From: Kribbella antibiotica
Lineage (GTDB): Bacteria > Actinomycetota > Actinomycetes > Propionibacteriales > Kribbellaceae
Assembly (NCBI RefSeq): GCF_004349055.1
Contig: NZ_SMKX01000001.1
Location: 1-64,000 of the forward strand
Direction of reading: 5' to 3'
Length of the DNA: 64,000 nucleotides
Of this stretch, positions 1-64,000 are shown one piece after another. Position 1 is the first letter of the stretch. The number at the start of each line of letters is the position of its first letter. Made by a program: the position numbers and the translations under genes. The notes under the pieces were generated by a model. That model saw nothing but the letters and a program-made list of their open reading frames with translations, searched no databases and was not told the origin of the DNA.

Positions 1-2
1 GG

Positions 3-1802
3 TTAGGGGGCGATGGTGGGGAGGCGGAGGGTAAAGGTGGAGCCGGCGTCGAGGGTGCTGGTGACGGCGGTGGTGCCTTGGTGGGCTTCGATGAGGGAGC
101 GGACGATGGGGAGGCCTAGGCCGCTGCCGCCGGTGTGGCGGTTGCGGGACTGTTCGGCGCGCCAGAAGCGGTCGAAGACCTTGGGGAGGTCTTCGGGGGC
201 GATGCCGGCGCCGGTGTCGATGACGTCGATGACGACCTCGGGGCCTTCGCGGCGGGCTTTGAGGGTGACTGTGCCGCCGGCTGGGGTGAAGCGGAGGGCG
301 TTGGCGACCAGGTTGCCGATGGCTTGCCGGAGGCGGACTGGGTCGGCGTCCAGCTCGATGTCGCCGTCGGTTGCCGAGGACAACGTGATCTCGGCGTGTT
401 CGGCCTGGCTGAGGTAGGTGGCGACGACCTGGTCGAGGAGGAGACCGAGGTAGACGCGTTCGGGGTGGATGCGGAGGTTGCCGGCATCGGCGGTGGCGAG
501 ATCGCGGAGGTCGTCGATGATGTGCTGGAGTAGAGCGGCCTCTTCGCTCAGCGATGCGATGAACGCTTCGTCGGGTTGGGCGACACCGTCCTCGACGGCT
601 TCGAGCCAGCCGCGGATGTTGCTCAGCGGGGTGCGCAGCTCGTGCGCGATGTCGCTGACCATTGCCCTGCGCAACGATTCGGTTGTGGCCCGGCTGTCGG
701 CGAGCTCGTTGAAGGCAAGCGACAGCTGGCCGATCTCGTCCTGGCCGCGAACCTTGACCCGGATCTTCTCGTCGCCACCGCTCATCTGCCGGGACGCTTT
801 CGTCAGTGCGCGCAACGGTTGCACCAGCCGGATCCCGCCGAGCACTGTGATCAGCACGGTGATCCCGAGGATCGCTGCCGCGACTCCCGCGATCCGCTTC
901 TGATTTGCCGCCGACAGGTCGAAACCCGCCGACGCGCTACTCCCCGGTGCGCTCACAAACAGCAGTGCCAGAGGAGCGACGTACGGCGTGAGCATTGTTC
1001 GGCGTGCTGACAGTAGGCAGTTCTCGACGGCATCGGGCGTGGGGAGTGGTGGCACGACCTTCGGGGCACCGGCGGGTCGGACGGGCGACAGTTGCCCGCT
1101 CGGGATGGTCCAGGACAGGTCGGCCTGGAGTTTGATCAGGGCGACCGACCCGCGCGCGGTCAGGCAGGTGTTGACGTCCTTCTGCAGCCGCTCGTAGTAC
1201 TTGAGCTGCGGCGCCTCGATGACGTTCAGGTTCGACGCGAGGCACCGGTCCAGGAAGTACGGCGCTGCGCCCTCGATCCGCGGTCGGCCGGTCGGATCGA
1301 CGACGATCTTGCCCAGACCGGTGTCGTCCTGGATGCACTTGAGAACGCGCTTCGCCAGCATGTTGTACCGCGACTTCTGCTCCCGAGTCAGCGCAAAAGG
1401 ACCGACCACGTGCGGGTCGATCTGGTCGCCGCCCGCCTCCGCAGCGGTCAGCGCGGAGTCGACTTGGAGTGGATAGATGGCAGCGGATTGCTTCCGGCTC
1501 GGCGGCACTGGCTTGCCGGCGATCGGGGTGCGGTCGCGTTTGCTGAGACTGATCTGCCGATTGGTGCTCTTGCTGAGCTCGTCGAGCAGGGGGTCGACTC
1601 CGTCCCAGCTGCGGTGCGTGGCGGCGTACTCGAGCAGGGTGTTGTAGATCTTTGCGTCGTCGGCCAAGGCCTGGCCTTGCTGCTCCTGGATGGCGACCGT
1701 CGTGCTGCGGGCCGCCAGCCAGGCCGTCGCGGCGATCGAGCAGAGCGCGATCAGGACGGCACCTCCCAGCAGCCGGACCAGAAGGCTTCGTCGCGCAGCC
1801 AT
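3..1802 (-). CDS. Sensor histidine kinase of the MacB-type ABC operon
   Basis: Membrane histidine kinase of 599 aa. It has one N-terminal membrane segment (about 10-32), a large external sensor region, and a second membrane segment (about 304-328). HAMP, HisKA (phospho-acceptor His387 in SDIAHELRTPLSN) and HATPase_c follow, with the G boxes DTGAGIAPED and GGSGLGLPIV. The sensor region contains four cysteines (C156, C187, C213, C262) set in helices of the form xxCLxxxG, a pattern also seen in the lipoprotein at the head of this operon. The start lies one base after the stop of the response regulator, so the two are translationally coupled. It presumably phosphorylates that regulator. The stimulus is unknown; a cell-envelope or drug signal is likely from the efflux context. 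Confidence 0.93.
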   Translation of the reverse strand: MAARRSLLVRLLGGAVLIALCSIAATAWLAARSTTVAIQEQQGQALADDAKIYNTLLEYAATHRSWDGVDPLLDELSKSTNRQISLSKRDRTPIAGKPVPPSRKQSAAIYPLQVDSALTAAEAGGDQIDPHVVGPFALTREQKSRYNMLAKRVLKCIQDDTGLGKIVVDPTGRPRIEGAAPYFLDRCLASNLNVIEAPQLKYYERLQKDVNTCLTARGSVALIKLQADLSWTIPSGQLSPVRPAGAPKVVPPLPTPDAVENCLLSARRTMLTPYVAPLALLFVSAPGSSASAGFDLSAANQKRIAGVAAAILGITVLITVLGGIRLVQPLRALTKASRQMSGGDEKIRVKVRGQDEIGQLSLAFNELADSRATTESLRRAMVSDIAHELRTPLSNIRGWLEAVEDGVAQPDEAFIASLSEEAALLQHIIDDLRDLATADAGNLRIHPERVYLGLLLDQVVATYLSQAEHAEITLSSATDGDIELDADPVRLRQAIGNLVANALRFTPAGGTVTLKARREGPEVVIDVIDTGAGIAPEDLPKVFDRFWRAEQSRNRHTGGSGLGLPIVRSLIEAHQGTTAVTSTLDAGSTFTLRLPTIAP

Positions 1803-1803
1803 G

Positions 1804-2493
1804 TCAGCCGTCGGTCAGCTTGTAGCCGACCCCGTAGACGGTCAGCAGCCGGACCGGCCGGCGCGGGTCCGGCTCGATCTTCTTCCGCAGGTTCAGTACA
1901 TGGGTGTCGATCGTCCGCGTGGTGATGTACTGGTCGATCCCGTGCATGTTTTCCAACAACTGAGCCCGCGTGAAGACCCGATGCGGGCGCGCGGCCATGG
2001 TCGAGATCAGGCGGAACTCTCCCGGCGTACAGGAGATATGGGTGCCGTCGGCAAACAGTTCGTGGCGATCGAGATCAACCGCCACCTCACCGACCCGCAG
2101 AAGCGTGCTGGGCTCCGCGGTCACAGGCACCCTGGTACGGCGAAGGAGTGTGCGAACCCGGGCTGCCAGCTCCCGCGGGCTGAACGGTTTGGTCATGTAG
2201 TCGTCCGCGCCGAGGTCGAGCCCGAGCAGCATGTCGTCCTCCTCGGTACGCGCGGTCAGCATCAGCACCGGGATGTCGGACTCGCGCCGCAGGATCCGGC
2301 ACACGTCGAGCCCGTCGACCCCGGGCAGCATCACGTCGAGGATGAGCAGATCGGGCTGCCGCCGCCGCACCTCTTCCAGTGCGGACCGGCCGTCGTGCAC
2401 GACGATCACGGTGTGGTTCTCCCGCTCGAGATAACGCCGGACGAGCTCGGCCTGCTTCTCGTCGTCCTCGGCCAGCACGACCTGCGCACACAT
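1804..2493 (-). CDS. OmpR/PhoB-family response regulator
   Basis: A 229-aa response regulator. The receiver domain (1-115) has the acidic pair D10/D11, phospho-acceptor D53 in LLILDVMLPG and the conserved Lys in MTKPFSPREL. The C-terminal winged helix (about 135-229) ends with VYGVGYKLTDG. I chose ATG 2493 because it begins the receiver fold (MCAQVVLAEDD); the open frame upstream is not receiver-like. A TATAGT hexamer (minus strand, 2501-2506) lies only 7 nt from this ATG, so the gene may also have its own leaderless promoter. Two perfect 17-bp direct repeats sit at 2556-2589. It precedes the kinase gene by one base and follows the ABC permease by about 110 bp, and probably controls the transporter. 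Confidence 0.93.
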   Translation of the reverse strand: MCAQVVLAEDDEKQAELVRRYLERENHTVIVVHDGRSALEEVRRRQPDLLILDVMLPGVDGLDVCRILRRESDIPVLMLTARTEEDDMLLGLDLGADDYMTKPFSPRELAARVRTLLRRTRVPVTAEPSTLLRVGEVAVDLDRHELFADGTHISCTPGEFRLISTMAARPHRVFTRAQLLENMHGIDQYITTRTIDTHVLNLRKKIEPDPRRPVRLLTVYGVGYKLTDG

Positions 2494-2500
2494 GACTTCG

Positions 2501-2589
2501 ACTATAGGACGCCCTGCGCCGAAGATGGGTGATGTCGAGCGCACCAGGACACCTTCCTGACAATTGGCCGAGCCTGACAATTGGCCGAG
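2501..2589 (-). promoter_or_regulatory. Putative promoter and 17-bp tandem repeats upstream of the response regulator
   Basis: On the minus strand a TATAGT -10-like hexamer (2501-2506) lies 7 nt before the regulator's ATG. Further upstream the 17-mer CCTGACAATTGGCCGAG (plus strand) occurs twice head to tail (2556-2572 and 2573-2589), followed by a partial third unit. Direct repeats are typical binding sites of OmpR-family regulators. A related 11-mer, CCAATGTCAGG, lies at 6240-6250 next to the start of the operon's lipoprotein gene. Autoregulation is inferred. Confidence 0.5.
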
Positions 2590-2603
2590 TCTGATCATGG
2601 CGG

Positions 2604-3824
2604 TTAGTCGGAGGCCAGGGCTTCCGTTGGGGTGAGCAACGATGCGCGGACCGCGGGATAGACCCCGGCCAGTACGCCGACCGAGATCGACGCGGCGAGC
2701 CCGGTGAGCAGCGCAGAGGCCGGAATGACCACCGGCCAGTCCTGCGAATCGGCGTACCCGATCACGCCGACCACCCCGAGCGCCGTGCCCATCAGGCCAC
2801 CGATCGCGCACAATACGACGGACTCGGTCAGGAACTGGCCGCGGATCTGTCTTCGGTTGGCGCCGAGCGCGCGCCGCAGACCGATCTCGCGGCGGCGTTC
2901 CAGGACTGAAATCACCATCGTGTTTGCGACCCCGATTCCGCCGACCAGCAGCGCGACCCCAGCCAGGCCGAGGAACAGTGTCGAGAAGGCGTTCTGGGTG
3001 ATGCGCTTCGCCGCGAGCACCTCCGACGGCCGGCTGATCTGAACCAGACCAGGCTGTTCCGGACTCAGCGTCCGGCCCAGTACGGCGCGGACGTCCTCGA
3101 CCGCGGTGTCGGTGGATCGGACGTAGACCACGGATGGCCGCCCGTCGAAACCGAGGTTGGTCTTGGCCGCATCCCAGCCGATCAGCACGGACTGCTCGAC
3201 ATCCGGCGCGAGCGGCGAGTTGGCGAGCACACCGATCACCGTGAACCACGTGTCGTTGAGCAGGATCCGGGGGAGTGGTTGCCCCGCGGGAAGACTCGTG
3301 ATCCCCAACCAGGTCGCGGCTTTCGCGCCGAGCACGACCGTGGGGAACTTGTCGGTCGCCGGGGACAGAAACTTCCCGGAGTGCATCGTCGTGCTGAGCA
3401 GATTGAGTAAGTTTGGTGTCCCAGCCAGCACGGTGATCCCGCTGCTGTTGCTGGTGGCATCGATCTTGTCCGAGCGCCGCACACTCGCGTGGACGTTGGC
3501 CACGCCACTCACGTCCTGCACTGGCCCGATTCGCTCAGCCATGCCCACCGCCTCGACCGGCAGCCCAGGTGGCTTACCAGACTTGTCCGTTTCATCCGGT
3601 ACGGCGGCCGCCCGGAGTAGGTCCGGTCCGAGCGTCGACAACTCGTCGAGCACTGCCTGCTGGCTGGAGGCCGGAATCCCGGTCACGACGATCATCGTGG
3701 CGATCCCGATGGAGATCCCGAGGGCGGACAGGGCGGCCCGCAGCGGTCGAGTGCGGACGCGGGTGAGCCCTAAGAGCAGCAGATCGGAGAGCGCCAGCCG
3801 GACCGGTTGGGTCAACTTGGTCAT
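2604..3824 (-). CDS. ABC transporter permease (MacB/FtsX type)
   Basis: A 406-aa permease with the MacB-like plan. It has one N-terminal membrane helix (about 28-50, in [17 protein letters not shown]), an extracytoplasmic MacB_PCD-like domain (about 55-270), then three C-terminal FtsX membrane helices (about 280-400). The sequence [19 protein letters not shown] before the second FtsX helix is characteristic. ATG 3824 overlaps the stop of the ATPase gene (ATGA). With the ATPase and adaptor it should form a MacAB-like exporter or envelope-stress mechanotransmission complex; Gram-positive members of this family often export peptides or antibiotics. The substrate cannot be read from the sequence. 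Confidence 0.92.
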
Positions 3825-4486
3825 GCTTTCACCAGCTGTCCGTCGCGCATCTCCAGTTGGCGGGGGAGCTGGGCGGCGATATCGCGGTCGTGAGTGATGA
3901 CGGCGATCGTCGTACCGGCGGCGTGGAGTTGGGTCAGCAGGTCGAGGACGGCGAGACCGTTGGCGGTGTCGAGGGCGCCGGTTGGCTCATCGGCCAGGAC
4001 TACTGACGGGCTGTTGACCAGAGCCCGCGCGATGGCGACTCGTTGGCGCTCACCACCAGAGAGCTGGTGCGGATGGTGGTTCGCTCGGTGTGACAGGCCA
4101 ACCTTGGCGAGTGCTTCCAACGCAAGCGGCTTCCGGGCGCGTCTCGGCGTCCCGGCATACAGGAGCCCGGTCGCCACGTTTTCGGTGGCGGTGTGGCCGT
4201 CGGACAGGTGGAACTGCTGGAAGACGAAGCCGATCGAGCGGCCGCGCAATGCGGACAGCTCGCGATCGGACAGGCTCACGACGTCATGGCCGCTGATGGC
4301 GACGGTGCCTGAGGTAGGCCGGTCGAGAGTGCCCATCAGGTTGAGCAGGGTGGATTTGCCGGAGCCGGACGGGCCGACGATGGCGACCAGCTCGCCTTGC
4401 TCGATCTGGAGGGAGACGTCGTCCAGCGCCCGGACGCCACCGGGATACTCCTTCACTGCGTTGGTGAGCTCGACGACGGCGGTCAC
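3821..4486 (-). CDS. ABC transporter ATP-binding protein (MacB/LolD type)
   Basis: A 221-aa cytoplasmic ATPase. It has Walker [10 protein letters not shown], signature [15 protein letters not shown], Walker [13 protein letters not shown] and the switch His in VITHDRD. The start is GTG 4486, which overlaps the adaptor stop as GTGA, and the stop overlaps the permease ATG. This end-to-end coupling makes the adaptor, ATPase and permease one translational unit. The insert around [18 protein letters not shown] is typical of the MacB/LolD/BceA clade of exporters. Confidence 0.95.
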
Positions 4487-5619
4487 GACGTGGTCACCAC
4501 CTTCTGGCCTTCTGCCAGGCCGTTCCCGGTGATCTCGACGTTGCCGTCGGCAAACATTCCGGTCTGCACGCCGACCAGCGAGGTCGTCGTACCGTTCACC
4601 ACCTGGACCGCGTACCCGCCTTCGCGCAGCGCGAGCAGCGCCGCAACCGGCACGACGAGGACGTCCTTCCGCGCGGGACCGGGAACGGTGACCTGCACCG
4701 GGCCGGTGTCGACACCCTTGCTCGCAGCCTGTTGATCGAGGGAGATCGTCGCGATCAACTGCGGCTTCTTGTTCCCGTCCGCCGGGCTGTCGCCGTCGGG
4801 TGGCGGGGTGGCGTCGGTGCTGACACTGCGGATCGTGCCGGTGCTGTTCTTGCCGTTCGGCAGGGCCAGCTTGACCTTCACGCCAGCCTTGATCCCGGCA
4901 GCATCGTCGGCGTCGAAGGGCAGTGTGACGATCTGGTCGGTCGCCGTGACGCCCAGGAGATCGGCCGCGGCCGGGTCGCCGAGGACAGCCTTGATCGAGT
5001 CGACCCGTACGGCGCTCGGCAGCACGACGACCGTGGTCGGGTCGATGACCCCGGTCGCTTCCTGGTCCAGCGACTTCTGCCACTCCTTGATCGCCTTGGT
5101 GGTTGCGGTGGTGAGCTTGTCGCTGGTGGTCTTCGGCAAGAATCCGAGGGCGGTCAGGTTCTCTTTGACCACTCGGATATCAGGTCCTTCGAGGGGTTTC
5201 CCGTTCGCCGGCGGGTTGCTCGGCGGCGGGCTCGCAGGCGGGTTTGCGGGTGGTGGCGTTGCCGCCTTGCCGATGGCGCGAAACAGCGGGGTCGAGCCGT
5301 AGAACAGGGTGACCGGCTTGTTGTCCACCCGGAACAACACGTCCCCGCGGTCCATCGCTGTGTTTGCCTTAGGTAACCAGGTGATCGTGCCGGTGGCATG
5401 ACTTTTGATGGTCGAACTGCCGCCGTACCCGAGCTGGCCGGTCACCTCCCGGGCCTGGGACAGATCAGTCCGAGTGATCTCGACTGTCTGCGCCGGATCG
5501 GGTCCGTTCGCGGCAACCGCCTTCTCCGGCCGGTCGAAGTACCGGAAGCCTGCCAGACCGCCGCCGGCCACCACGGCCAAGGCCACGACAGCCGTGATTG
5601 CACGTCGCCGAGAGCTCAC
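4483..5619 (-). CDS. Membrane-fusion-like adaptor with peptidoglycan-binding domain
   Basis: A 378-aa protein anchored by one N-terminal membrane helix (about 7-25). It then has a lipoyl/barrel-like region ([20 protein letters not shown]), a proline-rich stretch ([16 protein letters not shown]) and a PG_binding_1-type helical domain ([16 protein letters not shown] to VIDPTTV). C-terminal beta-barrel domains resemble HlyD/MacA adaptors. Actinobacterial MacB systems commonly carry such PG-binding adaptors, which probably tether the exporter to the wall. GTG 5619 is chosen because it overlaps the upstream stop as GTGA and gives a clean positively charged N terminus (SSRRRA). Confidence 0.9.
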
Positions 5620-6230
5620 TTGCCGGCCACCTCGCGCTGGCACTCCGGCATCAGGTCCATCCCCTTCGTGATGGACGCCATGTCGTTGTTCTTGCCGCCG
5701 AGCGCCGGGCCGACGACGCCGGACGACCTGTCGGTCGACAGCTCGACGTACTTGACGCCCTTGTTCTTGAGGCACTGCACGACCTTGCGGCCGAAGTCGA
5801 GCGCATCCGGGTTCTTCGCGTCGATCTCCCAGGCCGGCAGCGGCAGCTTCGGTTCGCAGACCTTGCCGGCGGTCTTCGCCTTCGTCGGGTCGGTCGTCGG
5901 TCCGGAACCCAGCACGCCCGCCTCCTTGCGCTCCGCGAGGGCGTCGATCCCGTTGTCCTTCAGGCATTGCAGGTACGGCTGGATCAGCCGCCTGCGGTCC
6001 GCATCGGTCATGTCGATGCGCTCCCGGGGCCGACCGGCGTCCGGGTCCTTCGGGGTCGCCTTGGTGGTACTGGTCTTGCCCGGCGTCGGGGAGTCCAGCG
6101 TGGCGATGTCCGGCGCCTTGCCGCCGTGCGCCTGAGTGTCCGCCGGTGAAGCCGAACAGCCCCCGGCCAATACCGCCACGAGCGCGATCGGTGCCCACTG
6201 CAACAGTCTTCTGGTCGTCATATCTGCCAC
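5616..6230 (-). CDS. Cys-rich lipoprotein heading the ABC exporter operon
   Basis: A 204-aa predicted lipoprotein. Its signal peptide has a lipobox LAGG-C25, and the mature part has four further cysteines in helices of the form LQCLKDNGID and VVQCLKNKGV. This is the small CMREHG-like lipoprotein family often found next to peptidoglycan-binding adaptors and MacB-type transporters in actinobacteria. The function is unknown; a ligand- or stress-sensing extracytoplasmic partner of the exporter or of the kinase is plausible. It is the first gene of the six-gene minus-strand unit. ATG 6221 (MTTRR) is an equally possible start. The four external cysteines of the kinase sit in similar motifs. Confidence 0.8.
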   Translation of the reverse strand: MADMTTRRLLQWAPIALVAVLAGGCSASPADTQAHGGKAPDIATLDSPTPGKTSTTKATPKDPDAGRPRERIDMTDADRRRLIQPYLQCLKDNGIDALAERKEAGVLGSGPTTDPTKAKTAGKVCEPKLPLPAWEIDAKNPDALDFGRKVVQCLKNKGVKYVELSTDRSSGVVGPALGGKNNDMASITKGMDLMPECQREVAGK

Positions 6231-6284
6231 GATGCCGACCCAATGTCAGGGACTTGTCCGCGCGTGGTGCCGATCCCGTCCGGG

Positions 6285-7190
6285 CTACTTCGCTTCCACG
6301 CTCGCGAGCTTGACCAGCTCGTCCGCTGCGGTCTGGAAGGCGGTCTCGTCGACGTGGAACTGGGTCTGGAGGTAGGCCGCGGTGAGCTGCGCGATCGTGG
6401 CGACTCGCTGCGGATCCTCATCGGTGGTCTCAGCGGCGTCGTACCCCTGGATGCCACCGAGGAGGTGCTCGGCGCCGAAGACCGTCAGCAGGCTCTTGGG
6501 TGCCGGGGCGAGGTGGTAAGGGTCGGCGTGCCACTCCGGGCCGAGGTCGGTGAAGTGCTGGGAGTCGTCCTTGTCGCCGATGACGACCAGTGCTGGGGTG
6601 GTCATCGTGCTGAAGTCGATCGTGCGCGCGAAATCGATGGCGTCGGCCATTGGGCCGTTCAGTACGTCGCCTCGGCCGGGTGCGGCGAGGACGATGCCCT
6701 GCTTGATGCGCGGCTCGCGCAGATCCGCGATCTCGCCGGTCTCCGGGTCGACGATCTGCGCGCCGAGCAGCTGGGTAGTCGTGAATCCACCGAGCGAATG
6801 GCCGGCGACGGCAACGTGCTCACGGTTGACCCGACCGGCAAGCCCCGGCACGGCGTTCTCGATCGCGTCGAACTGGTCGAGGATCTGTGACATGTCCTCG
6901 GCGCGCGACCGCCAGAAGTACGGCGCTCCAGGCGCATCGGCGACCAGGCTGGTCAGCGTGCGCGAACTGAGGTGCGTCGGCTGGACGACGACGAAGCCGC
7001 GCGCCGCCCAGTCGTTGGCCAGCGGGGCATAGCCGTTCAGCGAGGAGAGGTTGTTCGCGAAACCGTGGCCGTGCGACAGCAGGATGATCGGCAGATCGGT
7101 ACCGGTGGTCGGCGCGGAGACGCGAACCTGCAGGTCGACAGGGCGTCCGGGGACGGTGAGGATCACTGGGCTATAGGAGATGACGGGCAT
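6285..7190 (-). CDS. Alpha/beta hydrolase (chlorophyllase/PAF-acetylhydrolase-like)
   Basis: A 301-aa cytoplasmic alpha/beta hydrolase. The oxyanion region is ILLSHGHGFANN, the nucleophile elbow is GHSLGG with Ser132, and there is a late His in FGAEHLLGG with an acidic partner probably in VVIGDKDDS. The architecture fits chlorophyllase-like or PET-hydrolase-like esterases; the substrate is unknown. ATG 7190 is supported by the purine-rich ribosome site GGGAAG. It is divergent from a TetR gene, and the 123-bp gap between them holds three phased operator-like repeats, so the TetR protein is its likely repressor. Confidence 0.85.
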   Translation of the reverse strand: MPVISYSPVILTVPGRPVDLQVRVSAPTTGTDLPIILLSHGHGFANNLSSLNGYAPLANDWAARGFVVVQPTHLSSRTLTSLVADAPGAPYFWRSRAEDMSQILDQFDAIENAVPGLAGRVNREHVAVAGHSLGGFTTTQLLGAQIVDPETGEIADLREPRIKQGIVLAAPGRGDVLNGPMADAIDFARTIDFSTMTTPALVVIGDKDDSQHFTDLGPEWHADPYHLAPAPKSLLTVFGAEHLLGGIQGYDAAETTDEDPQRVATIAQLTAAYLQTQFHVDETAFQTAADELVKLASVEAK

Positions 7191-7223
7191 GATTCTTCCC
7201 TTCGGTGCATTACAGTGAGAAGC

Positions 7224-7284
7224 GGGACGTTGTTCCACTTACGATACGGAACGTTGTGCCGGTTATCAAGTGGGACAGTGTGCC
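7224..7284. promoter_or_regulatory. Three 24-bp-phased imperfect palindromes (TetR operator cluster)
   Basis: The 13-mers GGGACGTTGTTCC (7224-7236), GGAACGTTGTGCC (7248-7260) and GGGACAGTGTGCC (7272-7284) repeat with an exact 24-bp period. Each approximates the palindrome GGRAC-N3-GTKCC. They fill the divergent promoter between the hydrolase and the TetR gene, so cooperative TetR binding is the simplest reading. Binding is inferred. Confidence 0.65.
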
Positions 7285-7313
7285 GTTTATTCGATGGAAG
7301 GGAGTTGGGCTCG

Positions 7314-7877
7314 GTGGAGGCTGTTCGGGGCAAGCGGTCCGATGCGATGCGGAACGAGCAGAAGCTGCTGGCCGCCGCGGCCGAGATGTTCCTGGAGGCG
7401 GGTGTCGATGCGCCGATCCGGGAGATCGCGGCGCGGGCAGGTGTCGGTACCGGCACGATCTATCGCAACTTCCCGACCCGGGCCGACCTGGTGATCGCCG
7501 TCTACAAGGTGCAGGTCGAGGCCTGCGCGGAGGCCGGTCCCAGTCTGCTCGCCGCCCGGGAGTCGGCATTTGAGGCTCTGGAGGAGTGGGTGGACCTCTT
7601 CGTCGACTTTCTGGTCACCAAGCACGGCCTGGCCCACGCAATGCAGTCCGACATGAGCGGTTTCGAAGCCCTGCATGCGTACTTCCTCGAACGCCTCGTC
7701 CCGGTCTGTGGCGACCTACTGACCGCCGCCACGAAGGCCGATGAGGTGGTGTCCGACATCAAGCCCCTCGAGCTGATGCGCGGCATTGGCAACCTCTGCA
7801 TCACCCGCGAAGGTGACCCCACCTACAACCCCCGCCACCTGGTCGACCTTCTGCTTCGGGGGCTCCAAGCTCACTGA
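7314..7877 (+). CDS. TetR-family transcriptional regulator
   Basis: A 187-aa TetR protein. The N-terminal helix-turn-helix (about 10-60) contains IREIAARAGVGTGTIYRNFPTRADLV, followed by an all-helical ligand-binding and dimerisation domain. GTG 7314 is placed by the GGAAGGGAG ribosome site at 7296-7304; an in-frame TTG at 7305 sits too close to that site. The gene is divergent from the hydrolase over a triple operator and probably represses both itself and the hydrolase. Its 3' end overlaps by 7 bp the 3' end of the next, convergent TetR gene. Confidence 0.92.
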   Translation: MEAVRGKRSDAMRNEQKLLAAAAEMFLEAGVDAPIREIAARAGVGTGTIYRNFPTRADLVIAVYKVQVEACAEAGPSLLAARESAFEALEEWVDLFVDFLVTKHGLAHAMQSDMSGFEALHAYFLERLVPVCGDLLTAATKADEVVSDIKPLELMRGIGNLCITREGDPTYNPRHLVDLLLRGLQAH

Positions 7878-8428
7878 GGTGGGCGGAGGAGGTGCTCGCC
7901 GGCCAGGTGGACGGCCTCGGTCCGGGTGCGCCCGGGGTGGTCGAAGGCGATGAAGTGGCGACCGATGGCGAGGGTGAAGGCGAGGATGCTGCGGGCCTCG
8001 ATCTCGTCCGGGTCGGTGAGGAATGCGCCGAACATCGTGCGCAGGAAGTCCATCCGCTCGGTGTCGATCCGGCGGAGCCGTTCGGCGACTGCCGGGTCGT
8101 GCCGGGCCCAGGCGCGGACGGCGAGATCGATCTGGTGGACGTCCTCGGAGAAGGTGAGTTGGCCGGCGCGCCGGATCCGCATGGCCGCGTCGCCGCCCTC
8201 GGCCTCGACGTTCAGGAGGACCTCCCGGGTGCAGCGGCGCTCCCACTCGTCGAGCATCTCGGAGAGCAGCGCGGCCCGGCCGTCGAAGAACCCGTAGAAG
8301 CCGCCCTTGGTGACGCCGAGCTCCGCGGCCAGCGCCTCGATCCGGACGGCGTCCGGCCCGCCCCGGGCCAGCGCGGTCAGGCCGGCTTCGATCCAGCGGG
8401 TTCGCGGGGTCCGGGCGACGGCGGGAAT
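7871..8428 (-). CDS. TetR-family regulator with probable ATT start codon
   Basis: A 185-aa TetR protein. Its DNA-binding domain (about 5-52) includes RIEALAAELGVTKGGFYGFFDGRAALL; the rest is an effector domain ending HLAGEHLLRPPQ. No ATG, GTG or TTG lies at the expected N terminus. A strong GGAGGAGGAACC ribosome site is followed directly by ATT (8426-8428), and that context matches the ATG start of the DUF4397 gene at 60842. A TTG farther upstream would put the operator inside the coding region. Divergent from the DUF2867 gene with two palindromic operators between them, so autorepression and control of that gene are likely. Confidence 0.85.
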   Translation of the reverse strand: MPAVARTPRTRWIEAGLTALARGGPDAVRIEALAAELGVTKGGFYGFFDGRAALLSEMLDEWERRCTREVLLNVEAEGGDAAMRIRRAGQLTFSEDVHQIDLAVRAWARHDPAVAERLRRIDTERMDFLRTMFGAFLTDPDEIEARSILAFTLAIGRHFIAFDHPGRTRTEAVHLAGEHLLRPPQ

Positions 8429-8457
8429 GGTTCCTCCTCCATTGATGGCGGCGGATT

Positions 8458-8496
8458 TGTACGTTACCGTACAGATCAAATATACGGCGCCGTATA
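8458..8496. promoter_or_regulatory. Pair of related palindromic TetR operators
   Basis: TGTACGTTACCGTACA (8458-8473, six-base arms) and the perfect 16-bp palindrome TATACGGCGCCGTATA (8481-8496) fit one consensus, TRTACGGYNNCGTAYA (read on the minus strand for the first). Their centres are 23 bp apart. They occupy the divergent promoter between the ATT-start TetR gene and the DUF2867 gene. Confidence 0.7.
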
Positions 8497-8512
8497 AACG
8501 AGAGGTGGGACC

Positions 8513-9112
8513 GTGACGCGACTCGATGAGGCCGCTCATATCGAGCTGACCTGGCGGATTCACGAACTGACCCCGGACTTCACGGTCGAGGACGTGTGGT
8601 CGTTCCGTACGCCGGGAGCCGGGCCGGACGACTTCCCGGTCATGCTCGCCGCGATGCGGGCAGCCGGTGGGCTCGGCAACCAGTCGGGACCCTCGAACTT
8701 TCTGATGGCTTTCCGCTGGAAACTGGGCGCGCTGCTGGGCTGGGACAAGCCGTCGGACGGCCTGGGCGCCCGGGTCGCCTCGTTGCGTGATCGGTTGCCG
8801 AGCGATCTTCGCGCGGCGTCCACCGGTCCGGATGACGCTCGGATACCGCTCAAGCCGGTCTACGAACTGGAGCGGGAGGCGGTCCGCGAACTGGCGAACA
8901 AGACGGTGCATGGCGTCATGCACCTCGGATGGGTGCAGGGAAGCGAGGGTGACTACGAGCTGCGGATGGCCGTGCTGGTCAAGCCCAATGGGACGTTCGG
9001 GCGGTACTACATGGCGGCGATCGCGCCGTTCCGCTACCTGATCGTTTATCCGGCGATGACGCGCCGCTGGGAGCGGGCCTGGCTCGACCGTGAGCAGTTG
9101 CTCGCGCACTAA
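8513..9112 (+). CDS. DUF2867-family protein
   Basis: A 199-aa soluble protein resembling DUF2867. Characteristic stretches are DFTVEDVWSFRTPG near the N terminus, FRWKLGALLGWDKP in the middle and FGRYYMAAIAPFRYLIVYP near the C terminus. The fold is probably START/SRPBCC-like and the biochemical role is not known. GTG 8513 follows the ribosome site GAGGTGGGA. It is divergent from a TetR regulator over a double operator, so expression is probably inducible by that regulator's unknown ligand. Confidence 0.75.
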   Translation: MTRLDEAAHIELTWRIHELTPDFTVEDVWSFRTPGAGPDDFPVMLAAMRAAGGLGNQSGPSNFLMAFRWKLGALLGWDKPSDGLGARVASLRDRLPSDLRAASTGPDDARIPLKPVYELEREAVRELANKTVHGVMHLGWVQGSEGDYELRMAVLVKPNGTFGRYYMAAIAPFRYLIVYPAMTRRWERAWLDREQLLAH

Positions 9113-9116
9113 ATCG

Positions 9117-9150
9117 TTTGCAAAGAAAGTTTTGCAAAGGTAACTTTGCA
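9117..9150. promoter_or_regulatory. Operator-like TGCAAAG repeats before the ArsR gene
   Basis: TTTGCAAAG occurs at 9117-9125 and 9131-9139 (14-bp period), with the inverted half CTTTGCA at 9144-9150, ending 3 nt before the ATG. The position over the start suggests autorepression by the ArsR-type product. Confidence 0.55.
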
Positions 9151-9152
9151 TC

Positions 9153-9734
9153 ATGGAAGCACGGGCACCTGCACTCGGTACGGCGGCTCTGCGTGCGCTC
9201 GCGCATCCGCTGCGCGTGCGGATTCTCGACGAGCTGTCGATGTACGGGCCGCTGACGGCCAGCGGGCTGGGGGAGCGGCTCGGCGAGTCGAGCGGCGCCA
9301 CCAGCTACCACCTTCGGCAGTTGGAGAAGCACGGGCTGGTCGCCGAAGACGCCGGCCGCGGTACGGCGCGGGAGCGGTGGTGGATGCGGTCGCCGGGCTC
9401 GATCACGCTGCCGGATGCACATCAGCAGCCGGAGGGCAGCGCTGATCGGCTGGCGACCGAGCTGATCGACCAGGAGTGGATGCGTCGCCGCGACGACAGC
9501 GTGCGCGAGTTTCGCGAACGCGGTGAAGCGGTCTTCGACCGCGAGTGGCTGGATGTCGCGTCGTTCGACACAGTCAATGTCCGCCTGACTGCCGAGGAAC
9601 TTCACGAACTCGTCGCCGAGATCGATGCCGTCATCGGCCGTCGGCTCGGGGGTGCGGCGACTGCGGGTGCACGACCGGTGCAGCTGCAACTCAACGCCTT
9701 CCCCTTGGTACGCGGCGAAACTGACAAGGAGTAA
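9153..9734 (+). CDS. ArsR-like winged-helix transcriptional regulator
   Basis: A 193-aa regulator. Its N-terminal winged helix (about 8-90) has LRALAHPLRVRILDELSMYG and ATSYHLRQLEKHGLV, typical of ArsR/HTH_20 proteins. The C-terminal half is a helical region of unknown role; no metal-binding Cys cluster is visible, so an organic ligand is more likely. It starts at ATG 9153 just after a set of TGCAAAG repeats and ends 5 bp before the epoxide hydrolase, with which it forms an operon. Confidence 0.88.
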   Translation: MEARAPALGTAALRALAHPLRVRILDELSMYGPLTASGLGERLGESSGATSYHLRQLEKHGLVAEDAGRGTARERWWMRSPGSITLPDAHQQPEGSADRLATELIDQEWMRRRDDSVREFRERGEAVFDREWLDVASFDTVNVRLTAEELHELVAEIDAVIGRRLGGAATAGARPVQLQLNAFPLVRGETDKE

Positions 9735-9739
9735 TACCG

Positions 9740-10810
9740 ATGGACCCCTTCACGATCGCCGTCCCCGACGACGAGCTCGACGAGCTGCGCGCACGCCTGC
9801 GCCGGACCAGGTTCGCCGTACCGACGGCGAAGGATTGGGGTGCCGGCACTGATCCGGACTATCTGCGTTCGCTGGTGTCCTACTGGGCGGACGAGTTCGA
9901 TTGGCGGGCGGCTGAGGCGCGGTTGAACGCCTACCCGCAGTACGTCGTGGACGGCGTCCACTTCGTGCACATTCAGCGTGACTCGACCAGACCGCCGGTT
10001 CTGCTCACGCATGGTTGGCCGAGCACCTTCGCCGAGCTCCTGCCGCTGGCTGATCTGCTTGACGTCGACGTGGTCATCCCGTCGCTGCCTGGGTTCCTCT
10101 GGTCCGAGCCGATCGACGGACCGACGTCGAAGGTGGCGATCGCCGAGCGATTCCACCACCTGATGACGCAGACCCTCGGCTACGAGCGGTACTTCGCGTT
10201 CGGCGGCGACATCGGCGGCTCGGTCTGCGCGTGGCTCGCCACGATGCATCCGGAGCAGGTCGCCGGTATCCACGTCATCCATGGACCGTTCCCCGACGAC
10301 TGGTCCGAACCGATCACTACGGTCGAACAGGTCTGGCTGGACTCGGACGACGAGCGCGGTGACGAAGACGGCGGGTACGGCGCCATCATCGGCACCCGGC
10401 CGGACACGGTCGCGGCAGCGTTGCTGGACTCACCGTCGGGGCTGGCTGCGTTCATCCTCGACAAGCTGCATGCGTGGAGTGACAACCACGGTGACCTGGA
10501 GTCGCGGTTCAGCCGCGATGACCTCTGCACGATTGTCACGCTCTACTGGGTGACCGCGTGCATCGGTACGTCGTTCCGCCCGTACTTCGACGGTTCGCAC
10601 AACGGGGACCGGCCGGTGATCGCCGTACCGGTGGCGGTCACGCAGAGCCAGGAGTGGAACATGCCGCTGTTCCCGCGGTCGATCGCTGAGCGCGCGGCCA
10701 GTGACATCCGCCGGTACCTCGCGCCGGCCGGTGGTGGGCACTTCATGGCGTTCGAGGAGCCCAAACTGGTGGCGAGTGAGCTCACTGCCTTTATGACCGA
10801 CATCGAATGA
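9740..10810 (+). CDS. Epoxide hydrolase (EPHN-domain alpha/beta hydrolase)
   Basis: A 356-aa epoxide hydrolase. The N-terminal EPHN segment (about 1-85) begins FTIAVPDDELDELRARL. The alpha/beta core has the oxyanion motif LLTHGWPSTF, nucleophile Asp157 in FGGDIGGS, and the catalytic His in GGHFMAFEEP. Family members open epoxides to diols by an aspartyl-ester intermediate. Five bases separate it from the ArsR gene, which probably controls it. A detoxification role or a catabolic role are both possible. Confidence 0.92.
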   Translation: MDPFTIAVPDDELDELRARLRRTRFAVPTAKDWGAGTDPDYLRSLVSYWADEFDWRAAEARLNAYPQYVVDGVHFVHIQRDSTRPPVLLTHGWPSTFAELLPLADLLDVDVVIPSLPGFLWSEPIDGPTSKVAIAERFHHLMTQTLGYERYFAFGGDIGGSVCAWLATMHPEQVAGIHVIHGPFPDDWSEPITTVEQVWLDSDDERGDEDGGYGAIIGTRPDTVAAALLDSPSGLAAFILDKLHAWSDNHGDLESRFSRDDLCTIVTLYWVTACIGTSFRPYFDGSHNGDRPVIAVPVAVTQSQEWNMPLFPRSIAERAASDIRRYLAPAGGGHFMAFEEPKLVASELTAFMTDIE

Positions 10811-10833
10811 TGTATCGCCTGCACCTGTAGACG

Positions 10834-13800
10834 GTGAGAATGGCGGTCGTGCCGCCCCTGTGGAGCTTCGGAGTGCTGGGCCCGCTTGAGGTACGTCGCG
10901 ATGCGGTCGCGATCGCGGTCCCGGCGGCGAAGCACCGGATCGTGCTGGCGGCGCTGGCGCTCCGGGCTGGTCAGACGGTGCCGGTTGAGCGGCTGATCGA
11001 GATGCTGTGGGACCAGGAGCCGCCCAGCGGCGCTCGGGCGACCTGTCAGGCCTATGTGATGCGGCTGCGGCAGACGCTGGGTGACCCGGACCTGATCCGG
11101 ACAGCGCCGGGCGGCTACTGGCTCGACGTACCGAAGGAGCAGGTCGACCTGTTCCGGTTCGCCGAGTTGGTCGTACAGGTGCGTGAGACGCCGACTGCGC
11201 AGGGCCAGTCGGCGCTACTGCACCAAGCGCTGGCGGAATGGCGTGGGCCGGTGCTGGCCGACGTACCGTCTGAGGCGCTGCAGCGGGACGAGGTGCCGGC
11301 GCTGGTTGAGCAGCGCATGCTCGCTCTGGAGCAGCGGATCGAAGTAGACCTGGAGCTGGGCGCGCATGACAGGCTTGTGGGTGAGCTCCGGGCGCTGACG
11401 GCTGAGCATCCGTTCCGGGAGCGGTTCTGGGCCAGTCTGATGCTGTCGCTGTACCGGGCAAGCCGGTCCGCTGACGCGCTGCAGGTGTACCGCGAGCTGG
11501 ACGCCATGCTGACCGCATCCCTCGGGCTGGGGCCGGGCGAACCAGTCCGCCGTTTGCACGAAGCCATCCTGCGCAAGGACCCCGCACTCGACCTGGATAC
11601 AGCTCCACGCCCCAGTACGACGTTGCCTCCCGACATCGGGGACTTCGTCGGCCGGACCGAGGAGATCGCGCTGGCGACCGAACTGCTGGTGGAGCAGCAT
11701 CCGACTTCGGCGCCGATCCTCGTCCTGTCCGGACCGCCCGGAGTCGGCAAGTCGGCACTGGCTGTCCATCTCGCTCGCCAGTTGCTGCACGAGTTTCCTG
11801 ATGGCGTACTGCACGTCAATCTGCACGGCTACTCGATCAGTCCGGCGATGACGCTGACCCAGGCCTACGGCTACCTGCTCCGGGCCCTCGGTATCGCGTC
11901 CGAACGCGTACCGCTCGACCCGGCCGACCAGGAACTGCTTTACCAATCCCTGCTGACAGACAAGCGCGTACTGCTCGTCCTGGACAATGCAGCCGACGCC
12001 GACCACGTACGACGTTTGCTGCCGGCAGAACCGCGGTGCGCGGTGCTGGTGACGAGCCGCAGCGACCTGCGCGGTCTGACTGCGTTGCAGGGCGCACGGC
12101 GGGTTCGTCTGGACGTGCTGTCGTCAGGGGAAGCACGTGCACTGGTCGCGGCCATAGCTGGTCAGGTGATTGACCCACTAGCCGGTGACGAGCTGGCGAG
12201 CCTGTGTGGTGGTCTACCGCTCGCACTGCGGATCGCGGCGGCCAATCTGTCGAGTCGGCCGCGACCTGACGTTGCTGAGTACGTGGCAGAGCTGCGTGCA
12301 GATGACCGGCTGGCGGCGTTGGCGGTGGACGGCGACGAGTCAGCCGCGGTCCTGAGCGCGTTCGCGCCGTCGTACCGGGCTCTTAAGCCGGATGCGGCGC
12401 GGCTGTTTCGGCTGCTCGGTCTGGTGCCGGGAGTTGACTTCACTGCGCCCGTCGCGGCCGCGCTGCTCGACGTACCGGTGGGGACGGCTGGGCGGTTGCT
12501 GGAGCAGTTGAGTGCGGCGAGTTTGGTGCAGCAGTACGAGCCGCGGCGGTACCAGTTCCACGACCTGCTTCGGCTCTACGCGGTGACCACTGCGCATGAT
12601 GAGGACGACGAGGTCGCGCGGACCGCGGCACTCCGCCGGGTCTATGAGGTGCTGCTCCAGACTGCTGAGGCGGCTGCGGAGTTGTTGCATCCGACGCTGC
12701 AGCGGATGCCTCGACCGGCGTCCAAGCGTGAGTCTTCGTTGGCTGATGATCTGGAAGCCGCAGCCTGGTTCGACGCTGAGCACCCGAATCTGATCGCCGC
12801 TGTGGAGCAGGCCACGACGGTGGCACCGGAATACTCCTGGCACTTGGCGGATGCACTCCGGGGATACCTGTCCGCTCGCCGCCTGGACGCGGACCTGCTC
12901 AGTACGACGGACACCGCGCTAGCGGCCGCCGTACTGGCTGAGGCGGATGGGGTGCTGCCGTGGCTGCGCAACAACCGGGGCATGTTGTTCTGGAGCCGCG
13001 GTGACTACCCGAGAGCCGTAGAAGATCTCACCATGGCGCTTGCGGAGCACAGCGTTTCGGGGGACCGGATTGGTGCTGCGGTTGCGATCGGGAACCTTGG
13101 AGTCGTCCATCTGGAACTGGGCGATCTGGATGCGGCGGTTGCCTTCTCCAGTGAGGCTCTGGCGACGAGTCGGGAGCTGGGGGAGCAGCGCCTTGAGGCG
13201 GCGTCGCTGGTTGTGCTCGGGACGATTCACCTGGAGCGCGGTGAGCTGGACGACGCCACGGCTTGTCTGACTGAGGCCTTGACGCAGTGCGGGCAGTTCG
13301 GCCTCGCACATACCGGAGCTGTTGCTCGCAACATTCTTGGTGGGGTGTGCCTTCGCCAGGGCCGGATCGGTGCTGCCTTTGAGCACCACCGGGCCGCACT
13401 GGTTGAGCTGCGGCGACTGCGTGCCCGCCACGACGAGGCGGAGGTGCTGCAGAACCTTGGCGCCACCTACCGGGAGGCGGGTGACTACGGGCAGGCCGTT
13501 GCGCACTGCGAGCGCGCGCTGCGGCTGGCGGTCGAGACTGGCAACCTGCGCTACAAGGCGGATGCACTGAACACGCTCGCGTCGGTCGAGCACCTCACTG
13601 GCGATACGAGGTCCGCAGTGGCCAAGCACGCGTCAGCACTCGAGCTGAGCCGCAGTGCGGGCTACCGGCAGGGCGAGATCACCGCACTGATCGGTCTCGG
13701 AAGGACGCTGGCCCCGGCGGACGGCGTACTGCATCTGGAAGCCGCACTGGAGCTGGCGCGGTCGACGGGGTTCCGGCTGCGGGAGGCGCAGGCGCTGTCT

Positions 13801-13995
13801 GTTCTCGCTGAGGTGGAGCTGGCGCTGGGGCGGTTCGAGCCGGCGGCATGGCATGGGGCCGGCTCGCTGGAGATGGAACGCGCGATGGGACTGGCCCGTG
13901 GGGTCGCCTCGGGGGTGCCGCCGGGGGAGGCGTCAACGCCGCGTCAACCGGACGTCACCGTCGGCGCGCAGGATGGGGATGTTTCAGCCCGCTGA
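10834..13995 (+). CDS. AfsR/SARP-family regulator with NB-ARC and TPR domains
   Basis: A large cytoplasmic regulator of 1053 aa. An OmpR-type winged helix (about 10-95, GPLEVRRDAVAIAVPAAKHR) is followed by a BTAD domain (about 100-245), an NB-ARC/STAND ATPase (P-loop GPPGVGKSAL near 300, Walker B-like VLLVLDNA near 385), and TPR repeats (about 700-1020). This is the AfsR/DnrI plan; such proteins activate secondary metabolism or catabolic genes in an ATP-dependent way. No biosynthetic cluster adjoins it. Its stop is 16 bp before the Tat-exported glycosidase, the nearest plausible target. ATG 10840 is an alternative start. Confidence 0.92.
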   Translation: MRMAVVPPLWSFGVLGPLEVRRDAVAIAVPAAKHRIVLAALALRAGQTVPVERLIEMLWDQEPPSGARATCQAYVMRLRQTLGDPDLIRTAPGGYWLDVPKEQVDLFRFAELVVQVRETPTAQGQSALLHQALAEWRGPVLADVPSEALQRDEVPALVEQRMLALEQRIEVDLELGAHDRLVGELRALTAEHPFRERFWASLMLSLYRASRSADALQVYRELDAMLTASLGLGPGEPVRRLHEAILRKDPALDLDTAPRPSTTLPPDIGDFVGRTEEIALATELLVEQHPTSAPILVLSGPPGVGKSALAVHLARQLLHEFPDGVLHVNLHGYSISPAMTLTQAYGYLLRALGIASERVPLDPADQELLYQSLLTDKRVLLVLDNAADADHVRRLLPAEPRCAVLVTSRSDLRGLTALQGARRVRLDVLSSGEARALVAAIAGQVIDPLAGDELASLCGGLPLALRIAAANLSSRPRPDVAEYVAELRADDRLAALAVDGDESAAVLSAFAPSYRALKPDAARLFRLLGLVPGVDFTAPVAAALLDVPVGTAGRLLEQLSAASLVQQYEPRRYQFHDLLRLYAVTTAHDEDDEVARTAALRRVYEVLLQTAEAAAELLHPTLQRMPRPASKRESSLADDLEAAAWFDAEHPNLIAAVEQATTVAPEYSWHLADALRGYLSARRLDADLLSTTDTALAAAVLAEADGVLPWLRNNRGMLFWSRGDYPRAVEDLTMALAEHSVSGDRIGAAVAIGNLGVVHLELGDLDAAVAFSSEALATSRELGEQRLEAASLVVLGTIHLERGELDDATACLTEALTQCGQFGLAHTGAVARNILGGVCLRQGRIGAAFEHHRAALVELRRLRARHDEAEVLQNLGATYREAGDYGQAVAHCERALRLAVETGNLRYKADALNTLASVEHLTGDTRSAVAKHASALELSRSAGYRQGEITALIGLGRTLAPADGVLHLEAALELARSTGFRLREAQALSVLAEVELALGRFEPAAWHGAGSLEMERAMGLARGVASGVPPGEASTPRQPDVTVGAQDGDVSAR

Positions 13996-14011
13996 CGACA
14001 GGATTCCGCCC

Positions 14012-16282
14012 ATGCAGAGTTTCTCCCGCCGCAGCTTGTTGGTCGGTACGGCGGCCACCGCCGCAGTGATCGGTTCGGGGCTGCCCGCGTCGGCCCGGAC
14101 CAGCGGCACGACGTCACACCCGGAGCCGATCAACATCCGGGATATCCGCGCAGCGATCACCCGGCTGATCGGTCGCGACGACGTGTTCAGTATCCGGAAG
14201 CTGACCCCGCAGCCTGGCGAGGCCGACGCCTTCGAGATCGACACTTTCGAGGGCCGCGTCCTGCTGTCCGGTACCAGCGGGGTGGCGACCATCTCTGCCT
14301 TCCACTGGTGGCTCAAGTACGTAGCCGGCCAGCACCTGTCCACCAACGGCGACCGCATCTCACTACCGGCCACGCTGCCGCTTCCGACAGCCAAGATCCG
14401 GATGTCCACCGAGCTGACCGAGCGGTACGCGTACAACTTCACCGTCTTCGGCTACACGTCGCCGTGGTGGACCTGGTCGGACTGGGAGCGTGAGCTCGAC
14501 TACCTGGCCGCCAGTGGCACCAACCGGGCGCTGGCGCTGATCGGGATGGAGCGGGTCTGGTACGACACGTTCCTCGACTTCGGGATGGACGAGCTCGCGG
14601 TGCGGCAGTGGATCGCGCAGCCGGCGCTGCAGCCGTGGCAGTGGTACGGCGAGACCACTGGGTACGACGAGAACGCGTCCGGGTACAGCGGTCCGGTGTC
14701 TGTCGACCTGATGGACCGCCGGGTCGAGCTTGGCGAGAAGATCGTGCAGCGGATGCGGTCGCTCAACATCACTCCGGTGTTCCCTGCCTTCACCGGTCAG
14801 GTCCCGGACCAGGCGTTCGCGGACCTGCACCCCGACACCCACATCCCGGCGCAGGGTGACTACGCCGGCCACCCCCGTCCGTACTGGCTCGACACGACCG
14901 AGGCGCTGTACGCGCCAGTCGCAGCGCGGTTCTACGAAGCGCAGACCGCGCTGTTCGGCAAGACGACGCACTACTCGGGTGACCTCTTCCATGAGGTCGA
15001 CACGGACGGCCTCCCCGCCGTACTGGATGGTGCGAACCTGGGCGACGCCGCGAAGGCCGTGCAGGACGAGCTGGAGCGCGCCGTACCGGGTGCGACCTGG
15101 CTGCTGCAGGGCTGGCAGCACAACCCGCAGCTCGAAGTCCTCAACGCAGTCGACGAAAACCGGGTCATCGTGCTCGACCTCGACTCCGACGACTCGCGCA
15201 AGTGGGAGGACACCGAGGCGTACTGGGGTGTCCCGTGGTGCTGGGGAACCATCCAGAACTTCGGTGGCCGGCTGGGCATGTTCGGCAACCTCATCGAGCC
15301 CGGCCGCACCTTCCCCCAGGTCCGGACGGCGACCCGCCGCAAGCGCCTCGTCGGCAGCGCGATGGTGCTCGAGGGCACCCACAACAACCCGGTCGTCGCC
15401 GACCTCCTCGGCGAGATGACCTGGCGCCGTACGTCGGTCGACCTCGAGCCGTGGATCCTCGGCTACGCCAAACGCCGCTACGGCTCCGACGACCCACATG
15501 CCGCGGCGGCCTGGAAGATCCTCCTCCGTACGGCGTACTCGTATGCGTCGACCGGTCACTCGACCGGCGAGGGCCCGTTCGAGACGCCGTTCGCCGCGTG
15601 GCCGACGCTGAACCTCAGGTCGGCCAGCAACTTCGGTCCGAACGAATGGCGCTATGACCCGGCCGAGTTCGCGCCCGTTCTCGGCGAGATGCTGGCCGTG
15701 GCGCCCGCGGTGCGCAGCCTGCCGACGTACCGGTACGACCTGGTCGACGTCACGCGGCAGATCCTCGCCAACCGTGGCCGCCTGCTGCACAAGAAGCTGC
15801 GCGAGGCTTACGAGGCCGGCGACCGCCAGGGCCTCACCCGGCACTCGAACCGCTTCCTGCGCGCCCTCGACCTCTCGTCGCAAATCCTCGCCACCGACCG
15901 CAACTGGCTCCTCGGCCCCTGGCTGGAGTCGGCCAAGGCCTGGGGCGGCAACGCCGAGGAAAGCCACCTCCTCGAATGGAACGCCCGCTCGATCCTCACC
16001 ATCTGGACCGAAAAGGCCCTAGGCGGTGGCGGCCTCCACGACTACGCCAACCGAGACTGGCAAGGCCTGCTGGGGTCCTACTACAAGCCGCGCTGGCAGC
16101 GCTTCTTGACTGCGTTGCCCGGGACCATCTCGACCGGAGTCGAGCCCGACCTGGAAGCCGAATGGGACCAGCACGGCCTCACCTGGACCCAACAAACCGA
16201 GACCTACCCCACCCAGCCAACCGGCGACCCATACACGGTTGCCTCCCAGATCGCGTCCGAGTTGGCAGGCGATCCGGTCTAA
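14012..16282 (+). CDS. Secreted alpha-N-acetylglucosaminidase (GH89, NAGLU-like)
   Basis: A 756-aa exported enzyme with a Tat signal (FSRRSLLVG near the N terminus, cleavage about residue 30). The NAGLU N-terminal domain (about 35-115) is followed by a TIM-barrel region (about 120-450) with YAYNFTVFGYTSPWWTW and WLLQGWQHNP, then a helical C-terminal domain. The family hydrolyses terminal alpha-linked GlcNAc from glycans. ATG 14012 is chosen because it opens the Tat signal; the frame is open upstream into the regulator gene. A strong hairpin terminator follows the stop. Confidence 0.93.
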   Translation: MQSFSRRSLLVGTAATAAVIGSGLPASARTSGTTSHPEPINIRDIRAAITRLIGRDDVFSIRKLTPQPGEADAFEIDTFEGRVLLSGTSGVATISAFHWWLKYVAGQHLSTNGDRISLPATLPLPTAKIRMSTELTERYAYNFTVFGYTSPWWTWSDWERELDYLAASGTNRALALIGMERVWYDTFLDFGMDELAVRQWIAQPALQPWQWYGETTGYDENASGYSGPVSVDLMDRRVELGEKIVQRMRSLNITPVFPAFTGQVPDQAFADLHPDTHIPAQGDYAGHPRPYWLDTTEALYAPVAARFYEAQTALFGKTTHYSGDLFHEVDTDGLPAVLDGANLGDAAKAVQDELERAVPGATWLLQGWQHNPQLEVLNAVDENRVIVLDLDSDDSRKWEDTEAYWGVPWCWGTIQNFGGRLGMFGNLIEPGRTFPQVRTATRRKRLVGSAMVLEGTHNNPVVADLLGEMTWRRTSVDLEPWILGYAKRRYGSDDPHAAAAWKILLRTAYSYASTGHSTGEGPFETPFAAWPTLNLRSASNFGPNEWRYDPAEFAPVLGEMLAVAPAVRSLPTYRYDLVDVTRQILANRGRLLHKKLREAYEAGDRQGLTRHSNRFLRALDLSSQILATDRNWLLGPWLESAKAWGGNAEESHLLEWNARSILTIWTEKALGGGGLHDYANRDWQGLLGSYYKPRWQRFLTALPGTISTGVEPDLEAEWDQHGLTWTQQTETYPTQPTGDPYTVASQIASELAGDPV

Positions 16283-16293
16283 CCCCTCAGTCT

Positions 16294-16326
16294 GTGGTGC
16301 CGAGCGTCCCCTGCGCTCGGCACCAC
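16294..16326. terminator. Hairpin terminator between the GH89 and OsmC genes
   Basis: A perfect 13-bp stem (left arm GTGGTGCCGAGCG, 16294-16306; right arm 16314-16326) with a 7-nt loop lies between the convergent stops, so it can serve both directions. There is no long U tract, as is usual in high-GC actinobacteria. Confidence 0.8.
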
Positions 16327-16365
16327 GGGGCCTTCTTTGTACGCCGCCGCGCACGTGGGCAGGTT

Positions 16366-16887
16366 TCAGACCGCAGTAATAGTGACCGGTACGGCGCTCC
16401 CCAGCGTGTGACCGACTGGCGACGAGTTGCGGACCTTCTCGTGCAGGGCGGCGATCGCCTCCGGGTCGGCCGTGGACTTCAAGCGGACGGTCGCGGTGAT
16501 GGAGTCGAAGCCCGCGTGACCTTCGGCCAACCCCAGGAAGACATGCAGGTCAATGTCGCCCTTGAGGTCGATGGTCAGCTCATCCAAGCCGATGCCGGCG
16601 ACCGTGGCGTTGGCGGCGTAGCCGACGGCGAGGCAGTTGCCTAGGGCACCCAAGAGTTGTTCGACCGGGTTGGGGGCCTGGTCGCTGCCGCCGAGGGCCG
16701 GGGGCTCGTCGGAGGGGACCGGGTCGAAGGTGCGGATCTTGGCGGCGGAGCGGAAGGCGCCGTTCCAGGTGACGTGCGCGGACCAGGTGGTTTTGGCCTT
16801 CGCGGGGTCGGCCTGGATGGCTTCGACGAGAGCGCCGACGGCGGCGAGGTTGACGTCGTTGAGGGTTGCTTGCGCTTCAGTTGTCAT
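16366..16887 (-). CDS. OsmC-family protein lacking the second catalytic Cys
   Basis: A 173-aa OsmC-like protein with the family core DPVPSDEPPALGGSDQAPNP and LGALGNCLAVGYAANA, which keeps one conserved Cys. At the position of the second Cys (usually CPV/CPI), this protein reads NSSPVGHTLG, so the thiol pair needed for peroxide reduction is incomplete. It may be one of the non-peroxidase OsmC relatives. It is convergent with the GH89 gene across a shared terminator and probably monocistronic. Confidence 0.85.
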   Translation of the reverse strand: MTTEAQATLNDVNLAAVGALVEAIQADPAKAKTTWSAHVTWNGAFRSAAKIRTFDPVPSDEPPALGGSDQAPNPVEQLLGALGNCLAVGYAANATVAGIGLDELTIDLKGDIDLHVFLGLAEGHAGFDSITATVRLKSTADPEAIAALHEKVRNSSPVGHTLGSAVPVTITAV

Positions 16888-16961
16888 CTATCTCACCTAA
16901 TTTACTAGACATTGAGAACGCGCTCAGTTTGGCACGGCGGGAGTGGACCAGAGTGCGCGTA

Positions 16962-18113
16962 TTACCTGGTGAGAGGGGCGGGCATGCCGTCAGTGAAGAG
17001 CTGACTGTCGAGGTGGTCCAACGCCACCCGGAGAGCGCCGAGCGCGACACTGTCGGCGCCGAGGCTGGAGGCGCGGATCTCGGGAACGCGGAGGCAGAGT
17101 CGGCCCAGCTCGCGTGCCAGTGGGTCGAGGATCAGGTCGGCGGACCGCGAGAATCCACCACCCAGTACGACGACCTGCGGGTCGAGCGTGAGCACCAGCG
17201 CCGCAGTACCGACCGCGAGATCCTTCACGTAGCGGCGGATCGCCGTACTGGCGTCGCGGTTTCCGGCGCGGGCCTCGGTGAAGACCCAGGCGGCACGGTC
17301 GTCGGCGTGAATCGACGACGGGATACCGGGGCAGTTCTCGATGTGCTCGGGTGCGGAGTCCCAGCGGACTGCTTTGAGGGCGCCGATCTCACCGGCGGCG
17401 CCGCCGAATCCGCGGCGGAGGGTGCCGTCGATGATGAGGCCGGCGCCGGTACGGATACCGGCCAGGACGTAGACGATGTCGTCGGCGTCTTGGGCGGCGC
17501 CTTGCCAGCGTTCGGCGACGGCGGCGAGTTTGCAGTCGTTCTCGACCAGGATCGGGCAGGTGAAACGGGCAGCCAGGTGCTCGGCGGGGGAGACGCCGGC
17601 CCAGCCGGGCAGCGGGGTGAAGAGGGTCGTGCGACCGGTCGAGTCGACCGGGCCGGTGACGCCGACGGTCACCGCCCAGATCTGCGTCGGACGCATCTTG
17701 GCCGCCTTCAGACACTGCGTGATCGCAGTGTCGACGGCGTCGAGCCGGGCTGCCGGGTCGGCGCTCGGCTCCACCGGCAGCCGGTGGCTGTGAACGACGT
17801 GGCCCTCGAGGTCGGAGAGCAGGACCAGGATCTTGTGGACACCGACATCGACACCGAGCACGTGGCCGGCCTCGGCGTTGAAGCAGTAGCGCCGGGCTGG
17901 GCGGCCGACCGTACTGCCGTCGGGCTCGACGACCTTGACCCAGCCGTCGGCGACCAGCCCGCGGACGACCACGTCGGTGCCGGGCCGGGACATCCCGACC
18001 CGGTCGGCGAGCTCGGTGACGGTGGCGGGCGGCTGACCGCGCATGGCGCGGACGACGCTGACCGAGTTCAGCTCGCGCAGCTTGCTGACGTCGGCTCCGG
18101 CCGGGTTGGTCAC
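16962..18113 (-). CDS. ROK-family transcriptional regulator
   Basis: A 383-aa ROK repressor. The N-terminal MarR-like winged helix (about 10-75) has ELADRVGMSRPGTDVVVRGLV; the ROK sugar-kinase-like domain follows (about 80-370), with DVGVHKILVLLSD, VENDCKLAAVAE and GGAAGEIGAL. The Cys-rich zinc motif (CxCGxxGC) usually found after the GE(I/L)GH segment is absent, so it is unlikely to be an active kinase. It is last in the minus-strand unit of binding protein, glycosidase and regulator (43-bp gap) and is the likely repressor of the locus, acting on the twin promoters at 21088-21115 and 25657-25684. The start is GTG 18113. Confidence 0.9.
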   Translation of the reverse strand: MTNPAGADVSKLRELNSVSVVRAMRGQPPATVTELADRVGMSRPGTDVVVRGLVADGWVKVVEPDGSTVGRPARRYCFNAEAGHVLGVDVGVHKILVLLSDLEGHVVHSHRLPVEPSADPAARLDAVDTAITQCLKAAKMRPTQIWAVTVGVTGPVDSTGRTTLFTPLPGWAGVSPAEHLAARFTCPILVENDCKLAAVAERWQGAAQDADDIVYVLAGIRTGAGLIIDGTLRRGFGGAAGEIGALKAVRWDSAPEHIENCPGIPSSIHADDRAAWVFTEARAGNRDASTAIRRYVKDLAVGTAALVLTLDPQVVVLGGGFSRSADLILDPLARELGRLCLRVPEIRASSLGADSVALGALRVALDHLDSQLFTDGMPAPLTR

Positions 18114-18156
18114 ACGGGCTCCCTACTTACGCTGCAGTTCAGCGGAAGTTTAGCCG

Positions 18157-19650
18157 TCACGAGATCGGATACTGCTGACCCCGGTTCAGTGCGGCGCCGA
18201 AGTCGACGACGCGGCCATCCAAAGCCCAGCGATACCGGCCCTCCTGCACCACCGACGGCCGCTCCGACAAGTAGGTCGTCAGCCGCTCCAGCTCCTCCTG
18301 GCTGAGCCACGACGGCGGATCCGAGATCGCCTTGAATCCACAGATCGCCGAGAGGTCCTGCAACCACGACATCTGTACGTCGGTCAGCAGGTTCAGGCGG
18401 CTGCGGAAGTACACGACATCCGGGTCGACCTCGAGCAGCGGCGCATGCCAGAGCCGGTGCAGCGTATTCACCACCGCGTTGTAGGCCATCGCGTCAGAGG
18501 GATCTTCGCTGGCGTAATTCGTCCACAGGGGCGCCACATCGGGACCACTACGGAGCCCGTCGATCAGTCCGAGCGACGGCAGCAGCAACCCACCACTGCC
18601 GAGCAGATAGACCTCAGGCCCAGCCACCTCCCGGATCAGCGCAAGCGCATCCCGATACGCCTGCTCCCGCGGCGTACCAGACGCCCGTACGCCGGGAATT
18701 GCGCCGGCGTTGATGAAGTCGAGCTTGAGGTACGTGAATCCCCACTCGTGGACCACCCGATGAATGAGCGCCGCCAGGTGTTCCTGCACCCCCGGATGGG
18801 TCAGATCCAAAGCCCAGTAGCCAGTGCCCCAGTTATTCCCGGCAACCACCGGCTGTCCGTCGGCGGAGCGCAGTACATACTCAGGATGTTCACGCGCGAC
18901 CGTCGAGGTCGGCAGCACGATGAACGGCGCGATCCACAGCCCGGGGCGCATTCCACCAGCTGTGATTCGTTCGGTCAGTGAACGCATGCCCGACGGGAAC
19001 TTCTCGTTCGGCTCCCAATCGCCGACAGCCTGCTGCCAGCCGTCATCCACCTGTACGACGTCGAACGGCAACTCGGCCAGCTCCGCGATGTCCTTGGTCA
19101 GCGCCTCCTCGGTAATGCCCTCGTAGTAGGCGTACCAGGTGCACCACACGTTCCCGGCTCGCCGATTGCTGCTGCCAAGACGGGCAGCCAGCTGATCGGC
19201 GTACCGGGCGAAGACCTCTGCCTCGGGCCCGTAGGCCAGGAACCAAGGCGCGCCGTCGTCCTCGCACCAGCCGGCCAACGTGTCCTGGTCGGCGCTCAGG
19301 CGCGGCGTCCCGAGCCCGAGCGAACCGAGCAAGAGGACCTGCCCGTCTGAACCCTGCAGTGCGGCAACCGCTGAGGAGTGGTGACGCGAGGGGTCGTCCC
19401 AGCTGGTGTCGTCGGCAGTGAGCCGCCGTTCCGGATTGAGGATCCGTAACGGTGGTTCACTCAGTTGCCGCCACCCGCATGGACTCCACGAGTTCTGCCC
19501 GTGCCGATAGAACTCGGCATCACCGAGACCGTGCAGCACTGCCACCCGCCCCGGCGGCAGGATCAGGCCGCCGGGGACGGACGAGGGCGGTTCCGGGCCG
19601 GTCAGTTCCACCGCGAAGGTGCGGTCGGCCAGGTCGACGAGCAGAGGCAT
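18157..19650 (-). CDS. GH36-type alpha-galactosidase-like glycoside hydrolase
   Basis: A 497-aa cytoplasmic enzyme without a signal peptide. The TIM barrel has the GH36/melibiase hallmarks FDVVQVDDGWQ, WIAPFIV, nucleophile Asp311 in YLKLDFIN and acid/base Asp371 in RSGPDV. It is shorter than canonical 700-aa GH36 enzymes, because the N-terminal beta-sandwich is reduced. It should cleave alpha-galactosides or a related alpha-linked sugar brought in by the neighbouring ABC importer. It lies 26 bp downstream of the binding-protein gene in the same operon; ATG 19650 follows a GGGAGAT ribosome site. Confidence 0.87.
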   Translation of the reverse strand: MPLLVDLADRTFAVELTGPEPPSSVPGGLILPPGRVAVLHGLGDAEFYRHGQNSWSPCGWRQLSEPPLRILNPERRLTADDTSWDDPSRHHSSAVAALQGSDGQVLLLGSLGLGTPRLSADQDTLAGWCEDDGAPWFLAYGPEAEVFARYADQLAARLGSSNRRAGNVWCTWYAYYEGITEEALTKDIAELAELPFDVVQVDDGWQQAVGDWEPNEKFPSGMRSLTERITAGGMRPGLWIAPFIVLPTSTVAREHPEYVLRSADGQPVVAGNNWGTGYWALDLTHPGVQEHLAALIHRVVHEWGFTYLKLDFINAGAIPGVRASGTPREQAYRDALALIREVAGPEVYLLGSGGLLLPSLGLIDGLRSGPDVAPLWTNYASEDPSDAMAYNAVVNTLHRLWHAPLLEVDPDVVYFRSRLNLLTDVQMSWLQDLSAICGFKAISDPPSWLSQEELERLTTYLSERPSVVQEGRYRWALDGRVVDFGAALNRGQQYPIS

Positions 19651-19676
19651 GGATCTCCCTTAGAAAGCAGCAGTGC

Positions 19677-21032
19677 TTAGCGGAACAGGTCGTTGACTTG
19701 CTGGTTGGCCTTCTTCAATGCCGGCTCGGGCTCAACCTGCCCCAGTACGACGGCCTGCATCGCGTCCTGCATGATCTGATTGATCTCGCTGCCGAAGTCT
19801 GTGATCGGCAACAGGAACGTCCCGTCGGGGCTCTTGGTGTAGTCGACGTAGACCTGGACGTCGCGCCCCGCGGCCTTGTGAGCGGCCAGCGCCTTGGCCG
19901 TCCCCGACTTGATCGCCGGGAACACGACCGCATTGGCCCCGACCACGTTCTGGCAGTCGGCCGATCCCAGGTACTGCACCCACTTCCAGGCCGCGTCCTT
20001 GTTCGGCGTCCCGGCCCACGCTGCGTCCGACAACCCGTTGATCGCGCTCTTCCGCACCCCAACAGGCCCAACCGGCAATGGAGCGAGCGCAAACTTCTGC
20101 TTAGCCTCAGCTCCGAGATACGTGTTGATCGTCCAGGAGCCGGCGATCGTCAAGGCGGCCCGGCCGGAGCTCATGATCGCGTCGATCCCCAGCGTCGACT
20201 GCTTGTCGAAGCGAGGCGCATATCCCTTGTCCACCAGCGACTTGTACCAGGCGATCGTCTCGACCAGCTTGGGGTCGTCGTACTTGTACTGCGTTCCCCA
20301 GGGGTTCTTGTCCAGATACGTGAAACCGTTCGCCGCCGCGAGCTCACCCCACCCGTTCTGCCCTTGCGAACCGTCGTTCCACTCCGGCTGGTAGCCGTAG
20401 ACCTTCACCTTGCTCTTGTCGAACGCCGGATCGAGCCCGTTCCGCCCGGCAGCATCGATCGTGAGCCGGGCGATCGTCTTCTCGAAGGTTCCGCCGTCGC
20501 CGGGGTTCCACGTCATCGACGCAAGCTCGGCTGGTTTGATGCCCTGCTTCGCGAGCATCTCCGAGTTGTAGACGACCGCCTCGGTGTCCCAGTCCTTCGG
20601 CAGGCCGTAGCGTTTGCCGTCCTTGACCCACAGCTCCGCCAGCCCCTCTTGGTACTGGCCGAGGTCCACTTTCGCAGCATCGACGTACGGCTGCAGGTCG
20701 AGGATCTGCTGGCTCGAGACGAACTGCGGATAGTACGAAGCCTGGTTGGTCCAGACGTCCGGCGCGTCACCAGCGGCCAGTTGGGTGGTCAGGTTCTGCC
20801 AGTACTGCGCCCAAGCGGTCTGCGTGATCTTGATGGTGATGTCCGGGTTCGCCGTGTGGAACGCATCCGCACAGGCCTGGTACGACGCCTGCTGGTTGTC
20901 GTCCCAGAGCCAGTAGTCGAGCGTGACCGGGCCGTCGGCCGCCGCGTCGTCCTTCGCGCTGCAGGCGGTGAGCGCGGTCACCGCCAGTACGCCGGACAGG
21001 AGGGCCGCCCCCACCTGTTGTCTCGTGATCAT
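19677..21032 (-). CDS. Sugar ABC transporter substrate-binding lipoprotein
   Basis: A 451-aa family 1 solute-binding lipoprotein with signal peptide and lipobox LTA-C24. The mature protein starts DYWLWDDNQQASYQAC and has typical extracellular-binding motifs such as AAGDAPDVWTNQ and YGLPKDWDTEAVVYN. It should deliver an oligosaccharide to the permeases encoded 2.9 kb upstream (23889-25650), which are separated from it by an opposite-strand gene and a repeat. ATG 21032 follows GGAAGGAACAACTCGG. The promoter (TTGACA-N16-CATCAT) is nearly the same as that of the permease operon. No ATPase gene is present, so a shared MsiK-type ATPase is expected. Confidence 0.92.
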   Translation of the reverse strand: MITRQQVGAALLSGVLAVTALTACSAKDDAAADGPVTLDYWLWDDNQQASYQACADAFHTANPDITIKITQTAWAQYWQNLTTQLAAGDAPDVWTNQASYYPQFVSSQQILDLQPYVDAAKVDLGQYQEGLAELWVKDGKRYGLPKDWDTEAVVYNSEMLAKQGIKPAELASMTWNPGDGGTFEKTIARLTIDAAGRNGLDPAFDKSKVKVYGYQPEWNDGSQGQNGWGELAAANGFTYLDKNPWGTQYKYDDPKLVETIAWYKSLVDKGYAPRFDKQSTLGIDAIMSSGRAALTIAGSWTINTYLGAEAKQKFALAPLPVGPVGVRKSAINGLSDAAWAGTPNKDAAWKWVQYLGSADCQNVVGANAVVFPAIKSGTAKALAAHKAAGRDVQVYVDYTKSPDGTFLLPITDFGSEINQIMQDAMQAVVLGQVEPEPALKKANQQVNDLFR

Positions 21033-21087
21033 CCGAGTTGTTCCTTCCAACTGCACTGTCCTCTTGCCAACCGAGCTGTCTCGACTA

Positions 21088-21115
21088 ATGATGTGCCGCA
21101 TCGAAAGTTTGTCAA
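21088..21115 (-). promoter_or_regulatory. Promoter/operator of the binding-protein operon
   Basis: On the minus strand TTGACA (21110-21115), a 16-bp spacer and CATCAT (21088-21093) form a promoter. The core TTGACAAACTTTCG includes the palindrome AAASTTT. The same arrangement precedes the permease operon at 25657-25684, and both have TTACG just upstream, so a common regulator (probably the ROK protein) is inferred. Confidence 0.65.
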
Positions 21116-21145
21116 GGGCAGATCGTAATCCTCTGGAGGTTCTCG

Positions 21146-23119
21146 ATGCCATCTCTCGTGGCGCGGTTCGGTCGCGTCGCTCTCGCCCTGGTGCTCGGAG
21201 CGCTGCTGACAACCGCCCCCGCCCCAGCCACTGCCGCGCCTCAAGGCCCACCGCCTCGGCCGGCCGCACCCGCCGTACCGGATCCGGCTTTGACCGCTCA
21301 TCCACTGACCGCGGCACCTGGTCCGGTGGACAACCCGCTGAAGGGATTCGCCCGGTTCTTCTCGACCGGTAGCAATCAGAACACCGGCTATCCGCACTCG
21401 CTGACCTGGTCGTACTTCGGTCTCTCCGAGGTCATGACGAACGCCACGAACTGCGGCAGCTACGACTGGTCGCTGGTCGACCAGGCGCTCAACGAGAGTG
21501 CGACGTACGGGAATCAGACCGCGTTGCGGTTCTACATGGAGTATCCGGGTGGCTCGGGCACGCATCCCGCCAATGCGATCCCGCACTGCTTCGACGGGCA
21601 GGTTGCCTATCGCAACAACGCGTACTGGAACACCACGAGCCCTGACTACGACAACGCCTACCTGCTGACGGCGGTGAAGAACTTCATCGCCGCGTTCGGA
21701 GCCCGGTACGACGGTGATCCGCGGGTCGGCTTTATCCACACTGGCATCGTCGGGTTGTGGGGCGAGTGGCACACCTGGCCGTACGACACCGACACGAGTG
21801 GCGACAGCTACCCGAACTACATGCCGACCGATGCCCACGGCAAGGAAATCCTGCAGGCGTTCGACAATGCGTTCAACACCACGAAGCTCGAGGTTCGCTA
21901 CCCGGGTTCGGGTGGATCGGGTGCCAACAATCTGAACATCGGCTACCACGACGACTCGTTCTGCTATCGCGAAGGCAGTCCGCTCGCCGGGGTGACGCTG
22001 CCGGTCTCGATGGGCGGCGCCAGTTACTCCCAACTCCAGCACGCGCTCGATCAGGGTGTGGAGAACAAGTGGATCGGCCAGTCGATGGGCGGCGAAGTCC
22101 GGCCGGAGATCCAGGCGCAGGCCTTCGCCAACTGGCCAGGGGGCTCGGGTGACGTCGACAATATGAAGGCCTGTATCGAGCTGGAACACGCCACCTGGAA
22201 GATGAACGAACAGAGCTCCGGCTACAGCTCGACAGATCCGAATGTCGCCGCGGCGGTCCGGTTGATGGGCTACAACCTCGGCGTCACCAATGCCTACTAC
22301 AAGAACACCGTCTCCGGTACGGCGAAGATCGGCGTCCAGATCAGCAACGACGGCGTCGCCCCGTTCTACTACCCGTGGAAGGTCACGCTCGGCCTGAAGA
22401 ACAGCGCCGGTACGGTCGTCAGGTCGTGGGACACCCCGTGGGATCTGCGCACTGTCCAGCCTCGCAAGATCCGGGCGTTCCCGGACTGGGGAGTCGGCGG
22501 CGATCCGACGTACCGGGACTTTGGGTACGCGCAGTACTTCGACAGCACGGTCGACCTGAGTGGTGTTGCCAATAGCAACTACCAGCTCGTGCTGCGAGTC
22601 AAGAACCCGTTGGAGACCGTCAACGCCAACGCCAAGAAGCTCCGCTTCGCCAACGCCACCCAGAACGCCGACGGCTGGCTCGGCCTCGGCGCCATCACCG
22701 TCGGGGCCAGCGCTCCGGCCACCGGGTTCGTCGAGGCCGAGAACCCGGCCAACAGCCTGACCGGCGGAGCCGTCACCGCGACCTGCTCAGCCTGCTCGGG
22801 CGGTTCCAAAGTCGGCTACGTCGGGAACGGCGGCACTCTCGTCGTCAACAACCTCGGCACCGGTACCGCCGGGAGCCACACCCTGACCCTGTCCTACCTG
22901 ACCGCCGAATCCCGTTCCGCCACCATCAAGGTCAACAACGGCGCAGCAACCAGTTACACCTTCGCCCCCACCGCCGACTGGAACACCGTCGGCACCCGCA
23001 GCATCACCGTCCCCCTCAATGCGGCTAATAACACCGTCACCATCACCAACCCGACTGGCTGGGCCCCGACTTCGACAAACTCGCCGTCACGCTCAACTAG
23101 CACCCCGCCCCGCACCTAA
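21146..23119 (+). CDS. Secreted DUF4874/DUF4832 protein with CBM35-like C terminus (3' frameshift)
   Basis: A 657-aa secreted protein. After a signal peptide (about 1-31), a DUF4874-like TIM-barrel half (about 60-270, NPLKGFARFF, ALRFYMEYPG, GLWGEWHTW) and a DUF4832 domain (about 275-520) follow. A CBM35-like domain begins FVEAENPANSLTGG at about 530. The domain breaks near its end: in a CCCC run at 23064-23067 the frame shifts, and the expected ending DFDKLAVTLN plus a TAG stop (23098-23100) lies in another frame. As read, the protein ends with an unrelated tail to 23119. It sits divergently inside a split sugar-import locus and probably acts on polysaccharide. Confidence 0.85.
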   Translation: MPSLVARFGRVALALVLGALLTTAPAPATAAPQGPPPRPAAPAVPDPALTAHPLTAAPGPVDNPLKGFARFFSTGSNQNTGYPHSLTWSYFGLSEVMTNATNCGSYDWSLVDQALNESATYGNQTALRFYMEYPGGSGTHPANAIPHCFDGQVAYRNNAYWNTTSPDYDNAYLLTAVKNFIAAFGARYDGDPRVGFIHTGIVGLWGEWHTWPYDTDTSGDSYPNYMPTDAHGKEILQAFDNAFNTTKLEVRYPGSGGSGANNLNIGYHDDSFCYREGSPLAGVTLPVSMGGASYSQLQHALDQGVENKWIGQSMGGEVRPEIQAQAFANWPGGSGDVDNMKACIELEHATWKMNEQSSGYSSTDPNVAAAVRLMGYNLGVTNAYYKNTVSGTAKIGVQISNDGVAPFYYPWKVTLGLKNSAGTVVRSWDTPWDLRTVQPRKIRAFPDWGVGGDPTYRDFGYAQYFDSTVDLSGVANSNYQLVLRVKNPLETVNANAKKLRFANATQNADGWLGLGAITVGASAPATGFVEAENPANSLTGGAVTATCSACSGGSKVGYVGNGGTLVVNNLGTGTAGSHTLTLSYLTAESRSATIKVNNGAATSYTFAPTADWNTVGTRSITVPLNAANNTVTITNPTGWAPTSTNSPSRSTSTPPRT

Positions 23120-23159
23120 CGTCCGAACGATCTCCGCGTCGTTCGGACGTTAGGTGCGG
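23110..23159. terminator. Perfect 21-bp hairpin after the DUF4832 gene
   Basis: Arms at 23110-23130 and 23139-23159 are perfectly complementary over 21 bp around an 8-nt loop. This could end DUF4832 transcription. It also contains CCTAACGTCCGAACGATC, an 18-mer found again in the hairpin at 43675, so it may be a dispersed repeat and not only a terminator. Confidence 0.75.
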
Positions 23160-23219
23160 TTGAGGCCGGTTTGTGGACTCGTACTGCCGCTCCGCGGCAA
23201 TTAGTTACCCCAAAGACCT

Positions 23220-23852
23220 GGTTGCTCGCCGCACCGGACAAGCCGGGCACGTTGCTTGGGGTTGCTCGCCGCGGCGGCCGCGTTACAGAAAGAGCTTGGC
23301 TGGGCCCGGTGGCTGGTTGAGGTACTGGCGAGGTCGGCGATCGCGTGACCGTTGCTTGAGGTGCTCGCTATGGCTGGGGTGGAAAAGCGGCGCCGGGTGG
23401 AAACTCCATGTCGCCATTTGCACAAAACGTTCCACCCAGCTCGCCAGGCGGGCTGGTCGGTGGGGCTGGGGAGCTTTACCCGTCATTCCAGGTCAGTTTC
23501 GCTCCCCAGCCCGCCCGGATACCCGACGAATCGAGCGCTGGGGAGTTCACCGGCGTATCCGCTGCCGTTTCGCGCTATGCGGGACTTTTTCGGGTCTATG
23601 CGCCGAAAAATTCACGCGTAGCGAGGGTTGCCGGGGTCAGCCGGGCACTGCAGGACCCCGCGCTGCCTTGCCAGCGCTTTTCACCACCACCAAGGGTCAC
23701 TTTCCAGGCCTCCCCGCTACCGGCCGTAACCATAGCGAGTACCTCAATCGGCGGGAACGCGATCGCCGGCCTCGCCATCCCCCTCAGCCACGCGCCGGGC
23801 CCAGCCAAACTCTCACTGTAAATCGGCCGCAGCGGCGACCAGCCACAAGCCG
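23220..23852. repeat. 633-bp palindromic repeat, copy A
   Basis: This stretch recurs almost base for base at 51829-52657 after removal of a 190-bp insertion and its 5-bp duplication there. The outer parts are long imperfect inverted arms (23253-23373 and 23730-23850, about 121 bp each); both contain TTGGCTGGGCCCGG and GGCGATCGCG. The centre carries a smaller hairpin GCTGGGGAGC...GCTCCCCAGC (23465-23510). Several frames are open, but none resembles a known protein. It occupies the whole gap between the DUF4832 gene and the permease operon. A fold-back element or a structured non-coding repeat is the best description. Confidence 0.8.
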
Positions 23853-23888
23853 TACCGACCCGGCCGCATCGCGGCGATACCCCAGCCC

Positions 23889-24770
23889 CTACTTCAGCCC
23901 AGAGAAGTTCAGCGACTCCACCAGCCGCTTACCCAGAAAGATGAGCAGCAGCAGTACCGGGATGACGGACAGCACTGAGCCGGCCATCAGCCCCGTCCAG
24001 TCCGGCGCGCGGTTAGGCGACTGCTGAAGGAAGACGCCCAGACCAACAGTAAGGACTCGAGTCTCCTCGCCCTTGCCCACCAGTAGCGGCCAGAGGTAGT
24101 CCTTCCAGCTCCAGACAATGGTGGTGAGGCCGATGGTGATGAGCGGCCCGCGACTCATCGGCAGCACGATCCGCCAGAACATCCCCCACGGACCGACACC
24201 TTCGAGCAGGGCGGCTTCTTCGACCTCGCGGGGGATCGACAAAAAGAACTGGCGCAGGAAAAACACCGCGAACGGTGTCATCAGCAGGCTCGGTAGGACG
24301 AGGCCAGGGATGGTGTTCAGTACGCCGAGTTGCTTGGCCAGCACGAAGTTCGGGAGCAGGGTGAAGATCGGCGGCACCATCAGGGCGGCGACGATGATGC
24401 CGAAGGCCAGGTCGCGGCCGGGGAAGCGCAGGCGCGCGAAGGCGTAGCCGGCCATGGCGCAGCAGAAGGTCTGCACTAGAGCGATCGAGCCGCTGTAGAT
24501 CATTGAGTTCAGCGTGTAGCGCAGGAAGTTGATCTGCGCCCCGGAGCCACCGGCGGCTCGCGCCTCAGCCGCGTCGACGAGTCCGAGCACCCGGCGGAAG
24601 TTGATCAGGGTCGCGTGATCCGGCCACAACGAAGTGGAGCCGGCGTACAGGTCGGCTGCGGGGGTGAGCGCTGTCCGGACCATCCAGTAGAAGGGGAAGA
24701 TCGTCAGGACGAGCGCCGTGGTCAGGATGATCCAGGCAACGACTCGGCCGGGCCTCAGGTTGGCGAACAT
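23889..24770 (-). CDS. Carbohydrate ABC transporter permease (MalG type)
   Basis: A 293-aa inner-membrane permease with six predicted helices. The binding-protein-dependent EAA loop reads EVEEAALLEGVGPWGMFWRI, followed by LPMSRGPLITIG. It partners the MalF-type permease encoded 10 bp upstream and the lipoprotein at 19677-21032. The 3' end lies only 36 bp from repeat copy A, so the original downstream part of the operon has probably been displaced. Confidence 0.93.
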   Translation of the reverse strand: MFANLRPGRVVAWIILTTALVLTIFPFYWMVRTALTPAADLYAGSTSLWPDHATLINFRRVLGLVDAAEARAAGGSGAQINFLRYTLNSMIYSGSIALVQTFCCAMAGYAFARLRFPGRDLAFGIIVAALMVPPIFTLLPNFVLAKQLGVLNTIPGLVLPSLLMTPFAVFFLRQFFLSIPREVEEAALLEGVGPWGMFWRIVLPMSRGPLITIGLTTIVWSWKDYLWPLLVGKGEETRVLTVGLGVFLQQSPNRAPDWTGLMAGSVLSVIPVLLLLIFLGKRLVESLNFSGLK

Positions 24771-24780
24771 GGCGTGGCTC

Positions 24781-25650
24781 CTAGGTCAGGTCCGAGCGGG
24801 ATGCGCGCAGCATCCGCAGCTGGACGAACGTCAGCACGCCCAGTACGACGACGAGCACCATCGCGACCGCGGCTGCGTAGCCCATGTGGAAGTAGGTGAA
24901 GGCCTGTTGGTAGATGTAGTAATAGATGACGCGGGTCTCGGGGATGGGCGCTTTACCGCCGTAGACAACCGCGACCGTGTCGAAGATCTGGAACGAGCCG
25001 ATCATCGACACGACCAGTACGAGCGCAAGGATCGGCCGGATCAACGGCAGCGTGATCGAACGGAACATCCGCACCTCACTGGCTCCGTCGATCGACGCGC
25101 TCTCGTAGAGATGCTGCGGTACCTGCAACATTCCGGCGTACAGGAGTAGTGCGGTGTAGCCGGTGTAGGCCCAACTGTTGACGAGGGCAACCAACGGCAT
25201 CGCCCAGTTGGGGGAGTTGAAGGACACCGTCGTCCCGAGCAGGTGGTTGACGAATCCCAGGTCAGGGTCGAGCAGCCAGGCCCACAACAGGCCGATCGTC
25301 ACGTTCGGAACGAGCCACGGCACCAGCAACGCAGCCCGCAGTACGACGGACCGCGTCAACCGGTGCATGAGCGCCGCGAGCCCCAGCGCGAGCAGAGTCT
25401 GGGACACGATGTTGACCACGACGTAGTAGCCGGTCACCTTCAACGCGTTCCAGAACTGCTCGTCGCCGATCAGCTTGCGGTAGTTGTCACCGCCAACGAA
25501 CGTCGGTTCGTTGAGCAGGCTGTAGTCGGTCAGCGAGTACCAGACACCTCGCACTGTTGGGTACGCATAGAAGATCTGGAAGCCGGCAATTACCGGCAGC
25601 AGGAACAGCCATCCGACTCGACGGTCGTCCCGCCGCCTCACCACAGTCAT
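24781..25650 (-). CDS. Carbohydrate ABC transporter permease (MalF type)
   Basis: A 289-aa permease with about six membrane helices. The EAA loop is HLYESASIDGASEVRMFRSI, then TLPLIRPILALVLVVS. First gene of the two-permease unit. The promoter's -10 box (CATCAT, 25657-25662) ends only 6 bp before ATG 25650, so the transcript is probably leaderless. The shared promoter sequence ties it to the binding-protein/glycosidase/ROK operon downstream. Confidence 0.93.
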   Translation of the reverse strand: MTVVRRRDDRRVGWLFLLPVIAGFQIFYAYPTVRGVWYSLTDYSLLNEPTFVGGDNYRKLIGDEQFWNALKVTGYYVVVNIVSQTLLALGLAALMHRLTRSVVLRAALLVPWLVPNVTIGLLWAWLLDPDLGFVNHLLGTTVSFNSPNWAMPLVALVNSWAYTGYTALLLYAGMLQVPQHLYESASIDGASEVRMFRSITLPLIRPILALVLVVSMIGSFQIFDTVAVVYGGKAPIPETRVIYYYIYQQAFTYFHMGYAAAVAMVLVVVLGVLTFVQLRMLRASRSDLT

Positions 25651-25656
25651 GGGATA

Positions 25657-25684
25657 ATGATGCGGCCTAGCGAAACTTTGTCAA
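25657..25684 (-). promoter_or_regulatory. Promoter/operator of the permease operon (probably leaderless)
   Basis: TTGACA (25679-25684, minus strand), a 16-bp spacer and CATCAT (25657-25662) are followed by 6 bp and the ATG. The core TTGACAAAGTTTCG matches the promoter at 21088-21115 except for one base. TTACG lies just upstream in both. Confidence 0.65.
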
Positions 25685-25712
25685 CAGCGAAGCGTAACGC
25701 GGGCCCTGTCGG

Positions 25713-26624
25713 TCAGTGGAAGTTCCACTCCGCGCGCGGGCCGGGGCCGACGGTCAAGGTGGAGTTGCCGATCTGCTCGACGTGGCGGGGCGTCGGGTGG
25801 TTCAGGCGGAACTGGACCTGCTTGAGGCCGGCGTCGGCGCGCTCGACGCGGTCCAGCCGGATGGTGGTGAAGTCGCTCTGGGCGATGATGCCGGTCGGCA
25901 AGGTGCGGAGCTTGAAACCGCCGGCGCGCAGGAGCGGCACGGTCGCGTCGAGATCCTTGGCGGTGACGCCGAATCGGATCAGCGTGATGTCGCGCATCAG
26001 GCGCTCGCGGTACAGGTCCGGCAGATACCGCTCGCGGCTGACATCACCGTCGTACTGGGCGGGCTCGGTCTTGCTGCGCGGATCGGCGAGATAGGAGGGC
26101 AGGTACTCCATCGCCCAGCCCCCGAAGGCGTCGTACGTCGTCTCAGCGAAGACCGCGTCGAACCAGGGGATCGGTACGCCGTCGCCGAAGTCGCGCGTCT
26201 GCTGGTATTCGAAGGGCTCGACCCCGGCCCGGCGCAGACCCGCGACGATCTTCGGGTAACCGCCTTGGCGGTCGGTCGAGATCGCGAGACCGGCGGAGCC
26301 CTCCGCGGCGTCCTGACCCGGCAGATCGCCGGCCGCGAACAACTCGAGATAGGTCTCGCGGCCCTTCAGATACCGGCCCTTCCAGGTCTGGCCGCCACCG
26401 GTGGTGGTGCGGACCTCGAAGTTCGCGAACTCACGCAGGTACGCCGAGTTCTCGATCGCATCCGCGGTCGGCTTGTCGAGGACGCCGTACGCGTGGTTGT
26501 AGAACGCTGTCACAGTCCCTCCGGCCTGGGCGGTCGGCGCCGTCAGCAACACTACGGCCGAGGCGAGGGCAGTCAGTAAGGTCATCGGGCGAAAGCTGCG
26601 CATGAGCGACACCGTAGATGCCAT
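25713..26624 (-). CDS. Secreted protein, DUF5829-like
   Basis: A 303-aa exported protein with a signal peptide (about 1-35, cleavage near AQAGG). The mature part begins TAFYNHAYGVLDKPTADAIE and includes ETYLELFAAGD and GDGVPIPWFDAV, recalling DUF5829, a glyoxalase/VOC-like family of unknown role. No catalytic motif is evident. Several in-frame ATGs near the N terminus make the start uncertain; ATG 26603 (MRSFRP) would also give a good signal peptide. It is divergent from the DUF998 gene. Confidence 0.65.
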   Translation of the reverse strand: MASTVSLMRSFRPMTLLTALASAVVLLTAPTAQAGGTVTAFYNHAYGVLDKPTADAIENSAYLREFANFEVRTTTGGGQTWKGRYLKGRETYLELFAAGDLPGQDAAEGSAGLAISTDRQGGYPKIVAGLRRAGVEPFEYQQTRDFGDGVPIPWFDAVFAETTYDAFGGWAMEYLPSYLADPRSKTEPAQYDGDVSRERYLPDLYRERLMRDITLIRFGVTAKDLDATVPLLRAGGFKLRTLPTGIIAQSDFTTIRLDRVERADAGLKQVQFRLNHPTPRHVEQIGNSTLTVGPGPRAEWNFH

Positions 26625-26662
26625 GTCATCGAAATTTCATGCACTGGCAGGAACATGCACTC

Positions 26663-27223
26663 ATGAGCACCGCTTTGGCCGCCGTCGCCGCCGCCGCACT
26701 CCTCCTGATCCGGCTGGGCCTGTTCGTCGCCCTGCATGTCGTCCGCAGCGACTACAACCCCATTGAGCATGCCGTCAGCGACTACGCCGTGGGCCCGACC
26801 CGCCGCCTCTCGACCATCGCCGCCTGGGTTTGGGGCGCGGCCTGGGTCGCCCTCGCCTTCGCGGTCGACTCAGCATCGGCGCGGGTCTGGCTGCTGGTCC
26901 TGGCTGTGATCTTCGTGGCACTCCCGTTCATCCCGACCGATCTCGAAGGCACCCGACAGACCGTGATCGGGCGGGTTCACTACGTGGCGGCGGTCGCCTG
27001 GTTCGCGATCAGCTTCAGCCTGATGAGCACCTTCACGGACCGGTACGACGTCGCCGTACTGACCGTCTTGCGCTGGATCGCGCTCGTGTCGCTGGCAGCA
27101 CTCGTGATTGCACTCGTCGTGCGCCCGCTTCGGCGCCGGTTCTTCGGGCTCTCGGAGCGGGCGTTCATCGTTGCGGTCAACCTCTTCTACCTGATCGTGG
27201 CGATCCTGACTGTGACGCGCTGA
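26663..27223 (+). CDS. DUF998-family membrane protein
   Basis: An integral membrane protein of 186 aa with about six hydrophobic helices. The first two flank VVRSDYNPIEHAVSDYAVGP, the DUF998 signature, and LPFIPTDLEGTR follows the third or fourth helix. The role is unknown. ATG 26663 is preferred because it starts directly before the first helix. The neighbouring genes give no functional clue. Confidence 0.8.
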   Translation: MSTALAAVAAAALLLIRLGLFVALHVVRSDYNPIEHAVSDYAVGPTRRLSTIAAWVWGAAWVALAFAVDSASARVWLLVLAVIFVALPFIPTDLEGTRQTVIGRVHYVAAVAWFAISFSLMSTFTDRYDVAVLTVLRWIALVSLAALVIALVVRPLRRRFFGLSERAFIVAVNLFYLIVAILTVTR

Positions 27224-27260
27224 CGGGTTCGGGTGGTCTGTGGCCGGGTACTGAGGGGCC

Positions 27261-27959
27261 ATGGATGCGACTGAGCTGCTGGCGGCGACGGAAGGGTTGT
27301 CGAAGGCGTTGACGCCTGGCGACCTGGACCACACGTTGGGCCGGATCACGGCGGCTGCGGTCGAGGTGCTGCCTGAGGTCGAGTACGCGAGCATCACGGT
27401 CAAGCACGGTGATGGGCGGCTGGAGACGGTTGCGCCGACCAGCGACATCTTGTGGGGTGTGGACGCGGCGCAGTACGAGTTACGCGAAGGGCCCTGTTAC
27501 CAGGCGGCGACGGAGCAGGTGCACATCCTGTCGCCGCACCTGGCCGAGGACAGCCGGTTTCCCCGGTACGCCGCCAGTGCGGTTGCGGCGGGGATTCTCG
27601 CGCAGGGCGGGCTGCGGCTGTTCGATGCGCCGAAGTCGCAGGGGGCGTTGAACCTGTACTCGACGAAGGTCGGTGCTTTCGAGGACATCGCGACGATCGG
27701 GGCGTTGTTCGCGCATCAGTCGGCGATGGCGATCGAGTACGCGCAGGAGATCAAGGACCTGCAGGACGCGTTGCGCACCCGGCGGACGATCGGTCAGGCG
27801 ATCGGCATTCTGATGGAGCGGTACACGCTCTCCGACCAGCGGGCGTTCGCGTTCCTGGCCCGGCTGTCGCAGCAGCGCAATGTGAAGCTGCACCGGGTGT
27901 CGGCGGAGCTGGTCGCCGATGCCGAGCATGCGGCCGGTGAAGTCATCAGCAAGAGTTGA
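27261..27959 (+). CDS. GAF and ANTAR domain RNA-binding antiterminator
   Basis: A 232-aa cytoplasmic protein with an N-terminal GAF domain (about 20-160, VEYASITVKHGDGRLET, LNLYSTKVGAF) and a C-terminal ANTAR domain (about 172-228, RRTIGQAIGILMERYTLSDQ). ANTAR domains bind paired hairpins in nascent RNA and prevent termination; the GAF part senses an unknown signal. Its stop directly abuts the stop of a convergent homologue, so the two form a tail-to-tail pair. Confidence 0.92.
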   Translation: MDATELLAATEGLSKALTPGDLDHTLGRITAAAVEVLPEVEYASITVKHGDGRLETVAPTSDILWGVDAAQYELREGPCYQAATEQVHILSPHLAEDSRFPRYAASAVAAGILAQGGLRLFDAPKSQGALNLYSTKVGAFEDIATIGALFAHQSAMAIEYAQEIKDLQDALRTRRTIGQAIGILMERYTLSDQRAFAFLARLSQQRNVKLHRVSAELVADAEHAAGEVISKS

Positions 27960-28658
27960 TCACCTCGAGTCACGGCCGGGGAGTTTGCGGGTGTTGATGA
28001 AGTCCTGGGCGACGTCGCGGAGCTTGCGGTTGTTGTCCTGGGAGTAGCGCCGCAGGACCTCGAAGGCGCGGTCGCCGTCGAGGTTGTAGCGCTCCATCAG
28101 GATGCCCATCGCCTGGCCGATCAATTTCCGGGCATCGACGGCTTGCTGCATGGTCGCCTGATGGCGGGCGGCCGCGATGGCGATCGCTGCGTGCCGGGCG
28201 AGGATGTGCGCGATGGCCAGGTCGTCCTCGGTGAACGCGCCGGGTTTGGCGCCGTACAGGTTGAGGACGCCGCCGGCACGGCCGGTGACGGTCAGCGGGA
28301 GGTGGACCGCACTGTAGATACCAGCCGCGATCAGCCGGCTGGTCAGCTGTGGCGACCATCTGGTTTCGGTCTGAAGGTCAGGGATCGACAGCGCTGCGCG
28401 GTCGCGGATGGCGGTCAGCAGTGGTCCATCCCCGGCGTTGATCTGCTCCTGGTAGAGCTCGGCCAGCCGCGGATCGGTCGACGCCAGCACCTCGGGACGG
28501 CGGCCCTGGGCGATCAGCACTACGGAGGCGTACCGGCAGCGCACAGCGTGTAACGCGAACTGGACGACGGCCTCGACGGTCTTGTCGATCCCGTCGACTT
28601 CCTGCAGCTCCGTGGCCAGTCGGCTGAAGGCTTCGGCCGACTTGAGATGGTCAGACAT
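27960..28658 (-). CDS. GAF and ANTAR domain RNA-binding antiterminator (paralogue)
   Basis: About 232 aa with the same plan as the convergent neighbour: GAF (about 15-155, YASVVLIAQGRRPEV, LNLYGAKPGAFTEDDLA) and ANTAR (about 168-225, ARKLIGQAMGILMERYNLDG). The pair is probably an old inverted duplication with diverged sensors. ATG 28658 (MSDHL) is preferred over 28673 because it follows a GGAGCCC-type ribosome site and fits the family's N terminus. Confidence 0.9.
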   Translation of the reverse strand: MSDHLKSAEAFSRLATELQEVDGIDKTVEAVVQFALHAVRCRYASVVLIAQGRRPEVLASTDPRLAELYQEQINAGDGPLLTAIRDRAALSIPDLQTETRWSPQLTSRLIAAGIYSAVHLPLTVTGRAGGVLNLYGAKPGAFTEDDLAIAHILARHAAIAIAAARHQATMQQAVDARKLIGQAMGILMERYNLDGDRAFEVLRRYSQDNNRKLRDVAQDFINTRKLPGRDSR

Positions 28659-28808
28659 GAAAGGGCTCCACACGCCTCGCGGCGGCAGCCACCCACCTTC
28701 CGGAGCGACCCGTCACTATCCTGCCTGATGATCGCGCTTCGCCGCACGTTGCCCCGGTCGGCCTGCCTAGGGCAACTCGCGCCCGCGGCACGAACTACAG
28801 TCAGAGCC

Positions 28809-29747
28809 GTGAATCCTGTCCGGCCCTTGGATGCGGCTGACCCGGTGCGGGCCGTGCTCGAGGCCCGGGAGCGCGGGGTGCCGATCGCGCTGGCAACGTC
28901 CGGTACGACGGATCGGCCGCGGTTCGTGGTCCGCGATCCGGAGTCGTGGTGGGCGTCGTTCCCGGCGTACTCGGAGCTGACCGGGGTCGGTCCCGGAGCT
29001 TCCGTCTGGATCCCGGGGCCCTTGAGCGCGACGATGAACCTGTTCGCAGCAGTGCACGCGGCTGCCGTTGGGGCTCGGGTTGTTGAGGATGCTGCTGACG
29101 CGACCCACGCCTGTATGACGCCTGCTCAGCTCGATCGGCTTGGCGGCGAGCTGAGGCCCGATGCGCTGGTGTGTGTCGCGGGCGCCCGGTTGGAGCAACG
29201 GTCAGCGGGTCCGCAGGTAGTCCACTACTACGGTGCGGCCGAGCTGTCGTTTGTGGCCGCGGGCAACCATGGTGACGACCTCCAGCCGTTCAAGGGGGTT
29301 GAGGTCGATCTGCGCGACGGCGAGATCTGGGTGCGATCGCCGTACGTGTGTCTCGGGTACGCCGACGGCGCAGCCGGCCCACTGCGCACCGACCGCGATG
29401 GCTGGGCGACGGTGGGTGATCGCGGCCGCTGGTCCGGTACGACGCTCAGTGTCCTCGGCCGACCTGGAACCGTCACGACCGCTGGGGCGACCGTGGTGAT
29501 CGCCGAGGTGGAGGAGCAACTCGCGAAGGTGGCTCGGGGGCCGGTGGTTGTTTTCGGAGTCCCGCATGAGGTGCTCGGTGAAGTGCTGGCGGTCGCCGTC
29601 GTCGAGTCGGCGGATCTGACGCGGTTGAAGGCGTATGCCCGCGAGCACCTGCCGTCGTCGCACCGGCCGCGTCGTTGGCAGGTCGTCGACGAGTTGCCGT
29701 TGACCGCCGGTGGCAAGGTCGACCGAGCGAGGTTGGCCAGTGTCTGA
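28809..29747 (+). CDS. Short class I adenylate-forming enzyme (acyl-CoA ligase-like)
   Basis: A 312-aa AMP-binding enzyme. It has the P-loop ATSGTTDRPRFVV, the A5-like motif YYGAAELSF, A7 WATVGDRG, A8 LGRPGTVTTAGATVVIAEVEEQL split by the usual hinge, and the catalytic Lys in LPLTAGGKVDRARL. It lacks the roughly 150-residue N-terminal subdomain of full-length ligases and resembles MenE-like short forms. GTG 28809 lies 6 bp after a TACAGT -10-like box, so it may be leaderless. The gene overlaps the thiolase start and heads an operon with bioM and bioN. It may activate a carboxylate linked to biotin or pimelate metabolism; this is inference. Confidence 0.82.
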   Translation: MNPVRPLDAADPVRAVLEARERGVPIALATSGTTDRPRFVVRDPESWWASFPAYSELTGVGPGASVWIPGPLSATMNLFAAVHAAAVGARVVEDAADATHACMTPAQLDRLGGELRPDALVCVAGARLEQRSAGPQVVHYYGAAELSFVAAGNHGDDLQPFKGVEVDLRDGEIWVRSPYVCLGYADGAAGPLRTDRDGWATVGDRGRWSGTTLSVLGRPGTVTTAGATVVIAEVEEQLAKVARGPVVVFGVPHEVLGEVLAVAVVESADLTRLKAYAREHLPSSHRPRRWQVVDELPLTAGGKVDRARLASV

Positions 29748-30843
29748 CCTGTTCATCACCCACGCGTTGCGGACCCCGATCGGTACCGCCGGCAAGGCCT
29801 TTCGCGACGTCACCGCCGCCGACCTGGGCGCCGCCGTACTGGAGGAGCTTGTTCGCAGGCTTGCCGGTGCTGACGTCGAAGACGTTGTCCTAGGCAACTG
29901 CATGGGACCGGGCGGCAATGTCGCCCGGGTGGCCGCCCTCACGGCAGGGATCGCCGACCAGGTCCCGGCGCTGACGGTGGATCGGCAATGCGCCAGCGGT
30001 CTGGCCGCAATCCAGGTCGCCGCCGCAGGCTCGCCGAGCGGGTACGTGCTGGCGGGTGGGGTCGAGAGCGCTTCGACCGCACCTTGGCGATTTTGGCCGC
30101 CGGCTTCTGGTGCGGACGCTGTGCGGTATGAGCGGGCTCCGTTTGCGCCGGTCGGACGCGATCCGGCAATGGGCGCGGCGGCGGATGCATTGGCCGAGAT
30201 GTACGGAATCACTCGGGCGCGGCAGGACGAGTACGCGGCGCGGTCGCATGAGCGGGCCGCTGCAGCCCAGGGCGCTGGAGCGTTCGACAGCGAGCTAGTG
30301 CCGGTAGGCAGTCGCGCGACGGATGAGCGCATCCGGGCCGGACTGACGGCGGAGCGGTTGGGGAAACTGCCGGCGGTGTTTCGCACCGGCGGGACTGTGA
30401 CGGCGGGGAACTCTTGTGGGGTTAACGACGGCGCGGCCGTGGTTGCGATGTCAACGGCCAGACCAGGACCGGCCCTCAAAGTCCTGGCTGCGGCTTCCGC
30501 GGGAGTTGATCCGGCGTTGCCAGGGCTTGGGCTGGTGCCCGCTGTGCAAAAGGTCTTGAAGACGGCTGGGTTGAGCCCGGCCGAGATTGACGTGTGGGAG
30601 TTCAACGAGGCGTTCGCCGGTCAGGTGCTCGCGTGTTGCGACGTGCTTGGGCTGGCCGACGAACGCGTCTGCCCGCAAGGTGGGGCGTTGGCGCTCGGCC
30701 ACCCGTGGGGCGCGAGTGGCGCCGTACTGGCGGTGCGGTTGTTCACCCAGCTCGTCACACAAGAGGGCGGTCGGTACGGCGTCGCAGCGATCGCGGCGGG
30801 TGGCGGTCAAGGTGCGGCGATTCTGGTCGAAGCATGCCGCTGA
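29740..30843 (+). CDS. Thiolase-family protein lacking the C-terminal catalytic Cys
   Basis: A 367-aa thiolase-fold protein. The acyl-accepting Cys84 (VDRQCASGLAAIQ), NEAFAGQ and GHPWGASGA are intact. The final motif, normally CxGGGxG, reads AAGGGQG, with Ala352 where the second catalytic Cys (acid/base for Claisen chemistry) is expected. A normal acetyl-CoA acetyltransferase cycle is therefore doubtful; acyl transfer or decarboxylative condensation would still be possible. GTG 29740 overlaps the ligase stop by 8 bp, and its stop overlaps the bioM start, so the genes are translationally linked. Confidence 0.85.
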   Translation: MSDLFITHALRTPIGTAGKAFRDVTAADLGAAVLEELVRRLAGADVEDVVLGNCMGPGGNVARVAALTAGIADQVPALTVDRQCASGLAAIQVAAAGSPSGYVLAGGVESASTAPWRFWPPASGADAVRYERAPFAPVGRDPAMGAAADALAEMYGITRARQDEYAARSHERAAAAQGAGAFDSELVPVGSRATDERIRAGLTAERLGKLPAVFRTGGTVTAGNSCGVNDGAAVVAMSTARPGPALKVLAAASAGVDPALPGLGLVPAVQKVLKTAGLSPAEIDVWEFNEAFAGQVLACCDVLGLADERVCPQGGALALGHPWGASGAVLAVRLFTQLVTQEGGRYGVAAIAAGGGQGAAILVEACR

Positions 30844-31514
30844 TCGAGTTCGCCGAGGTCACGCATGCCTTCGGCGACGGGCCCGCCGTACTGGAGGACG
30901 TGACAGTCTCGCTCCACGAGCGCCGGATCGGCATCATCGGCGGCAACGGCTCGGGCAAGTCCACCTTCGTCCGAATGATCAACGGGTTGGTCGTCCCCGA
31001 GGCCGGGACAGTCCGGGTCGACGGCGACAGCACGGCCAACCAGGCGCGCCGCATCCGCCGCAAGGTCGGCTTCTGTTTCACCAACCCAGACTCACAAATT
31101 GTCATGCCGACGGTCGCCGAAGATGTTGCCTTCGGCCTCCGTCGCCTGAAGATCTCCAAGACCGAAGTGCAGGAACGGGTTGCCGCCATCCTCGAGACCT
31201 ACGGCCTGAAGCAGCTCGCCGATCGCCCCGCACACACGTTGTCCGGCGGCCAGAAACAGCTGCTGGCACTGGCTTCTGTCGTGGTCACCGAGCCCGAGGT
31301 GCTCATCCTCGACGAGCCGACCACACTCCTTGACCTGAGCAACGAACGCCGCATCCGGCGCGAGATCGAGCAGCTCGACCTGCAAGTGATCCTGGTGACG
31401 CACCACCTGCATCTGCTCGACGGCTTCGACCGCACGCTCGTCTTTCACCAAGGCCGTCTCGTCGCCGACGACCATCCCGATCAGGCTCGAACTACTTACC
31501 GAGCACTGATATGA
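30834..31514 (+). CDS. bioM: Biotin ECF transporter ATPase
   Basis: A 226-aa ECF-type ATPase with Walker A GGNGSGKST, the Q-loop region NPDSQIVMPTVAEDVAFGL characteristic of CbiO/EcfA/BioM, signature LSGGQKQLLALA and Walker B VLILDEPTTLLDL. ATG 30834 overlaps the thiolase stop, and the stop overlaps the bioN ATG. With BioN and the convergently encoded BioY it should form the energy-coupling biotin importer. Confidence 0.9.
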   Translation: MPLIEFAEVTHAFGDGPAVLEDVTVSLHERRIGIIGGNGSGKSTFVRMINGLVVPEAGTVRVDGDSTANQARRIRRKVGFCFTNPDSQIVMPTVAEDVAFGLRRLKISKTEVQERVAAILETYGLKQLADRPAHTLSGGQKQLLALASVVVTEPEVLILDEPTTLLDLSNERRIRREIEQLDLQVILVTHHLHLLDGFDRTLVFHQGRLVADDHPDQARTTYRALI

Positions 31515-32086
31515 GCGACCTGATGACGTACACCGCCGGTACGTCGATCATTCACCGCCTGCCGGCAGGTGCGAAGGTGCTCGCCCTGGCAGTCGTCTCG
31601 ATCACCACTGTGGTCATCGAGCGACCGTGGTTGACGGCGGCTGCGCTCGCGTTGGCGGCAACGGCCACGGTGCTGGCGCGGCTGCCACGCAGACTGCTTG
31701 TCAAGCAGTGGAAGGCCTACCTGGTCGTCGTCGGTCTGCTCGGCGGCTACCAATGGTTGACCGACGGCCCGGCAAAGGCCTTCCAGGTCGCGGGCGGGCT
31801 GGCTGCGCTCCTCGCACTGGCCGGTGTGGTCAGCGCTACAACGCGCACCACCGAACTCCTCGAGCTAGCCGTCCGGTGTTCCACCGAGCGAGTCGGCATC
31901 ACCCTCGCGCTCGGCATCCGCTCAGTAGCAGTCGTCTACGACCTCGCCCGCGACGTCCGAGCCGCTCAGCTGGCCCGGGGACTCGGCTTCAGTCTCCGAG
32001 CGTTCGCCGTACCGCTCGTGGTCAGATCGCTGCGTCAGGCCGACGGCTTGGCTGAGGCCTTGATTGCCCGAGGCTTCGACGACTGA
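31511..32086 (+). CDS. bioN: Biotin ECF transporter transmembrane T component
   Basis: A 191-aa EcfT/BioN membrane protein with about five hydrophobic segments. The coupling-helix motif reads RDVRAAQLARGL and is followed near the C terminus by QADGLAEALIARGFDD, the two Ala-Arg-Gly type motifs of EcfT proteins. ATGA overlap with bioM. The last 52 bp overlap the 3' end of bioY on the opposite strand. Confidence 0.9.
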   Translation: MSDLMTYTAGTSIIHRLPAGAKVLALAVVSITTVVIERPWLTAAALALAATATVLARLPRRLLVKQWKAYLVVVGLLGGYQWLTDGPAKAFQVAGGLAALLALAGVVSATTRTTELLELAVRCSTERVGITLALGIRSVAVVYDLARDVRAAQLARGLGFSLRAFAVPLVVRSLRQADGLAEALIARGFDD

Positions 32087-32643
32087 CGTCGCGGTAGCAG
32101 ATCCGGTACTGCGCGATGCACGGCTTCGGCCACGACTGTCGCGACGACTGCCTTCACCGTGTCCCCAATCAGGAAGAACGCGCTCCCGGTGATCGCCTCG
32201 CCAAGGCTCAGATGAGCGCGCCACGCGGTCACCGGGATGCCGATGCAGTACAGCACCACGATCCCGCCGAACACGATGCTCGGTAGCCCGAACCACATCC
32301 GGTACGGCGCTCCGAACCGGTACACGAGCGTACCGATCACGAACGCGGCCACCGGGAACCCGATCACGTAGCCCGCGCTCGGCCCGGTGAACACCGACAA
32401 TCCACCGCGGCCGCCGGACAGCAGCGGCAGTCCGATGGCCACGAGCGCCAGGAACAGAAGCATCGACAACCCACCTCGGCGCCCGCCGAGAATCGCCCCC
32501 GTGATCATCACGCCCAGCGTCTGCACGGTGACCGGCACCGGGAATCCGAACGGTGACACGCCCGGCACCAGGCCCATCGCGCCGACCAGACCAGCGAAGG
32601 TCGCGATCAACGCCAGGTCCCGGGTGCGCCTATCTGTGCTCAT
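32035..32643 (-). CDS. bioY: Biotin transporter substrate-binding S component
   Basis: A 202-aa BioY protein with about six membrane helices. The family signatures VPGVSPFGFPVPVTVQTLGVM, split after the first half, GAILGGRRGGLSMLLFLAL and GPSAGYVIGFPVAAF are clear. It captures biotin and couples to BioMN. It is convergent to bioN with a 52-bp antisense overlap, so transcription of one could affect the other. ATG 32643 directly precedes the first helix. Confidence 0.95.
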   Translation of the reverse strand: MSTDRRTRDLALIATFAGLVGAMGLVPGVSPFGFPVPVTVQTLGVMITGAILGGRRGGLSMLLFLALVAIGLPLLSGGRGGLSVFTGPSAGYVIGFPVAAFVIGTLVYRFGAPYRMWFGLPSIVFGGIVVLYCIGIPVTAWRAHLSLGEAITGSAFFLIGDTVKAVVATVVAEAVHRAVPDLLPRRQSSKPRAIKASAKPSA

Positions 32644-32736
32644 ACCGTCATTGTGCCTGCTGCCGGTCCTGTCAAGAACTCGATCATGGAGATCGAAACG
32701 ATAGGCGGCCTCGTCAGGAGTGCCTAGCTTGTCGGC

Positions 32737-35256
32737 ATGGCGACGAACTGGTCCAGAAGAACTTTCCTTGCCACTGGTAGCGGCGCAGTTGCAGCAGCCG
32801 CGATCCCCAGTGGAACTGCCGCGGCAGCCACCAGCGCCGCCGCAGCCCCCGCGGCGGCCGGGCTCGCCGGGGTCGAACCCGACATCGAGTTGGCCAAGCT
32901 GTGGTGGCCGAATCCGCGCAACGTATGGACGCCGATCGGGTGGAAGGACCACCTGTTCCGGTTCAACGTCACCTACAACGGCAGCGTGATCGGAGCGCCG
33001 TCCCCGTTGGCGCGCAAGATCAAGGAATTCGCGGCGGACGACGAGCACGACGCCAAGTACTACAAGGCCGACCGGCTGCAGCTGGACATGACGCCGTGGG
33101 GCGGCCCGGCCTTCACCAAGAGCAAGAACGCCGCGCAGCCGATGCCGGACCTCTATCCTGGCCACTTCTACGTCTACCGCGAGGACCAAGGCCTCTACGG
33201 CCGCGGCCGGCAGAGCTGGGCCGACCACCCGACGCCGGTGCTGCAGACCGACTGGACCTTCTCCGAAGCAGGACTGGTACTGCGCCAGTCGGTCTTCGCC
33301 CACGCGTTCAACGGCGCCGATGTGGTGACCGGTGAGGAGTCGTTGTTCGCCTGGATCCGGCTCGAGGTGATCGCTGCGGATCAGCGCTTGGTCAATCCCG
33401 ATCACGACTACGGGTTCGCGATCCGGGTCTGCCGCGCGTACTACTCGCAGGAGCTCCCGTACAACTTCCAGGACGGCATCGTGCTCACCGGCTTCCCGGA
33501 GCTCGCGCCGTTCACCTATACCCGCTGGACCAAGCCGCTGGCGGCCGGCTCGATGACCGGGTTCTCGATGTGGCAACCGCGTGGCCCGCAGCTCGGCGTA
33601 CTGGCCCAGAACGGGTCGCCGGCGCCGGTGTTCAGCCAGAAGGACGCGGGCAAGACGATCTACAACATCGAGGCCAAACTCAAGCCGGAGGTCGGCGCGC
33701 GGATCGACATCCTGCAGTGCATGCGGCCGGTCAACGAAGAGCGCGAGTTCAATCCGGAGATTCTCCTCGGGTACGACGGCGCGCTCGCCGACTCGAACCG
33801 TTACTGGTCCCGCAAGCCGGCGACGGCCGCCACGGTGACCACGCCCGAGAAGTACGTCAACGAACTGGTCGCCAGGAACGTGCAGTTCTCCGAGGTTGTC
33901 GCGTCCAAGGTGCCCGGGCAGAACTACTCGACCTTCCTCACCGGCTCGATGGGGTACGACGTCCTGTGGACCACGCCGACATCGATGACCAGCCACATGT
34001 TCCTGTCCCTGCTGGGATATCACGACGTGGTCGCCAAACACCTCGAGCTCTATCGGGGCACCCAGGGCACGGTGAAGCCGCCAGGTCCGGACTACTATGT
34101 GAAGCATCCCGGGTACTACGCGACGCCGGACACCGTCACTGCCATCGACTGGCTGCCCGATCACGGTGCAGTGATGCTCGCGGTATCGACGCACGCGCTG
34201 ATGACCGGTGATCAGGCCTTCATCGATACGTGGCTTCCGTCGCTGCTCAAGGCTTGTGACTGGATCAAGGATGCCTGTGCGCTGACCGCTCACGACGGTG
34301 TGAAGGGACTCCCGCCGGCCGGCGGCGCAAGCGACGAAGGCGGCTCGGTCCAGAGCATCTGGGCCACCGCGTGGATCTACAAGGGCCTGATCACGACGAT
34401 CCGCCTGCTCAAGCGGCTCAACCATGCACGGACTGCCGAGCTGACGGCATTCGCTGCGTCGTACCAGGCCAAGGCCAGTCAGGCGTTGGACACGATCGGG
34501 TCCCAAGGCCCGAAATGGCGGCACCCGGACGGCAACGAGTACCCGATCTACTCGGCCAACTTCTTCGGTGCACCCGGTGTGTTCGGCGAGGCGATGCGGC
34601 TGGACGCCGGCGCGATGGTGATGGTCTGGTCGGGACTGCTGCCGGCCTCGGATCCGCGGATGGTCAAGTACTGCGACTACTTCCGGGTCGGTCCGAACGC
34701 AAAGCTCTGGAACGGCGGCTCGCGTAAGCATCCGCTGGATGCGCCGATCCTCGAGCACGAGATCTCCAGCTTCGAACCCATCTACAGCTGGAACATCTTC
34801 CACTCCTGGCAACTCGGCAACCGCGCGAAGTTCCTGGAAGGCATGTATTCGCTGGCGGCCGGTGGTGTCTCTCCGCAGACCTACATCCCGTTCGAGCACC
34901 GCGGCGGTATGTCGGCCTCACTCGGCACCCACGCCACGATCTTCACCCTGATGCGCCTTGCCGTGGTCGACGACGCGCTGTCCGAGTCCGACCTCAACCT
35001 GCTGCGGCTCTGCCCGATGGCCTGGCTGTCGACCGACCAGGACACCGTCTTCGACAAGATGCCGACCGTCTATGGCCCGGTCAGCCTGAAATTCCGTCGT
35101 ACGGGCGCCACCGAGTTGACGCTGACCTGGACGGCCACGTGGCGCACGAAACCCCAGCGTCTGCTGGTCCACGCGCCGCCCGGTTTCACCGCGCTCATCG
35201 TCAACGGTACGACGTACGCCGTACCGGCTGAGGGGTATGTCGTCGTACCGGCTTAG
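32737..35256 (+). CDS. Tat-exported six-hairpin glycosidase-like protein
   Basis: An 839-aa secreted protein with a Tat signal (WSRRTFLATG, Ala-rich to about residue 45). An N-terminal beta-sandwich-like region (about 50-370) is followed by a helical stretch (about 380-780) with the pattern of an (alpha/alpha)6 barrel (WLPDHGAVMLAVSTHALMTGD, ASDEGGSVQSIWATAWIYKG, ISSFEPIYSWNIFH) and a small C-terminal beta domain. The plan recalls GH63/GH78/GH127-type six-hairpin glycosidases, but I cannot assign a family. A hairpin terminator follows at 35284. Confidence 0.75.
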   Translation: MATNWSRRTFLATGSGAVAAAAIPSGTAAAATSAAAAPAAAGLAGVEPDIELAKLWWPNPRNVWTPIGWKDHLFRFNVTYNGSVIGAPSPLARKIKEFAADDEHDAKYYKADRLQLDMTPWGGPAFTKSKNAAQPMPDLYPGHFYVYREDQGLYGRGRQSWADHPTPVLQTDWTFSEAGLVLRQSVFAHAFNGADVVTGEESLFAWIRLEVIAADQRLVNPDHDYGFAIRVCRAYYSQELPYNFQDGIVLTGFPELAPFTYTRWTKPLAAGSMTGFSMWQPRGPQLGVLAQNGSPAPVFSQKDAGKTIYNIEAKLKPEVGARIDILQCMRPVNEEREFNPEILLGYDGALADSNRYWSRKPATAATVTTPEKYVNELVARNVQFSEVVASKVPGQNYSTFLTGSMGYDVLWTTPTSMTSHMFLSLLGYHDVVAKHLELYRGTQGTVKPPGPDYYVKHPGYYATPDTVTAIDWLPDHGAVMLAVSTHALMTGDQAFIDTWLPSLLKACDWIKDACALTAHDGVKGLPPAGGASDEGGSVQSIWATAWIYKGLITTIRLLKRLNHARTAELTAFAASYQAKASQALDTIGSQGPKWRHPDGNEYPIYSANFFGAPGVFGEAMRLDAGAMVMVWSGLLPASDPRMVKYCDYFRVGPNAKLWNGGSRKHPLDAPILEHEISSFEPIYSWNIFHSWQLGNRAKFLEGMYSLAAGGVSPQTYIPFEHRGGMSASLGTHATIFTLMRLAVVDDALSESDLNLLRLCPMAWLSTDQDTVFDKMPTVYGPVSLKFRRTGATELTLTWTATWRTKPQRLLVHAPPGFTALIVNGTTYAVPAEGYVVVPA

Positions 35257-35283
35257 GCACAACCCTTTCGGCCCTGCTGGTAA

Positions 35284-35309
35284 GGAGCGCCGGTCCGTCC
35301 CGGCGCTCC
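35284..35309. terminator. Hairpin terminator after the six-hairpin glycosidase gene
   Basis: A perfect 10-bp stem (GGAGCGCCGG, 35284-35293; right arm 35300-35309) with a 6-nt loop sits 27 bp after the stop codon. Confidence 0.8.
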
Positions 35310-35410
35310 ACGCCTCACAAGATAGTTGCTATCGGCAAGTTAGTCGCCGTCTTCAGGTCTGCTGGAAACGATTCCGCCCTGGCTGGGGCGGATCTAGCCT
35401 CGATCGACAG

Positions 35411-35424
35411 TTCAATCGATTGAA
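35411..35424. promoter_or_regulatory. LacI-type palindromic operator
   Basis: The 14-bp perfect palindrome TTCAATCGATTGAA fits the LacI/GalR consensus AAnCGnTT with a central CG. It lies 13 bp before the GTG of the small secreted protein. A weaker half-match, GGAAACGATTCC, is at 35364-35375. No LacI gene is in this window. Confidence 0.6.
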
Positions 35425-35436
35425 TGAGGTGCTCCT

Positions 35437-35763
35437 GTGCGAGTTCGCAAACTCTCCCTGGCCGCGGCCGGCGGCGTCCTGCTGATCGGTGGCCTGACGG
35501 CAGTCCCGGCCTCCGCCGACCCACAGTGCCTCAGCGGCCAGGTCTGCTTCTACCGCGGCGGCAGCCTGCTGGCGATCAGGCAGCCGCTCTCGTCCTTTGT
35601 CTGTTCAACCGGTGGCATCTCGAACTGGGACATGATCCGCAACTACTCCAGCGTTTCGCAATGGAGCTACTCCGACGGCGGCTGCGACAACGATCCGCAG
35701 CTCATCGGCGCCGGCCAGACCCGCAGTGACCTTGGCGCAGACAACTCCTACAGCGGCGGCTGA
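35437..35763 (+). CDS. Small secreted Cys protein (peptidase inhibitor I36-like)
   Basis: A 108-aa exported protein with a signal peptide (1-27, cleavage after ASA). The mature 81-residue part begins DPQCLSGQVCFYRGG and has four cysteines that could form two disulfides. It resembles the I36/beta-gamma-crystallin-like inhibitors of actinomycetes in size and in its CxxxxxCxY start, but the match is weak. GTG 35437 is the only sensible start. A LacI-type operator lies directly upstream, so carbon-source control is possible. Confidence 0.65.
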   Translation: MRVRKLSLAAAGGVLLIGGLTAVPASADPQCLSGQVCFYRGGSLLAIRQPLSSFVCSTGGISNWDMIRNYSSVSQWSYSDGGCDNDPQLIGAGQTRSDLGADNSYSGG

Positions 35764-35780
35764 CCTCTTGCCCTGCTGGG

Positions 35781-36239
35781 TCAGAGAGTCTTGGCGAAGC
35801 AGCGGACGCCGGACTGGTCGACGTACTTACCCCACGGCTCGATATGGGCGTAGCCACTCGACTCGTACAGGCTGATTGCCTCCGGCTGGAGATGGCCGGT
35901 CGCCAGGCGCAGCACGGGATGGCCGGCCTCCTTCGCCACGTGCTCAAGGCAGGTCAGCAACACCCGCGCTAGACCGCGTCCACGAGCCTCCGGTACGACG
36001 TACATGCGCTTCACCTCGCCGTCGCCCGGATGCTCGCTGTCCGCCTCGAAAGCCTGTACGGCGCCACACGCGACCGCGGTGTCGTCGTCGAGCACCACGA
36101 GGTAGCGGGCGCCGTCCTTCACCTGCGAGCGGCCCTCGGCGCCGTACCGGCTGACGAGTTCGTCGAACGCGGCGAAGAGCAGACGCGCCAGTTCCGGGTC
36201 GTCTACGGGCCGTTCCTCGATCACCAAGTCAGTCGCCAC
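35781..36239 (-). CDS. GNAT-family N-acetyltransferase
   Basis: A 152-aa acetyltransferase. The acetyl-CoA motif A is VKRMYVVPEARGRGLARVLL, followed by EAISLYESSGYAHIEPWG. The substrate is unknown. GTG 36239. It is separated by 22 bp from the alkaline phosphatase stop on the same strand and may be a distal member of the phosphate operon, although no coupling is evident. Confidence 0.88.
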   Translation of the reverse strand: MATDLVIEERPVDDPELARLLFAAFDELVSRYGAEGRSQVKDGARYLVVLDDDTAVACGAVQAFEADSEHPGDGEVKRMYVVPEARGRGLARVLLTCLEHVAKEAGHPVLRLATGHLQPEAISLYESSGYAHIEPWGKYVDQSGVRCFAKTL

Positions 36240-36261
36240 GGCGCCTATTGTGCAGCACGAC

Positions 36262-37485
36262 TCAGAGTCGGGCCGCGGCCAGCATCGCCTGGTAGACCTC
36301 GGTGTTGTCCTGGACCCGCGCCAGGCGGTCCGATCCGGGGCCGGCGGCGGTCAGGGGAGTGTCGGTGCCGCTGTGGCTGTTGGTTGTCCAGTCGACCCCG
36401 AACTTCAGGTTCGATCCGGGGACAGAGAAGGGGCCCTCCTGGCGAGGGTCGGTCTTCTGCTCGTCGGTGTCCCAGTCCTGGACGCTCAGCCCGCCGGTCT
36501 CGTGGTCGCCGTTGATGATGACCAAGGTGTCCGGGTGCTGGGCGACGAAGCGCATCACCTCGGCGACGGTGGTGTCGAGACCGCGGCCGGCGTCGATCAC
36601 GCCGCGGGCGTTGTTGTCGTGGGACAGGCCGTCGATGCCTTCCTCCTCGAGGTAGAGGAAGAAGCCCTTCGGGTTCTTGGCGAGCACGTCGAGTGCCTTG
36701 CGGGCCATCTGCTGCAGGGGCACCCGCGGTGCGTACTTGCCGTCCGGGCCGTAGTCGACCATGTCTTCGTTGGCGAACAGACCCAGCAACCTGTTCGAGC
36801 GGGTCGTCTGGAGCTCGGCGGCGTTGCGGACGTAGGTGTAGCCGCTGCGCTGAGCCTTCTCTACCAGGTTGCCGTACGGGCTCTGGCTTCCCTCGTCCGG
36901 CTTGTCCGGGAACTGGCCGGGGTTGCCCTTCGGGAACCACCAGTTCTCGCCGCCACCGAGCAGGACGTCGGGCCGGACGTTCTCGATGTACTGCTTGGCG
37001 ATGTCGCTCTGCATGTCCCGGCTGCGCACGTGGGACGCGAAGGCCGCCGGTGAGGCGCCGGTGATCGTCGCGGTGGTGACCAGGCCGGTCGACTTACCGG
37101 CCTGCTTGAACTTCTCCAGGATCGTCTCGACTGGCCGGCCCTTCGGATCCATGCCGACCATGCCGTTGCGGGTCTTCACGCCGGTGGCCAAGGCCGTCGA
37201 CGACGCGGCGGAGTCGGTCACCAGCTCGTGCGGGTCCACCGAGGTGGTCCGCACCAGCCCCGCAACCGGGAGTTTGTTGAGCTCCAGTTCGCCGTACCGG
37301 CCCTTGAGAGCCAGCCGGATCAGGGCGCGCTGCCCGATCCCCATCCCATCACCCTGGATATAGATGATGTTCTTCGCGACGCGAGGACGCTTGTCCTCCT
37401 CCGGTCCCTTCGTCGTCTGGGCAACCGCAACCGCCGTGCTGCCGCCCAGGACCGTCAATGCCACCGCCAGCGCGAGACCGCGCAT
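36262..37485 (-). CDS. Secreted alkaline phosphatase (PhoA family)
   Basis: A 407-aa exported phosphomonoesterase with a signal peptide (1-22). The active-site set is complete: metal Asp in IQGDGMG, nucleophile Ser92 in VTDSAASSTALATG, the Zn/Mg ligands LEEEGIDGLSHDNN and INGDHETGGL, and the late His in NSHSGTDTPL. It releases phosphate from esters outside the cell. ATG 37485 follows AGGAGG. It lies 22 bp after the phytase-like gene, and both are probably driven by the PHO-box-like promoter at 39319-39351. Confidence 0.93.
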   Translation of the reverse strand: MRGLALAVALTVLGGSTAVAVAQTTKGPEEDKRPRVAKNIIYIQGDGMGIGQRALIRLALKGRYGELELNKLPVAGLVRTTSVDPHELVTDSAASSTALATGVKTRNGMVGMDPKGRPVETILEKFKQAGKSTGLVTTATITGASPAAFASHVRSRDMQSDIAKQYIENVRPDVLLGGGENWWFPKGNPGQFPDKPDEGSQSPYGNLVEKAQRSGYTYVRNAAELQTTRSNRLLGLFANEDMVDYGPDGKYAPRVPLQQMARKALDVLAKNPKGFFLYLEEEGIDGLSHDNNARGVIDAGRGLDTTVAEVMRFVAQHPDTLVIINGDHETGGLSVQDWDTDEQKTDPRQEGPFSVPGSNLKFGVDWTTNSHSGTDTPLTAAGPGSDRLARVQDNTEVYQAMLAAARL

Positions 37486-37492
37486 AGTGCCT

Positions 37493-37517
37493 CCTAGTGA
37501 GAAATGCCTAGTGAGAA
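37493..37517. repeat. 11-bp tandem duplication at the gene junction
   Basis: CCTAGTGAGAA occurs at 37493-37503 and again at 37507-37517. One copy contains the stop codon of the phytase-like gene and the other forms part of the alkaline phosphatase ribosome site. It looks like a small local duplication. Confidence 0.6.
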
Positions 37518-39286
37518 GGAAGAGTGCCGACCCGTACGGCGCCGCCGGCCGCCTCGTCGTCGGTTCCGTACAGGACCTCGTCGCAGGAGCGTGAGAGGCA
37601 GGTCAGGGCCTCGATCTTGTGACCGGGGTAGCGGGCGAGCTCCTTGAGTGCGAGCCCGATCGAACCGTCCTTGCCGAGCTTGCCGGCCTGGTAGACCGCG
37701 GAATCGAACGGCCCGTTGTCACCCGGATCGGACGCCGAGGTAACGAGCACCCGGTTGTCTGCAGTGATCTCGAGATCGGAAATGTGCCGTACGTCGGTCG
37801 CCGGATACGGGACGCGGAACTCGACGGACTGCACCGGACCGAAGGTCGCCTTGGCGGCGTCGAACCGGGCCGAGTAGATCGTGGATGAGCGGGCGTCCTG
37901 CCCGCGGTCCGCCCAGACGGCGAACAGCCGGTCCCGCACCACCTTCAGCGCAAAGCTTTCGTAGTTGTCGCCCGGCTTGCCCGCCGGGACCTGGAAGGTG
38001 CTGAGCACCGTGAGCCGAACGCCCTTGAGCTGGAACACGAAACCCTTGCCGGCGCTGGCCAGCGCGACGTACACGCCGGCTTTCCCCGGTACGGGATCGA
38101 CAGCCTCCAGATCAACCGGCAGCTCACCGGGCCAGACGATCTCCTGGACCTTGTCGTCGTCGAGCCGGATCGCCCGGTTCTCTCCGGTCTTCTTGTTGTC
38201 CCGCACTACCAGAACGTCGTCGCTGTCGCCCAGTACGGCGATTCCACTGACGCCTGCGGTCATGCCGTCGCCGATCTTCTGCCAGCCGTCATCGGCCAGC
38301 GAGGTGACCGCTTGAGCGATGCAAGGCAAGCCACCGGCGCGGAGTGCGTGGCCGCCGGTGTTGTCGTCGTCGGCCCAGACGGTCTGCTTGCGGCCCGCCG
38401 AGCAGGTGGGGGCGATCGCGAAACCTTCGAGGTTGTAGTTGCCCAGCTGGGCCGGGCGGTCGTAGGTCGCCGAGACGGTGAACTTGCCGTTGACGATCGA
38501 CAGCGCTGCGCTGCGGCCCTGGCAGGAGTTGTCGCACGTCGACCAGAGCTGCCCGGCGGCCGGGTCGAACTCGAGATCCATGATCGCCGGGAATCCACCG
38601 GCGAACGAGGCCACGCGGGTGTAGGTTCCGCCGGACTGATTGAGCGCGTACGCGTAGACCGTGCCGTTGCTTTCCAGGCCGGCGAAGTACAACCCGGTGC
38701 CGTGGTTGGCGTACGTACTGGGCTTGTAGGCGGCCTTGGTGCGGTCGTCGCGGAAGCCCTTCGCGGTCAGGAACGAGTCTGGCACCCAGGAGATGGCTTC
38801 CAGTCCGTCGTTACTGTCCACCGCGGGCAGATCGCCCGTGAGATCCCATTCGGCAGAGGCATTGACAGATTTGGCGGTCGACCGAGGGTCGTAGCGCAGA
38901 ACCTTCAGCGAGCTGTCGCCGCCACCGTCGCGCTCAGTGGCAACCACGAGGCCGTCCGGTGTCCGAACCACCGCCTCGGCGTCGGGTTCGCCGCTGCCGT
39001 TGCGATACTTCAGCGTCCGGGCGCCGACGGAATCCGGCTTCCACCGCGTGCCGTCCCGGACGAGCCGATAGAGTGTGCTCGGCCCGTTTTGCACGGCCCA
39101 TAAGACATCTTGGCTCTCGAAGGACAGGCCGCTAAGATTCTCGCCGAAGACATTGCTGCCGTCGGCAACAGTGACGGTCGGTCCTCCCGGCCAGGCGGTG
39201 GCCGCTTGTGCAGGGGCAGTCATCACGGATGCGGACAAGGCCGCGACAACAACAGCGGACAGCGTCGTACGGCGAAACAAGGGCAC
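37508..39286 (-). CDS. Secreted esterase-like phytase-family protein
   Basis: A 592-aa exported protein with a signal peptide (1-28, PAQAA). It is built from beta-propeller-like repeats, with motifs such as GLSFESQDVLWAVQNG, DAEAVVRTPDGLVVATERD, NDGLEAISWVPDSF and NYNLEGFAIAPTC, matching the phytase-like esterase family. It probably hydrolyses extracellular phosphoesters. GTG 39286 follows the ribosome site GGAAGGAG. It is first in an operon with alkaline phosphatase, and the upstream 11-bp triple repeat resembles a PhoP box, so phosphate starvation is the likely inducer. Confidence 0.85.
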   Translation of the reverse strand: MPLFRRTTLSAVVVAALSASVMTAPAQAATAWPGGPTVTVADGSNVFGENLSGLSFESQDVLWAVQNGPSTLYRLVRDGTRWKPDSVGARTLKYRNGSGEPDAEAVVRTPDGLVVATERDGGGDSSLKVLRYDPRSTAKSVNASAEWDLTGDLPAVDSNDGLEAISWVPDSFLTAKGFRDDRTKAAYKPSTYANHGTGLYFAGLESNGTVYAYALNQSGGTYTRVASFAGGFPAIMDLEFDPAAGQLWSTCDNSCQGRSAALSIVNGKFTVSATYDRPAQLGNYNLEGFAIAPTCSAGRKQTVWADDDNTGGHALRAGGLPCIAQAVTSLADDGWQKIGDGMTAGVSGIAVLGDSDDVLVVRDNKKTGENRAIRLDDDKVQEIVWPGELPVDLEAVDPVPGKAGVYVALASAGKGFVFQLKGVRLTVLSTFQVPAGKPGDNYESFALKVVRDRLFAVWADRGQDARSSTIYSARFDAAKATFGPVQSVEFRVPYPATDVRHISDLEITADNRVLVTSASDPGDNGPFDSAVYQAGKLGKDGSIGLALKELARYPGHKIEALTCLSRSCDEVLYGTDDEAAGGAVRVGTLPSH

Positions 39287-39318
39287 GTCGCGCTCCTTCC
39301 GGCCAACGGGGGGCGGGG

Positions 39319-39351
39319 CTCGGGTGAACAGCAGCGGAACAATTAGTAAAC
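39319..39351 (-). promoter_or_regulatory. PHO-box-like triple 11-bp direct repeat
   Basis: On the minus strand three consecutive 11-mers start with GTT: GTTTACTAATT, GTTCCGCTGCT and GTTCACCCGAG. The last matches the Streptomyces PHO-box unit GTTCACC closely. It lies 33 bp upstream of the phytase-like gene. The 17-bp near-palindrome TTAGTAAACTTAACTAA (39343-39359) overlaps the distal unit and could be a second site. Confidence 0.6.
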
Positions 39352-39538
39352 TTAACTAACAGATTCCAGACTGTACCGATCCGGCCGCTGGCTGTCGACA
39401 GTCGCGCGGGGTTCAACCGAACGGATGAACGGTAAGTAGCTGATCGGCGCGGAAAAGATCCATCGGGTGGACGCGCTCTCACGCCGTGCCTGGCGAGGAT
39501 GTGAGAGAAGGAAGACTCCATCAGAGAGGACCGCCACC

Positions 39539-40654
39539 ATGGACGATCAAGGACTCAGCCGACGCACGATTCTCGGGGCAGGCGCCGGGCTGGGCGCGGC
39601 CGCCGTGCTCGGATCGGCGACGCGGGCCTCGGCGGCGACCGGTGCCGAGGAGACGCGGTCGCTGGACGAGCTGTACCGCGCGGCCGTGGCCGAGTCCGGG
39701 AAGCTGGTCATCTATGCGGGCGGTGACACTCCCACCCAGCAGCAGTTCATGGCGGCCGCCTTCCGGGCGAGGTTCCCCGAGATCGACCTGACCGTGGTCG
39801 TTGACTACAGCAAGTTTCACGACGTCCGCATCGACAACCAGCTCGCCACCGGGACGCTGGTGCCCGACGTGGCGCAGCTGCAGACGCTGCAGAACTTCGA
39901 CCGGTGGAAGCGCGAGGGGCGGCTGCTGCGCTACAAACCGGCCGGTTTCTCCCGCGTGTACGACGGCTTCAAGGACAGCGACGCGGCCTGGGCCGCGATC
40001 GCCGTCTACAGCTTCAGTTTCTCGTACGACGCGGACGCGGCCGGTGCGGCTGCGCCCCGCGCACCTAGAGAGCTGACCGATCCGCGCTGGCGCGGGAAGA
40101 TCGCCTCGGCGTACCCGAATGACGACGACGCGACGCTCTATCTCTTCAAGCGGTATGCCGAGGTCTACGGCTGGTCGTGGATCGCTCAGCTGGCTGAGCA
40201 GCAGCTCGCCTTCGCGCGGGGGAGCGACAGCCCGGCGAAGGCGCTTGCAGCTGGGCAGAAGACGATCGGTGTCGGCGGTTCCGGAGATCCGCGGGGGACC
40301 GGCCGGGTGCGCTGGGTCGTGCCGGCCAGCGATCCGTTCATGGCCTGGGGCCAGCGCGCTGCGATCTTTGCCGCAGGCCAGAATCGGGCCGCCGCCAAGC
40401 TCTACCTCAACTGGCAGCTCAGCAAGGAGGTCCAGCAGACCGCCTACAACGGCTGGTCGGTCCGGACGGATGTTACGCCCGGCACCGGTCTGCGACCGAT
40501 CTGGACCTATCGCAACGCCAACCTGGACGGGTTCCCCGCCTTCATGGCCGACCGCGGCGAGGTCGAGCGTTGGCGCCAGACCTTCAGCCTGTACTTCGGC
40601 GAGGTCACCGGCGCCCCGAGCCCGGGCTGGCTGGGGCTTCACCCCGGCCGGTGA
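39539..40654 (+). CDS. Tat-exported ABC-type substrate-binding protein (AfuA/Fbp-like)
   Basis: A 371-aa periplasmic-binding-fold protein with a Tat signal (LSRRTILGAGAG, cleavage near residue 38). The mature part begins LYRAAVAESGKLVIYAGGD and includes VPDVAQLQTLQNFDRW and LTDPRWRGKIASAYP, typical of the iron/2-aminoethylphosphonate-type extracellular binding proteins. No permease or ATPase is adjacent, so it may be an orphan binding protein or serve a sensor. ATG 39539 is chosen for the Tat signal. A histidine kinase gene follows 53 bp downstream. Confidence 0.82.
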   Translation: MDDQGLSRRTILGAGAGLGAAAVLGSATRASAATGAEETRSLDELYRAAVAESGKLVIYAGGDTPTQQQFMAAAFRARFPEIDLTVVVDYSKFHDVRIDNQLATGTLVPDVAQLQTLQNFDRWKREGRLLRYKPAGFSRVYDGFKDSDAAWAAIAVYSFSFSYDADAAGAAAPRAPRELTDPRWRGKIASAYPNDDDATLYLFKRYAEVYGWSWIAQLAEQQLAFARGSDSPAKALAAGQKTIGVGGSGDPRGTGRVRWVVPASDPFMAWGQRAAIFAAGQNRAAAKLYLNWQLSKEVQQTAYNGWSVRTDVTPGTGLRPIWTYRNANLDGFPAFMADRGEVERWRQTFSLYFGEVTGAPSPGWLGLHPGR

Positions 40655-40707
40655 TTGGTGACCGTCGATAGACTCAGCCTGCAGATGGCCGATGGAAGGG
40701 AGCCGAC

Positions 40708-41886
40708 GTGTCCCGGAGCGTGGTGTCCCGGTTGGAGATGGCCATGCATGTGGCGTTCGCTCTGATCGTCGTCGGGTCGTTGATCCGGCTGTTCAGCATC
40801 AACAGTCCGTTGTGCCATCGGGTGCTGGTGCTGAGTGCGCTGCTGTCGGTGGGTTATGGGCTGACGGTCTGGGGTGGGCGGCGGCTCGGCCGCTGGCAAC
40901 CGGTAGCGATCGCGATGATCGCCGCGGTGTGGTTGCTGGTGGCAATGACACTGCCCACCGCGTATGCGGCGGTCTACGCGTGGCTGACGATTCCGCTGGC
41001 CTGCCTGATCCTGCGGGCCCTCCCGCCGAAACCGGCGATCGTGGCGATCGGCCTTCTCACCGGGCTGCTGATCGTGACGATGTTCCGGCAGTCCGGGAAC
41101 TTCGAGCTCTTCCTCCCGCCGGCCGCCGCGATCCTGACGACCGTCGCGCTGTATGCCGCTCAGCAGCGCGACACCGCCAGCCGTCAGCGACTGGTCGAGG
41201 ACCTGGCAGACCTGCTCGACGAGCTTGCCGACACCCGCGAGCAGCTGAATGATCAGCAACGTGCGGCAGGTGCGCTGGCCGAGCGAGCCCGGCTCGCTCG
41301 CGAGATCCATGACACGCTCACGCAGGAGCTGGCCGGTAGCCGGATGCTCCTGCAGGCCGCCGATCGTGACTGGAACGCAGATCCGGTCAAGGCGCGACAG
41401 CGGGTTCAGGGCGTGGCCGAGACGCTGGGACAGAACGTCGTACAGTCTCGGCGGTTGATTGCTGACCTGACCCCGGCGGAGCTGGAGGACGGGAGTCTGC
41501 AGGCGGCGTTGACCGAGCTGTGCCGACGCGAGCAGCAGTACGGCGCCGCCGTGGAGCTTGAGGTGACGGGCGAGCCGCGGCCGATCAGCCCGGAGCTCGA
41601 GACCGCGCTCTTGCGGACTGCGCAGGGCGCCCTGGCCAACGTCCGCGACCACGCGGCCGCGGACCGAATACACGTCGTGCTGGACTGGCGGCTCGCGTCG
41701 GTTCGGCTGGAGGTGCGGGACAACGGGAGCGGTGCGGAGCCGACTCCGGGGCCCGCTGATCGTGGGTACGGGTTGCCTGGGCTGCGGGAGCGCCTGCGGG
41801 GGCTCGGCGGCACGCTCACGCTGGACAGCAGGCCAGGCCGCGGTACGGCGCTGACCGCCGACGTCCCCATCGGGTCCGCCGGATGA
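40708..41886 (+). CDS. NarL-type sensor histidine kinase
   Basis: A 392-aa kinase with about six N-terminal membrane segments (10-150), a coiled-coil linker (about 155-195), HisKA_3 (His201 in ERARLAREIHDTLTQE) and a HATPase_c domain with VRDNGSG and GYGLPGLRERL. There is no large external domain, so it probably senses a membrane signal. GTG 40708 follows GGAAGGGAG. Its stop overlaps the regulator ATG (ATGA). Confidence 0.92.
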   Translation: MSRSVVSRLEMAMHVAFALIVVGSLIRLFSINSPLCHRVLVLSALLSVGYGLTVWGGRRLGRWQPVAIAMIAAVWLLVAMTLPTAYAAVYAWLTIPLACLILRALPPKPAIVAIGLLTGLLIVTMFRQSGNFELFLPPAAAILTTVALYAAQQRDTASRQRLVEDLADLLDELADTREQLNDQQRAAGALAERARLAREIHDTLTQELAGSRMLLQAADRDWNADPVKARQRVQGVAETLGQNVVQSRRLIADLTPAELEDGSLQAALTELCRREQQYGAAVELEVTGEPRPISPELETALLRTAQGALANVRDHAAADRIHVVLDWRLASVRLEVRDNGSGAEPTPGPADRGYGLPGLRERLRGLGGTLTLDSRPGRGTALTADVPIGSAG

Positions 41887-42509
41887 GGGTGCTCCTGGTT
41901 GACGATCACAAGGTGGTCCGCGCCGGTCTCCGAGCGCTGCTCGAAGGTGAACCGGGGTTCGAGGTGATCGGGGAGACCGGCGATGGCGAGGAAGCCATCA
42001 AGCTTGTGCTCGACCTGCAGCCGGATCTTGTGCTGATGGATCTGCGGTTGGAGAAGGGTGCGATCGACGGGGTCGAGGCCACCCGCCGGATCGCTGCGAT
42101 CGCGCCGGCGGCGAAGGTCGTCGTACTGACCAGTCATGGGACGCGGACGGACATTGCGTTGGCGCTCGCGGCTGGTGCTCGGGGTTATGTCCTCAAGGCC
42201 GGGCCGCCGGATGAGCTGTTCCGTGCGCTGAGGACGGCGGGTGAGGGTGGGACGGGGATTGCGCAGGAGGCGATCGGTCTGCTGGTCGACGAGGCGATTG
42301 CGCCGACGTCAGAGCTGAGCGATCGGGAGATCGGCGTTCTGCGGTTGCTCGCTCTGGGGCGCAGCAACCGGGAGATCGCGGCCGACCTGCTGCTCGGCGA
42401 GGCGACGGTGAAGACGCATCTGGTCCGCATCTACCGCAAGCTCGGTGCGGCGAACCGGGCCGCCGCCGTCACCGAAGCCGTCCGCCGGGGAATCGTCGAT
42501 CCAGGCTGA
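41883..42509 (+). CDS. NarL/LuxR-family response regulator
   Basis: A 208-aa regulator with a receiver domain (D8/D9-type acidic pocket in LLVDDHK, phospho-acceptor Asp53 in LVLMDLRLEKG, switch Lys in YVLKAGPPDEL) and a C-terminal LuxR helix-turn-helix (about 142-205, LSDREIGVLRLLALGRSNRE, split before IAADLLLGEATVKTHL). It is the cognate partner of the overlapping kinase; the targets are unknown, but the orphan binding protein upstream is a candidate. Confidence 0.93.
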   Translation: MRVLLVDDHKVVRAGLRALLEGEPGFEVIGETGDGEEAIKLVLDLQPDLVLMDLRLEKGAIDGVEATRRIAAIAPAAKVVVLTSHGTRTDIALALAAGARGYVLKAGPPDELFRALRTAGEGGTGIAQEAIGLLVDEAIAPTSELSDREIGVLRLLALGRSNREIAADLLLGEATVKTHLVRIYRKLGAANRAAAVTEAVRRGIVDPG

Positions 42510-42615
42510 GGTCCCGGGATTCCGGAGAATTTTGACCGGCAACGGAATGGGTCAGTCGGTCAGGCGGTTGAGGACTGAACAACCTGATCGCACCACTCTT
42601 GTGGAGGTACCGCTC

Positions 42616-43404
42616 GTGAGTAACGCCGATATCGTCATCGCCGCCATTCGCTCCGGTTACGACCGGCTGGCGGATGTGGTGAAGAAGCTCGACGACGACG
42701 CGCTGGCCGGTCCGTCCGCGGCGACCGAGTGGGACATCGCGCAGGTGCTGAGCCACCTGGGCAGCGGCGCCGAGATCTCGACCAACACTCTGCAGCTGGC
42801 GATCGACGGGCAGCCGCCGGCGGAGGGAGATTTCAATCAGACCGTCTGGGCGCGTTGGGATTCGTCGTCGCGCCGCGAGCAGGCCGATGGCTTCCTGGAG
42901 TGGAACGACAAGCTCATCGCGCTCTTCGAGTCCTTGGACGCCGACCAGCGCGAGAACCTTCGGGTCGAGCTGAGCTGGCTTCCCGCCCCGATCGACGTGG
43001 CCGGTTTTGGCCGGATGCGGCTCAGTGAGCTCACCCACCACTCGTGGGACGTCCGCAGCGCCACCGACCCGGACGCGACGCTCGACGCGGCCGCAGTCCC
43101 CGAGATGCTGCAGAACTCCGGCAACCTCAGCTGGATCAGCAAGCCGGCCGCGCTGAACGGCGAAACCGCCGTGCTGGCCGTCACGACGACCGACCCCGAG
43201 ACCACGTTCACGCTGCGTCTCGCCGACCCGGTCACCATCGACGAGGCCCCGGCCGACCAGCCCGGTGGCACGCTGACGCTGCCCGCCGAAGCTTGGCTGC
43301 GCCTCGCCGCCGGCCGCCTCGGCCCGGACCGTACGCCGGCCTCGGTCGAGCTCACCGGCCCGATCACCCTCGACACCCTGCGAGGAGTCTTCGCCGGCTT
43401 CTGA
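42616..43404 (+). CDS. Maleylpyruvate isomerase-family protein (DinB-like, TIGR03083)
   Basis: A 262-aa protein with an N-terminal DinB-like four-helix domain (about 1-150: ATEWDIAQVLSHLGSGAEI, and a metal-binding His in LSELTHHSWDVR) and a C-terminal MDMPI-C-like beta domain. Such proteins are often mycothiol-dependent enzymes. GTG 42616 is preferred because GTGGAGG lies 9 nt upstream. It ends 17 bp before a broken amino-acid permease. Confidence 0.87.
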   Translation: MSNADIVIAAIRSGYDRLADVVKKLDDDALAGPSAATEWDIAQVLSHLGSGAEISTNTLQLAIDGQPPAEGDFNQTVWARWDSSSRREQADGFLEWNDKLIALFESLDADQRENLRVELSWLPAPIDVAGFGRMRLSELTHHSWDVRSATDPDATLDAAAVPEMLQNSGNLSWISKPAALNGETAVLAVTTTDPETTFTLRLADPVTIDEAPADQPGGTLTLPAEAWLRLAAGRLGPDRTPASVELTGPITLDTLRGVFAGF

Positions 43405-43421
43405 GGTTTAGAGTCGACCGC

Positions 43422-43676
43422 ATGGTTGACGCTGGCAACGATCTCTCGGCGGGGCTGAACAGCCGTCATGTGACGATGGTGAGCATCGCCGGGGTGATCG
43501 GAGCCGGCTTGTTCGTCGGCTCCGGTACGGCGATCAGCAAGGCCGGGCCAGGTGTTCTGATCGCCTATGCCTTCGCCGGAACGCTCGTCGTACTGGTCGC
43601 TGTCGCAAGCTGCCTGAACTCCGCGCTCTACACGGCCTCCCGGATGATCTACTCGTTCGGCAAACGCGGCGCCCCT
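43422..43676 (+). pseudogene. Amino-acid permease remnant (GabP/AnsP type) with internal deletion
   Basis: The reading frame begins like a gamma-aminobutyrate/amino-acid permease (LSAGLNSRHVTMVSIAGVIG, then AGLFVGSGTAIS). After FAGTLVVLVAV it jumps in frame to ASCLNSALYTASRMIYSFG, which belongs near residue 330 of the 450-residue family. About 280 residues are therefore missing. It then runs directly into the hairpin repeat at 43675 and loses the C-terminal helices. It cannot encode a working transporter. The deletion and the repeat at its 3' end point to recombination at this site. Confidence 0.88.
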
Positions 43677-43774
43677 AACGTCCGAACGATCGGAGGGCGG
43701 GTCTCCGATTCTTCGGACGTTTGCCGGGGCTGGGGAGTGTTGCCTGTCGATTCCGGTGCGTAGCGCTCCCCAGC
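43675..43774. repeat. Hairpin repeat module, related to the 23.1-23.5 kb repeats
   Basis: Two adjoining stem-loops. The first (43677-43721) pairs AACGTCCGAA-CG-ATCGGAG with CTCCGAT-TC-TTCGGACGTT. The second (43729-43774) pairs GCTGGGGAG with CTCCCCAGC. The 18-mer CCTAACGTCCGAACGATC at its start is identical to that in the hairpin at 23110-23159, and the CTGGGGAG stem recurs in copies A and B of the palindromic repeat. Confidence 0.7.
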
Positions 43775-44155
43775 TCCCGCCGGACAGCAGTGCGCAGCAA
43801 CCCGGAACAACCTGACCTGACGGTGAGAGCCACCAAGGCGGGTCACCTAACCGGCCTCGTCATCATCGACCGAAACCACAGCCCAGCAACCCAAGCAACA
43901 AAGCACGCGTTCGCAGACCTCGCCAAGCAGCTCAGCCGCTGCGGCGACCAGCCATCCCCAGACGTCACCGGCCGAGCACACGACCTGCACCCGCTCGAAC
44001 ACCGACAACCACCTGACCGCGCTCAAGGTTCCCGCCCCCAACACGCATTGCGCGGCTCAGGAACCGGGTGCCGAGGCGAAGTCTCGCCGTACGACGGTCT
44101 TGCCGAAGCTCCCGTTCTGATCGGGGGTGGCACGAGGGTGGCTTACGCTTCCGGC
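43775..44155. other. Gene-free gap after the hairpin module
   Basis: No convincing gene is seen between the hairpin module and the isomerase. A stretch near 43935-43955 (CTGCGGCGACCAGCCA) resembles the outer end of repeat copies A and B (CAGCGGCGACCAGCCA), so this may be a decayed third copy. Confidence 0.5.
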
Positions 44156-44941
44156 GTGGCCACCCCTCGCGCTGAGCACCTTGCGCCGATCGCACTGCAG
44201 ATGTGGACGTTGCACGAAGCTGCAAGTCAAGATCTGTTGGGCGTGCTGAGTGAGGTCGCGGCGATCGGCTACGTTGGCGTGGAGACCTACGACCTGTACG
44301 GCCAAGCCCCGAAGGCGGTCCGGGCCCGCCTCGCTGAGCTCGGGCTTGAGCTGTGCAGCTCGCACGCACCTTTCCCGGCGGGGGAGCGGGCGACCGAGAT
44401 TCTTGATCAGTACGCCGAACTGGGGGCAGGCACGCTGGTGTGGAGTCTTGAACCGGCGGAGTTCGCCTCCGTCGACGGCATCAGGCGCGGGGCGGAACGG
44501 ATCAACGAGGCCGTGGCGAACGCGGCTTCCTACGGTCTGCGGATCGGGTACCACAACCACTTCGCCGAGTTCCGGAACGCGTTCGACGGCCGATCGGCGT
44601 ACGAGATCTTGCTGGCCGAGCTCGACCCGGCAGTCGTTCTGGAGCTCGACACGTACTGGGCGCAGACGGGCGGGGCCGACCCGGCTGCGCTGGCTGCGTC
44701 GCTCGGCGACCGGCTGGAATACATCCACCTCAAAGACGGACCTGCTCAAGGAATGGACGACCAGATGGTGCCGTACGGCGAAGGAGTGGTCGACATCGAC
44801 GAGGTGGTGCGCGCGAACCCCGCGGTCCGCTGGAATCTGGTCGAGATCGACCGCTCCGAGCGCGAGATCTCCTGGTTGCTACGTGACTGTAACGACTATC
44901 TGGTCGGGCGCGGTCTCGGATCAGGCAAGGTGGCTGCATGA
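44156..44941 (+). CDS. Sugar phosphate isomerase/epimerase-family protein (AP endonuclease 2 fold)
   Basis: A 261-aa TIM-barrel protein of the xylose-isomerase-like family. Metal-site motifs are visible: GYVGVETYDLYG, GLRIGYHNHFAEF, VVLELDTYWAQTGG, YIHLKDGPAQ and LVEIDRSE. The substrate is probably a sugar, inositol derivative or similar polyol. GTG 44156 starts the conserved fold; the frame is open upstream without homology. Its stop overlaps the next gene (ATGA), tying it to the CDP-alcohol transferase. Confidence 0.85.
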   Translation: MATPRAEHLAPIALQMWTLHEAASQDLLGVLSEVAAIGYVGVETYDLYGQAPKAVRARLAELGLELCSSHAPFPAGERATEILDQYAELGAGTLVWSLEPAEFASVDGIRRGAERINEAVANAASYGLRIGYHNHFAEFRNAFDGRSAYEILLAELDPAVVLELDTYWAQTGGADPAALAASLGDRLEYIHLKDGPAQGMDDQMVPYGEGVVDIDEVVRANPAVRWNLVEIDRSEREISWLLRDCNDYLVGRGLGSGKVAA

Positions 44942-45564
44942 ACGACAAGGCAACCGAACTCGCTCCGCCGCGGCTGGCCGGCGAACTGCTCGGGCTTCCG
45001 AACCGGATCACCCTGGCCCGCACCGTCATCGCGATGGGCTTCGCAGTGGTCGCCTACAAGGTCGGTACGCCGATCTGGCTCTTCATCGCGTATCCGATCT
45101 ACTGGTTCGGTGACTCGCTCGACGGTGCCGTCGCCCGGTGGCGCAACGAGGAGACCATCTCGGGCGCGGTCTTCGACGTTGTCTGCGACCGGGCCTGTGC
45201 GTTCTTCCTGGCCGGAGCGTTCCTGGCGGTCTATCCCGACGTGCTCGGACCGCTGGCGTTGTTCCTGTTCCAGTTCGGCGTTCTGGACACGATGCTGACG
45301 CTGTCGTTCCTGCTCTGGCCCGGCTGCATCAGCCCGAACTACTTCTTCCGGATCGACAAACCGATCTACAAGTACAACTGGTCGATGCCGGCCAAGGCCC
45401 TGAACACCGGCGGTGTAGTCGTGTCCCTGGTCCTCGGCCACAACTTCGGCATCATGTGGCTCGCCTACATCGTCGCGTCGGCGCTCCTCGTCCTCAAGGT
45501 CGTGTCGCTGACCCGCGTGCTGCGCATCCTCACCGGCCGGGTCGCCGCCGCACCGGCGACCTGA
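44938..45564 (+). CDS. CDP-alcohol phosphatidyltransferase-family protein
   Basis: A 208-aa membrane enzyme with about six helices. The full catalytic signature is present: D59-x2-D62-G63-x2-A66-R67-x8-G76-x3-D80-x3-D84 (DSLDGAVAR followed by GAVFDVVCD). The family transfers a phosphoalcohol from a CDP-activated donor to an alcohol such as inositol or glycerol. Coupled with the upstream TIM-barrel isomerase, it may make an unusual polyol-containing lipid; this is inference. Confidence 0.9.
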   Translation: MNDKATELAPPRLAGELLGLPNRITLARTVIAMGFAVVAYKVGTPIWLFIAYPIYWFGDSLDGAVARWRNEETISGAVFDVVCDRACAFFLAGAFLAVYPDVLGPLALFLFQFGVLDTMLTLSFLLWPGCISPNYFFRIDKPIYKYNWSMPAKALNTGGVVVSLVLGHNFGIMWLAYIVASALLVLKVVSLTRVLRILTGRVAAAPAT

Positions 45565-45578
45565 TCGGCAAAGCCATC

Positions 45579-46535
45579 TCAAGAAGGTTGTGAAAAGGAC
45601 CCCTCGACCACCGGCAGCGCGTAGTCCCAGAGCCGGTCGGCCGCCTCGGGGTCCACAGCCCACTTCGCCACACCGGCCTGGACCTCGGGTCCGCCGTCCA
45701 CGACCGGCGCCTCCTGGTTGTTCTCGAAGTAGCCTCCGGTCACGCCGTCGAGCAGCGGTGAGGCTGCCAGCATCGTCGTCGTCGCGGCACCCTGGTCAGG
45801 CGTCTTGAAGAAGTCCTGGGTGATCAGGTTGCCGTCGGCATCCATAGCGCCGAGTGCCTGCATGGTCGCGTCCGGGATGTGGCGCGCCAGCTTGGTGTGG
45901 ATGAACCCGGGGTTGGCGGCGTTGGCGGTGATGCCGTCCGCACCCCACTTCCGGCCGATACCGACCGCGAGCAGTACGTCGGCCGCCTTCGACTGGGCGT
46001 AGGCCAGGAACGGGTCATACGGCCGCTCGGCGAAGTGCGGGTCGTCGAAGTCGAACCCGGTCTGCAGCTGGAGGCCGGAGCTGAGCAGGACCACGCGCGC
46101 GCGGCCGGCTGCCTTGAGGGCCGGGTACAGGCCGTTCACGAGCGCGAAGTGACCGAGGTAGTTGGTCGCGAGCTGCAGCTCCCAGCCATCGGAGTTCTTC
46201 TGGAGCGTGGGCAGCGCCATGATGCCGGCGTTCGCGACGACTGCATCGAGGGGGCCGTTCCACCCCTTGGTGAAGGCGTGGACCGACGCGAGATCGGCGA
46301 GGTCGATGGCCGCGGCGTCAACCCGCGGGAACTCGGCCAGCAGCGGGGCCGCGTCGTCCGGGTTACGCGTCGCGATGGTGACCTGGGCACCGGCGCCCGC
46401 AAGCGCGCGCACAGTGGCGGCGCCGAGGCCTGAGGCCCCGCCGGTGACGATGAATCGCCGGCCGGTCAGGTCGACACCGGCAAGCACCTCAGCCGCGGTG
46501 GCCCGCGGTCCGAACGGGAGAACGAAGGGAGACAT
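45579..46535 (-). CDS. Short-chain dehydrogenase/reductase (retinol-dehydrogenase-like)
   Basis: A 318-aa SDR. The cofactor motif is TGGASGLG (about 31-38), then NAGIM, the catalytic Ser in VLLSSG and YAQSK as the YxxxK pair. It is of the WWOX/retinol dehydrogenase-like group; the substrate is unknown. A near-perfect TetR-type palindrome (46560-46580) lies 25 bp before ATG 46535, so it is probably controlled by a TetR protein encoded elsewhere. Confidence 0.92.
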   Translation of the reverse strand: MSPFVLPFGPRATAAEVLAGVDLTGRRFIVTGGASGLGAATVRALAGAGAQVTIATRNPDDAAPLLAEFPRVDAAAIDLADLASVHAFTKGWNGPLDAVVANAGIMALPTLQKNSDGWELQLATNYLGHFALVNGLYPALKAAGRARVVLLSSGLQLQTGFDFDDPHFAERPYDPFLAYAQSKAADVLLAVGIGRKWGADGITANAANPGFIHTKLARHIPDATMQALGAMDADGNLITQDFFKTPDQGAATTTMLAASPLLDGVTGGYFENNQEAPVVDGGPEVQAGVAKWAVDPEAADRLWDYALPVVEGSFSQPS

Positions 46536-46559
46536 GGGAGCTTCTTTTCTCGTAGCCGA

Positions 46560-46580
46560 ACACTCTGTCGTACAGAGTGT
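46560..46580. promoter_or_regulatory. TetR-type palindrome before the SDR gene
   Basis: ACACTCTGT-CGT-ACAGAGTGT has perfect 9-bp arms around a 3-bp centre, and lies in the promoter of the SDR gene. No TetR gene is adjacent. Confidence 0.6.
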
Positions 46581-46732
46581 ACGGCAAGCCCAAAACGAAC
46601 AAACACACCCGAAAGATCAGATCTATTCCCGATCCTTGGGTGATAGATCCGCTTGATCTTCCCAAAATGCCGAGTTTCTGTCAGGGTTTGCGCGTCGATT
46701 GATCTGAACTATCCGTCCAGATAGGTGCCGCC

Positions 46733-49700
46733 ATGCCGCGTTCCGCTCGCCGGCTTCTCGCCGTGCTGGGCAGCCTCGTGCTGCCTGCTGTGCTACTTCC
46801 CGTCGTTGCTGAGGCAGCGACCGTCACCACCTTGTACGTCGCTCCGTCGGGCGGGGCCGGTTCCGGGACCCTGGCCCGGCCGTTCGGGTCGCTGGAGCAG
46901 GCGCGCGACCAGGTTCGCAAGCTCGCCAAGAACCAGCGCGCGGACATTCGCGTCGTACTGCTCGCCGGTGACTACCAGCGGACCACCACGTTCCAGCTGA
47001 CCAGCGCCGACTCCGGGCGGAACGGGCATCAGGTGATCTACCAGGCGCAGCCCGGCGCCAAGGTGACGGTGAACGGCGGCCGGCTGGTGACCGGCTGGAC
47101 GCTCTCCGACCCGGCCAAGAACATCTACAAGGCGCATGTCGGCGCGATCGACTTCCGTCAGCTCTATGTGAACGGCGAGCGCCAGCAGCGTGCTCGTGGG
47201 CGCGAGAATCCGCCTGGGTGGTCGAAGACTGCGACCGGGTACACGGACAGCACGCAGAGCATGGTCGGCTGGAAGAACCAGGGCGAGATCGAGGTGAACA
47301 GCCGCTGGGGCTGGATGCACTACCGCTGCCCGATCCAGTCGATCGCCGGGACGGCGGTCACGATGCAGCAGCCCTGCTACAAGAACGCCAACCTGCACCA
47401 GGGTGAGGAGATCCAGAACCCGACCTGGATCGAGAACGCCTACGAGCTGCTCGATACGCCGGGGGAGTGGTATCTCGACAAGAGCACCGGCGACGTCTAC
47501 TACGTGGGTGACCCGTCGACCAAGACCGTCGTGGTCCCGCAGGTGCAGGACCTGGTCAACGTCAGTGGGACGATCGCGAACCCGGTACAGAACATTCGGT
47601 TCGACGGGATCACCTTCTCCTACTCGACCTGGCTCGACCCGAGCAGCGACGACGGCATGGTCGAGGGCCAAGCCGGCTTCCGGATCAACGGGCCGAACTG
47701 GCGCGACTTCGACCACTCGCGGTTGTACTGGGAGAAGACTCCCGGCGCGGTGAACGTGGGCTACAGCCGGAACATCTCCTTCACCGGTAGCACTTTCACG
47801 CACCTCGGCGCGGTCGGGCTCAACCTGAACACCGGCTCGCAGGGGACCACGATCAAGGGCAACATCTTCCGCGACATCGCCGCGACCGGCATCCAGGTCG
47901 GTGGCACCGACATCATCGACCACCACCCGGACGATGTCCGGGCGATCACCAAGGACAACCTGGTCAGCAACAACCTGATCACCAAGGCTGCGGCCGACTA
48001 CTCCGGTTCGCTGGCGATCATGGCCGGCTACACCGAGCACACCGTGATCGAGCACAACACGATCCGCGACCTGCCGTACAGCGGGATCTCGCTCGGCTGG
48101 GGCTGGGGCAACACCGATGTCGGCGGGGACACGAACTACCCGGGCAACTTCGGGATCCCGATCTACGACACCCCGACCACCGCGAAGAACAACATCATCC
48201 GCGACAACTCGATCAGCGACATCATGAAGCGCCAGGCCGACGGCGGGGCGATCTACACGTTGAGCATGCAGCCCGGGAGCGTTGTCTCCGGCAACTACAT
48301 CAAGGACACCCCGAGCCCGGCGTACGGCGCGATCTACCACGACGAAGGTAGTCGCAGCTTCACCACCACCGAGAACGCGTTGTGCAATGTGCAGGCGTTG
48401 TGGCTGTTCCTCAATCACGGGCTGAACATCGATGCCCAGCGAAACTTCACCACCCAGCCGCGCTCGGCGACCCAGGCCAACACCATCGACTCGACGATCG
48501 CCAACAATCCGGTGGTTGCGGGCTGCGAGCAACTTCCGGCCTCGATCGTCAACAATGCCGGGCTGGAGGCGCCGTACCGGTCTCTCGACCCGCAGCCGGC
48601 GCCGACCGACCGGATCGCGCCGACCGCGCCCGGCAAGCCCGTCGTACGGACGAGTTTCCCGACCATCGCCGAGCTGAGCTGGCCGGCGTCGACCGACCAG
48701 ACCGGCGTCACCGGCTACTCGGTTTATGCGAACGGCAAGCTGGTCGGCGCCTCACAAGGTGCATCAGCGCGGATCACCGGTCTCGTCACGGGACGCAGCT
48801 ACACCTTCACCGTCACTGCGCGCGACGCCGTGGGCAATGAATCCTGCGTCAGCTCAGCAGTTGCCGTCACCATTCCGGCCAACGAGAACATCGCGTTGAA
48901 CAAGCCGGTGACCGTGTCTTCGTTCTCCGAGCCGAACGTCCGGGCCCTGGCCGTCGACGGGAAGCTGTCCACGCGGTGGGCGCAGGGCCTCGGTCAGCCT
49001 GATCCGTCGTGGCTGCAGGTAGACCTTGGAGCCCAGTACGACGTGAGCGGCGTGATCACGACCTTTGAGCTCAGCAACGGATATCGCTACAAGCTCGAGA
49101 TCTCGTCGGACGGTAGCGACTGGATCACCTTCGAGGATCACACGGGTACGGCGACGACGCAGGCGGACAACTATGCGTCCCTGCCGGTCTCTGTCCGCGG
49201 TCGCTATCTCCGGCTGACGGTGGTCGGCTCGAACTTCAATGGCGGCAGCATCTACGAGATCGCGGCGTACGGAAAGCTCGCGACCGTGACGCCCGATCAG
49301 CAGCCGCCGGCCGCGCTGCCGAAGCCGACGGTGAACGTTCTGCTGCCGACGACGCTCGACCTCAGCTGGCCGACCGGTACCGACAATGTTGGCGTGACCA
49401 GCTATGTCGTCTACCAGGACGGCCAGAAGATCGCGACCACTCCGCTGAACCAGCTGCGGGTTGATGGGCTCGTGGCGGGCTCCAGTCACAACTTCACGGT
49501 GGTGGCTCGCGACGCCAACCTGAACGCGGCCCCGGCCAGCCCGGCCGCTGATGTCACCATGCCGGCTGAGGCCGGGCTCGCGGTCGGCAAGGCGGTCACG
49601 GTGTCCTCGTTCTCCGAACCGAACGTTCCGGCCCTGGGCGTCGACGGGGATCTGAACACGCGGTGGGCGCAAGGGCTCGGTCTGCCGGATCCGTCGTGGT

Positions 49701-49969
49701 TCCAGGTGGATCTTGGCGCGGCGACCTCGGTGAAGAGCATCGTGACGAACTTCGAGCTGCCCAGCGGGTACAAGTACAAGCTGGAGTATTCGCTGGATGG
49801 GACGGCGTGGTCGATGTTCGACGACCACACTGCGGTGGCAACGACTGTCCGCCGAAACCCGTCGATCCGTACGGCGGCCGTCCAGGCGAGATATGTTCGG
49901 CTCACCGTGGTCGGCTCGAACTTCAGCGGTGGCAGTATTTACGAACTCCAGGTCTACGGCGGCTTCTGA
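46733..49969 (+). CDS. Secreted right-handed beta-helix protein with two Fn3-F5/8C modules
   Basis: A 1078-aa exported protein. A signal peptide (1-28) leads into a parallel beta-helix region (about 30-610; GSLEQARDQVRKLAK, NGGRLVTGWTLSD, and repeated NTI/NNLI turns as in polysaccharide lyases). Two tandem modules follow: Fn3 (about 625-705) plus F5/8C or CBM32 (about 715-850), then Fn3 (about 856-940) plus F5/8C (about 945-1078). The two F5/8C copies are very alike (VTVSSFSEPNV and RWAQGLG in both), showing an internal duplication. It is likely a polysaccharide-degrading or -binding enzyme. The FadR-type gene that follows by 14 bp may regulate it. Confidence 0.88.
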   Translation: MPRSARRLLAVLGSLVLPAVLLPVVAEAATVTTLYVAPSGGAGSGTLARPFGSLEQARDQVRKLAKNQRADIRVVLLAGDYQRTTTFQLTSADSGRNGHQVIYQAQPGAKVTVNGGRLVTGWTLSDPAKNIYKAHVGAIDFRQLYVNGERQQRARGRENPPGWSKTATGYTDSTQSMVGWKNQGEIEVNSRWGWMHYRCPIQSIAGTAVTMQQPCYKNANLHQGEEIQNPTWIENAYELLDTPGEWYLDKSTGDVYYVGDPSTKTVVVPQVQDLVNVSGTIANPVQNIRFDGITFSYSTWLDPSSDDGMVEGQAGFRINGPNWRDFDHSRLYWEKTPGAVNVGYSRNISFTGSTFTHLGAVGLNLNTGSQGTTIKGNIFRDIAATGIQVGGTDIIDHHPDDVRAITKDNLVSNNLITKAAADYSGSLAIMAGYTEHTVIEHNTIRDLPYSGISLGWGWGNTDVGGDTNYPGNFGIPIYDTPTTAKNNIIRDNSISDIMKRQADGGAIYTLSMQPGSVVSGNYIKDTPSPAYGAIYHDEGSRSFTTTENALCNVQALWLFLNHGLNIDAQRNFTTQPRSATQANTIDSTIANNPVVAGCEQLPASIVNNAGLEAPYRSLDPQPAPTDRIAPTAPGKPVVRTSFPTIAELSWPASTDQTGVTGYSVYANGKLVGASQGASARITGLVTGRSYTFTVTARDAVGNESCVSSAVAVTIPANENIALNKPVTVSSFSEPNVRALAVDGKLSTRWAQGLGQPDPSWLQVDLGAQYDVSGVITTFELSNGYRYKLEISSDGSDWITFEDHTGTATTQADNYASLPVSVRGRYLRLTVVGSNFNGGSIYEIAAYGKLATVTPDQQPPAALPKPTVNVLLPTTLDLSWPTGTDNVGVTSYVVYQDGQKIATTPLNQLRVDGLVAGSSHNFTVVARDANLNAAPASPAADVTMPAEAGLAVGKAVTVSSFSEPNVPALGVDGDLNTRWAQGLGLPDPSWFQVDLGAATSVKSIVTNFELPSGYKYKLEYSLDGTAWSMFDDHTAVATTVRRNPSIRTAAVQARYVRLTVVGSNFSGGSIYELQVYGGF

Positions 49970-49983
49970 AGGGCAGTGCATCG

Positions 49984-50706
49984 ATGAGCGACGTCCCCAC
50001 CTATCGGCCGGGCTATGAGGTGGTGGCCGAGCAACTGCTCGCCTACATCGCCGAGCAGGGGCTCCGGCCGGGGGACCGGCTGCCCACCGAGAAGGGGCTG
50101 GCCGAGATCCTCGGTACCGGTCGATCGGTGACCCGCGAGGCGCTCAAGGTCCTCGCGGCGGTCGGGCGCGTCGCCGTACGGAAGGGTGCGGGCATCTACG
50201 TGTCCGTGCCCTCCAACCCGGCAGCGGACAGCCAGGTCGGGTATTTCCAGCCGACCGACCTGGCGCATGTCGCGATGCTGTTCGATCACCGGCGGCTGGT
50301 CGAGGCGGAGTCCGCGCGCCTCGCCGCGACGCTCGCTCGGCCGCCGCTGGTCCGCGCGATCATGGCTGCCGCCGAGGCATCGGTCGCGGCGCATCAGGAT
50401 CATGCTGCCTTCCGGGAGCAGGACCGATTGTTCCACGATGCCGTGGCTGAGGCCTCCGCAAACGTCTTCCTGCAGGCTGCGGTCACGTCGTTGCGCGACT
50501 TCAAAGAACAGTCCGACCGGTTGCTTTTCGCCGGTGGGCTGCCCGGCTCGCTCGAAGTCGCTGCGCAGCAGCACGTGCACATCGCTGAGGCGATCGCGGC
50601 AGGTGACCCCGACCAGGCGCGTACGGCGATGGTTCAGCACATCGACACCACCCAGTCCCAGTTCGAAGAACGGATTCGGGACCGGCTGAAGGCAGCACCG
50701 CAGTAG
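49984..50706 (+). CDS. GntR/FadR-family transcriptional regulator (FCD domain)
   Basis: A 240-aa regulator with an N-terminal GntR winged helix (about 8-75: LRPGDRLPTEKGLAEILGTG, SVTREALKVLAAVGRVAV) and a C-terminal FCD helical domain (about 95-225) with metal-ligand-like residues D..H..H (DRLFHDAVAEAS, HVHIAEAIAAGD). FCD regulators respond to sugar acids, amino acids or other carboxylates. ATG 49984 starts 14 bp after the beta-helix protein, so the two may be co-transcribed. Confidence 0.92.
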   Translation: MSDVPTYRPGYEVVAEQLLAYIAEQGLRPGDRLPTEKGLAEILGTGRSVTREALKVLAAVGRVAVRKGAGIYVSVPSNPAADSQVGYFQPTDLAHVAMLFDHRRLVEAESARLAATLARPPLVRAIMAAAEASVAAHQDHAAFREQDRLFHDAVAEASANVFLQAAVTSLRDFKEQSDRLLFAGGLPGSLEVAAQQHVHIAEAIAAGDPDQARTAMVQHIDTTQSQFEERIRDRLKAAPQ

Positions 50707-50812
50707 GTACGCAGGGCGGATCTACGTAATTCTCGCCGACGCGGGAGCGGGCCGGGCGCTGCGAGGCTTCAGGCATCAAGTTGATGACCGGAAGCACGGA
50801 GAGGAACGCCCG

Positions 50813-51220
50813 ATGATCTACCACGGCAACCGACTGACCCTGAAGCCCGATGTGGCCCCCGAGCAGGTCGAGGCGGCGCTGGAAAGCCTGCGGAACCAAG
50901 GCCGGTCGATCCCGGCGGTGAAGTCGTTCATCGTCGGCCGCGACTACGGCGGTGAGTACGAGTGGGCCGCGACCTTCGTCCTCGAGGATCTCGAGGGCTA
51001 CTGGGAGTACCTGATCCACCCGGCCCACCTGAACACCGACCGCATCGGCCTGCCGCTGGTCGACAAGTTCGTGTCGTTCGACATCTGCGACGAGGAGGAC
51101 CCCGAGGTCGGCGCCAAGATCGCGGCCCTGCACCAGCGCCGCTACGACACCATGCCCGACATCAGCAAGCTCGTCGCCAACCTCGGCGAGTACGTCGGCA
51201 GTGCACCGCCGCGGAGCTGA
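50813..51220 (+). CDS. Dabb-family (stress-responsive A/B barrel) protein
   Basis: A 135-aa protein with the Dabb ferredoxin-like barrel: MIYHGNRLTLKPDVAPEQV at the start, then FIVGRDYGGEYEWAATFVLED and YLIHPAHLNTDRIGLPLVDK. Members dimerise into a barrel; some are cyclases or stress proteins. The role here is unknown. ATG 50813 follows GGAGAGGAA. Confidence 0.85.
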   Translation: MIYHGNRLTLKPDVAPEQVEAALESLRNQGRSIPAVKSFIVGRDYGGEYEWAATFVLEDLEGYWEYLIHPAHLNTDRIGLPLVDKFVSFDICDEEDPEVGAKIAALHQRRYDTMPDISKLVANLGEYVGSAPPRS

Positions 51221-51247
51221 ACGTCGTACCGGTGCTCGGCCGGCCGC

Positions 51248-51757
51248 CTACGCGATGACGATCTTCGCGGTCTTGGTGACGCTGAACTCGCCCTTGCCGC
51301 CGCCGCAGAAGTCGATCTTGTAGGTGAACGTGTAGGTGCCGGCCTTGGCGTAGGTGTGCGGGTCGGCCGGCTCGTACGTCTGCGTGCCGGTGTGCTGCTT
51401 CTTCGCGCCCTGACAAGTCACGCCACCACCGTCAGCGCCACCCGGCTCGGACCCGTCACCGAAGCTGTAATCCGAACCCAGACTGAGGTCGACGAACCCC
51501 GTCCCCACAGGTAGCGGCTGCTGGTCGTCAGCCCCCAGCGGTACGACGATCGTGCCGGCGACGGTCACCTTCAGCGTCATCACCCGTCCCTTGACGACAG
51601 GTGCCAGCGTCACCTCCGCCCCAACCTTCGCCGGAACACTCGGTGTCGTTGTCGGTGCGACAGTCGGCGTACTGGAGTTGCATGCAGCAACAACAACCGC
51701 AGCCAGTAGCGCGGCCCCGAGAATGGTCAGCTTCGGAAGAGATCTGAAAATCGCCAC
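51248..51757 (-). CDS. Lipoprotein with PKD-like beta domain
   Basis: A 169-aa predicted lipoprotein: signal peptide, lipobox VAA-C26, a Thr/Pro-rich linker, and a beta-rich domain (TLKVTVAGTIVVPLGADD, VDLSLGSDYSFGDGSEPGG, KAGTYTFTYKIDFCGGGKG) with the GDG...GTYTFTYK pattern of PKD-like folds. Two cysteines in the domain may pair. The function is unknown. GTG 51757 is preferred; the longer frame runs into repeat copy B. Confidence 0.7.
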   Translation of the reverse strand: MAIFRSLPKLTILGAALLAAVVVAACNSSTPTVAPTTTPSVPAKVGAEVTLAPVVKGRVMTLKVTVAGTIVVPLGADDQQPLPVGTGFVDLSLGSDYSFGDGSEPGGADGGGVTCQGAKKQHTGTQTYEPADPHTYAKAGTYTFTYKIDFCGGGKGEFSVTKTAKIVIA

Positions 51758-51828
51758 GGTCGAGGGTAGCGCCGTCGCGCCGGAAAGGGGCCTATCGCAA
51801 CAATCGGCGCGTCCGGTACGGCGGTGCC

Positions 51829-52657
51829 GGTTGCTCGCCGCACCGGACAAGCCGGACACGTTGCTTGTGGTTGCTCGCCGCGGCGGCCGCGTTACATAAA
51901 GAGCTTGGCTGGGCCCGGCGCGTGGTTGAGGTACTGGCGAGGTCGGCGATCGCGTGTCCGTTGCTTGAGGTGCTCGCTATGGCTGGGGTGGAAAAGCGGC
52001 GCTGAGTGGAAACTCCTGTGCGCCATTTGCACAAAACAATCCACCCAGCGACCTCGGGGGCTGGAGTGCGGGGTTGGGGAGTTTTACCTGTCATTTCGGG
52101 TCAGTTTTGCTCCCCAGCGCGGCCGGATGCCTGACAGGTCGGGCGCTGGGGAGTTCTATCGGCGTATCCGCCTGCCGTTTCGCGCTACGCGGGACTTTTT
52201 CGGGTCTATGAGGCTGTCGCAAAATGGGAGATGAAAACGATGTTCATCCCTGAGGTGCCAGAGCCATCGAATACGCCCTGGTCAGAGAGTTGCGACCTCG
52301 CCGCCTAATCGTGGTCCCCTCCACTTGGGCACCAAAATCGGCCAATTTGTGCGCGGTTCTCCCCACCGTGCCCAAGTCGAGCCCCATTTCGCTACAGCCT
52401 CTATGCGCCGAAAAATTCACGTGTAGTGAGGGTTGCCGGGGTCAGCCGGGCACTGCAGGACCCCGCACTGCCTTGCCAGCGCTTTTTACCACCGCGGAGG
52501 GTCACTTTCCAGGCCTCGGAGCTACCGGCCGTAACCATAGCGAGTACCTCAATCGGCGGGAACGCGATCGCCGGCCTCGCCATCCCCCTCAGCCACGCGC
52601 CGGGCCCAGCCAAACTCTCACTGTAAATCGGCCGCAGCGGCGACCAGCCACAAGCCG
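51829..52657. repeat. Palindromic repeat, copy B (interrupted by a MITE-like element)
   Basis: Direct-orientation copy of the 23220-23852 repeat. Its inverted arms are 51863-51982 and 52535-52655; the central hairpin (GTTGGGGAG...CTCCCCAGC) is near 52073-52118. The repeat is split at 52211-52400 by a 190-bp insertion with a 5-bp target duplication; without these it is 634 bp, against 633 bp for copy A. It fills the gap between the lipoprotein and the PBP gene. Confidence 0.82.
52211..52400. mobile_element. 190-bp MITE-like insertion in repeat copy B
   Basis: The left end AGGCTGTCGCAAAATGGG (52211-52228) and the right end (52383-52400, whose reverse complement is AGGCTGTAGCGAAATGGG) are 18-bp terminal inverted repeats with two mismatches. 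CTATG flanks both sides (52206-52210 and 52401-52405). Copy A has a single CTATG at the equivalent position (23596-23600), i.e. the empty site. No transposase gene fits inside, so it must be mobilised in trans. The IS family cannot be assigned by eye. Confidence 0.85.
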
Positions 52658-52705
52658 ACGGGCCCGGACGCATCGGAGTGCGCGTTCACCCAACCCCCGA
52701 AAGCA

Positions 52706-52748
52706 ATCTCGTCCGGAAGGACGAACCCCTCCAACTTCCGGACGAGAT
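52706..52748. terminator. 14-bp hairpin upstream of the PBP gene
   Basis: ATCTCGTCCGGAAG (52706-52719) pairs perfectly with CTTCCGGACGAGAT (52735-52748) around a 15-nt loop. It lies about 80 bp before the PBP start and could insulate it from transcription through the repeat. Confidence 0.6.
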
Positions 52749-52825
52749 CAGCGTTTCACGTAGTCCGGATCGGCCCTCCGCGCGTCCTACAGTACGTCGG
52801 TGTTCGCCCCACCCCGGAGGTTTCG

Positions 52826-54577
52826 ATGCGTCGCCCAGCAACCCGCACCCGCCGATGGTTCCGACGCATCGCCGGCTGGCTGCTCGGTTCCTTCTTCGTG
52901 GTGGTGATCGGCGCGGTAGTGGCGTTCTTCGTCGGCTATGCCCGGACCGGCGTACCGGATGCGAACGAGAAGTTCGAGGCGAACACGACGGTCGTGACCT
53001 ACGCCGACGGCAAGACCCAGGTCGGCTCGTTCTTTCAGCAGAACCGCAAGTCGGTGCCGTTGGCACAGATCCCCAAACACGTGCAGGACGCGGTGATCGC
53101 CGCCGAGGACCGCAGTTTCTGGACGAACCCCGGTGTCTCGTTCCCCGGCATGGGCCGCGCGGCGTTCGCGATTGCGCGCGGCAAGCAGTTGCAGGGCGGC
53201 TCGACGATCACGCAGCAGTACGTGAAGGTCATGTACCTCAACCAGGAACGCACGATGTCCCGCAAGCTCGACGAACTGTTCATCGCCACGAAGATCAGCC
53301 GGACCCGCGACAAGGAATGGGTCCTCGGCAACTACCTGAACACGATCTACTTCGGTGAAGGCGCGTACGGCGTCCGCGCGGCCGGTCAGGTGTATTTCGG
53401 GGTCGATCACCCGAAGGACCTGACGGTTCCGCAGGCGGCGTATTTGGCGACCGTGCTTAACAACCCGACGCGGTTCGATTCCGACGACCCCGCTGCGGCC
53501 GAGCGAATCCTCGGCCGCTACCAATATGTGGTCAACGGCATGGCCGAGATGGGGACCATTACACCGGCCCAGTCAGCGCAGTACCGGAAGGCTTTGCCGG
53601 TCCTGCACAAGAAGCCCAAGAGCAATCGGTACGCCGGTCCATCCGGCTTCCTGCTCGAGATGACGCGCCGCGAACTGGCGAAGTACGGGTTCGAGGGTGA
53701 TCGGCTCAGTGGTGGTGGATTGCGCGTGGTCACCACGTTCGACCACCAGTTGCAGGCAAAGGCAGTCGCGGCCGTGCGCGACGTGCCGATCCGGGGCTTG
53801 CAGATCGGGCTGGCTTCGGTGCGCCCAGCCACTGGCGAGGTTGCGGCGGTCGTGGGCGGTGCCGACTTCCTGAAGAGCCAACTGAACTGGGCCACCACCA
53901 AGGCACCGCCAGGCGCGCTCCTTCGTCCGTTCGCGATCCCGGCCGGTCTCGCCGATCGCAGTGGCGCCTTCGAGGTTCCCTCCTCGGAAGGATCGCTGAA
54001 CAGGGCGTTCTTCCAGCTCGTCGACTCCAAGCGCGGCCCGCTGATCGCCGCAGCAGCCGAGGCCGCCGGCATCCCGCGGATCCCGCCGACGGATCGACAG
54101 GCTCCCGGGCTGGGCCCGGACGCGTTGGCATCCCCGCTCGACCTGGCATCGGCGTACGGCGTCTTTGCCGCGGACGGCCGCAAGGTGACGCCGCACGTGA
54201 TCAAGGAGGTGCGTGACGCGCACGGCAAGCTGCTGTGGTCGGCGGCGACGCAGAAGGGCCTCGAGCCGGCGCAGGTCTACCCGGCCGCGGCTGCGATTCT
54301 GACCGCCAAACTCGTGGGCGGCAGCAAGGCGACAACGGTCAATGGCCTCAGCATCGAGAAACGCAAGGCCAACCTGAAGTGCCGCTGCCGCGCCAACAAG
54401 GGCCTCCAGCCACTTGCCTCCTGGCACGTCGGCTATAGCTCAGACCTGTCGACCGCCATCGTCTACCGAGCCGGCAAACAAGGTGAGTCAGCGCTGCCCC
54501 TCGATAATACGAAAGAAGGGCCAACGCTGACCTGGTTCAGGTATCTCGGCGGCTTGGCCGTCCCCGCCTTGCGCTAG
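52826..54577 (+). CDS. Class A penicillin-binding protein with degenerate transpeptidase domain
   Basis: A 583-aa membrane-anchored glycosyltransferase: basic N terminus, one membrane helix (about 18-40), then a full GT51 domain (about 60-225) with catalytic Glu94 in AAEDRSFW and GGSTITQQYVK. The penicillin-binding fold follows, but its SxxK motif (usually PGSxFKPF) reads PPGALLRPF, with Ala364 for Ser and Arg367 for Lys. SLN (390-392) remains, but the region where KTGT is expected reads RCRANKGLQP. It should polymerise glycan but not crosslink it, and should not bind beta-lactams covalently. The gene converges on the next one with the stops touching. Confidence 0.9.
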   Translation: MRRPATRTRRWFRRIAGWLLGSFFVVVIGAVVAFFVGYARTGVPDANEKFEANTTVVTYADGKTQVGSFFQQNRKSVPLAQIPKHVQDAVIAAEDRSFWTNPGVSFPGMGRAAFAIARGKQLQGGSTITQQYVKVMYLNQERTMSRKLDELFIATKISRTRDKEWVLGNYLNTIYFGEGAYGVRAAGQVYFGVDHPKDLTVPQAAYLATVLNNPTRFDSDDPAAAERILGRYQYVVNGMAEMGTITPAQSAQYRKALPVLHKKPKSNRYAGPSGFLLEMTRRELAKYGFEGDRLSGGGLRVVTTFDHQLQAKAVAAVRDVPIRGLQIGLASVRPATGEVAAVVGGADFLKSQLNWATTKAPPGALLRPFAIPAGLADRSGAFEVPSSEGSLNRAFFQLVDSKRGPLIAAAAEAAGIPRIPPTDRQAPGLGPDALASPLDLASAYGVFAADGRKVTPHVIKEVRDAHGKLLWSAATQKGLEPAQVYPAAAAILTAKLVGGSKATTVNGLSIEKRKANLKCRCRANKGLQPLASWHVGYSSDLSTAIVYRAGKQGESALPLDNTKEGPTLTWFRYLGGLAVPALR

Positions 54578-56119
54578 CTATTTCAGGCGGTAGGCCTGAA
54601 TGAGCGTCTGGTCGACCGTGCTGCCCGTCGTACCGGTGAGCTGGGCGCGAAGTGAGACGTAAGTGCTCTTCGGGGTCGGGAAGACCGCGACGAAGGTGCC
54701 GTTCGGACGGCGGACGACAGCCGCGCGACGCCACGACTTGCCGTTGTCACCGGAATACTGGAGCTGCGCGGATTCAGGTGCCGGTACGCCGTCCTGTGCG
54801 TCGGCCTGGAATGGCAGCACGGTGACCGGCGTCCGTCGTACCAGGTTGGCAGCGTTGACCGCGGGACGGAAGCGGACGGTGTACAGGGGGAGTGCGGTCT
54901 CAGCGGCGTTCGCTTGCGACCGGAAGGTCCAGGCGACCGAGGCGCGGGAGGACAGCGGCGACCAGCTCGGCCGGGAGTAGTCAGCCGTCAGCCGGTAGTT
55001 GGCGGCTTTAGCGGGCAGATCGAATACCTGCATCCCGAGGAAGTCGGAGGATTGGGCCAGGCGGCCGTCGCGGTAGAGCTTCATCGACTCGGTGTCGAGT
55101 GGTGAGGAGCCTGGATTACCGTCCTGGTCGGTGGCGGGCATCAGATCGAGCTCCATCCGGTCAGCTTGCCGAACGGCGCGGCCGAATCCGCGCCAGCTCG
55201 GGTAGAAGGGCGCAGCGTTCCAGCGTCGGCCCTCGGCGGCGGGCCGCTCGAACGTGCTGAGCTCGGCGGCGCGCTTCCCGTCGTACTCGGAGAGGCTGGT
55301 GTCCCAGCCCGCAGGGTCCATGTACTGCGTCACCGTGCCCGCACCGCGGAACCGGAACTCGGCGAACGCCCCGCCGCCTTTGGTGTCACCCGTCCCGATG
55401 GTCTTCAGCAAGGGCCGGTCAGAGACCCTGGTGTGCTGGGAGACCACCTTGGTCAGCTCGGCGTCGCGGACGGTCCGCTCGTACCCGGTCGGGAAGCGGC
55501 CGGGGATCTTCCGGCGCAGGTTGTACATGTACGGCGTATCGGCGAAGTCGTGTTTCGGCCCGGGGACCGCCCAGTGCGAGCTGACCTGGGTGTTGATCGT
55601 CATCCCGGCGGGGGTCGGTCCCACCTGGGCGGTGAACAATCGCTTGCCCCGCTCGGTGTTCGCGGTGTTCCCGACACCGGTGTCGTCGTACGACGCCAGG
55701 TAGCTGACGTCGAGGACGACCTCGCGGGCCGTGCTGCGCGGGACCCGGGTCGCGATCTGGCGGGCCACCCGGGTGTCGGCGAGGACCGTTGTTGCACTGC
55801 TGATCTTCAGGCTCGGTTGCAGGAGTTTGTAGACGTCGCCGGATTTCGTGACCAGCTGAGTGTCCAGCAGATAGTTGCCCTTCGGCCGCTGGATGCTGAT
55901 CCGGCCGTTCTTGACGGTGAAGCTCTCCGGGTCGCCGGTCGAGTCGATCGGCGCCAGCCAGAGCTCGGCCTCCTTGGCCGGCTTGCCGTCCGGCCCGATG
56001 ACCTGCACGGTCAACTGGTACTGCGCCGCCCGCTCCAGCGTTGGCTGCTGGGCCGACGCCGAGCCGCCCACGCCCAGCAGCAGCCCGGCCGTCGTGGCCG
56101 CGATCCACCATCTCCGCAT
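54578..56119 (-). CDS. Large secreted protein of unknown function
   Basis: A 513-aa exported protein: signal peptide (1-23, SASAQ), then an all-beta-looking sequence starting AAQYQLTVQVIGPDGKPAKE, a carboxypeptidase-regulatory-like fold, followed by a long region with WAVPGPKHDFADTPYMYNL and a C-terminal part, TVLPFQADAQDG...LQYSGDNGKSW. It resembles the non-catalytic C-terminal half of large actinobacterial S8 peptidases, but no protease domain is present, so it may be a detached ancillary module. ATG 56119 follows GGAGGATGAC. Confidence 0.65.
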   Translation of the reverse strand: MRRWWIAATTAGLLLGVGGSASAQQPTLERAAQYQLTVQVIGPDGKPAKEAELWLAPIDSTGDPESFTVKNGRISIQRPKGNYLLDTQLVTKSGDVYKLLQPSLKISSATTVLADTRVARQIATRVPRSTAREVVLDVSYLASYDDTGVGNTANTERGKRLFTAQVGPTPAGMTINTQVSSHWAVPGPKHDFADTPYMYNLRRKIPGRFPTGYERTVRDAELTKVVSQHTRVSDRPLLKTIGTGDTKGGGAFAEFRFRGAGTVTQYMDPAGWDTSLSEYDGKRAAELSTFERPAAEGRRWNAAPFYPSWRGFGRAVRQADRMELDLMPATDQDGNPGSSPLDTESMKLYRDGRLAQSSDFLGMQVFDLPAKAANYRLTADYSRPSWSPLSSRASVAWTFRSQANAAETALPLYTVRFRPAVNAANLVRRTPVTVLPFQADAQDGVPAPESAQLQYSGDNGKSWRRAAVVRRPNGTFVAVFPTPKSTYVSLRAQLTGTTGSTVDQTLIQAYRLK

Positions 56120-56202
56120 GTCATCCTCCAGTGAAAGTTACCTGGGCTGACGTCGATGGGCCGGAGATGGTTGATGATTCGACCCTGGTGCAATCCCTGT
56201 CG

Positions 56203-56694
56203 TCAGACCTTTGCGGGGGCCGGCGCGGCGGAGGAGTGGTGCTCGACGATCAGCCAGCGGCCGTCGATCTTCTCGTAGACGTAGGTGAAGCGGGCGTCGA
56301 CGGTACTGCGGGTGCCGTCCTTGGCGGTCAGGGCGAAGCGGTAGTTGCCGCTCCGGGTGGCGTTGCGGTCATCGAGGATGCGGACGTGCGACTCGGTGAT
56401 GGTTCCTTGGGGGTGCTTCGGGAGGAAGTCCTGGCTGAAGTACTGGGTGATCTGCTCACGGTTGGAGCGGATGACGGGGCTGAGGGTCGGGAGCAGGATG
56501 CCGTCGGCGGCGTACAGGTCGGCCACGGTGGTGGCGTTGCCGGTGGCCAGGGCGGAGTTCCACTGATCGAACAGGCCGGTGATTTCCTGCTCGGTCGGCC
56601 GGGCATCGGTGGAGCTGCAACCGGTGGCTGCGACCAGGGCCGCGGTGGCGAGGACGGCGGTTACGGCGCTGCGAGTGCTGAGGGGCGATCTCAT
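56203..56694 (-). CDS. SgcJ/EcaC-family (SnoaL-like) lipoprotein
   Basis: A 163-aa lipoprotein with lipobox VAATG-C. The NTF2-like domain reads EQEITGLFDQWNSALATGNA, TTVADLYAADGILLPTLSP and GRWLIVEHHSSAAP, typical of the SgcJ/EcaC group. It probably binds a small ligand outside the cell. It lies 111 bp after the kinase of the third two-component system on the same strand, so it may be a target or accessory of that system. Confidence 0.85.
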   Translation of the reverse strand: MRSPLSTRSAVTAVLATAALVAATGCSSTDARPTEQEITGLFDQWNSALATGNATTVADLYAADGILLPTLSPVIRSNREQITQYFSQDFLPKHPQGTITESHVRILDDRNATRSGNYRFALTAKDGTRSTVDARFTYVYEKIDGRWLIVEHHSSAAPAPAKV

Positions 56695-56805
56695 GACGAC
56701 TCCTTGTCAGGCGGCCGGTGGGAAGTCCACCGGGACACCTTCAAGACTGCAGTTGCCGACAGCAACGACAGGTCAGCGGAAGGTCGTCGTACGGGTAGTT
56801 CTTGG

Positions 56806-58128
56806 TCAAGAAACTGCACGTAGGTTGAGGTGAACGGCGAGACCGCCGCCGGGGGCCGGCGCGAGATCGGCGTGGCCACCGTCGTGCTCGATCAGTTGTT
56901 TCACGATGGACAGGCCCAGGCCGGTGCCGGTGCCGGGCGGGCCGGCTCGCCAGAATCGGTCGAAGGCACGGGCTCGTTGCGCTGCGGTCATCCCTGGGCC
57001 CTGGTCGCTGATCACCAGCTCAACGGCAGGACCGGTACGACGTACGTGGACTGTCACCCGGCTTCCAGCAGGCGACACCGCCAGCGCGTTGCTGAGAACG
57101 TTGTCGAGGATTTGCTCAAGGGCACCTGGAGTGGCGGTGATCCAGCACGGCCGTTCGATGTCCAGAACCAGGGCGACGTTTCGTTCGGCGAGTGCCACCG
57201 ACCAGGTCGAGACGCGCAGGTCGACCAGTGCGGACAGGTCGATCGGGCGCGGGGACGCTGTGGTCGACTCGGCTCGGGCCAATGCGAGCAGTCCCTCGAC
57301 CATCCGGCTCATCCGGTGGATCTCTGCGTCGACGGTCTCGAGCCGTCGGCTCAAGGCCGGGTCATCGGTGGTGTCGCGGACGTTGTCGAGCGTCAATTGC
57401 ATTGCTGCCAACGGTGTCCGGAGCTGGTGCGACGCGTCGGCGACGAAGGATCGCTGGGAGCTGAGCAGCGCATCCGTCTGACGGGCGCTGTCGTTGAGCG
57501 TGCGAGCGAGCCTGGTGATTTCCGGCGGGCCCTTGGTCGATGCGCGGGCCGAGTAGTCACCGTCGCCGATGCGGCGGGCGACCGCGTCAAGGCGGTGCAA
57601 CGGTCTGGCGAGGGTGGTTGCAATGACGACTGCGACAGCAGATGCCGTCAACAAAACCGCGGCGCCGACGAATAGACGGAACCGCCAGATCTGGGCGATC
57701 TGCACGTTGACCTCGGCGGCCGGCGAAACGATCTGCACGACTGCCGTCGTACGGCCGGCCTCTCTGACCGGTAGGACGACGCTCACTGCTTCGGCCTGCA
57801 GAAGCGGATGCCGGCCCCAGACCGGTGCCGGGTTCGCGCCGCGGAGGGCCGCCAGAACCTGGGTGTCCTCGATTCCTGCGGTGCTGGTGATCAGGCGGAC
57901 CCGGGAGCCGGTGGCACTCTCGAAGTCACGCGTCCGATCGGTGACCGCCTGGGCTGCGGCCGCGTCGTCGCGAACCACCAGCGGTGCGAACAGCTGGGCT
58001 TCGCGCTGGGCGGTCTGCTCGAGGGTCGAATGCAGGATCGCCGACGAGCTGAGGGCCACCGGGATCGTGAACAGAGCGAGGGCAACCGCAACGAGTGCGA
58101 CGTAACTCGCGACGAGCCGGAGTTTCAT
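56806..58128 (-). CDS. Sensor histidine kinase (third two-component system)
   Basis: A 440-aa kinase. A membrane helix at the N terminus (about 5-28), a short external region, a second helix (about 150-172), HAMP, HisKA (His234 in DASHQLRTPLAAMQ) and HATPase_c with VISDQGPGM and GTGLGLSIVKQLIEHDGG. It is like QseC/PrrB kinases. ATG 58128 overlaps the regulator stop (ATGA). Confidence 0.93.
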   Translation of the reverse strand: MKLRLVASYVALVAVALALFTIPVALSSSAILHSTLEQTAQREAQLFAPLVVRDDAAAAQAVTDRTRDFESATGSRVRLITSTAGIEDTQVLAALRGANPAPVWGRHPLLQAEAVSVVLPVREAGRTTAVVQIVSPAAEVNVQIAQIWRFRLFVGAAVLLTASAVAVVIATTLARPLHRLDAVARRIGDGDYSARASTKGPPEITRLARTLNDSARQTDALLSSQRSFVADASHQLRTPLAAMQLTLDNVRDTTDDPALSRRLETVDAEIHRMSRMVEGLLALARAESTTASPRPIDLSALVDLRVSTWSVALAERNVALVLDIERPCWITATPGALEQILDNVLSNALAVSPAGSRVTVHVRRTGPAVELVISDQGPGMTAAQRARAFDRFWRAGPPGTGTGLGLSIVKQLIEHDGGHADLAPAPGGGLAVHLNLRAVS

Positions 58129-58808
58129 CGGCCGGCCGGCTCGAGCCTGAACCCGACACCTCGGACGGTACTGATCTCGACCGCCGCGACGAGCTTCTTG
58201 CGCAGCGCACCGACATGGACATCCAGCGTCCGCGTTGAGCCGAACCAGTTGCTGTCCCAGACGCTCGCAATCAGCTGCTCACGGGTGAGCACCACGCCGG
58301 GTGACTCGGCGAGCAGGCTGAGCAGATCGAACTCCTTCGGCGTCAGCGTGACCTCCGCGTCGGCGACGAACGCACGGCGGGCGGCGCGATCGATCCGCAA
58401 CGGCCCGAGTCGCTGCCCCACCGGCTCCGCCACGGCCTCGCTCTCCGCGGACCGCGGCACGCCCCGTCGTGTCACCGCACGCATCCGCGCCACGAGCTCG
58501 CGGAGCCCGAAAGGCTTCGACACATAGTCGTCCGCGCCCAGCTCGAGACCCACGACCCGCTCGATCTCGTCCGAGCGGGCGGTGATGATAATCAGCGGTA
58601 CGTCGCTGGTGGTCCGGATCCGTCGGCAGATATCGATGCCGTCGGCATCAGGCAGTCCGAGATCGAGCAGCACCAGCTCGGACCCGTCGAACCGCTCCAG
58701 CGCGGCGGCGCCGGTCGTCACATGGTCGACGGAGAACCCGTACCGCGGCAGTCCCTCGCACAGCGCGCCGGCGATCGACGGATCGTCCTCGACCAACAAC
58801 ACCCGCAT
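58125..58808 (-). CDS. OmpR-family response regulator (third two-component system)
   Basis: A 227-aa regulator: acidic pocket VEDD (7-9), phospho-acceptor Asp49 in ELVLLDLGLPD, switch Lys in YVSKPFGLREL, and a C-terminal winged helix (about 128-225) ending ISTVRGVGFRLEPAGR. It heads the unit of regulator, kinase and perhaps the SnoaL-like lipoprotein. Confidence 0.93.
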   Translation of the reverse strand: MRVLLVEDDPSIAGALCEGLPRYGFSVDHVTTGAAALERFDGSELVLLDLGLPDADGIDICRRIRTTSDVPLIIITARSDEIERVVGLELGADDYVSKPFGLRELVARMRAVTRRGVPRSAESEAVAEPVGQRLGPLRIDRAARRAFVADAEVTLTPKEFDLLSLLAESPGVVLTREQLIASVWDSNWFGSTRTLDVHVGALRKKLVAAVEISTVRGVGFRLEPAGR

Positions 58809-58935
58809 CAGGATCCTTTCCTGGTCTGGAGTTTCATCCTAAGGGCGCGACCTCAGCGAGATGCCCGGATTGTGCCAAGAGCAGGTCAACGTTATGACAA
58901 GAACCGCGACCGCGACTGGGTGTGTGGTCCGCCGG

Positions 58936-59796
58936 TCATCGTCCGCTCAGGCTCCAACTGTTCAGCAGCCGGAGGGCCTCGGCGGTGGCGGAGCCAGGCT
59001 CGACGTTGTAGACGCACAGCATCTGGTCGGGGTCATCGGGGAGATGCAGTGCTTCGTAGGAGAACTGGAGTTCGCCGACCTCCGGGTGGTGGTAGCGCTT
59101 GGCGCCATGGGTGCGCAGCAGCACATGGTGTTCTTTCCACCAGCCAGGGAACTCAGGTGAGCGCAGGGTCAGCTCGCCGAGGAGGTCGGACAACCGGCGA
59201 TCGTTAGGGTGCCGGCCGGCGTCCATCCGGAGCATGGCGACGGTCTCGGCTGCGATCTGCTCCCAGTCGGCGACTCGCTCCCGGGCTTCCGGATTGAGCA
59301 GGTAATAGCGAGCGAGGTTTCGCTGGGGGACCGGGAGCGCCTCGAAGTCGGTAACCACGGCTCGGGCGAGGCGGTTGGCAGCCAGCACATCAGTACGGCG
59401 GCCCAGGATGAACGCGGGAACGTGCTCCAGCGTCTGGAGCAGCAGATACAGCCCCAGGCGGACCCGCTGCGGGGTGGCTGGAGCACGCCGTACCGGTGTG
59501 GGTCTGGCCAATAGATCGGTGAGGTGCTCGCGCTCTGCCAGGTCGAGGCGCAGCGCTTGGCAGAGCGCTTCGACGACCTCCGGTGACGGCGATCCGGCGC
59601 GGCCCTGCTCGAGCCTGGTGTAGTACTCCGTGCTCACCCCGGCCAGCCGACTGACCTCGTCACGGCGCAGTCCGGGCACCCGGCGAGCGCGGCCGTCCTC
59701 AGGGATCCCCGCCTGGTCAGGGCTGACTCGGGCGCGGCGAGTGCGCAGGAAGTCGGAGAGCTCGGCACTGCGGTCCATGTGTCCAGTGTCGGTCAT
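58936..59796 (-). CDS. XRE-family regulator with MmyB-like ligand domain
   Basis: A 286-aa regulator. The N-terminal helix-turn-helix (about 10-85) has RRDEVSRLAGVSTEYYTRLE and the C-terminal MmyB-like PAS fold (about 110-280) has VLAANRLARAVVTDFE and FPGWWKEHHVLLRTHGAKRY. This class usually binds a fatty-acid-like ligand and controls a divergent oxidoreductase gene. Here the divergent SDR begins 145 bp away, across a CCTGCC/GGCAGG palindrome. Confidence 0.9.
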   Translation of the reverse strand: MTDTGHMDRSAELSDFLRTRRARVSPDQAGIPEDGRARRVPGLRRDEVSRLAGVSTEYYTRLEQGRAGSPSPEVVEALCQALRLDLAEREHLTDLLARPTPVRRAPATPQRVRLGLYLLLQTLEHVPAFILGRRTDVLAANRLARAVVTDFEALPVPQRNLARYYLLNPEARERVADWEQIAAETVAMLRMDAGRHPNDRRLSDLLGELTLRSPEFPGWWKEHHVLLRTHGAKRYHHPEVGELQFSYEALHLPDDPDQMLCVYNVEPGSATAEALRLLNSWSLSGR

Positions 59797-59836
59797 CGAA
59801 CGAACCGGTACGCCGCTCTGGGTAGCCCTGCCGGTA

Positions 59837-59850
59837 CCTGCCTCGGCAGG
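59837..59850. promoter_or_regulatory. Inverted repeat between the XRE regulator and the SDR gene
   Basis: CCTGCC-TC-GGCAGG is a perfect 6-bp-arm inverted repeat inside the divergent promoter region. It is a candidate site for the adjacent XRE/MmyB-like regulator. Confidence 0.45.
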
Positions 59851-59940
59851 CCTTGTTCGGGGCCTCGAAACGGCGCTCGGGACTGGTGTTCTGGAGATGC
59901 GGCACGAACGCCGCGACTACCTGCTCCGAAAGGTGTTTCC

Positions 59941-60702
59941 ATGTCCAAGCCCCTCACCGGCCGCGTCGCAGTCATCACCGGTGCCTCCAGCGGTATCGGC
60001 GAAGCCACCGCCGAGCATCTGGCCGGCCTCGGCGCCAGCGTCGCCGTACTCGCCCGGCGCGCCGACCGGTTGAGCGACCTGGTCGCCCTGATCGAGAAAG
60101 ACGGCGGTACGGCGCTCGCTATCGCCGCGGACGTGACGGATGTTGCCGCCGTACGGGAGGCTGCTGGTCAGGTGGCGGCCGCGTTCGGTGCTGCCGACCT
60201 GCTCTTCAACAACGCGGGCGTGATGCTGCCGGCGCCGATCGACGAGCTCGCCACCGACCAGTGGCAACAGCAGATCGACCTCAACATCACCGGCCTGATG
60301 AACGTCATCGGCGCCTTCGTCCCGCAGTTGGTCCAGGCCGGCCGCGAACGTGGCGTGGCCGACCTGATCAACACCTCGTCGATCGGCGCCCAGAACCCCT
60401 ACCCCAACTTCGCGGTCTACTGCGCCACCAAGGCGTACGTCACCCAGCTGTCCAAGCAGATGCGCGCCGACCTGGGCCCGAAGAACGTCCGCGTGGCAGC
60501 CATCGAACCCGGCTTCACCACCACCGAACTCCAGAGCCACGTCACCAACGCCGGCATCTCCGACTGGCTGGAGGGTGCGAAGACCCAACTCGAGTGGCTG
60601 ACCCCGGGCGACATCGCCGCGACCGTCGGCTTCATCGCGTCGCTCCCGCGCCGGGTCAACATGCAGCAGATCACCGTCATGCCGACCGGCCAGGCCAACT
60701 GA
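59941..60702 (+). CDS. Short-chain dehydrogenase/reductase (clavaldehyde-dehydrogenase-like)
   Basis: A 253-aa classical SDR: TGASSGIG (13-20), NNAGV, catalytic Ser in NTSSIG, YxxxK in YCATK, and PGFTTTEL after it. The substrate is unknown. ATG 59941 is chosen since it begins the Rossmann fold. Divergent from an XRE/MmyB-like regulator, which probably represses it. A hairpin terminator lies downstream at 60715-60747. Confidence 0.92.
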   Translation: MSKPLTGRVAVITGASSGIGEATAEHLAGLGASVAVLARRADRLSDLVALIEKDGGTALAIAADVTDVAAVREAAGQVAAAFGAADLLFNNAGVMLPAPIDELATDQWQQQIDLNITGLMNVIGAFVPQLVQAGRERGVADLINTSSIGAQNPYPNFAVYCATKAYVTQLSKQMRADLGPKNVRVAAIEPGFTTTELQSHVTNAGISDWLEGAKTQLEWLTPGDIAATVGFIASLPRRVNMQQITVMPTGQAN

Positions 60703-60714
60703 CGCAACCTCGAC

Positions 60715-60747
60715 GTGGACCCACCGGCCGACCGCCAGTGGGTCCAC
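60715..60747. terminator. Hairpin terminator after the SDR gene
   Basis: GTGGACCCAC (60715-60724) pairs perfectly with GTGGGTCCAC (60738-60747), 13-nt loop, 12 bp after the stop codon. Confidence 0.75.
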
Positions 60748-60841
60748 TCGAACGTTCAGCGAAACAGCCGGGCTCAGCCAGGTGCATCCGGACGCCGTGG
60801 TCGGACGGAAGTGTGACCAAAGCCCGAATCGAGGAGGAACC

Positions 60842-61669
60842 ATGGCTGTTCGACGCGCCACCGCTCTCACGGCTGCCGGTCTGTTGCTGGTGGGAGTTCC
60901 GGCCGCAACTGCCCAGGCCCGGCCGGCGGCAACGGCGACTGTTTCCGTGCTGCACGCCGTACCGGGAGCAACCGTTGACGTTTATGCCAACGGCAAGGTG
61001 CTACTGAGCAACTTCAAGCCGGGCACGCTCACCGACCCGGTCAAGCTTCCGGAGGGCAGCTACGACCTGAAGGTGACGGCTGCCGGGGCGGGTGCCAAGG
61101 GCAAGGCGGTGATCGAGGCCGATGACGTCAAGGTTCCCGGCGGCGCGAACATCACCGTCGTGGCACACCTGAACGCCTCCGGTACGCCGGTGCTGACGCC
61201 GTACGTGAACGATGTCTCGAAGGTTGCCGCAGGCAAGGGCCGGTTGACCGTCCGGCATGACGCGGCGGCACCTGCGGTCGATATCCGCGCCGGTGGGACG
61301 CCGGTCTTCAAGGGACTGGCCAATCCCAAGGAGGCCAAGGCGGATCTGCCGGCTGGGACGGTGAAGGCCGATGTGGTCCTGGCGGGCACCAAGACGGTCG
61401 CGATCGGCCCGGCCGACGTGAACGTGAAAGAGGGGACCAACACGATCGTCTATGCGTGGGGGAGTGCCGGTGACAAGAACCTGAAGCTGGCGGTTCAGAC
61501 GCTGAGCGGGCTGCACCACAACCCGTCCGGAGTCCCTGGTGGTACTGGCGGTCAGGCAGCCCAGAACGATTCTGTCCCGGTTTGGGCCTGGGGACTCGCG
61601 GTACTCGCGGCGATCGGAGTTGTCGGCTTCGGCACCCTTCGCCTGGCCCGGGTTCCTGCTCGGTCGTGA
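60842..61669 (+). CDS. DUF4397 secreted protein with C-terminal membrane anchor
   Basis: A 275-aa exported protein. The signal peptide (1-26) is followed by two DUF4397 repeats (about 30-130 and 135-230: VSVLHAVPGATVDVYANGKVL and LTVRHDAAAPAVDIRAGGTPV), a Gly-rich linker and a C-terminal hydrophobic helix (WAWGLAVLAAIGVVGFGTL) with a basic tail. No LPxTG is present; the nearest string is VPGGTGG. It overlaps the class F sortase gene (GTGA), so it is the expected partner or substrate. ATG 60842 follows GAGGAGGAACC. Confidence 0.87.
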   Translation: MAVRRATALTAAGLLLVGVPAATAQARPAATATVSVLHAVPGATVDVYANGKVLLSNFKPGTLTDPVKLPEGSYDLKVTAAGAGAKGKAVIEADDVKVPGGANITVVAHLNASGTPVLTPYVNDVSKVAAGKGRLTVRHDAAAPAVDIRAGGTPVFKGLANPKEAKADLPAGTVKADVVLAGTKTVAIGPADVNVKEGTNTIVYAWGSAGDKNLKLAVQTLSGLHHNPSGVPGGTGGQAAQNDSVPVWAWGLAVLAAIGVVGFGTLRLARVPARS

Positions 61670-62358
61670 CCAACTCTCCCCGTCGTGCGGTCGTCCTGGC
61701 GTCGGCCGCACTGAGCTTCGGCCTTGTCGTGGTGTCAGCTGGATGCACAGCCGCCGGCACCGATACGGGGACAGGGGCTGGAGGTGATCGGGCTGCTGCA
61801 CCCACCAGCCAGGCGAACGTGTCCCCCACACCTCGCCCCGCGGGTGCAGCGCCCGTTTCGCCGTCGATCACGGCTCGACCGGCGGAACTGCCGTCGGTGG
61901 CGGCGCAATCGCCGACGCCGGCCAGGCTCGTCGTACCGGCTGTTGGGCTCGACCTGCCGATCGCTGCGACGGGCGTTGCCGAGGACGGCCAGATGGCGTT
62001 GCCGCCGGATCCTCGGACGATCGGGTGGTATCGGTATGGGTCAGGCCCAGGAGATCGGGTCGGCTCGGTGGTCCTGGGCGGTCATGTCGACAGTCGTGAG
62101 TTCGGGGCCGGTCCACTCGTGCGCCTGCGGAAGGTGCGGCGCGGCGACGTGGTGGAGGTGCGCAGTACCGCCGGTCCGGTCGTCCGCTACCGGGTCGTGG
62201 AGGTCCGCGACATCCCGAAGAAGAAGCTTGCCGTCGGCTACCTTTTCGACCGCGCGGGGCCTAGGCGCCTGCAGGTCGTCACGTGCGGCGGGCCCTACGA
62301 CGCCGGCAACGGGGGATACCGTGACAACCTGGTCGTGACTGCCGATCCCATGCCGTGA
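61666..62358 (+). CDS. Class F sortase
   Basis: A 230-aa sortase with an N-terminal hydrophobic anchor that also contains a lipobox-like VVSAGC. A proline-rich linker leads to the sortase domain (about 90-228) with the catalytic His in VVLGGHVDS, Cys in VVTCGGPYD and Arg in YRDNLVV. Class F enzymes are found mainly in actinobacteria and sort proteins to the wall. It is translationally coupled to the DUF4397 gene. GTG 61666. Confidence 0.92.
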   Translation: MTNSPRRAVVLASAALSFGLVVVSAGCTAAGTDTGTGAGGDRAAAPTSQANVSPTPRPAGAAPVSPSITARPAELPSVAAQSPTPARLVVPAVGLDLPIAATGVAEDGQMALPPDPRTIGWYRYGSGPGDRVGSVVLGGHVDSREFGAGPLVRLRKVRRGDVVEVRSTAGPVVRYRVVEVRDIPKKKLAVGYLFDRAGPRRLQVVTCGGPYDAGNGGYRDNLVVTADPMP

Positions 62359-62395
62359 AGGCATTTCGATGCTCTGTCAGGGAAGGTTGATGTTC

Positions 62396-63730
62396 ATGGG
62401 TCTGAAACACTCGAGTGTCGTCGCAGCACCGCGGGCCGAGGTTTATGCCTGGCACGAGCGGCCGGGCGCGGTCGTGCGCCTGACGCCGCCATGGATGCCG
62501 GTCACCATCAAGCAGGAAGCCGATGACCTGTCCGGCGGCGTCGCCGTACTGGGGTTTCCGCTGGGGTTCGACTGGATCGCCCGGCACAGCTCGGCCGAGG
62601 TGCCGAAGCAGTTCGTCGACGAGCTCGACAGCCCGCTCATGCGGCACGTCGTGAAATGGCGGCACACACACAGCTTCACGGCAGAAGGCGAGCAGTCCAC
62701 CAGGATCTCGGACGAGATCGACAGCAACGTTCCCGGTTTCCTGCTGCGCTCGATGCTTGAGTACCGGCATCGGCAACTGGCCGACGACCTCGCCGCACGT
62801 CAACGAGCGGTCGACGCCGGGATGCGTCCGCTGACCATCGCGATCACCGGCTCAAACGGCACGATCGGTACGGCGCTGGCGGCGTTGCTGACCACGGTCG
62901 GCCACACCGTCATCAAGCTGGTACGACGACCTCCCGCGAATCCCGGTGAACGCCAGTGGGACCCGGCGCAGCCCGATCGCTCGCTGTTGACCGGCGTCGA
63001 CGCGGTCATTCACCTGGCGGGCGCATCGATCGCGGGCCGATTCACGCCCGCCCACAAGCGCGGTCTGCGCGACTCACGCATCGGTCCGACCCGAGCCCTG
63101 GCTGAGCTTGCGGCCACAACCGAGGGCGGTCCGTCGGTCTTCGTCAGCGCTTCGGCCATCGGCTACTACGGCGCCGATCGCGGCGACGAGATCCTGACCG
63201 AACAAAGCTCGCGGGGCGAAGGATTCCTTGCTGGTTTGGTCGAGGACTGGGAGCAGGCCAGCGAGCCGGCTCGTGAAGGCGGCCTGCGCGTCGTCCGCGT
63301 CCGAACGGGTCTGGTGCAGACGCCGGCCGGCGGGGTCCTGAAGGTGCAATATCCCTTGTTCGCCGCGGGTCTCGGCGGCCGGCTGGGATCAGGTGACCAG
63401 TGGCAAGCGTGGATCGGTATTGACGATCTGCTCGATATCTATCACCGAGCCCTGTACGACTCCGAGCTTTCCGGACCGGTGAACGCGGTTGCTCCGGAGG
63501 CGGTCCGCAACCGCGAGTACGCCGCCACGTTGGCACGCGTACTGCATCGACCTGCCCTCGTCCCGGTGCCGTCATTCGGGCCGCAGCTGCTCCTCGGAGC
63601 CGAAGGCGCCCGTGAGCTTGCCGAGGCCTCTCAACGAGTCGTCCCCGCTCGGCTGACCGAGCTCGGGCACATCTTCCGCTACAGCGCCCTCGAACCAGCT
63701 CTACGCCATCTGCTGGGCCGCAAAAGCTAG
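62396..63730 (+). CDS. TIGR01777-family epimerase with SRPBCC domain
   Basis: A 444-aa two-domain protein: an N-terminal SRPBCC/START-like domain (about 1-140; SSVVAAPRAEVYAWHERPGA) and a C-terminal extended SDR of the TIGR01777/YfcH type (about 150-444; ITGSNGTIGTALAALL, VIHLAGASIAG, SASAIGYYG, VNAVAPEAVRN). The substrate of the family is unknown. ATG 62396 gives better spacing from GGAAGG (62381-62386) than ATG 62390. Its stop is four bases from the stop of the convergent RskA-like gene. Confidence 0.9.
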   Translation: MGLKHSSVVAAPRAEVYAWHERPGAVVRLTPPWMPVTIKQEADDLSGGVAVLGFPLGFDWIARHSSAEVPKQFVDELDSPLMRHVVKWRHTHSFTAEGEQSTRISDEIDSNVPGFLLRSMLEYRHRQLADDLAARQRAVDAGMRPLTIAITGSNGTIGTALAALLTTVGHTVIKLVRRPPANPGERQWDPAQPDRSLLTGVDAVIHLAGASIAGRFTPAHKRGLRDSRIGPTRALAELAATTEGGPSVFVSASAIGYYGADRGDEILTEQSSRGEGFLAGLVEDWEQASEPAREGGLRVVRVRTGLVQTPAGGVLKVQYPLFAAGLGGRLGSGDQWQAWIGIDDLLDIYHRALYDSELSGPVNAVAPEAVRNREYAATLARVLHRPALVPVPSFGPQLLLGAEGARELAEASQRVVPARLTELGHIFRYSALEPALRHLLGRKS

Positions 63731-63734
63731 GCAA

Positions 63735-64000
63735 CTAAGCGGGAAGAGTGCCCCGGATGATGCTGTCGTGGGAGTGCTCAGGGTTGCCGTCGTCGGGCTC
63801 GAGCGAGATGTCGATGATGCGGTAGCCCTGAGCGATGATCTGGCCGGGGATCTGGAACGTGCCGCCGCTGCTCGGGTTGAGCACACCGAGCGAGACCATC
63901 CGCTTGCCGTCGGTGTTGATCATCCAGACCTCGTAGAAACCCTGGTTCGCGGACAGGCCGGAGGCGGTGACCTTCAGTTGGCCGCCAGAGGTGGCTTGCA
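63735..64000 (-). CDS. Anti-sigma factor C-terminal domain (RskA-like), partial
   Basis: Only the last roughly 88 residues are in the window; the gene continues beyond 64000. The sequence GLSANQGFYEVWMINTDG, then SLGVLNPSSGGTFQIPG and DISLEPDDGNPEHSHDSI, matches the extracytoplasmic C-terminal domain of RskA/anti-sigma-K proteins (YxxWxxxxDG, then EPxxGxxxxS). A sigma factor gene is expected just outside the window. Confidence 0.8.
   Translation of the reverse strand, partial: QATSGGQLKVTASGLSANQGFYEVWMINTDGKRMVSLGVLNPSSGGTFQIPGQIIAQGYRIIDISLEPDDGNPEHSHDSIIRGTLPA

What the first reader, a model, noticed from the sequence alone, without database searches (positions are those of the whole stretch)
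23220..52657. A 633-bp fold-back repeat in two distant copies
The segments at 23220-23852 and 51829-52657 are close copies in the same orientation. In both, the outer roughly 121 bp form long imperfect inverted arms (23253-23373 with 23730-23850; 51863-51982 with 52535-52655), so a transcript would fold into one giant hairpin with smaller CTGGGGAG stems in the middle. No frame looks like a known protein. It may be a non-autonomous element or a structured RNA family.
Basis: seen in the sequence. Interest (0 to 1): 0.75.

Follow-up and report, generated by a model that had tools for sequence, protein, structure and literature searches.

The report
Fold-back repeats that catch jumping genes
A soil bacterium carries dozens of copies of a long DNA repeat that can fold back on itself, mostly tucked between the tail ends of neighbouring genes, and several different jumping genes have landed at the same few spots inside these repeats.

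Summary
Both segments are copies of a fold-back repeat with arms of about 120 bp (about 155 bp in most other two-armed copies). The family occupies 48 places (about 40-48 copies) in this draft Kribbella genome, with diverged relatives in K. albertanoniae. Elsewhere in the genus only short arm-like fragments turned up (G044, G006, G039), though the searches scored only part of their candidates. The repeat is non-coding. With both neighbours known, 19 of 29 copies lie between convergent genes (background 24 of 180). Two copies are missing at orthologous sites in relatives. Arms of one copy do not match each other better than arms of different copies, and covariation support is absent, so a selected giant RNA hairpin is not supported. 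The unexpected part: the repeats are insertion hot spots. The extra 191 bp in window copy 2 is a MITE with three identical genomic copies, all in the loop of one hairpin. IS1182-family ends use that loop and an IS30-like element lies within a few bases. An IS110 element sits in an inner palindrome at six contig ends; its left end holds candidate bridge-RNA guides matching that target. Best reading: a large REP/BIME- or MITE-like repeat acting as IS landing pad; its own mover is unknown.

The parts
23219..23888 (+). Fold-back repeat, copy 1 (apical hairpin uninterrupted; A-type left end, B-type right end; lacks the inner TTGAACAAG palindrome; outer limits estimated)
   Evidence: lies between the stop codons of convergent genes 21326-23119 (+) and 23889-24770 (-)
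23254..23373 (+). left inverted arm of copy 1
23730..23850 (-). right inverted arm of copy 1
23458..23517 (.). internal CTGGGGAG hairpin of copy 1
   Evidence: arms 23458-23474 / 23501-23517, 88% complementary
23586..23610 (.). apical hairpin TTTTTCGG-gtctatgcg-CCGAAAAA of copy 1, uninterrupted; the loop is the IS1182/MITE target in other copies
51812..52680 (+). Fold-back repeat, copy 2 (interrupted by a MITE; outer limits estimated)
51863..51982 (+). left inverted arm of copy 2
52535..52655 (-). right inverted arm of copy 2
52210..52400 (+). nested MITE (191 bp, AGGCTGT termini) inserted in the apical hairpin loop; 3 identical copies found in the genome, all in this loop
52206..52209 (.). 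left copy of the target duplication CTAT (CTATG if the G at 52210 is counted)
52401..52404 (.). right copy of the target duplication CTAT(G)
23110..23159 (.). perfect 21-bp hairpin (CGTTCGGACGTTAG) at the stop codon of the left gene, terminator-like, next to copy 1

Best explanation
The segments are two members of a family of large (about 0.63-1.0 kb), non-coding, modular fold-back repeats. The family expanded in this Kribbella species, sits mostly between the 3' ends of convergent genes, and is used by several insertion sequences as a fixed landing pad. SHOWN: family size, arm architecture, gene context (by a simple gene caller), absence of two copies from related genomes, lack of coding constraint and of within-copy compensation, and insertion of a MITE, IS1182-family ends and an IS110 end at fixed points. 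INFERRED: (1) the repeat spreads as a non-autonomous element, most likely mobilised in trans by a transposase that recognises the iterated terminal motif GGTACGGC..TGGTTGCTCGCCGC; copies persist mainly where they do no harm, at gene ends. (2) IS1182-family elements with their MITE, and an IS30-like element, choose the hairpin TTTTTCGGGTCYATRCGCCGAAAAA by shape and/or sequence, as REP-targeting IS do. (3) The IS110 element is guided by a bridge RNA in its left end, whose candidate guides ATTACCT and GGGACAG match the left and right sides of the CT core of its target in the inner palindrome.
For: 66 arm cores at <=2 mismatches; the backwards control pattern gave 6 matches at <=3 mismatches. Gene context: 19 of 29 convergent, 9 tandem, 1 divergent, against background 24 of 180 convergent, Fisher p = 1e-8; 60 of 77 known sides face a gene's 3' end. 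No predicted gene lay inside the element at the 32 places tested; at the 46 places the only one was the nested transposase at C265. The K. albertanoniae foldback also lies between convergent ORFs. Empty sites: C293 copy against G015, about 925 bp replaced by 14 bp; C88 copy against 10 of 10 other genomes compared, flanks overlapping to 57 bp apart (the eleventh, G015, has only one flank there). MITE: 3 of 3 genomic copies (20 of 20 candidates scored), identical, same loop, one in opposite orientation to the repeat, so independent insertions. IS1182-family 3' end at C265, C42, C28 in the same loop; at C300 and C121 an end with the same AGGCTGT terminus, taken as the 5' end. IS30-like ends at C143 and C312 in the same hairpin and at C284 in another hairpin loop (the IS30 name is recalled). 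IS110 left end: 6 of 6 genomic matches (16 of 16 candidates scored) at the same ATTAC|CT junction; the end at C149 encodes a tail 75% identical to an annotated IS110 transposase. Guide match: joint occurrence in 0 of 20,000 shuffled targets.
Against: No target duplication or conserved outermost terminus was found for the repeat itself; direct repeats of >=9 bp flank 2 of 22 copies, about what I estimate chance gives, so transposition of the repeat is inferred. No autonomous copy with its own transposase was found, and the RAYT/Y1 family PF01797 is absent. Gene context rests on a home-made gene caller that misses genes (one gap of 1.7 kb), and window copy 2 is itself the one divergent case. 16 places are contig-edge halves, so copies and insertion events may be counted twice. 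Only 113 bp of the IS110 left end is in the assembly, and its fold alone is unremarkable; I saw the guide match by eye before testing it, and the target varies among intact copies. The fragments at C300/C121 and the IS30-like ones gave no family hit. In one search only 15 of 143 first-look candidates were scored, so IS1182 copies elsewhere could have been missed. Some contig ends in or near copies (C81, C134, C117, C299 left side) do not show an IS at these loops.
Confidence: 0.75

Rival explanations
1. A structured RNA family: the repeat is transcribed and folds into one giant hairpin that is kept by selection.
For: Very stable fold, z = -15.8; location at gene 3' ends means read-through transcripts would contain it.
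Against: Stability follows from the inverted arms themselves. Covariation term +4.3 kcal/mol, 11 of 229 pairs changed on both sides; within-copy arms not more alike than between-copy arms, 87.0% against 88.0%, p = 0.95; interior blocks are missing or replaced among copies; no Rfam match inside the element in four copies.
Confidence: 0.07
2. A bidirectional transcription terminator or insulator that was recruited to, and is selected at, convergent gene ends.
For: 19 of 29 copies convergent and 60 of 77 sides 3'-facing; the K. albertanoniae copy also between convergent ORFs; terminator-like TTCGGACGTT hairpins within 150 bp of 4 of 27 elements tested plus copy 1, 0 in 129 kb elsewhere in those loci.
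Against: Ten of ten relatives compared manage the C88 gene pair without the element; selection against insertion elsewhere would give the same pattern; far larger than a terminator needs; 10 of 29 copies are not convergent; the TTCGGACGTT hairpin also occurs in the window at 43677-43712, away from any copy.
Confidence: 0.2
3. A defective transposon (MITE) of an ordinary DDE insertion sequence with unusually long terminal repeats, the active parent having been lost.
For: Long terminal inverted repeats, dispersed copies, no coding frame; two empty orthologous sites.
Against: No target duplication, no parent element found, termini not sharply defined and sometimes iterated.
Confidence: 0.35

Closest known systems
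REP / BIME repetitive extragenic palindromes as IS targets (PMC1525189: abstract and first part of the Discussion read; PMC3733652: start of abstract and passages)
   Same: Dispersed intergenic palindromes, between unidirectional or convergent genes, hot spots for IS of several families including IS110
   Different: REPs are 20-40 bp, most with a GTAG or CGTC end; here units are 0.63-1.0 kb with arms of 120-155 bp, and the RAYT family PF01797 (link to REPs recalled) is absent
Bacterial MITEs such as Correia/NEMIS, RUP, YPAL, ERIC (PMC2229807: abstract and section list seen)
   Same: Non-coding, terminal inverted repeats, many copies
   Different: Far longer arms (sizes of the others recalled), modular interior, no target duplication found, no parent IS found
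IS1272, an element of the IS1182 family (membership recalled) that targets inverted repeats (PMC5678879: abstract and sections 22 and 24 read)
   Same: IS1182-type transposase, target is a stem-loop
   Different: IS1272 replaces the target stem-loop without duplication; here both stem sides stay and 4-5 bp are duplicated
IS621 and other IS110 elements with bridge RNA (PMC11208160: passages read)
   Same: Insertion in a palindromic repeat at a CT core, candidate target guides in the non-coding left end, LTG before RTG
   Different: Target is the inner palindrome of a Kribbella fold-back repeat; guides predicted, RNA neither modelled nor tested

Membership tests
REP/BIME | short (20-40 bp) palindromic unit, most with GTAG or CGTC end, often served by a RAYT (PF01797; recalled) | tested here: not met
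   unit 0.63-1.0 kb with arms of 120-155 bp; PF01797 absent in G000; the GTAG/CGTC tag was not tested
REP/BIME | dispersed, intergenic, biased to gene 3' ends, IS hot spot | tested here: met
MITE | non-coding with terminal inverted repeats and many dispersed copies | tested here: met
MITE | target site duplication at the element's ends | tested here: inconclusive
   direct repeats >=9 bp flank 2 of 22 copies, about chance level by my estimate
MITE | parent transposon sharing the ends | tested here: inconclusive
   none among the matches in the own genome, 38 relatives, PLSDB plasmids or INPHARED phages; genome searches scored only part of their first-look candidates
Structured RNA family | covariation supporting a conserved fold | tested here: not met
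Structured RNA family | match to a described RNA family | tested here: not met
   4 copies with flanks against Rfam 15: one below-threshold mir-2056 match, outside the element
IS1182 family (the nested IS) | IS1182-type transposase | tested here: inconclusive
   168-aa C-terminal fragment hits NF033551 at E = 1.7e-25, 89.9 bits against cut-off 270; the gene runs off the contig
IS110 family (the IS in the inner palindrome) | IS110-type recombinase | tested here: inconclusive
   only 32 C-terminal residues available; 75% identical to an annotated IS110 transposase, E = 2e-9; no Pfam or NCBIfam hit at that length
IS110 family (the IS in the inner palindrome) | CT core and bridge-RNA target guides matching the insertion site | tested here: met
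   7-nt LTG and 7-nt RTG in the expected order; 0 of 20,000 shuffled targets did as well; match noticed by eye before the test; donor guides and RNA fold not testable on 113 bp

The most novel reading that the evidence does not exclude
The fold-back repeats are a composite genomic safe harbour: palindromic modules, each recognised by a different mobile element (apical hairpin by IS1182/MITE and an IS30-like element, inner palindrome by a bridge-RNA-guided IS110), have been assembled and spread at convergent gene ends, so that insertion sequences repeatedly land where they do no damage.
Probability: 0.25. Interest if true: 0.7.

Novelty: new variant of a known kind. Interest (0 to 1): 0.52.

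Why it matters
It extends the REP-as-IS-target idea to a much larger repeat in an actinobacterium. It gives a case where several unrelated IS groups use fixed sites of one repeat family. It offers a natural IS110 element whose candidate bridge-RNA guides and target can be read from sequence and tested in a laboratory recombination assay. It also explains why many contigs of this draft assembly end in these repeats.

Tried and rejected
Coding element: four ORFs overlapping copies 1 and 2 have no Pfam hit, and indels break frames. RAYT/Y1 mobilisation: PF01797 absent. Target duplication of the repeat: not found. Plasmid or phage origin: no match at E <= 1e-3; two IMG/VR pattern hits are isolated 19-21-bp matches in unrelated contigs. 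Rfam: the mir-2056 match at L036 4810-4885 lies outside the element. Stand-alone fold of the 113-bp IS110 end: z = 0. The named-genome scan with the apical hairpin found only K. albertanoniae; records near the window's own genome may be left out there. Arm-like fragments in G044 (75-92 bp, 76-79%), G006 (37 bp, 89%) and G039 (25 bp, 100%) were fetched; none showed paired fold-back arms. Paper searches: Kribbella with MITE and inverted repeat gave 0 papers; searches listed no description of this repeat, judged by titles and starts of abstracts.
Full report
OBSERVATION. The arms and the central stem are at the stated places. Copy 1 folds at -387.9 kcal/mol, z = -15.8 against 20 shuffles. Copy 2 differs mainly by a 191-bp nested insert at 52210-52400.

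FAMILY. BLAST of copy 1 against the own genome (9.28 Mb, 348 contigs) gave 131 pieces, with 40 of 154 first-look candidates scored. A pattern scan with the arm core found 66 sites at <=2 mismatches; the same pattern read backwards gave 6 sites at <=3 mismatches. Merged by hand these and the BLAST places make 48 places, of which 16 are halves at contig edges (listed), so about 40-48 copies. Twelve long copies share 85% mean identity, range 73-93%. Typical copies are about 800 bp with arms of about 155 bp; in 17 of 24 two-armed copies both arms are of this A type. Both window copies have a B-type right end and lack an inner palindrome around TTGAACAAG..CTTGTTCAA. The ends carry iterated units of about 40-45 bp around TGGTTGCTCGCCGC. 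Of 39 genomes (own plus 38 relatives, 13 or fewer candidates scored in each) 12 had a match: the own genome, G015 with diverged arms, 9 with only the inner palindrome, and G006 with a 37-bp arm piece. Later genus searches added arm-like pieces in G044 and G039; fetched, none of G044, G006, G039 showed paired fold-back arms. G015 appears to be Kribbella albertanoniae JCM 30547: its contig of 21,074 bases with the foldback has the length of NZ_SMKA01000158.1, the only contig with the exact apical hairpin in the named-genome scan (identity inferred). That the own genome is Kribbella follows from 'same genus' as G015.

CONTEXT. With a codon-usage gene caller of my own, 29 copies have both neighbours: 19 convergent, 9 tandem, 1 divergent (window copy 2). 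Junctions without a copy in the same loci: 24 of 180 convergent (Fisher p = 1e-8), or 6 of 110 for gaps of at least 30 bp (p = 2e-11). No predicted gene lay inside the element at the 32 places tested; at the 46 places the only one was the nested transposase at C265. Window copy 1 fills the space between the stop codons of a DUF4832 gene (with weak carbohydrate-binding-module matches) and an ABC permease gene. The K. albertanoniae foldback is also between convergent ORFs.

PRESENCE AND ABSENCE. At the C293 copy, G015 aligns on both sides (87% and 78%) with 14 bp in place of about 925 bp. At the C88 copy, 10 of 10 other genomes compared (G001, G002, G003, G009, G010, G011, G013, G018, G021, G046) have the two flanks overlapping to 57 bp apart; G015 has only the left flank on that contig, followed by a different palindromic sequence. 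For the C110 copy the two flanks lie on different contigs in G015, so nothing can be said from it. For window copy 2 no genome in the matches listed showed both flanks together. So four of 48 places were looked at and two were informative.

NOT AN RNA FAMILY BY THE TESTS MADE. Fold of 12 aligned copies: covariation term +4.3 kcal/mol, 11 of 229 pairs with changes on both sides. In 17 copies with two A-type arms, within-copy arm identity is 87.0% against 88.0% between copies, permutation p = 0.95. Arm variants are shared across copies as a mosaic, which suggests exchange between copies (inference). Frames are not kept: 324 of 367 pairwise indels are not multiples of three.

LANDING PAD. The hairpin TTTTTCGG-GTCYATRCG-CCGAAAAA is intact in 20 fetched copies and in window copy 1. 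In its loop lie: (a) the 191-bp MITE of window copy 2; all 3 genomic copies found (C111, C299, C32; 20 of 20 candidates scored) are identical and in this loop, C32 in the opposite orientation; (b) IS1182-family 3' ends at C265, C42 and C28, and at C300 and C121 an end with the same AGGCTGT terminus, which I take for the 5' end. The transposase fragment at C265 hits NF033551 and DDE_Tnp_1_6, below the full-length NCBIfam cut-off because it is cut by the contig end; the 23-aa start at C300 gave no family hit. Some of these five ends may belong to one insertion, so at least three events. (c) IS30-like ends at C143 and C312 abut the same hairpin (TTTTTCGGG|IS, IS|GGGTCTATG), possibly two sides of one insertion, and C284 has one in the GTGGAAACTTCATGTC hairpin; the IS30 label is recalled, as the short fragments gave no family hit. 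(d) Six contigs (C14, C101, C296, C305, C318, C346) end with one identical 112-bp sequence at the same ATTAC|CT junction in the inner palindrome; these are all 6 matches found in the genome (16 of 16 candidates scored). C149 has the other end, coding for a tail 75% identical to an annotated IS110 transposase, E = 2e-9. Other contig ends in or near copies (C81, C134, C117, left of C299) show no IS at these two loops.

BRIDGE-RNA TEST. [quoted passage not shown] The left end here contains ATTACCT and, 23 nt later, GGGACAG; target ...AAGTAATTAC-CT-GTCCCGG.... With shuffled targets the LTG match occurred in 0.3%, the RTG match in 3.1%, both in order in 0 of 20,000. I noticed the match by eye before testing it, and intact copies vary on the right side of the target. 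The 113 bp at hand do not fold remarkably alone.

PRECEDENT. REPs as targets of IS from the IS3, IS110, IS4, IS256 and IS5 families are known (PMC1525189: abstract, first part of Discussion). REPs are mostly between unidirectional and convergent genes (PMC3733652, passages). IS1272 targets stem-loops by replacing them (PMC5678879, abstract and two sections; its place in the IS1182 family is recalled); here the stem is kept with a 4-5 bp duplication, so that mechanism is not what is seen. The size and composite build of the repeat, and several IS groups at fixed points of it, are what I find no description of in the paper searches named in Tried and rejected.

VERDICT. A real, unusually large intergenic fold-back repeat family that works like REP/BIME hot spots; mobilisation of the repeat itself remains open.

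Noticed in passing
L036:2472-2566 (L036 element positions 443-537); single small copies in G015, G018, G010, G022, G001 and others: The inner palindrome around CTTGAACAAG..CTTGTTCAAG is a separate small dispersed repeat found in many Kribbella genomes, and is the IS110 target here.
   Followed up: partly
window 23110-23159; also 43677 and 43712; flanks of L032, L037, L048, L165: A terminator-like hairpin with TTCGGACGTT/AACGTCCGAA occurs close to several fold-back copies (4 of 27 tested plus copy 1) and not elsewhere in 129 kb of those loci, but also once in the window away from any copy.
   Followed up: partly
L182, L184, L185, L187-L192 (G015 contig edges): An IS1182-like element of K. albertanoniae sits at contig edges; several of its flanks share a sequence like GCGGAGTNNTGCTGCCGGTAT, suggesting its own repeat target.
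   Followed up: no
L194 (G015 C84), near the end: At the gene end where G000 has the C88 foldback, K. albertanoniae has a different palindromic sequence with GGAGATCCCCTC-type arms.
   Followed up: no
L163:1-113: Left end of an IS110 element with candidate bridge-RNA target guides; no contig with the body of the element was found by its left end.
   Followed up: partly
L225:973-1085 (G044): A single arm-end-like piece (76-79% identical) without an inverted partner, so old fragments of the ends may exist outside the two species.
   Followed up: partly
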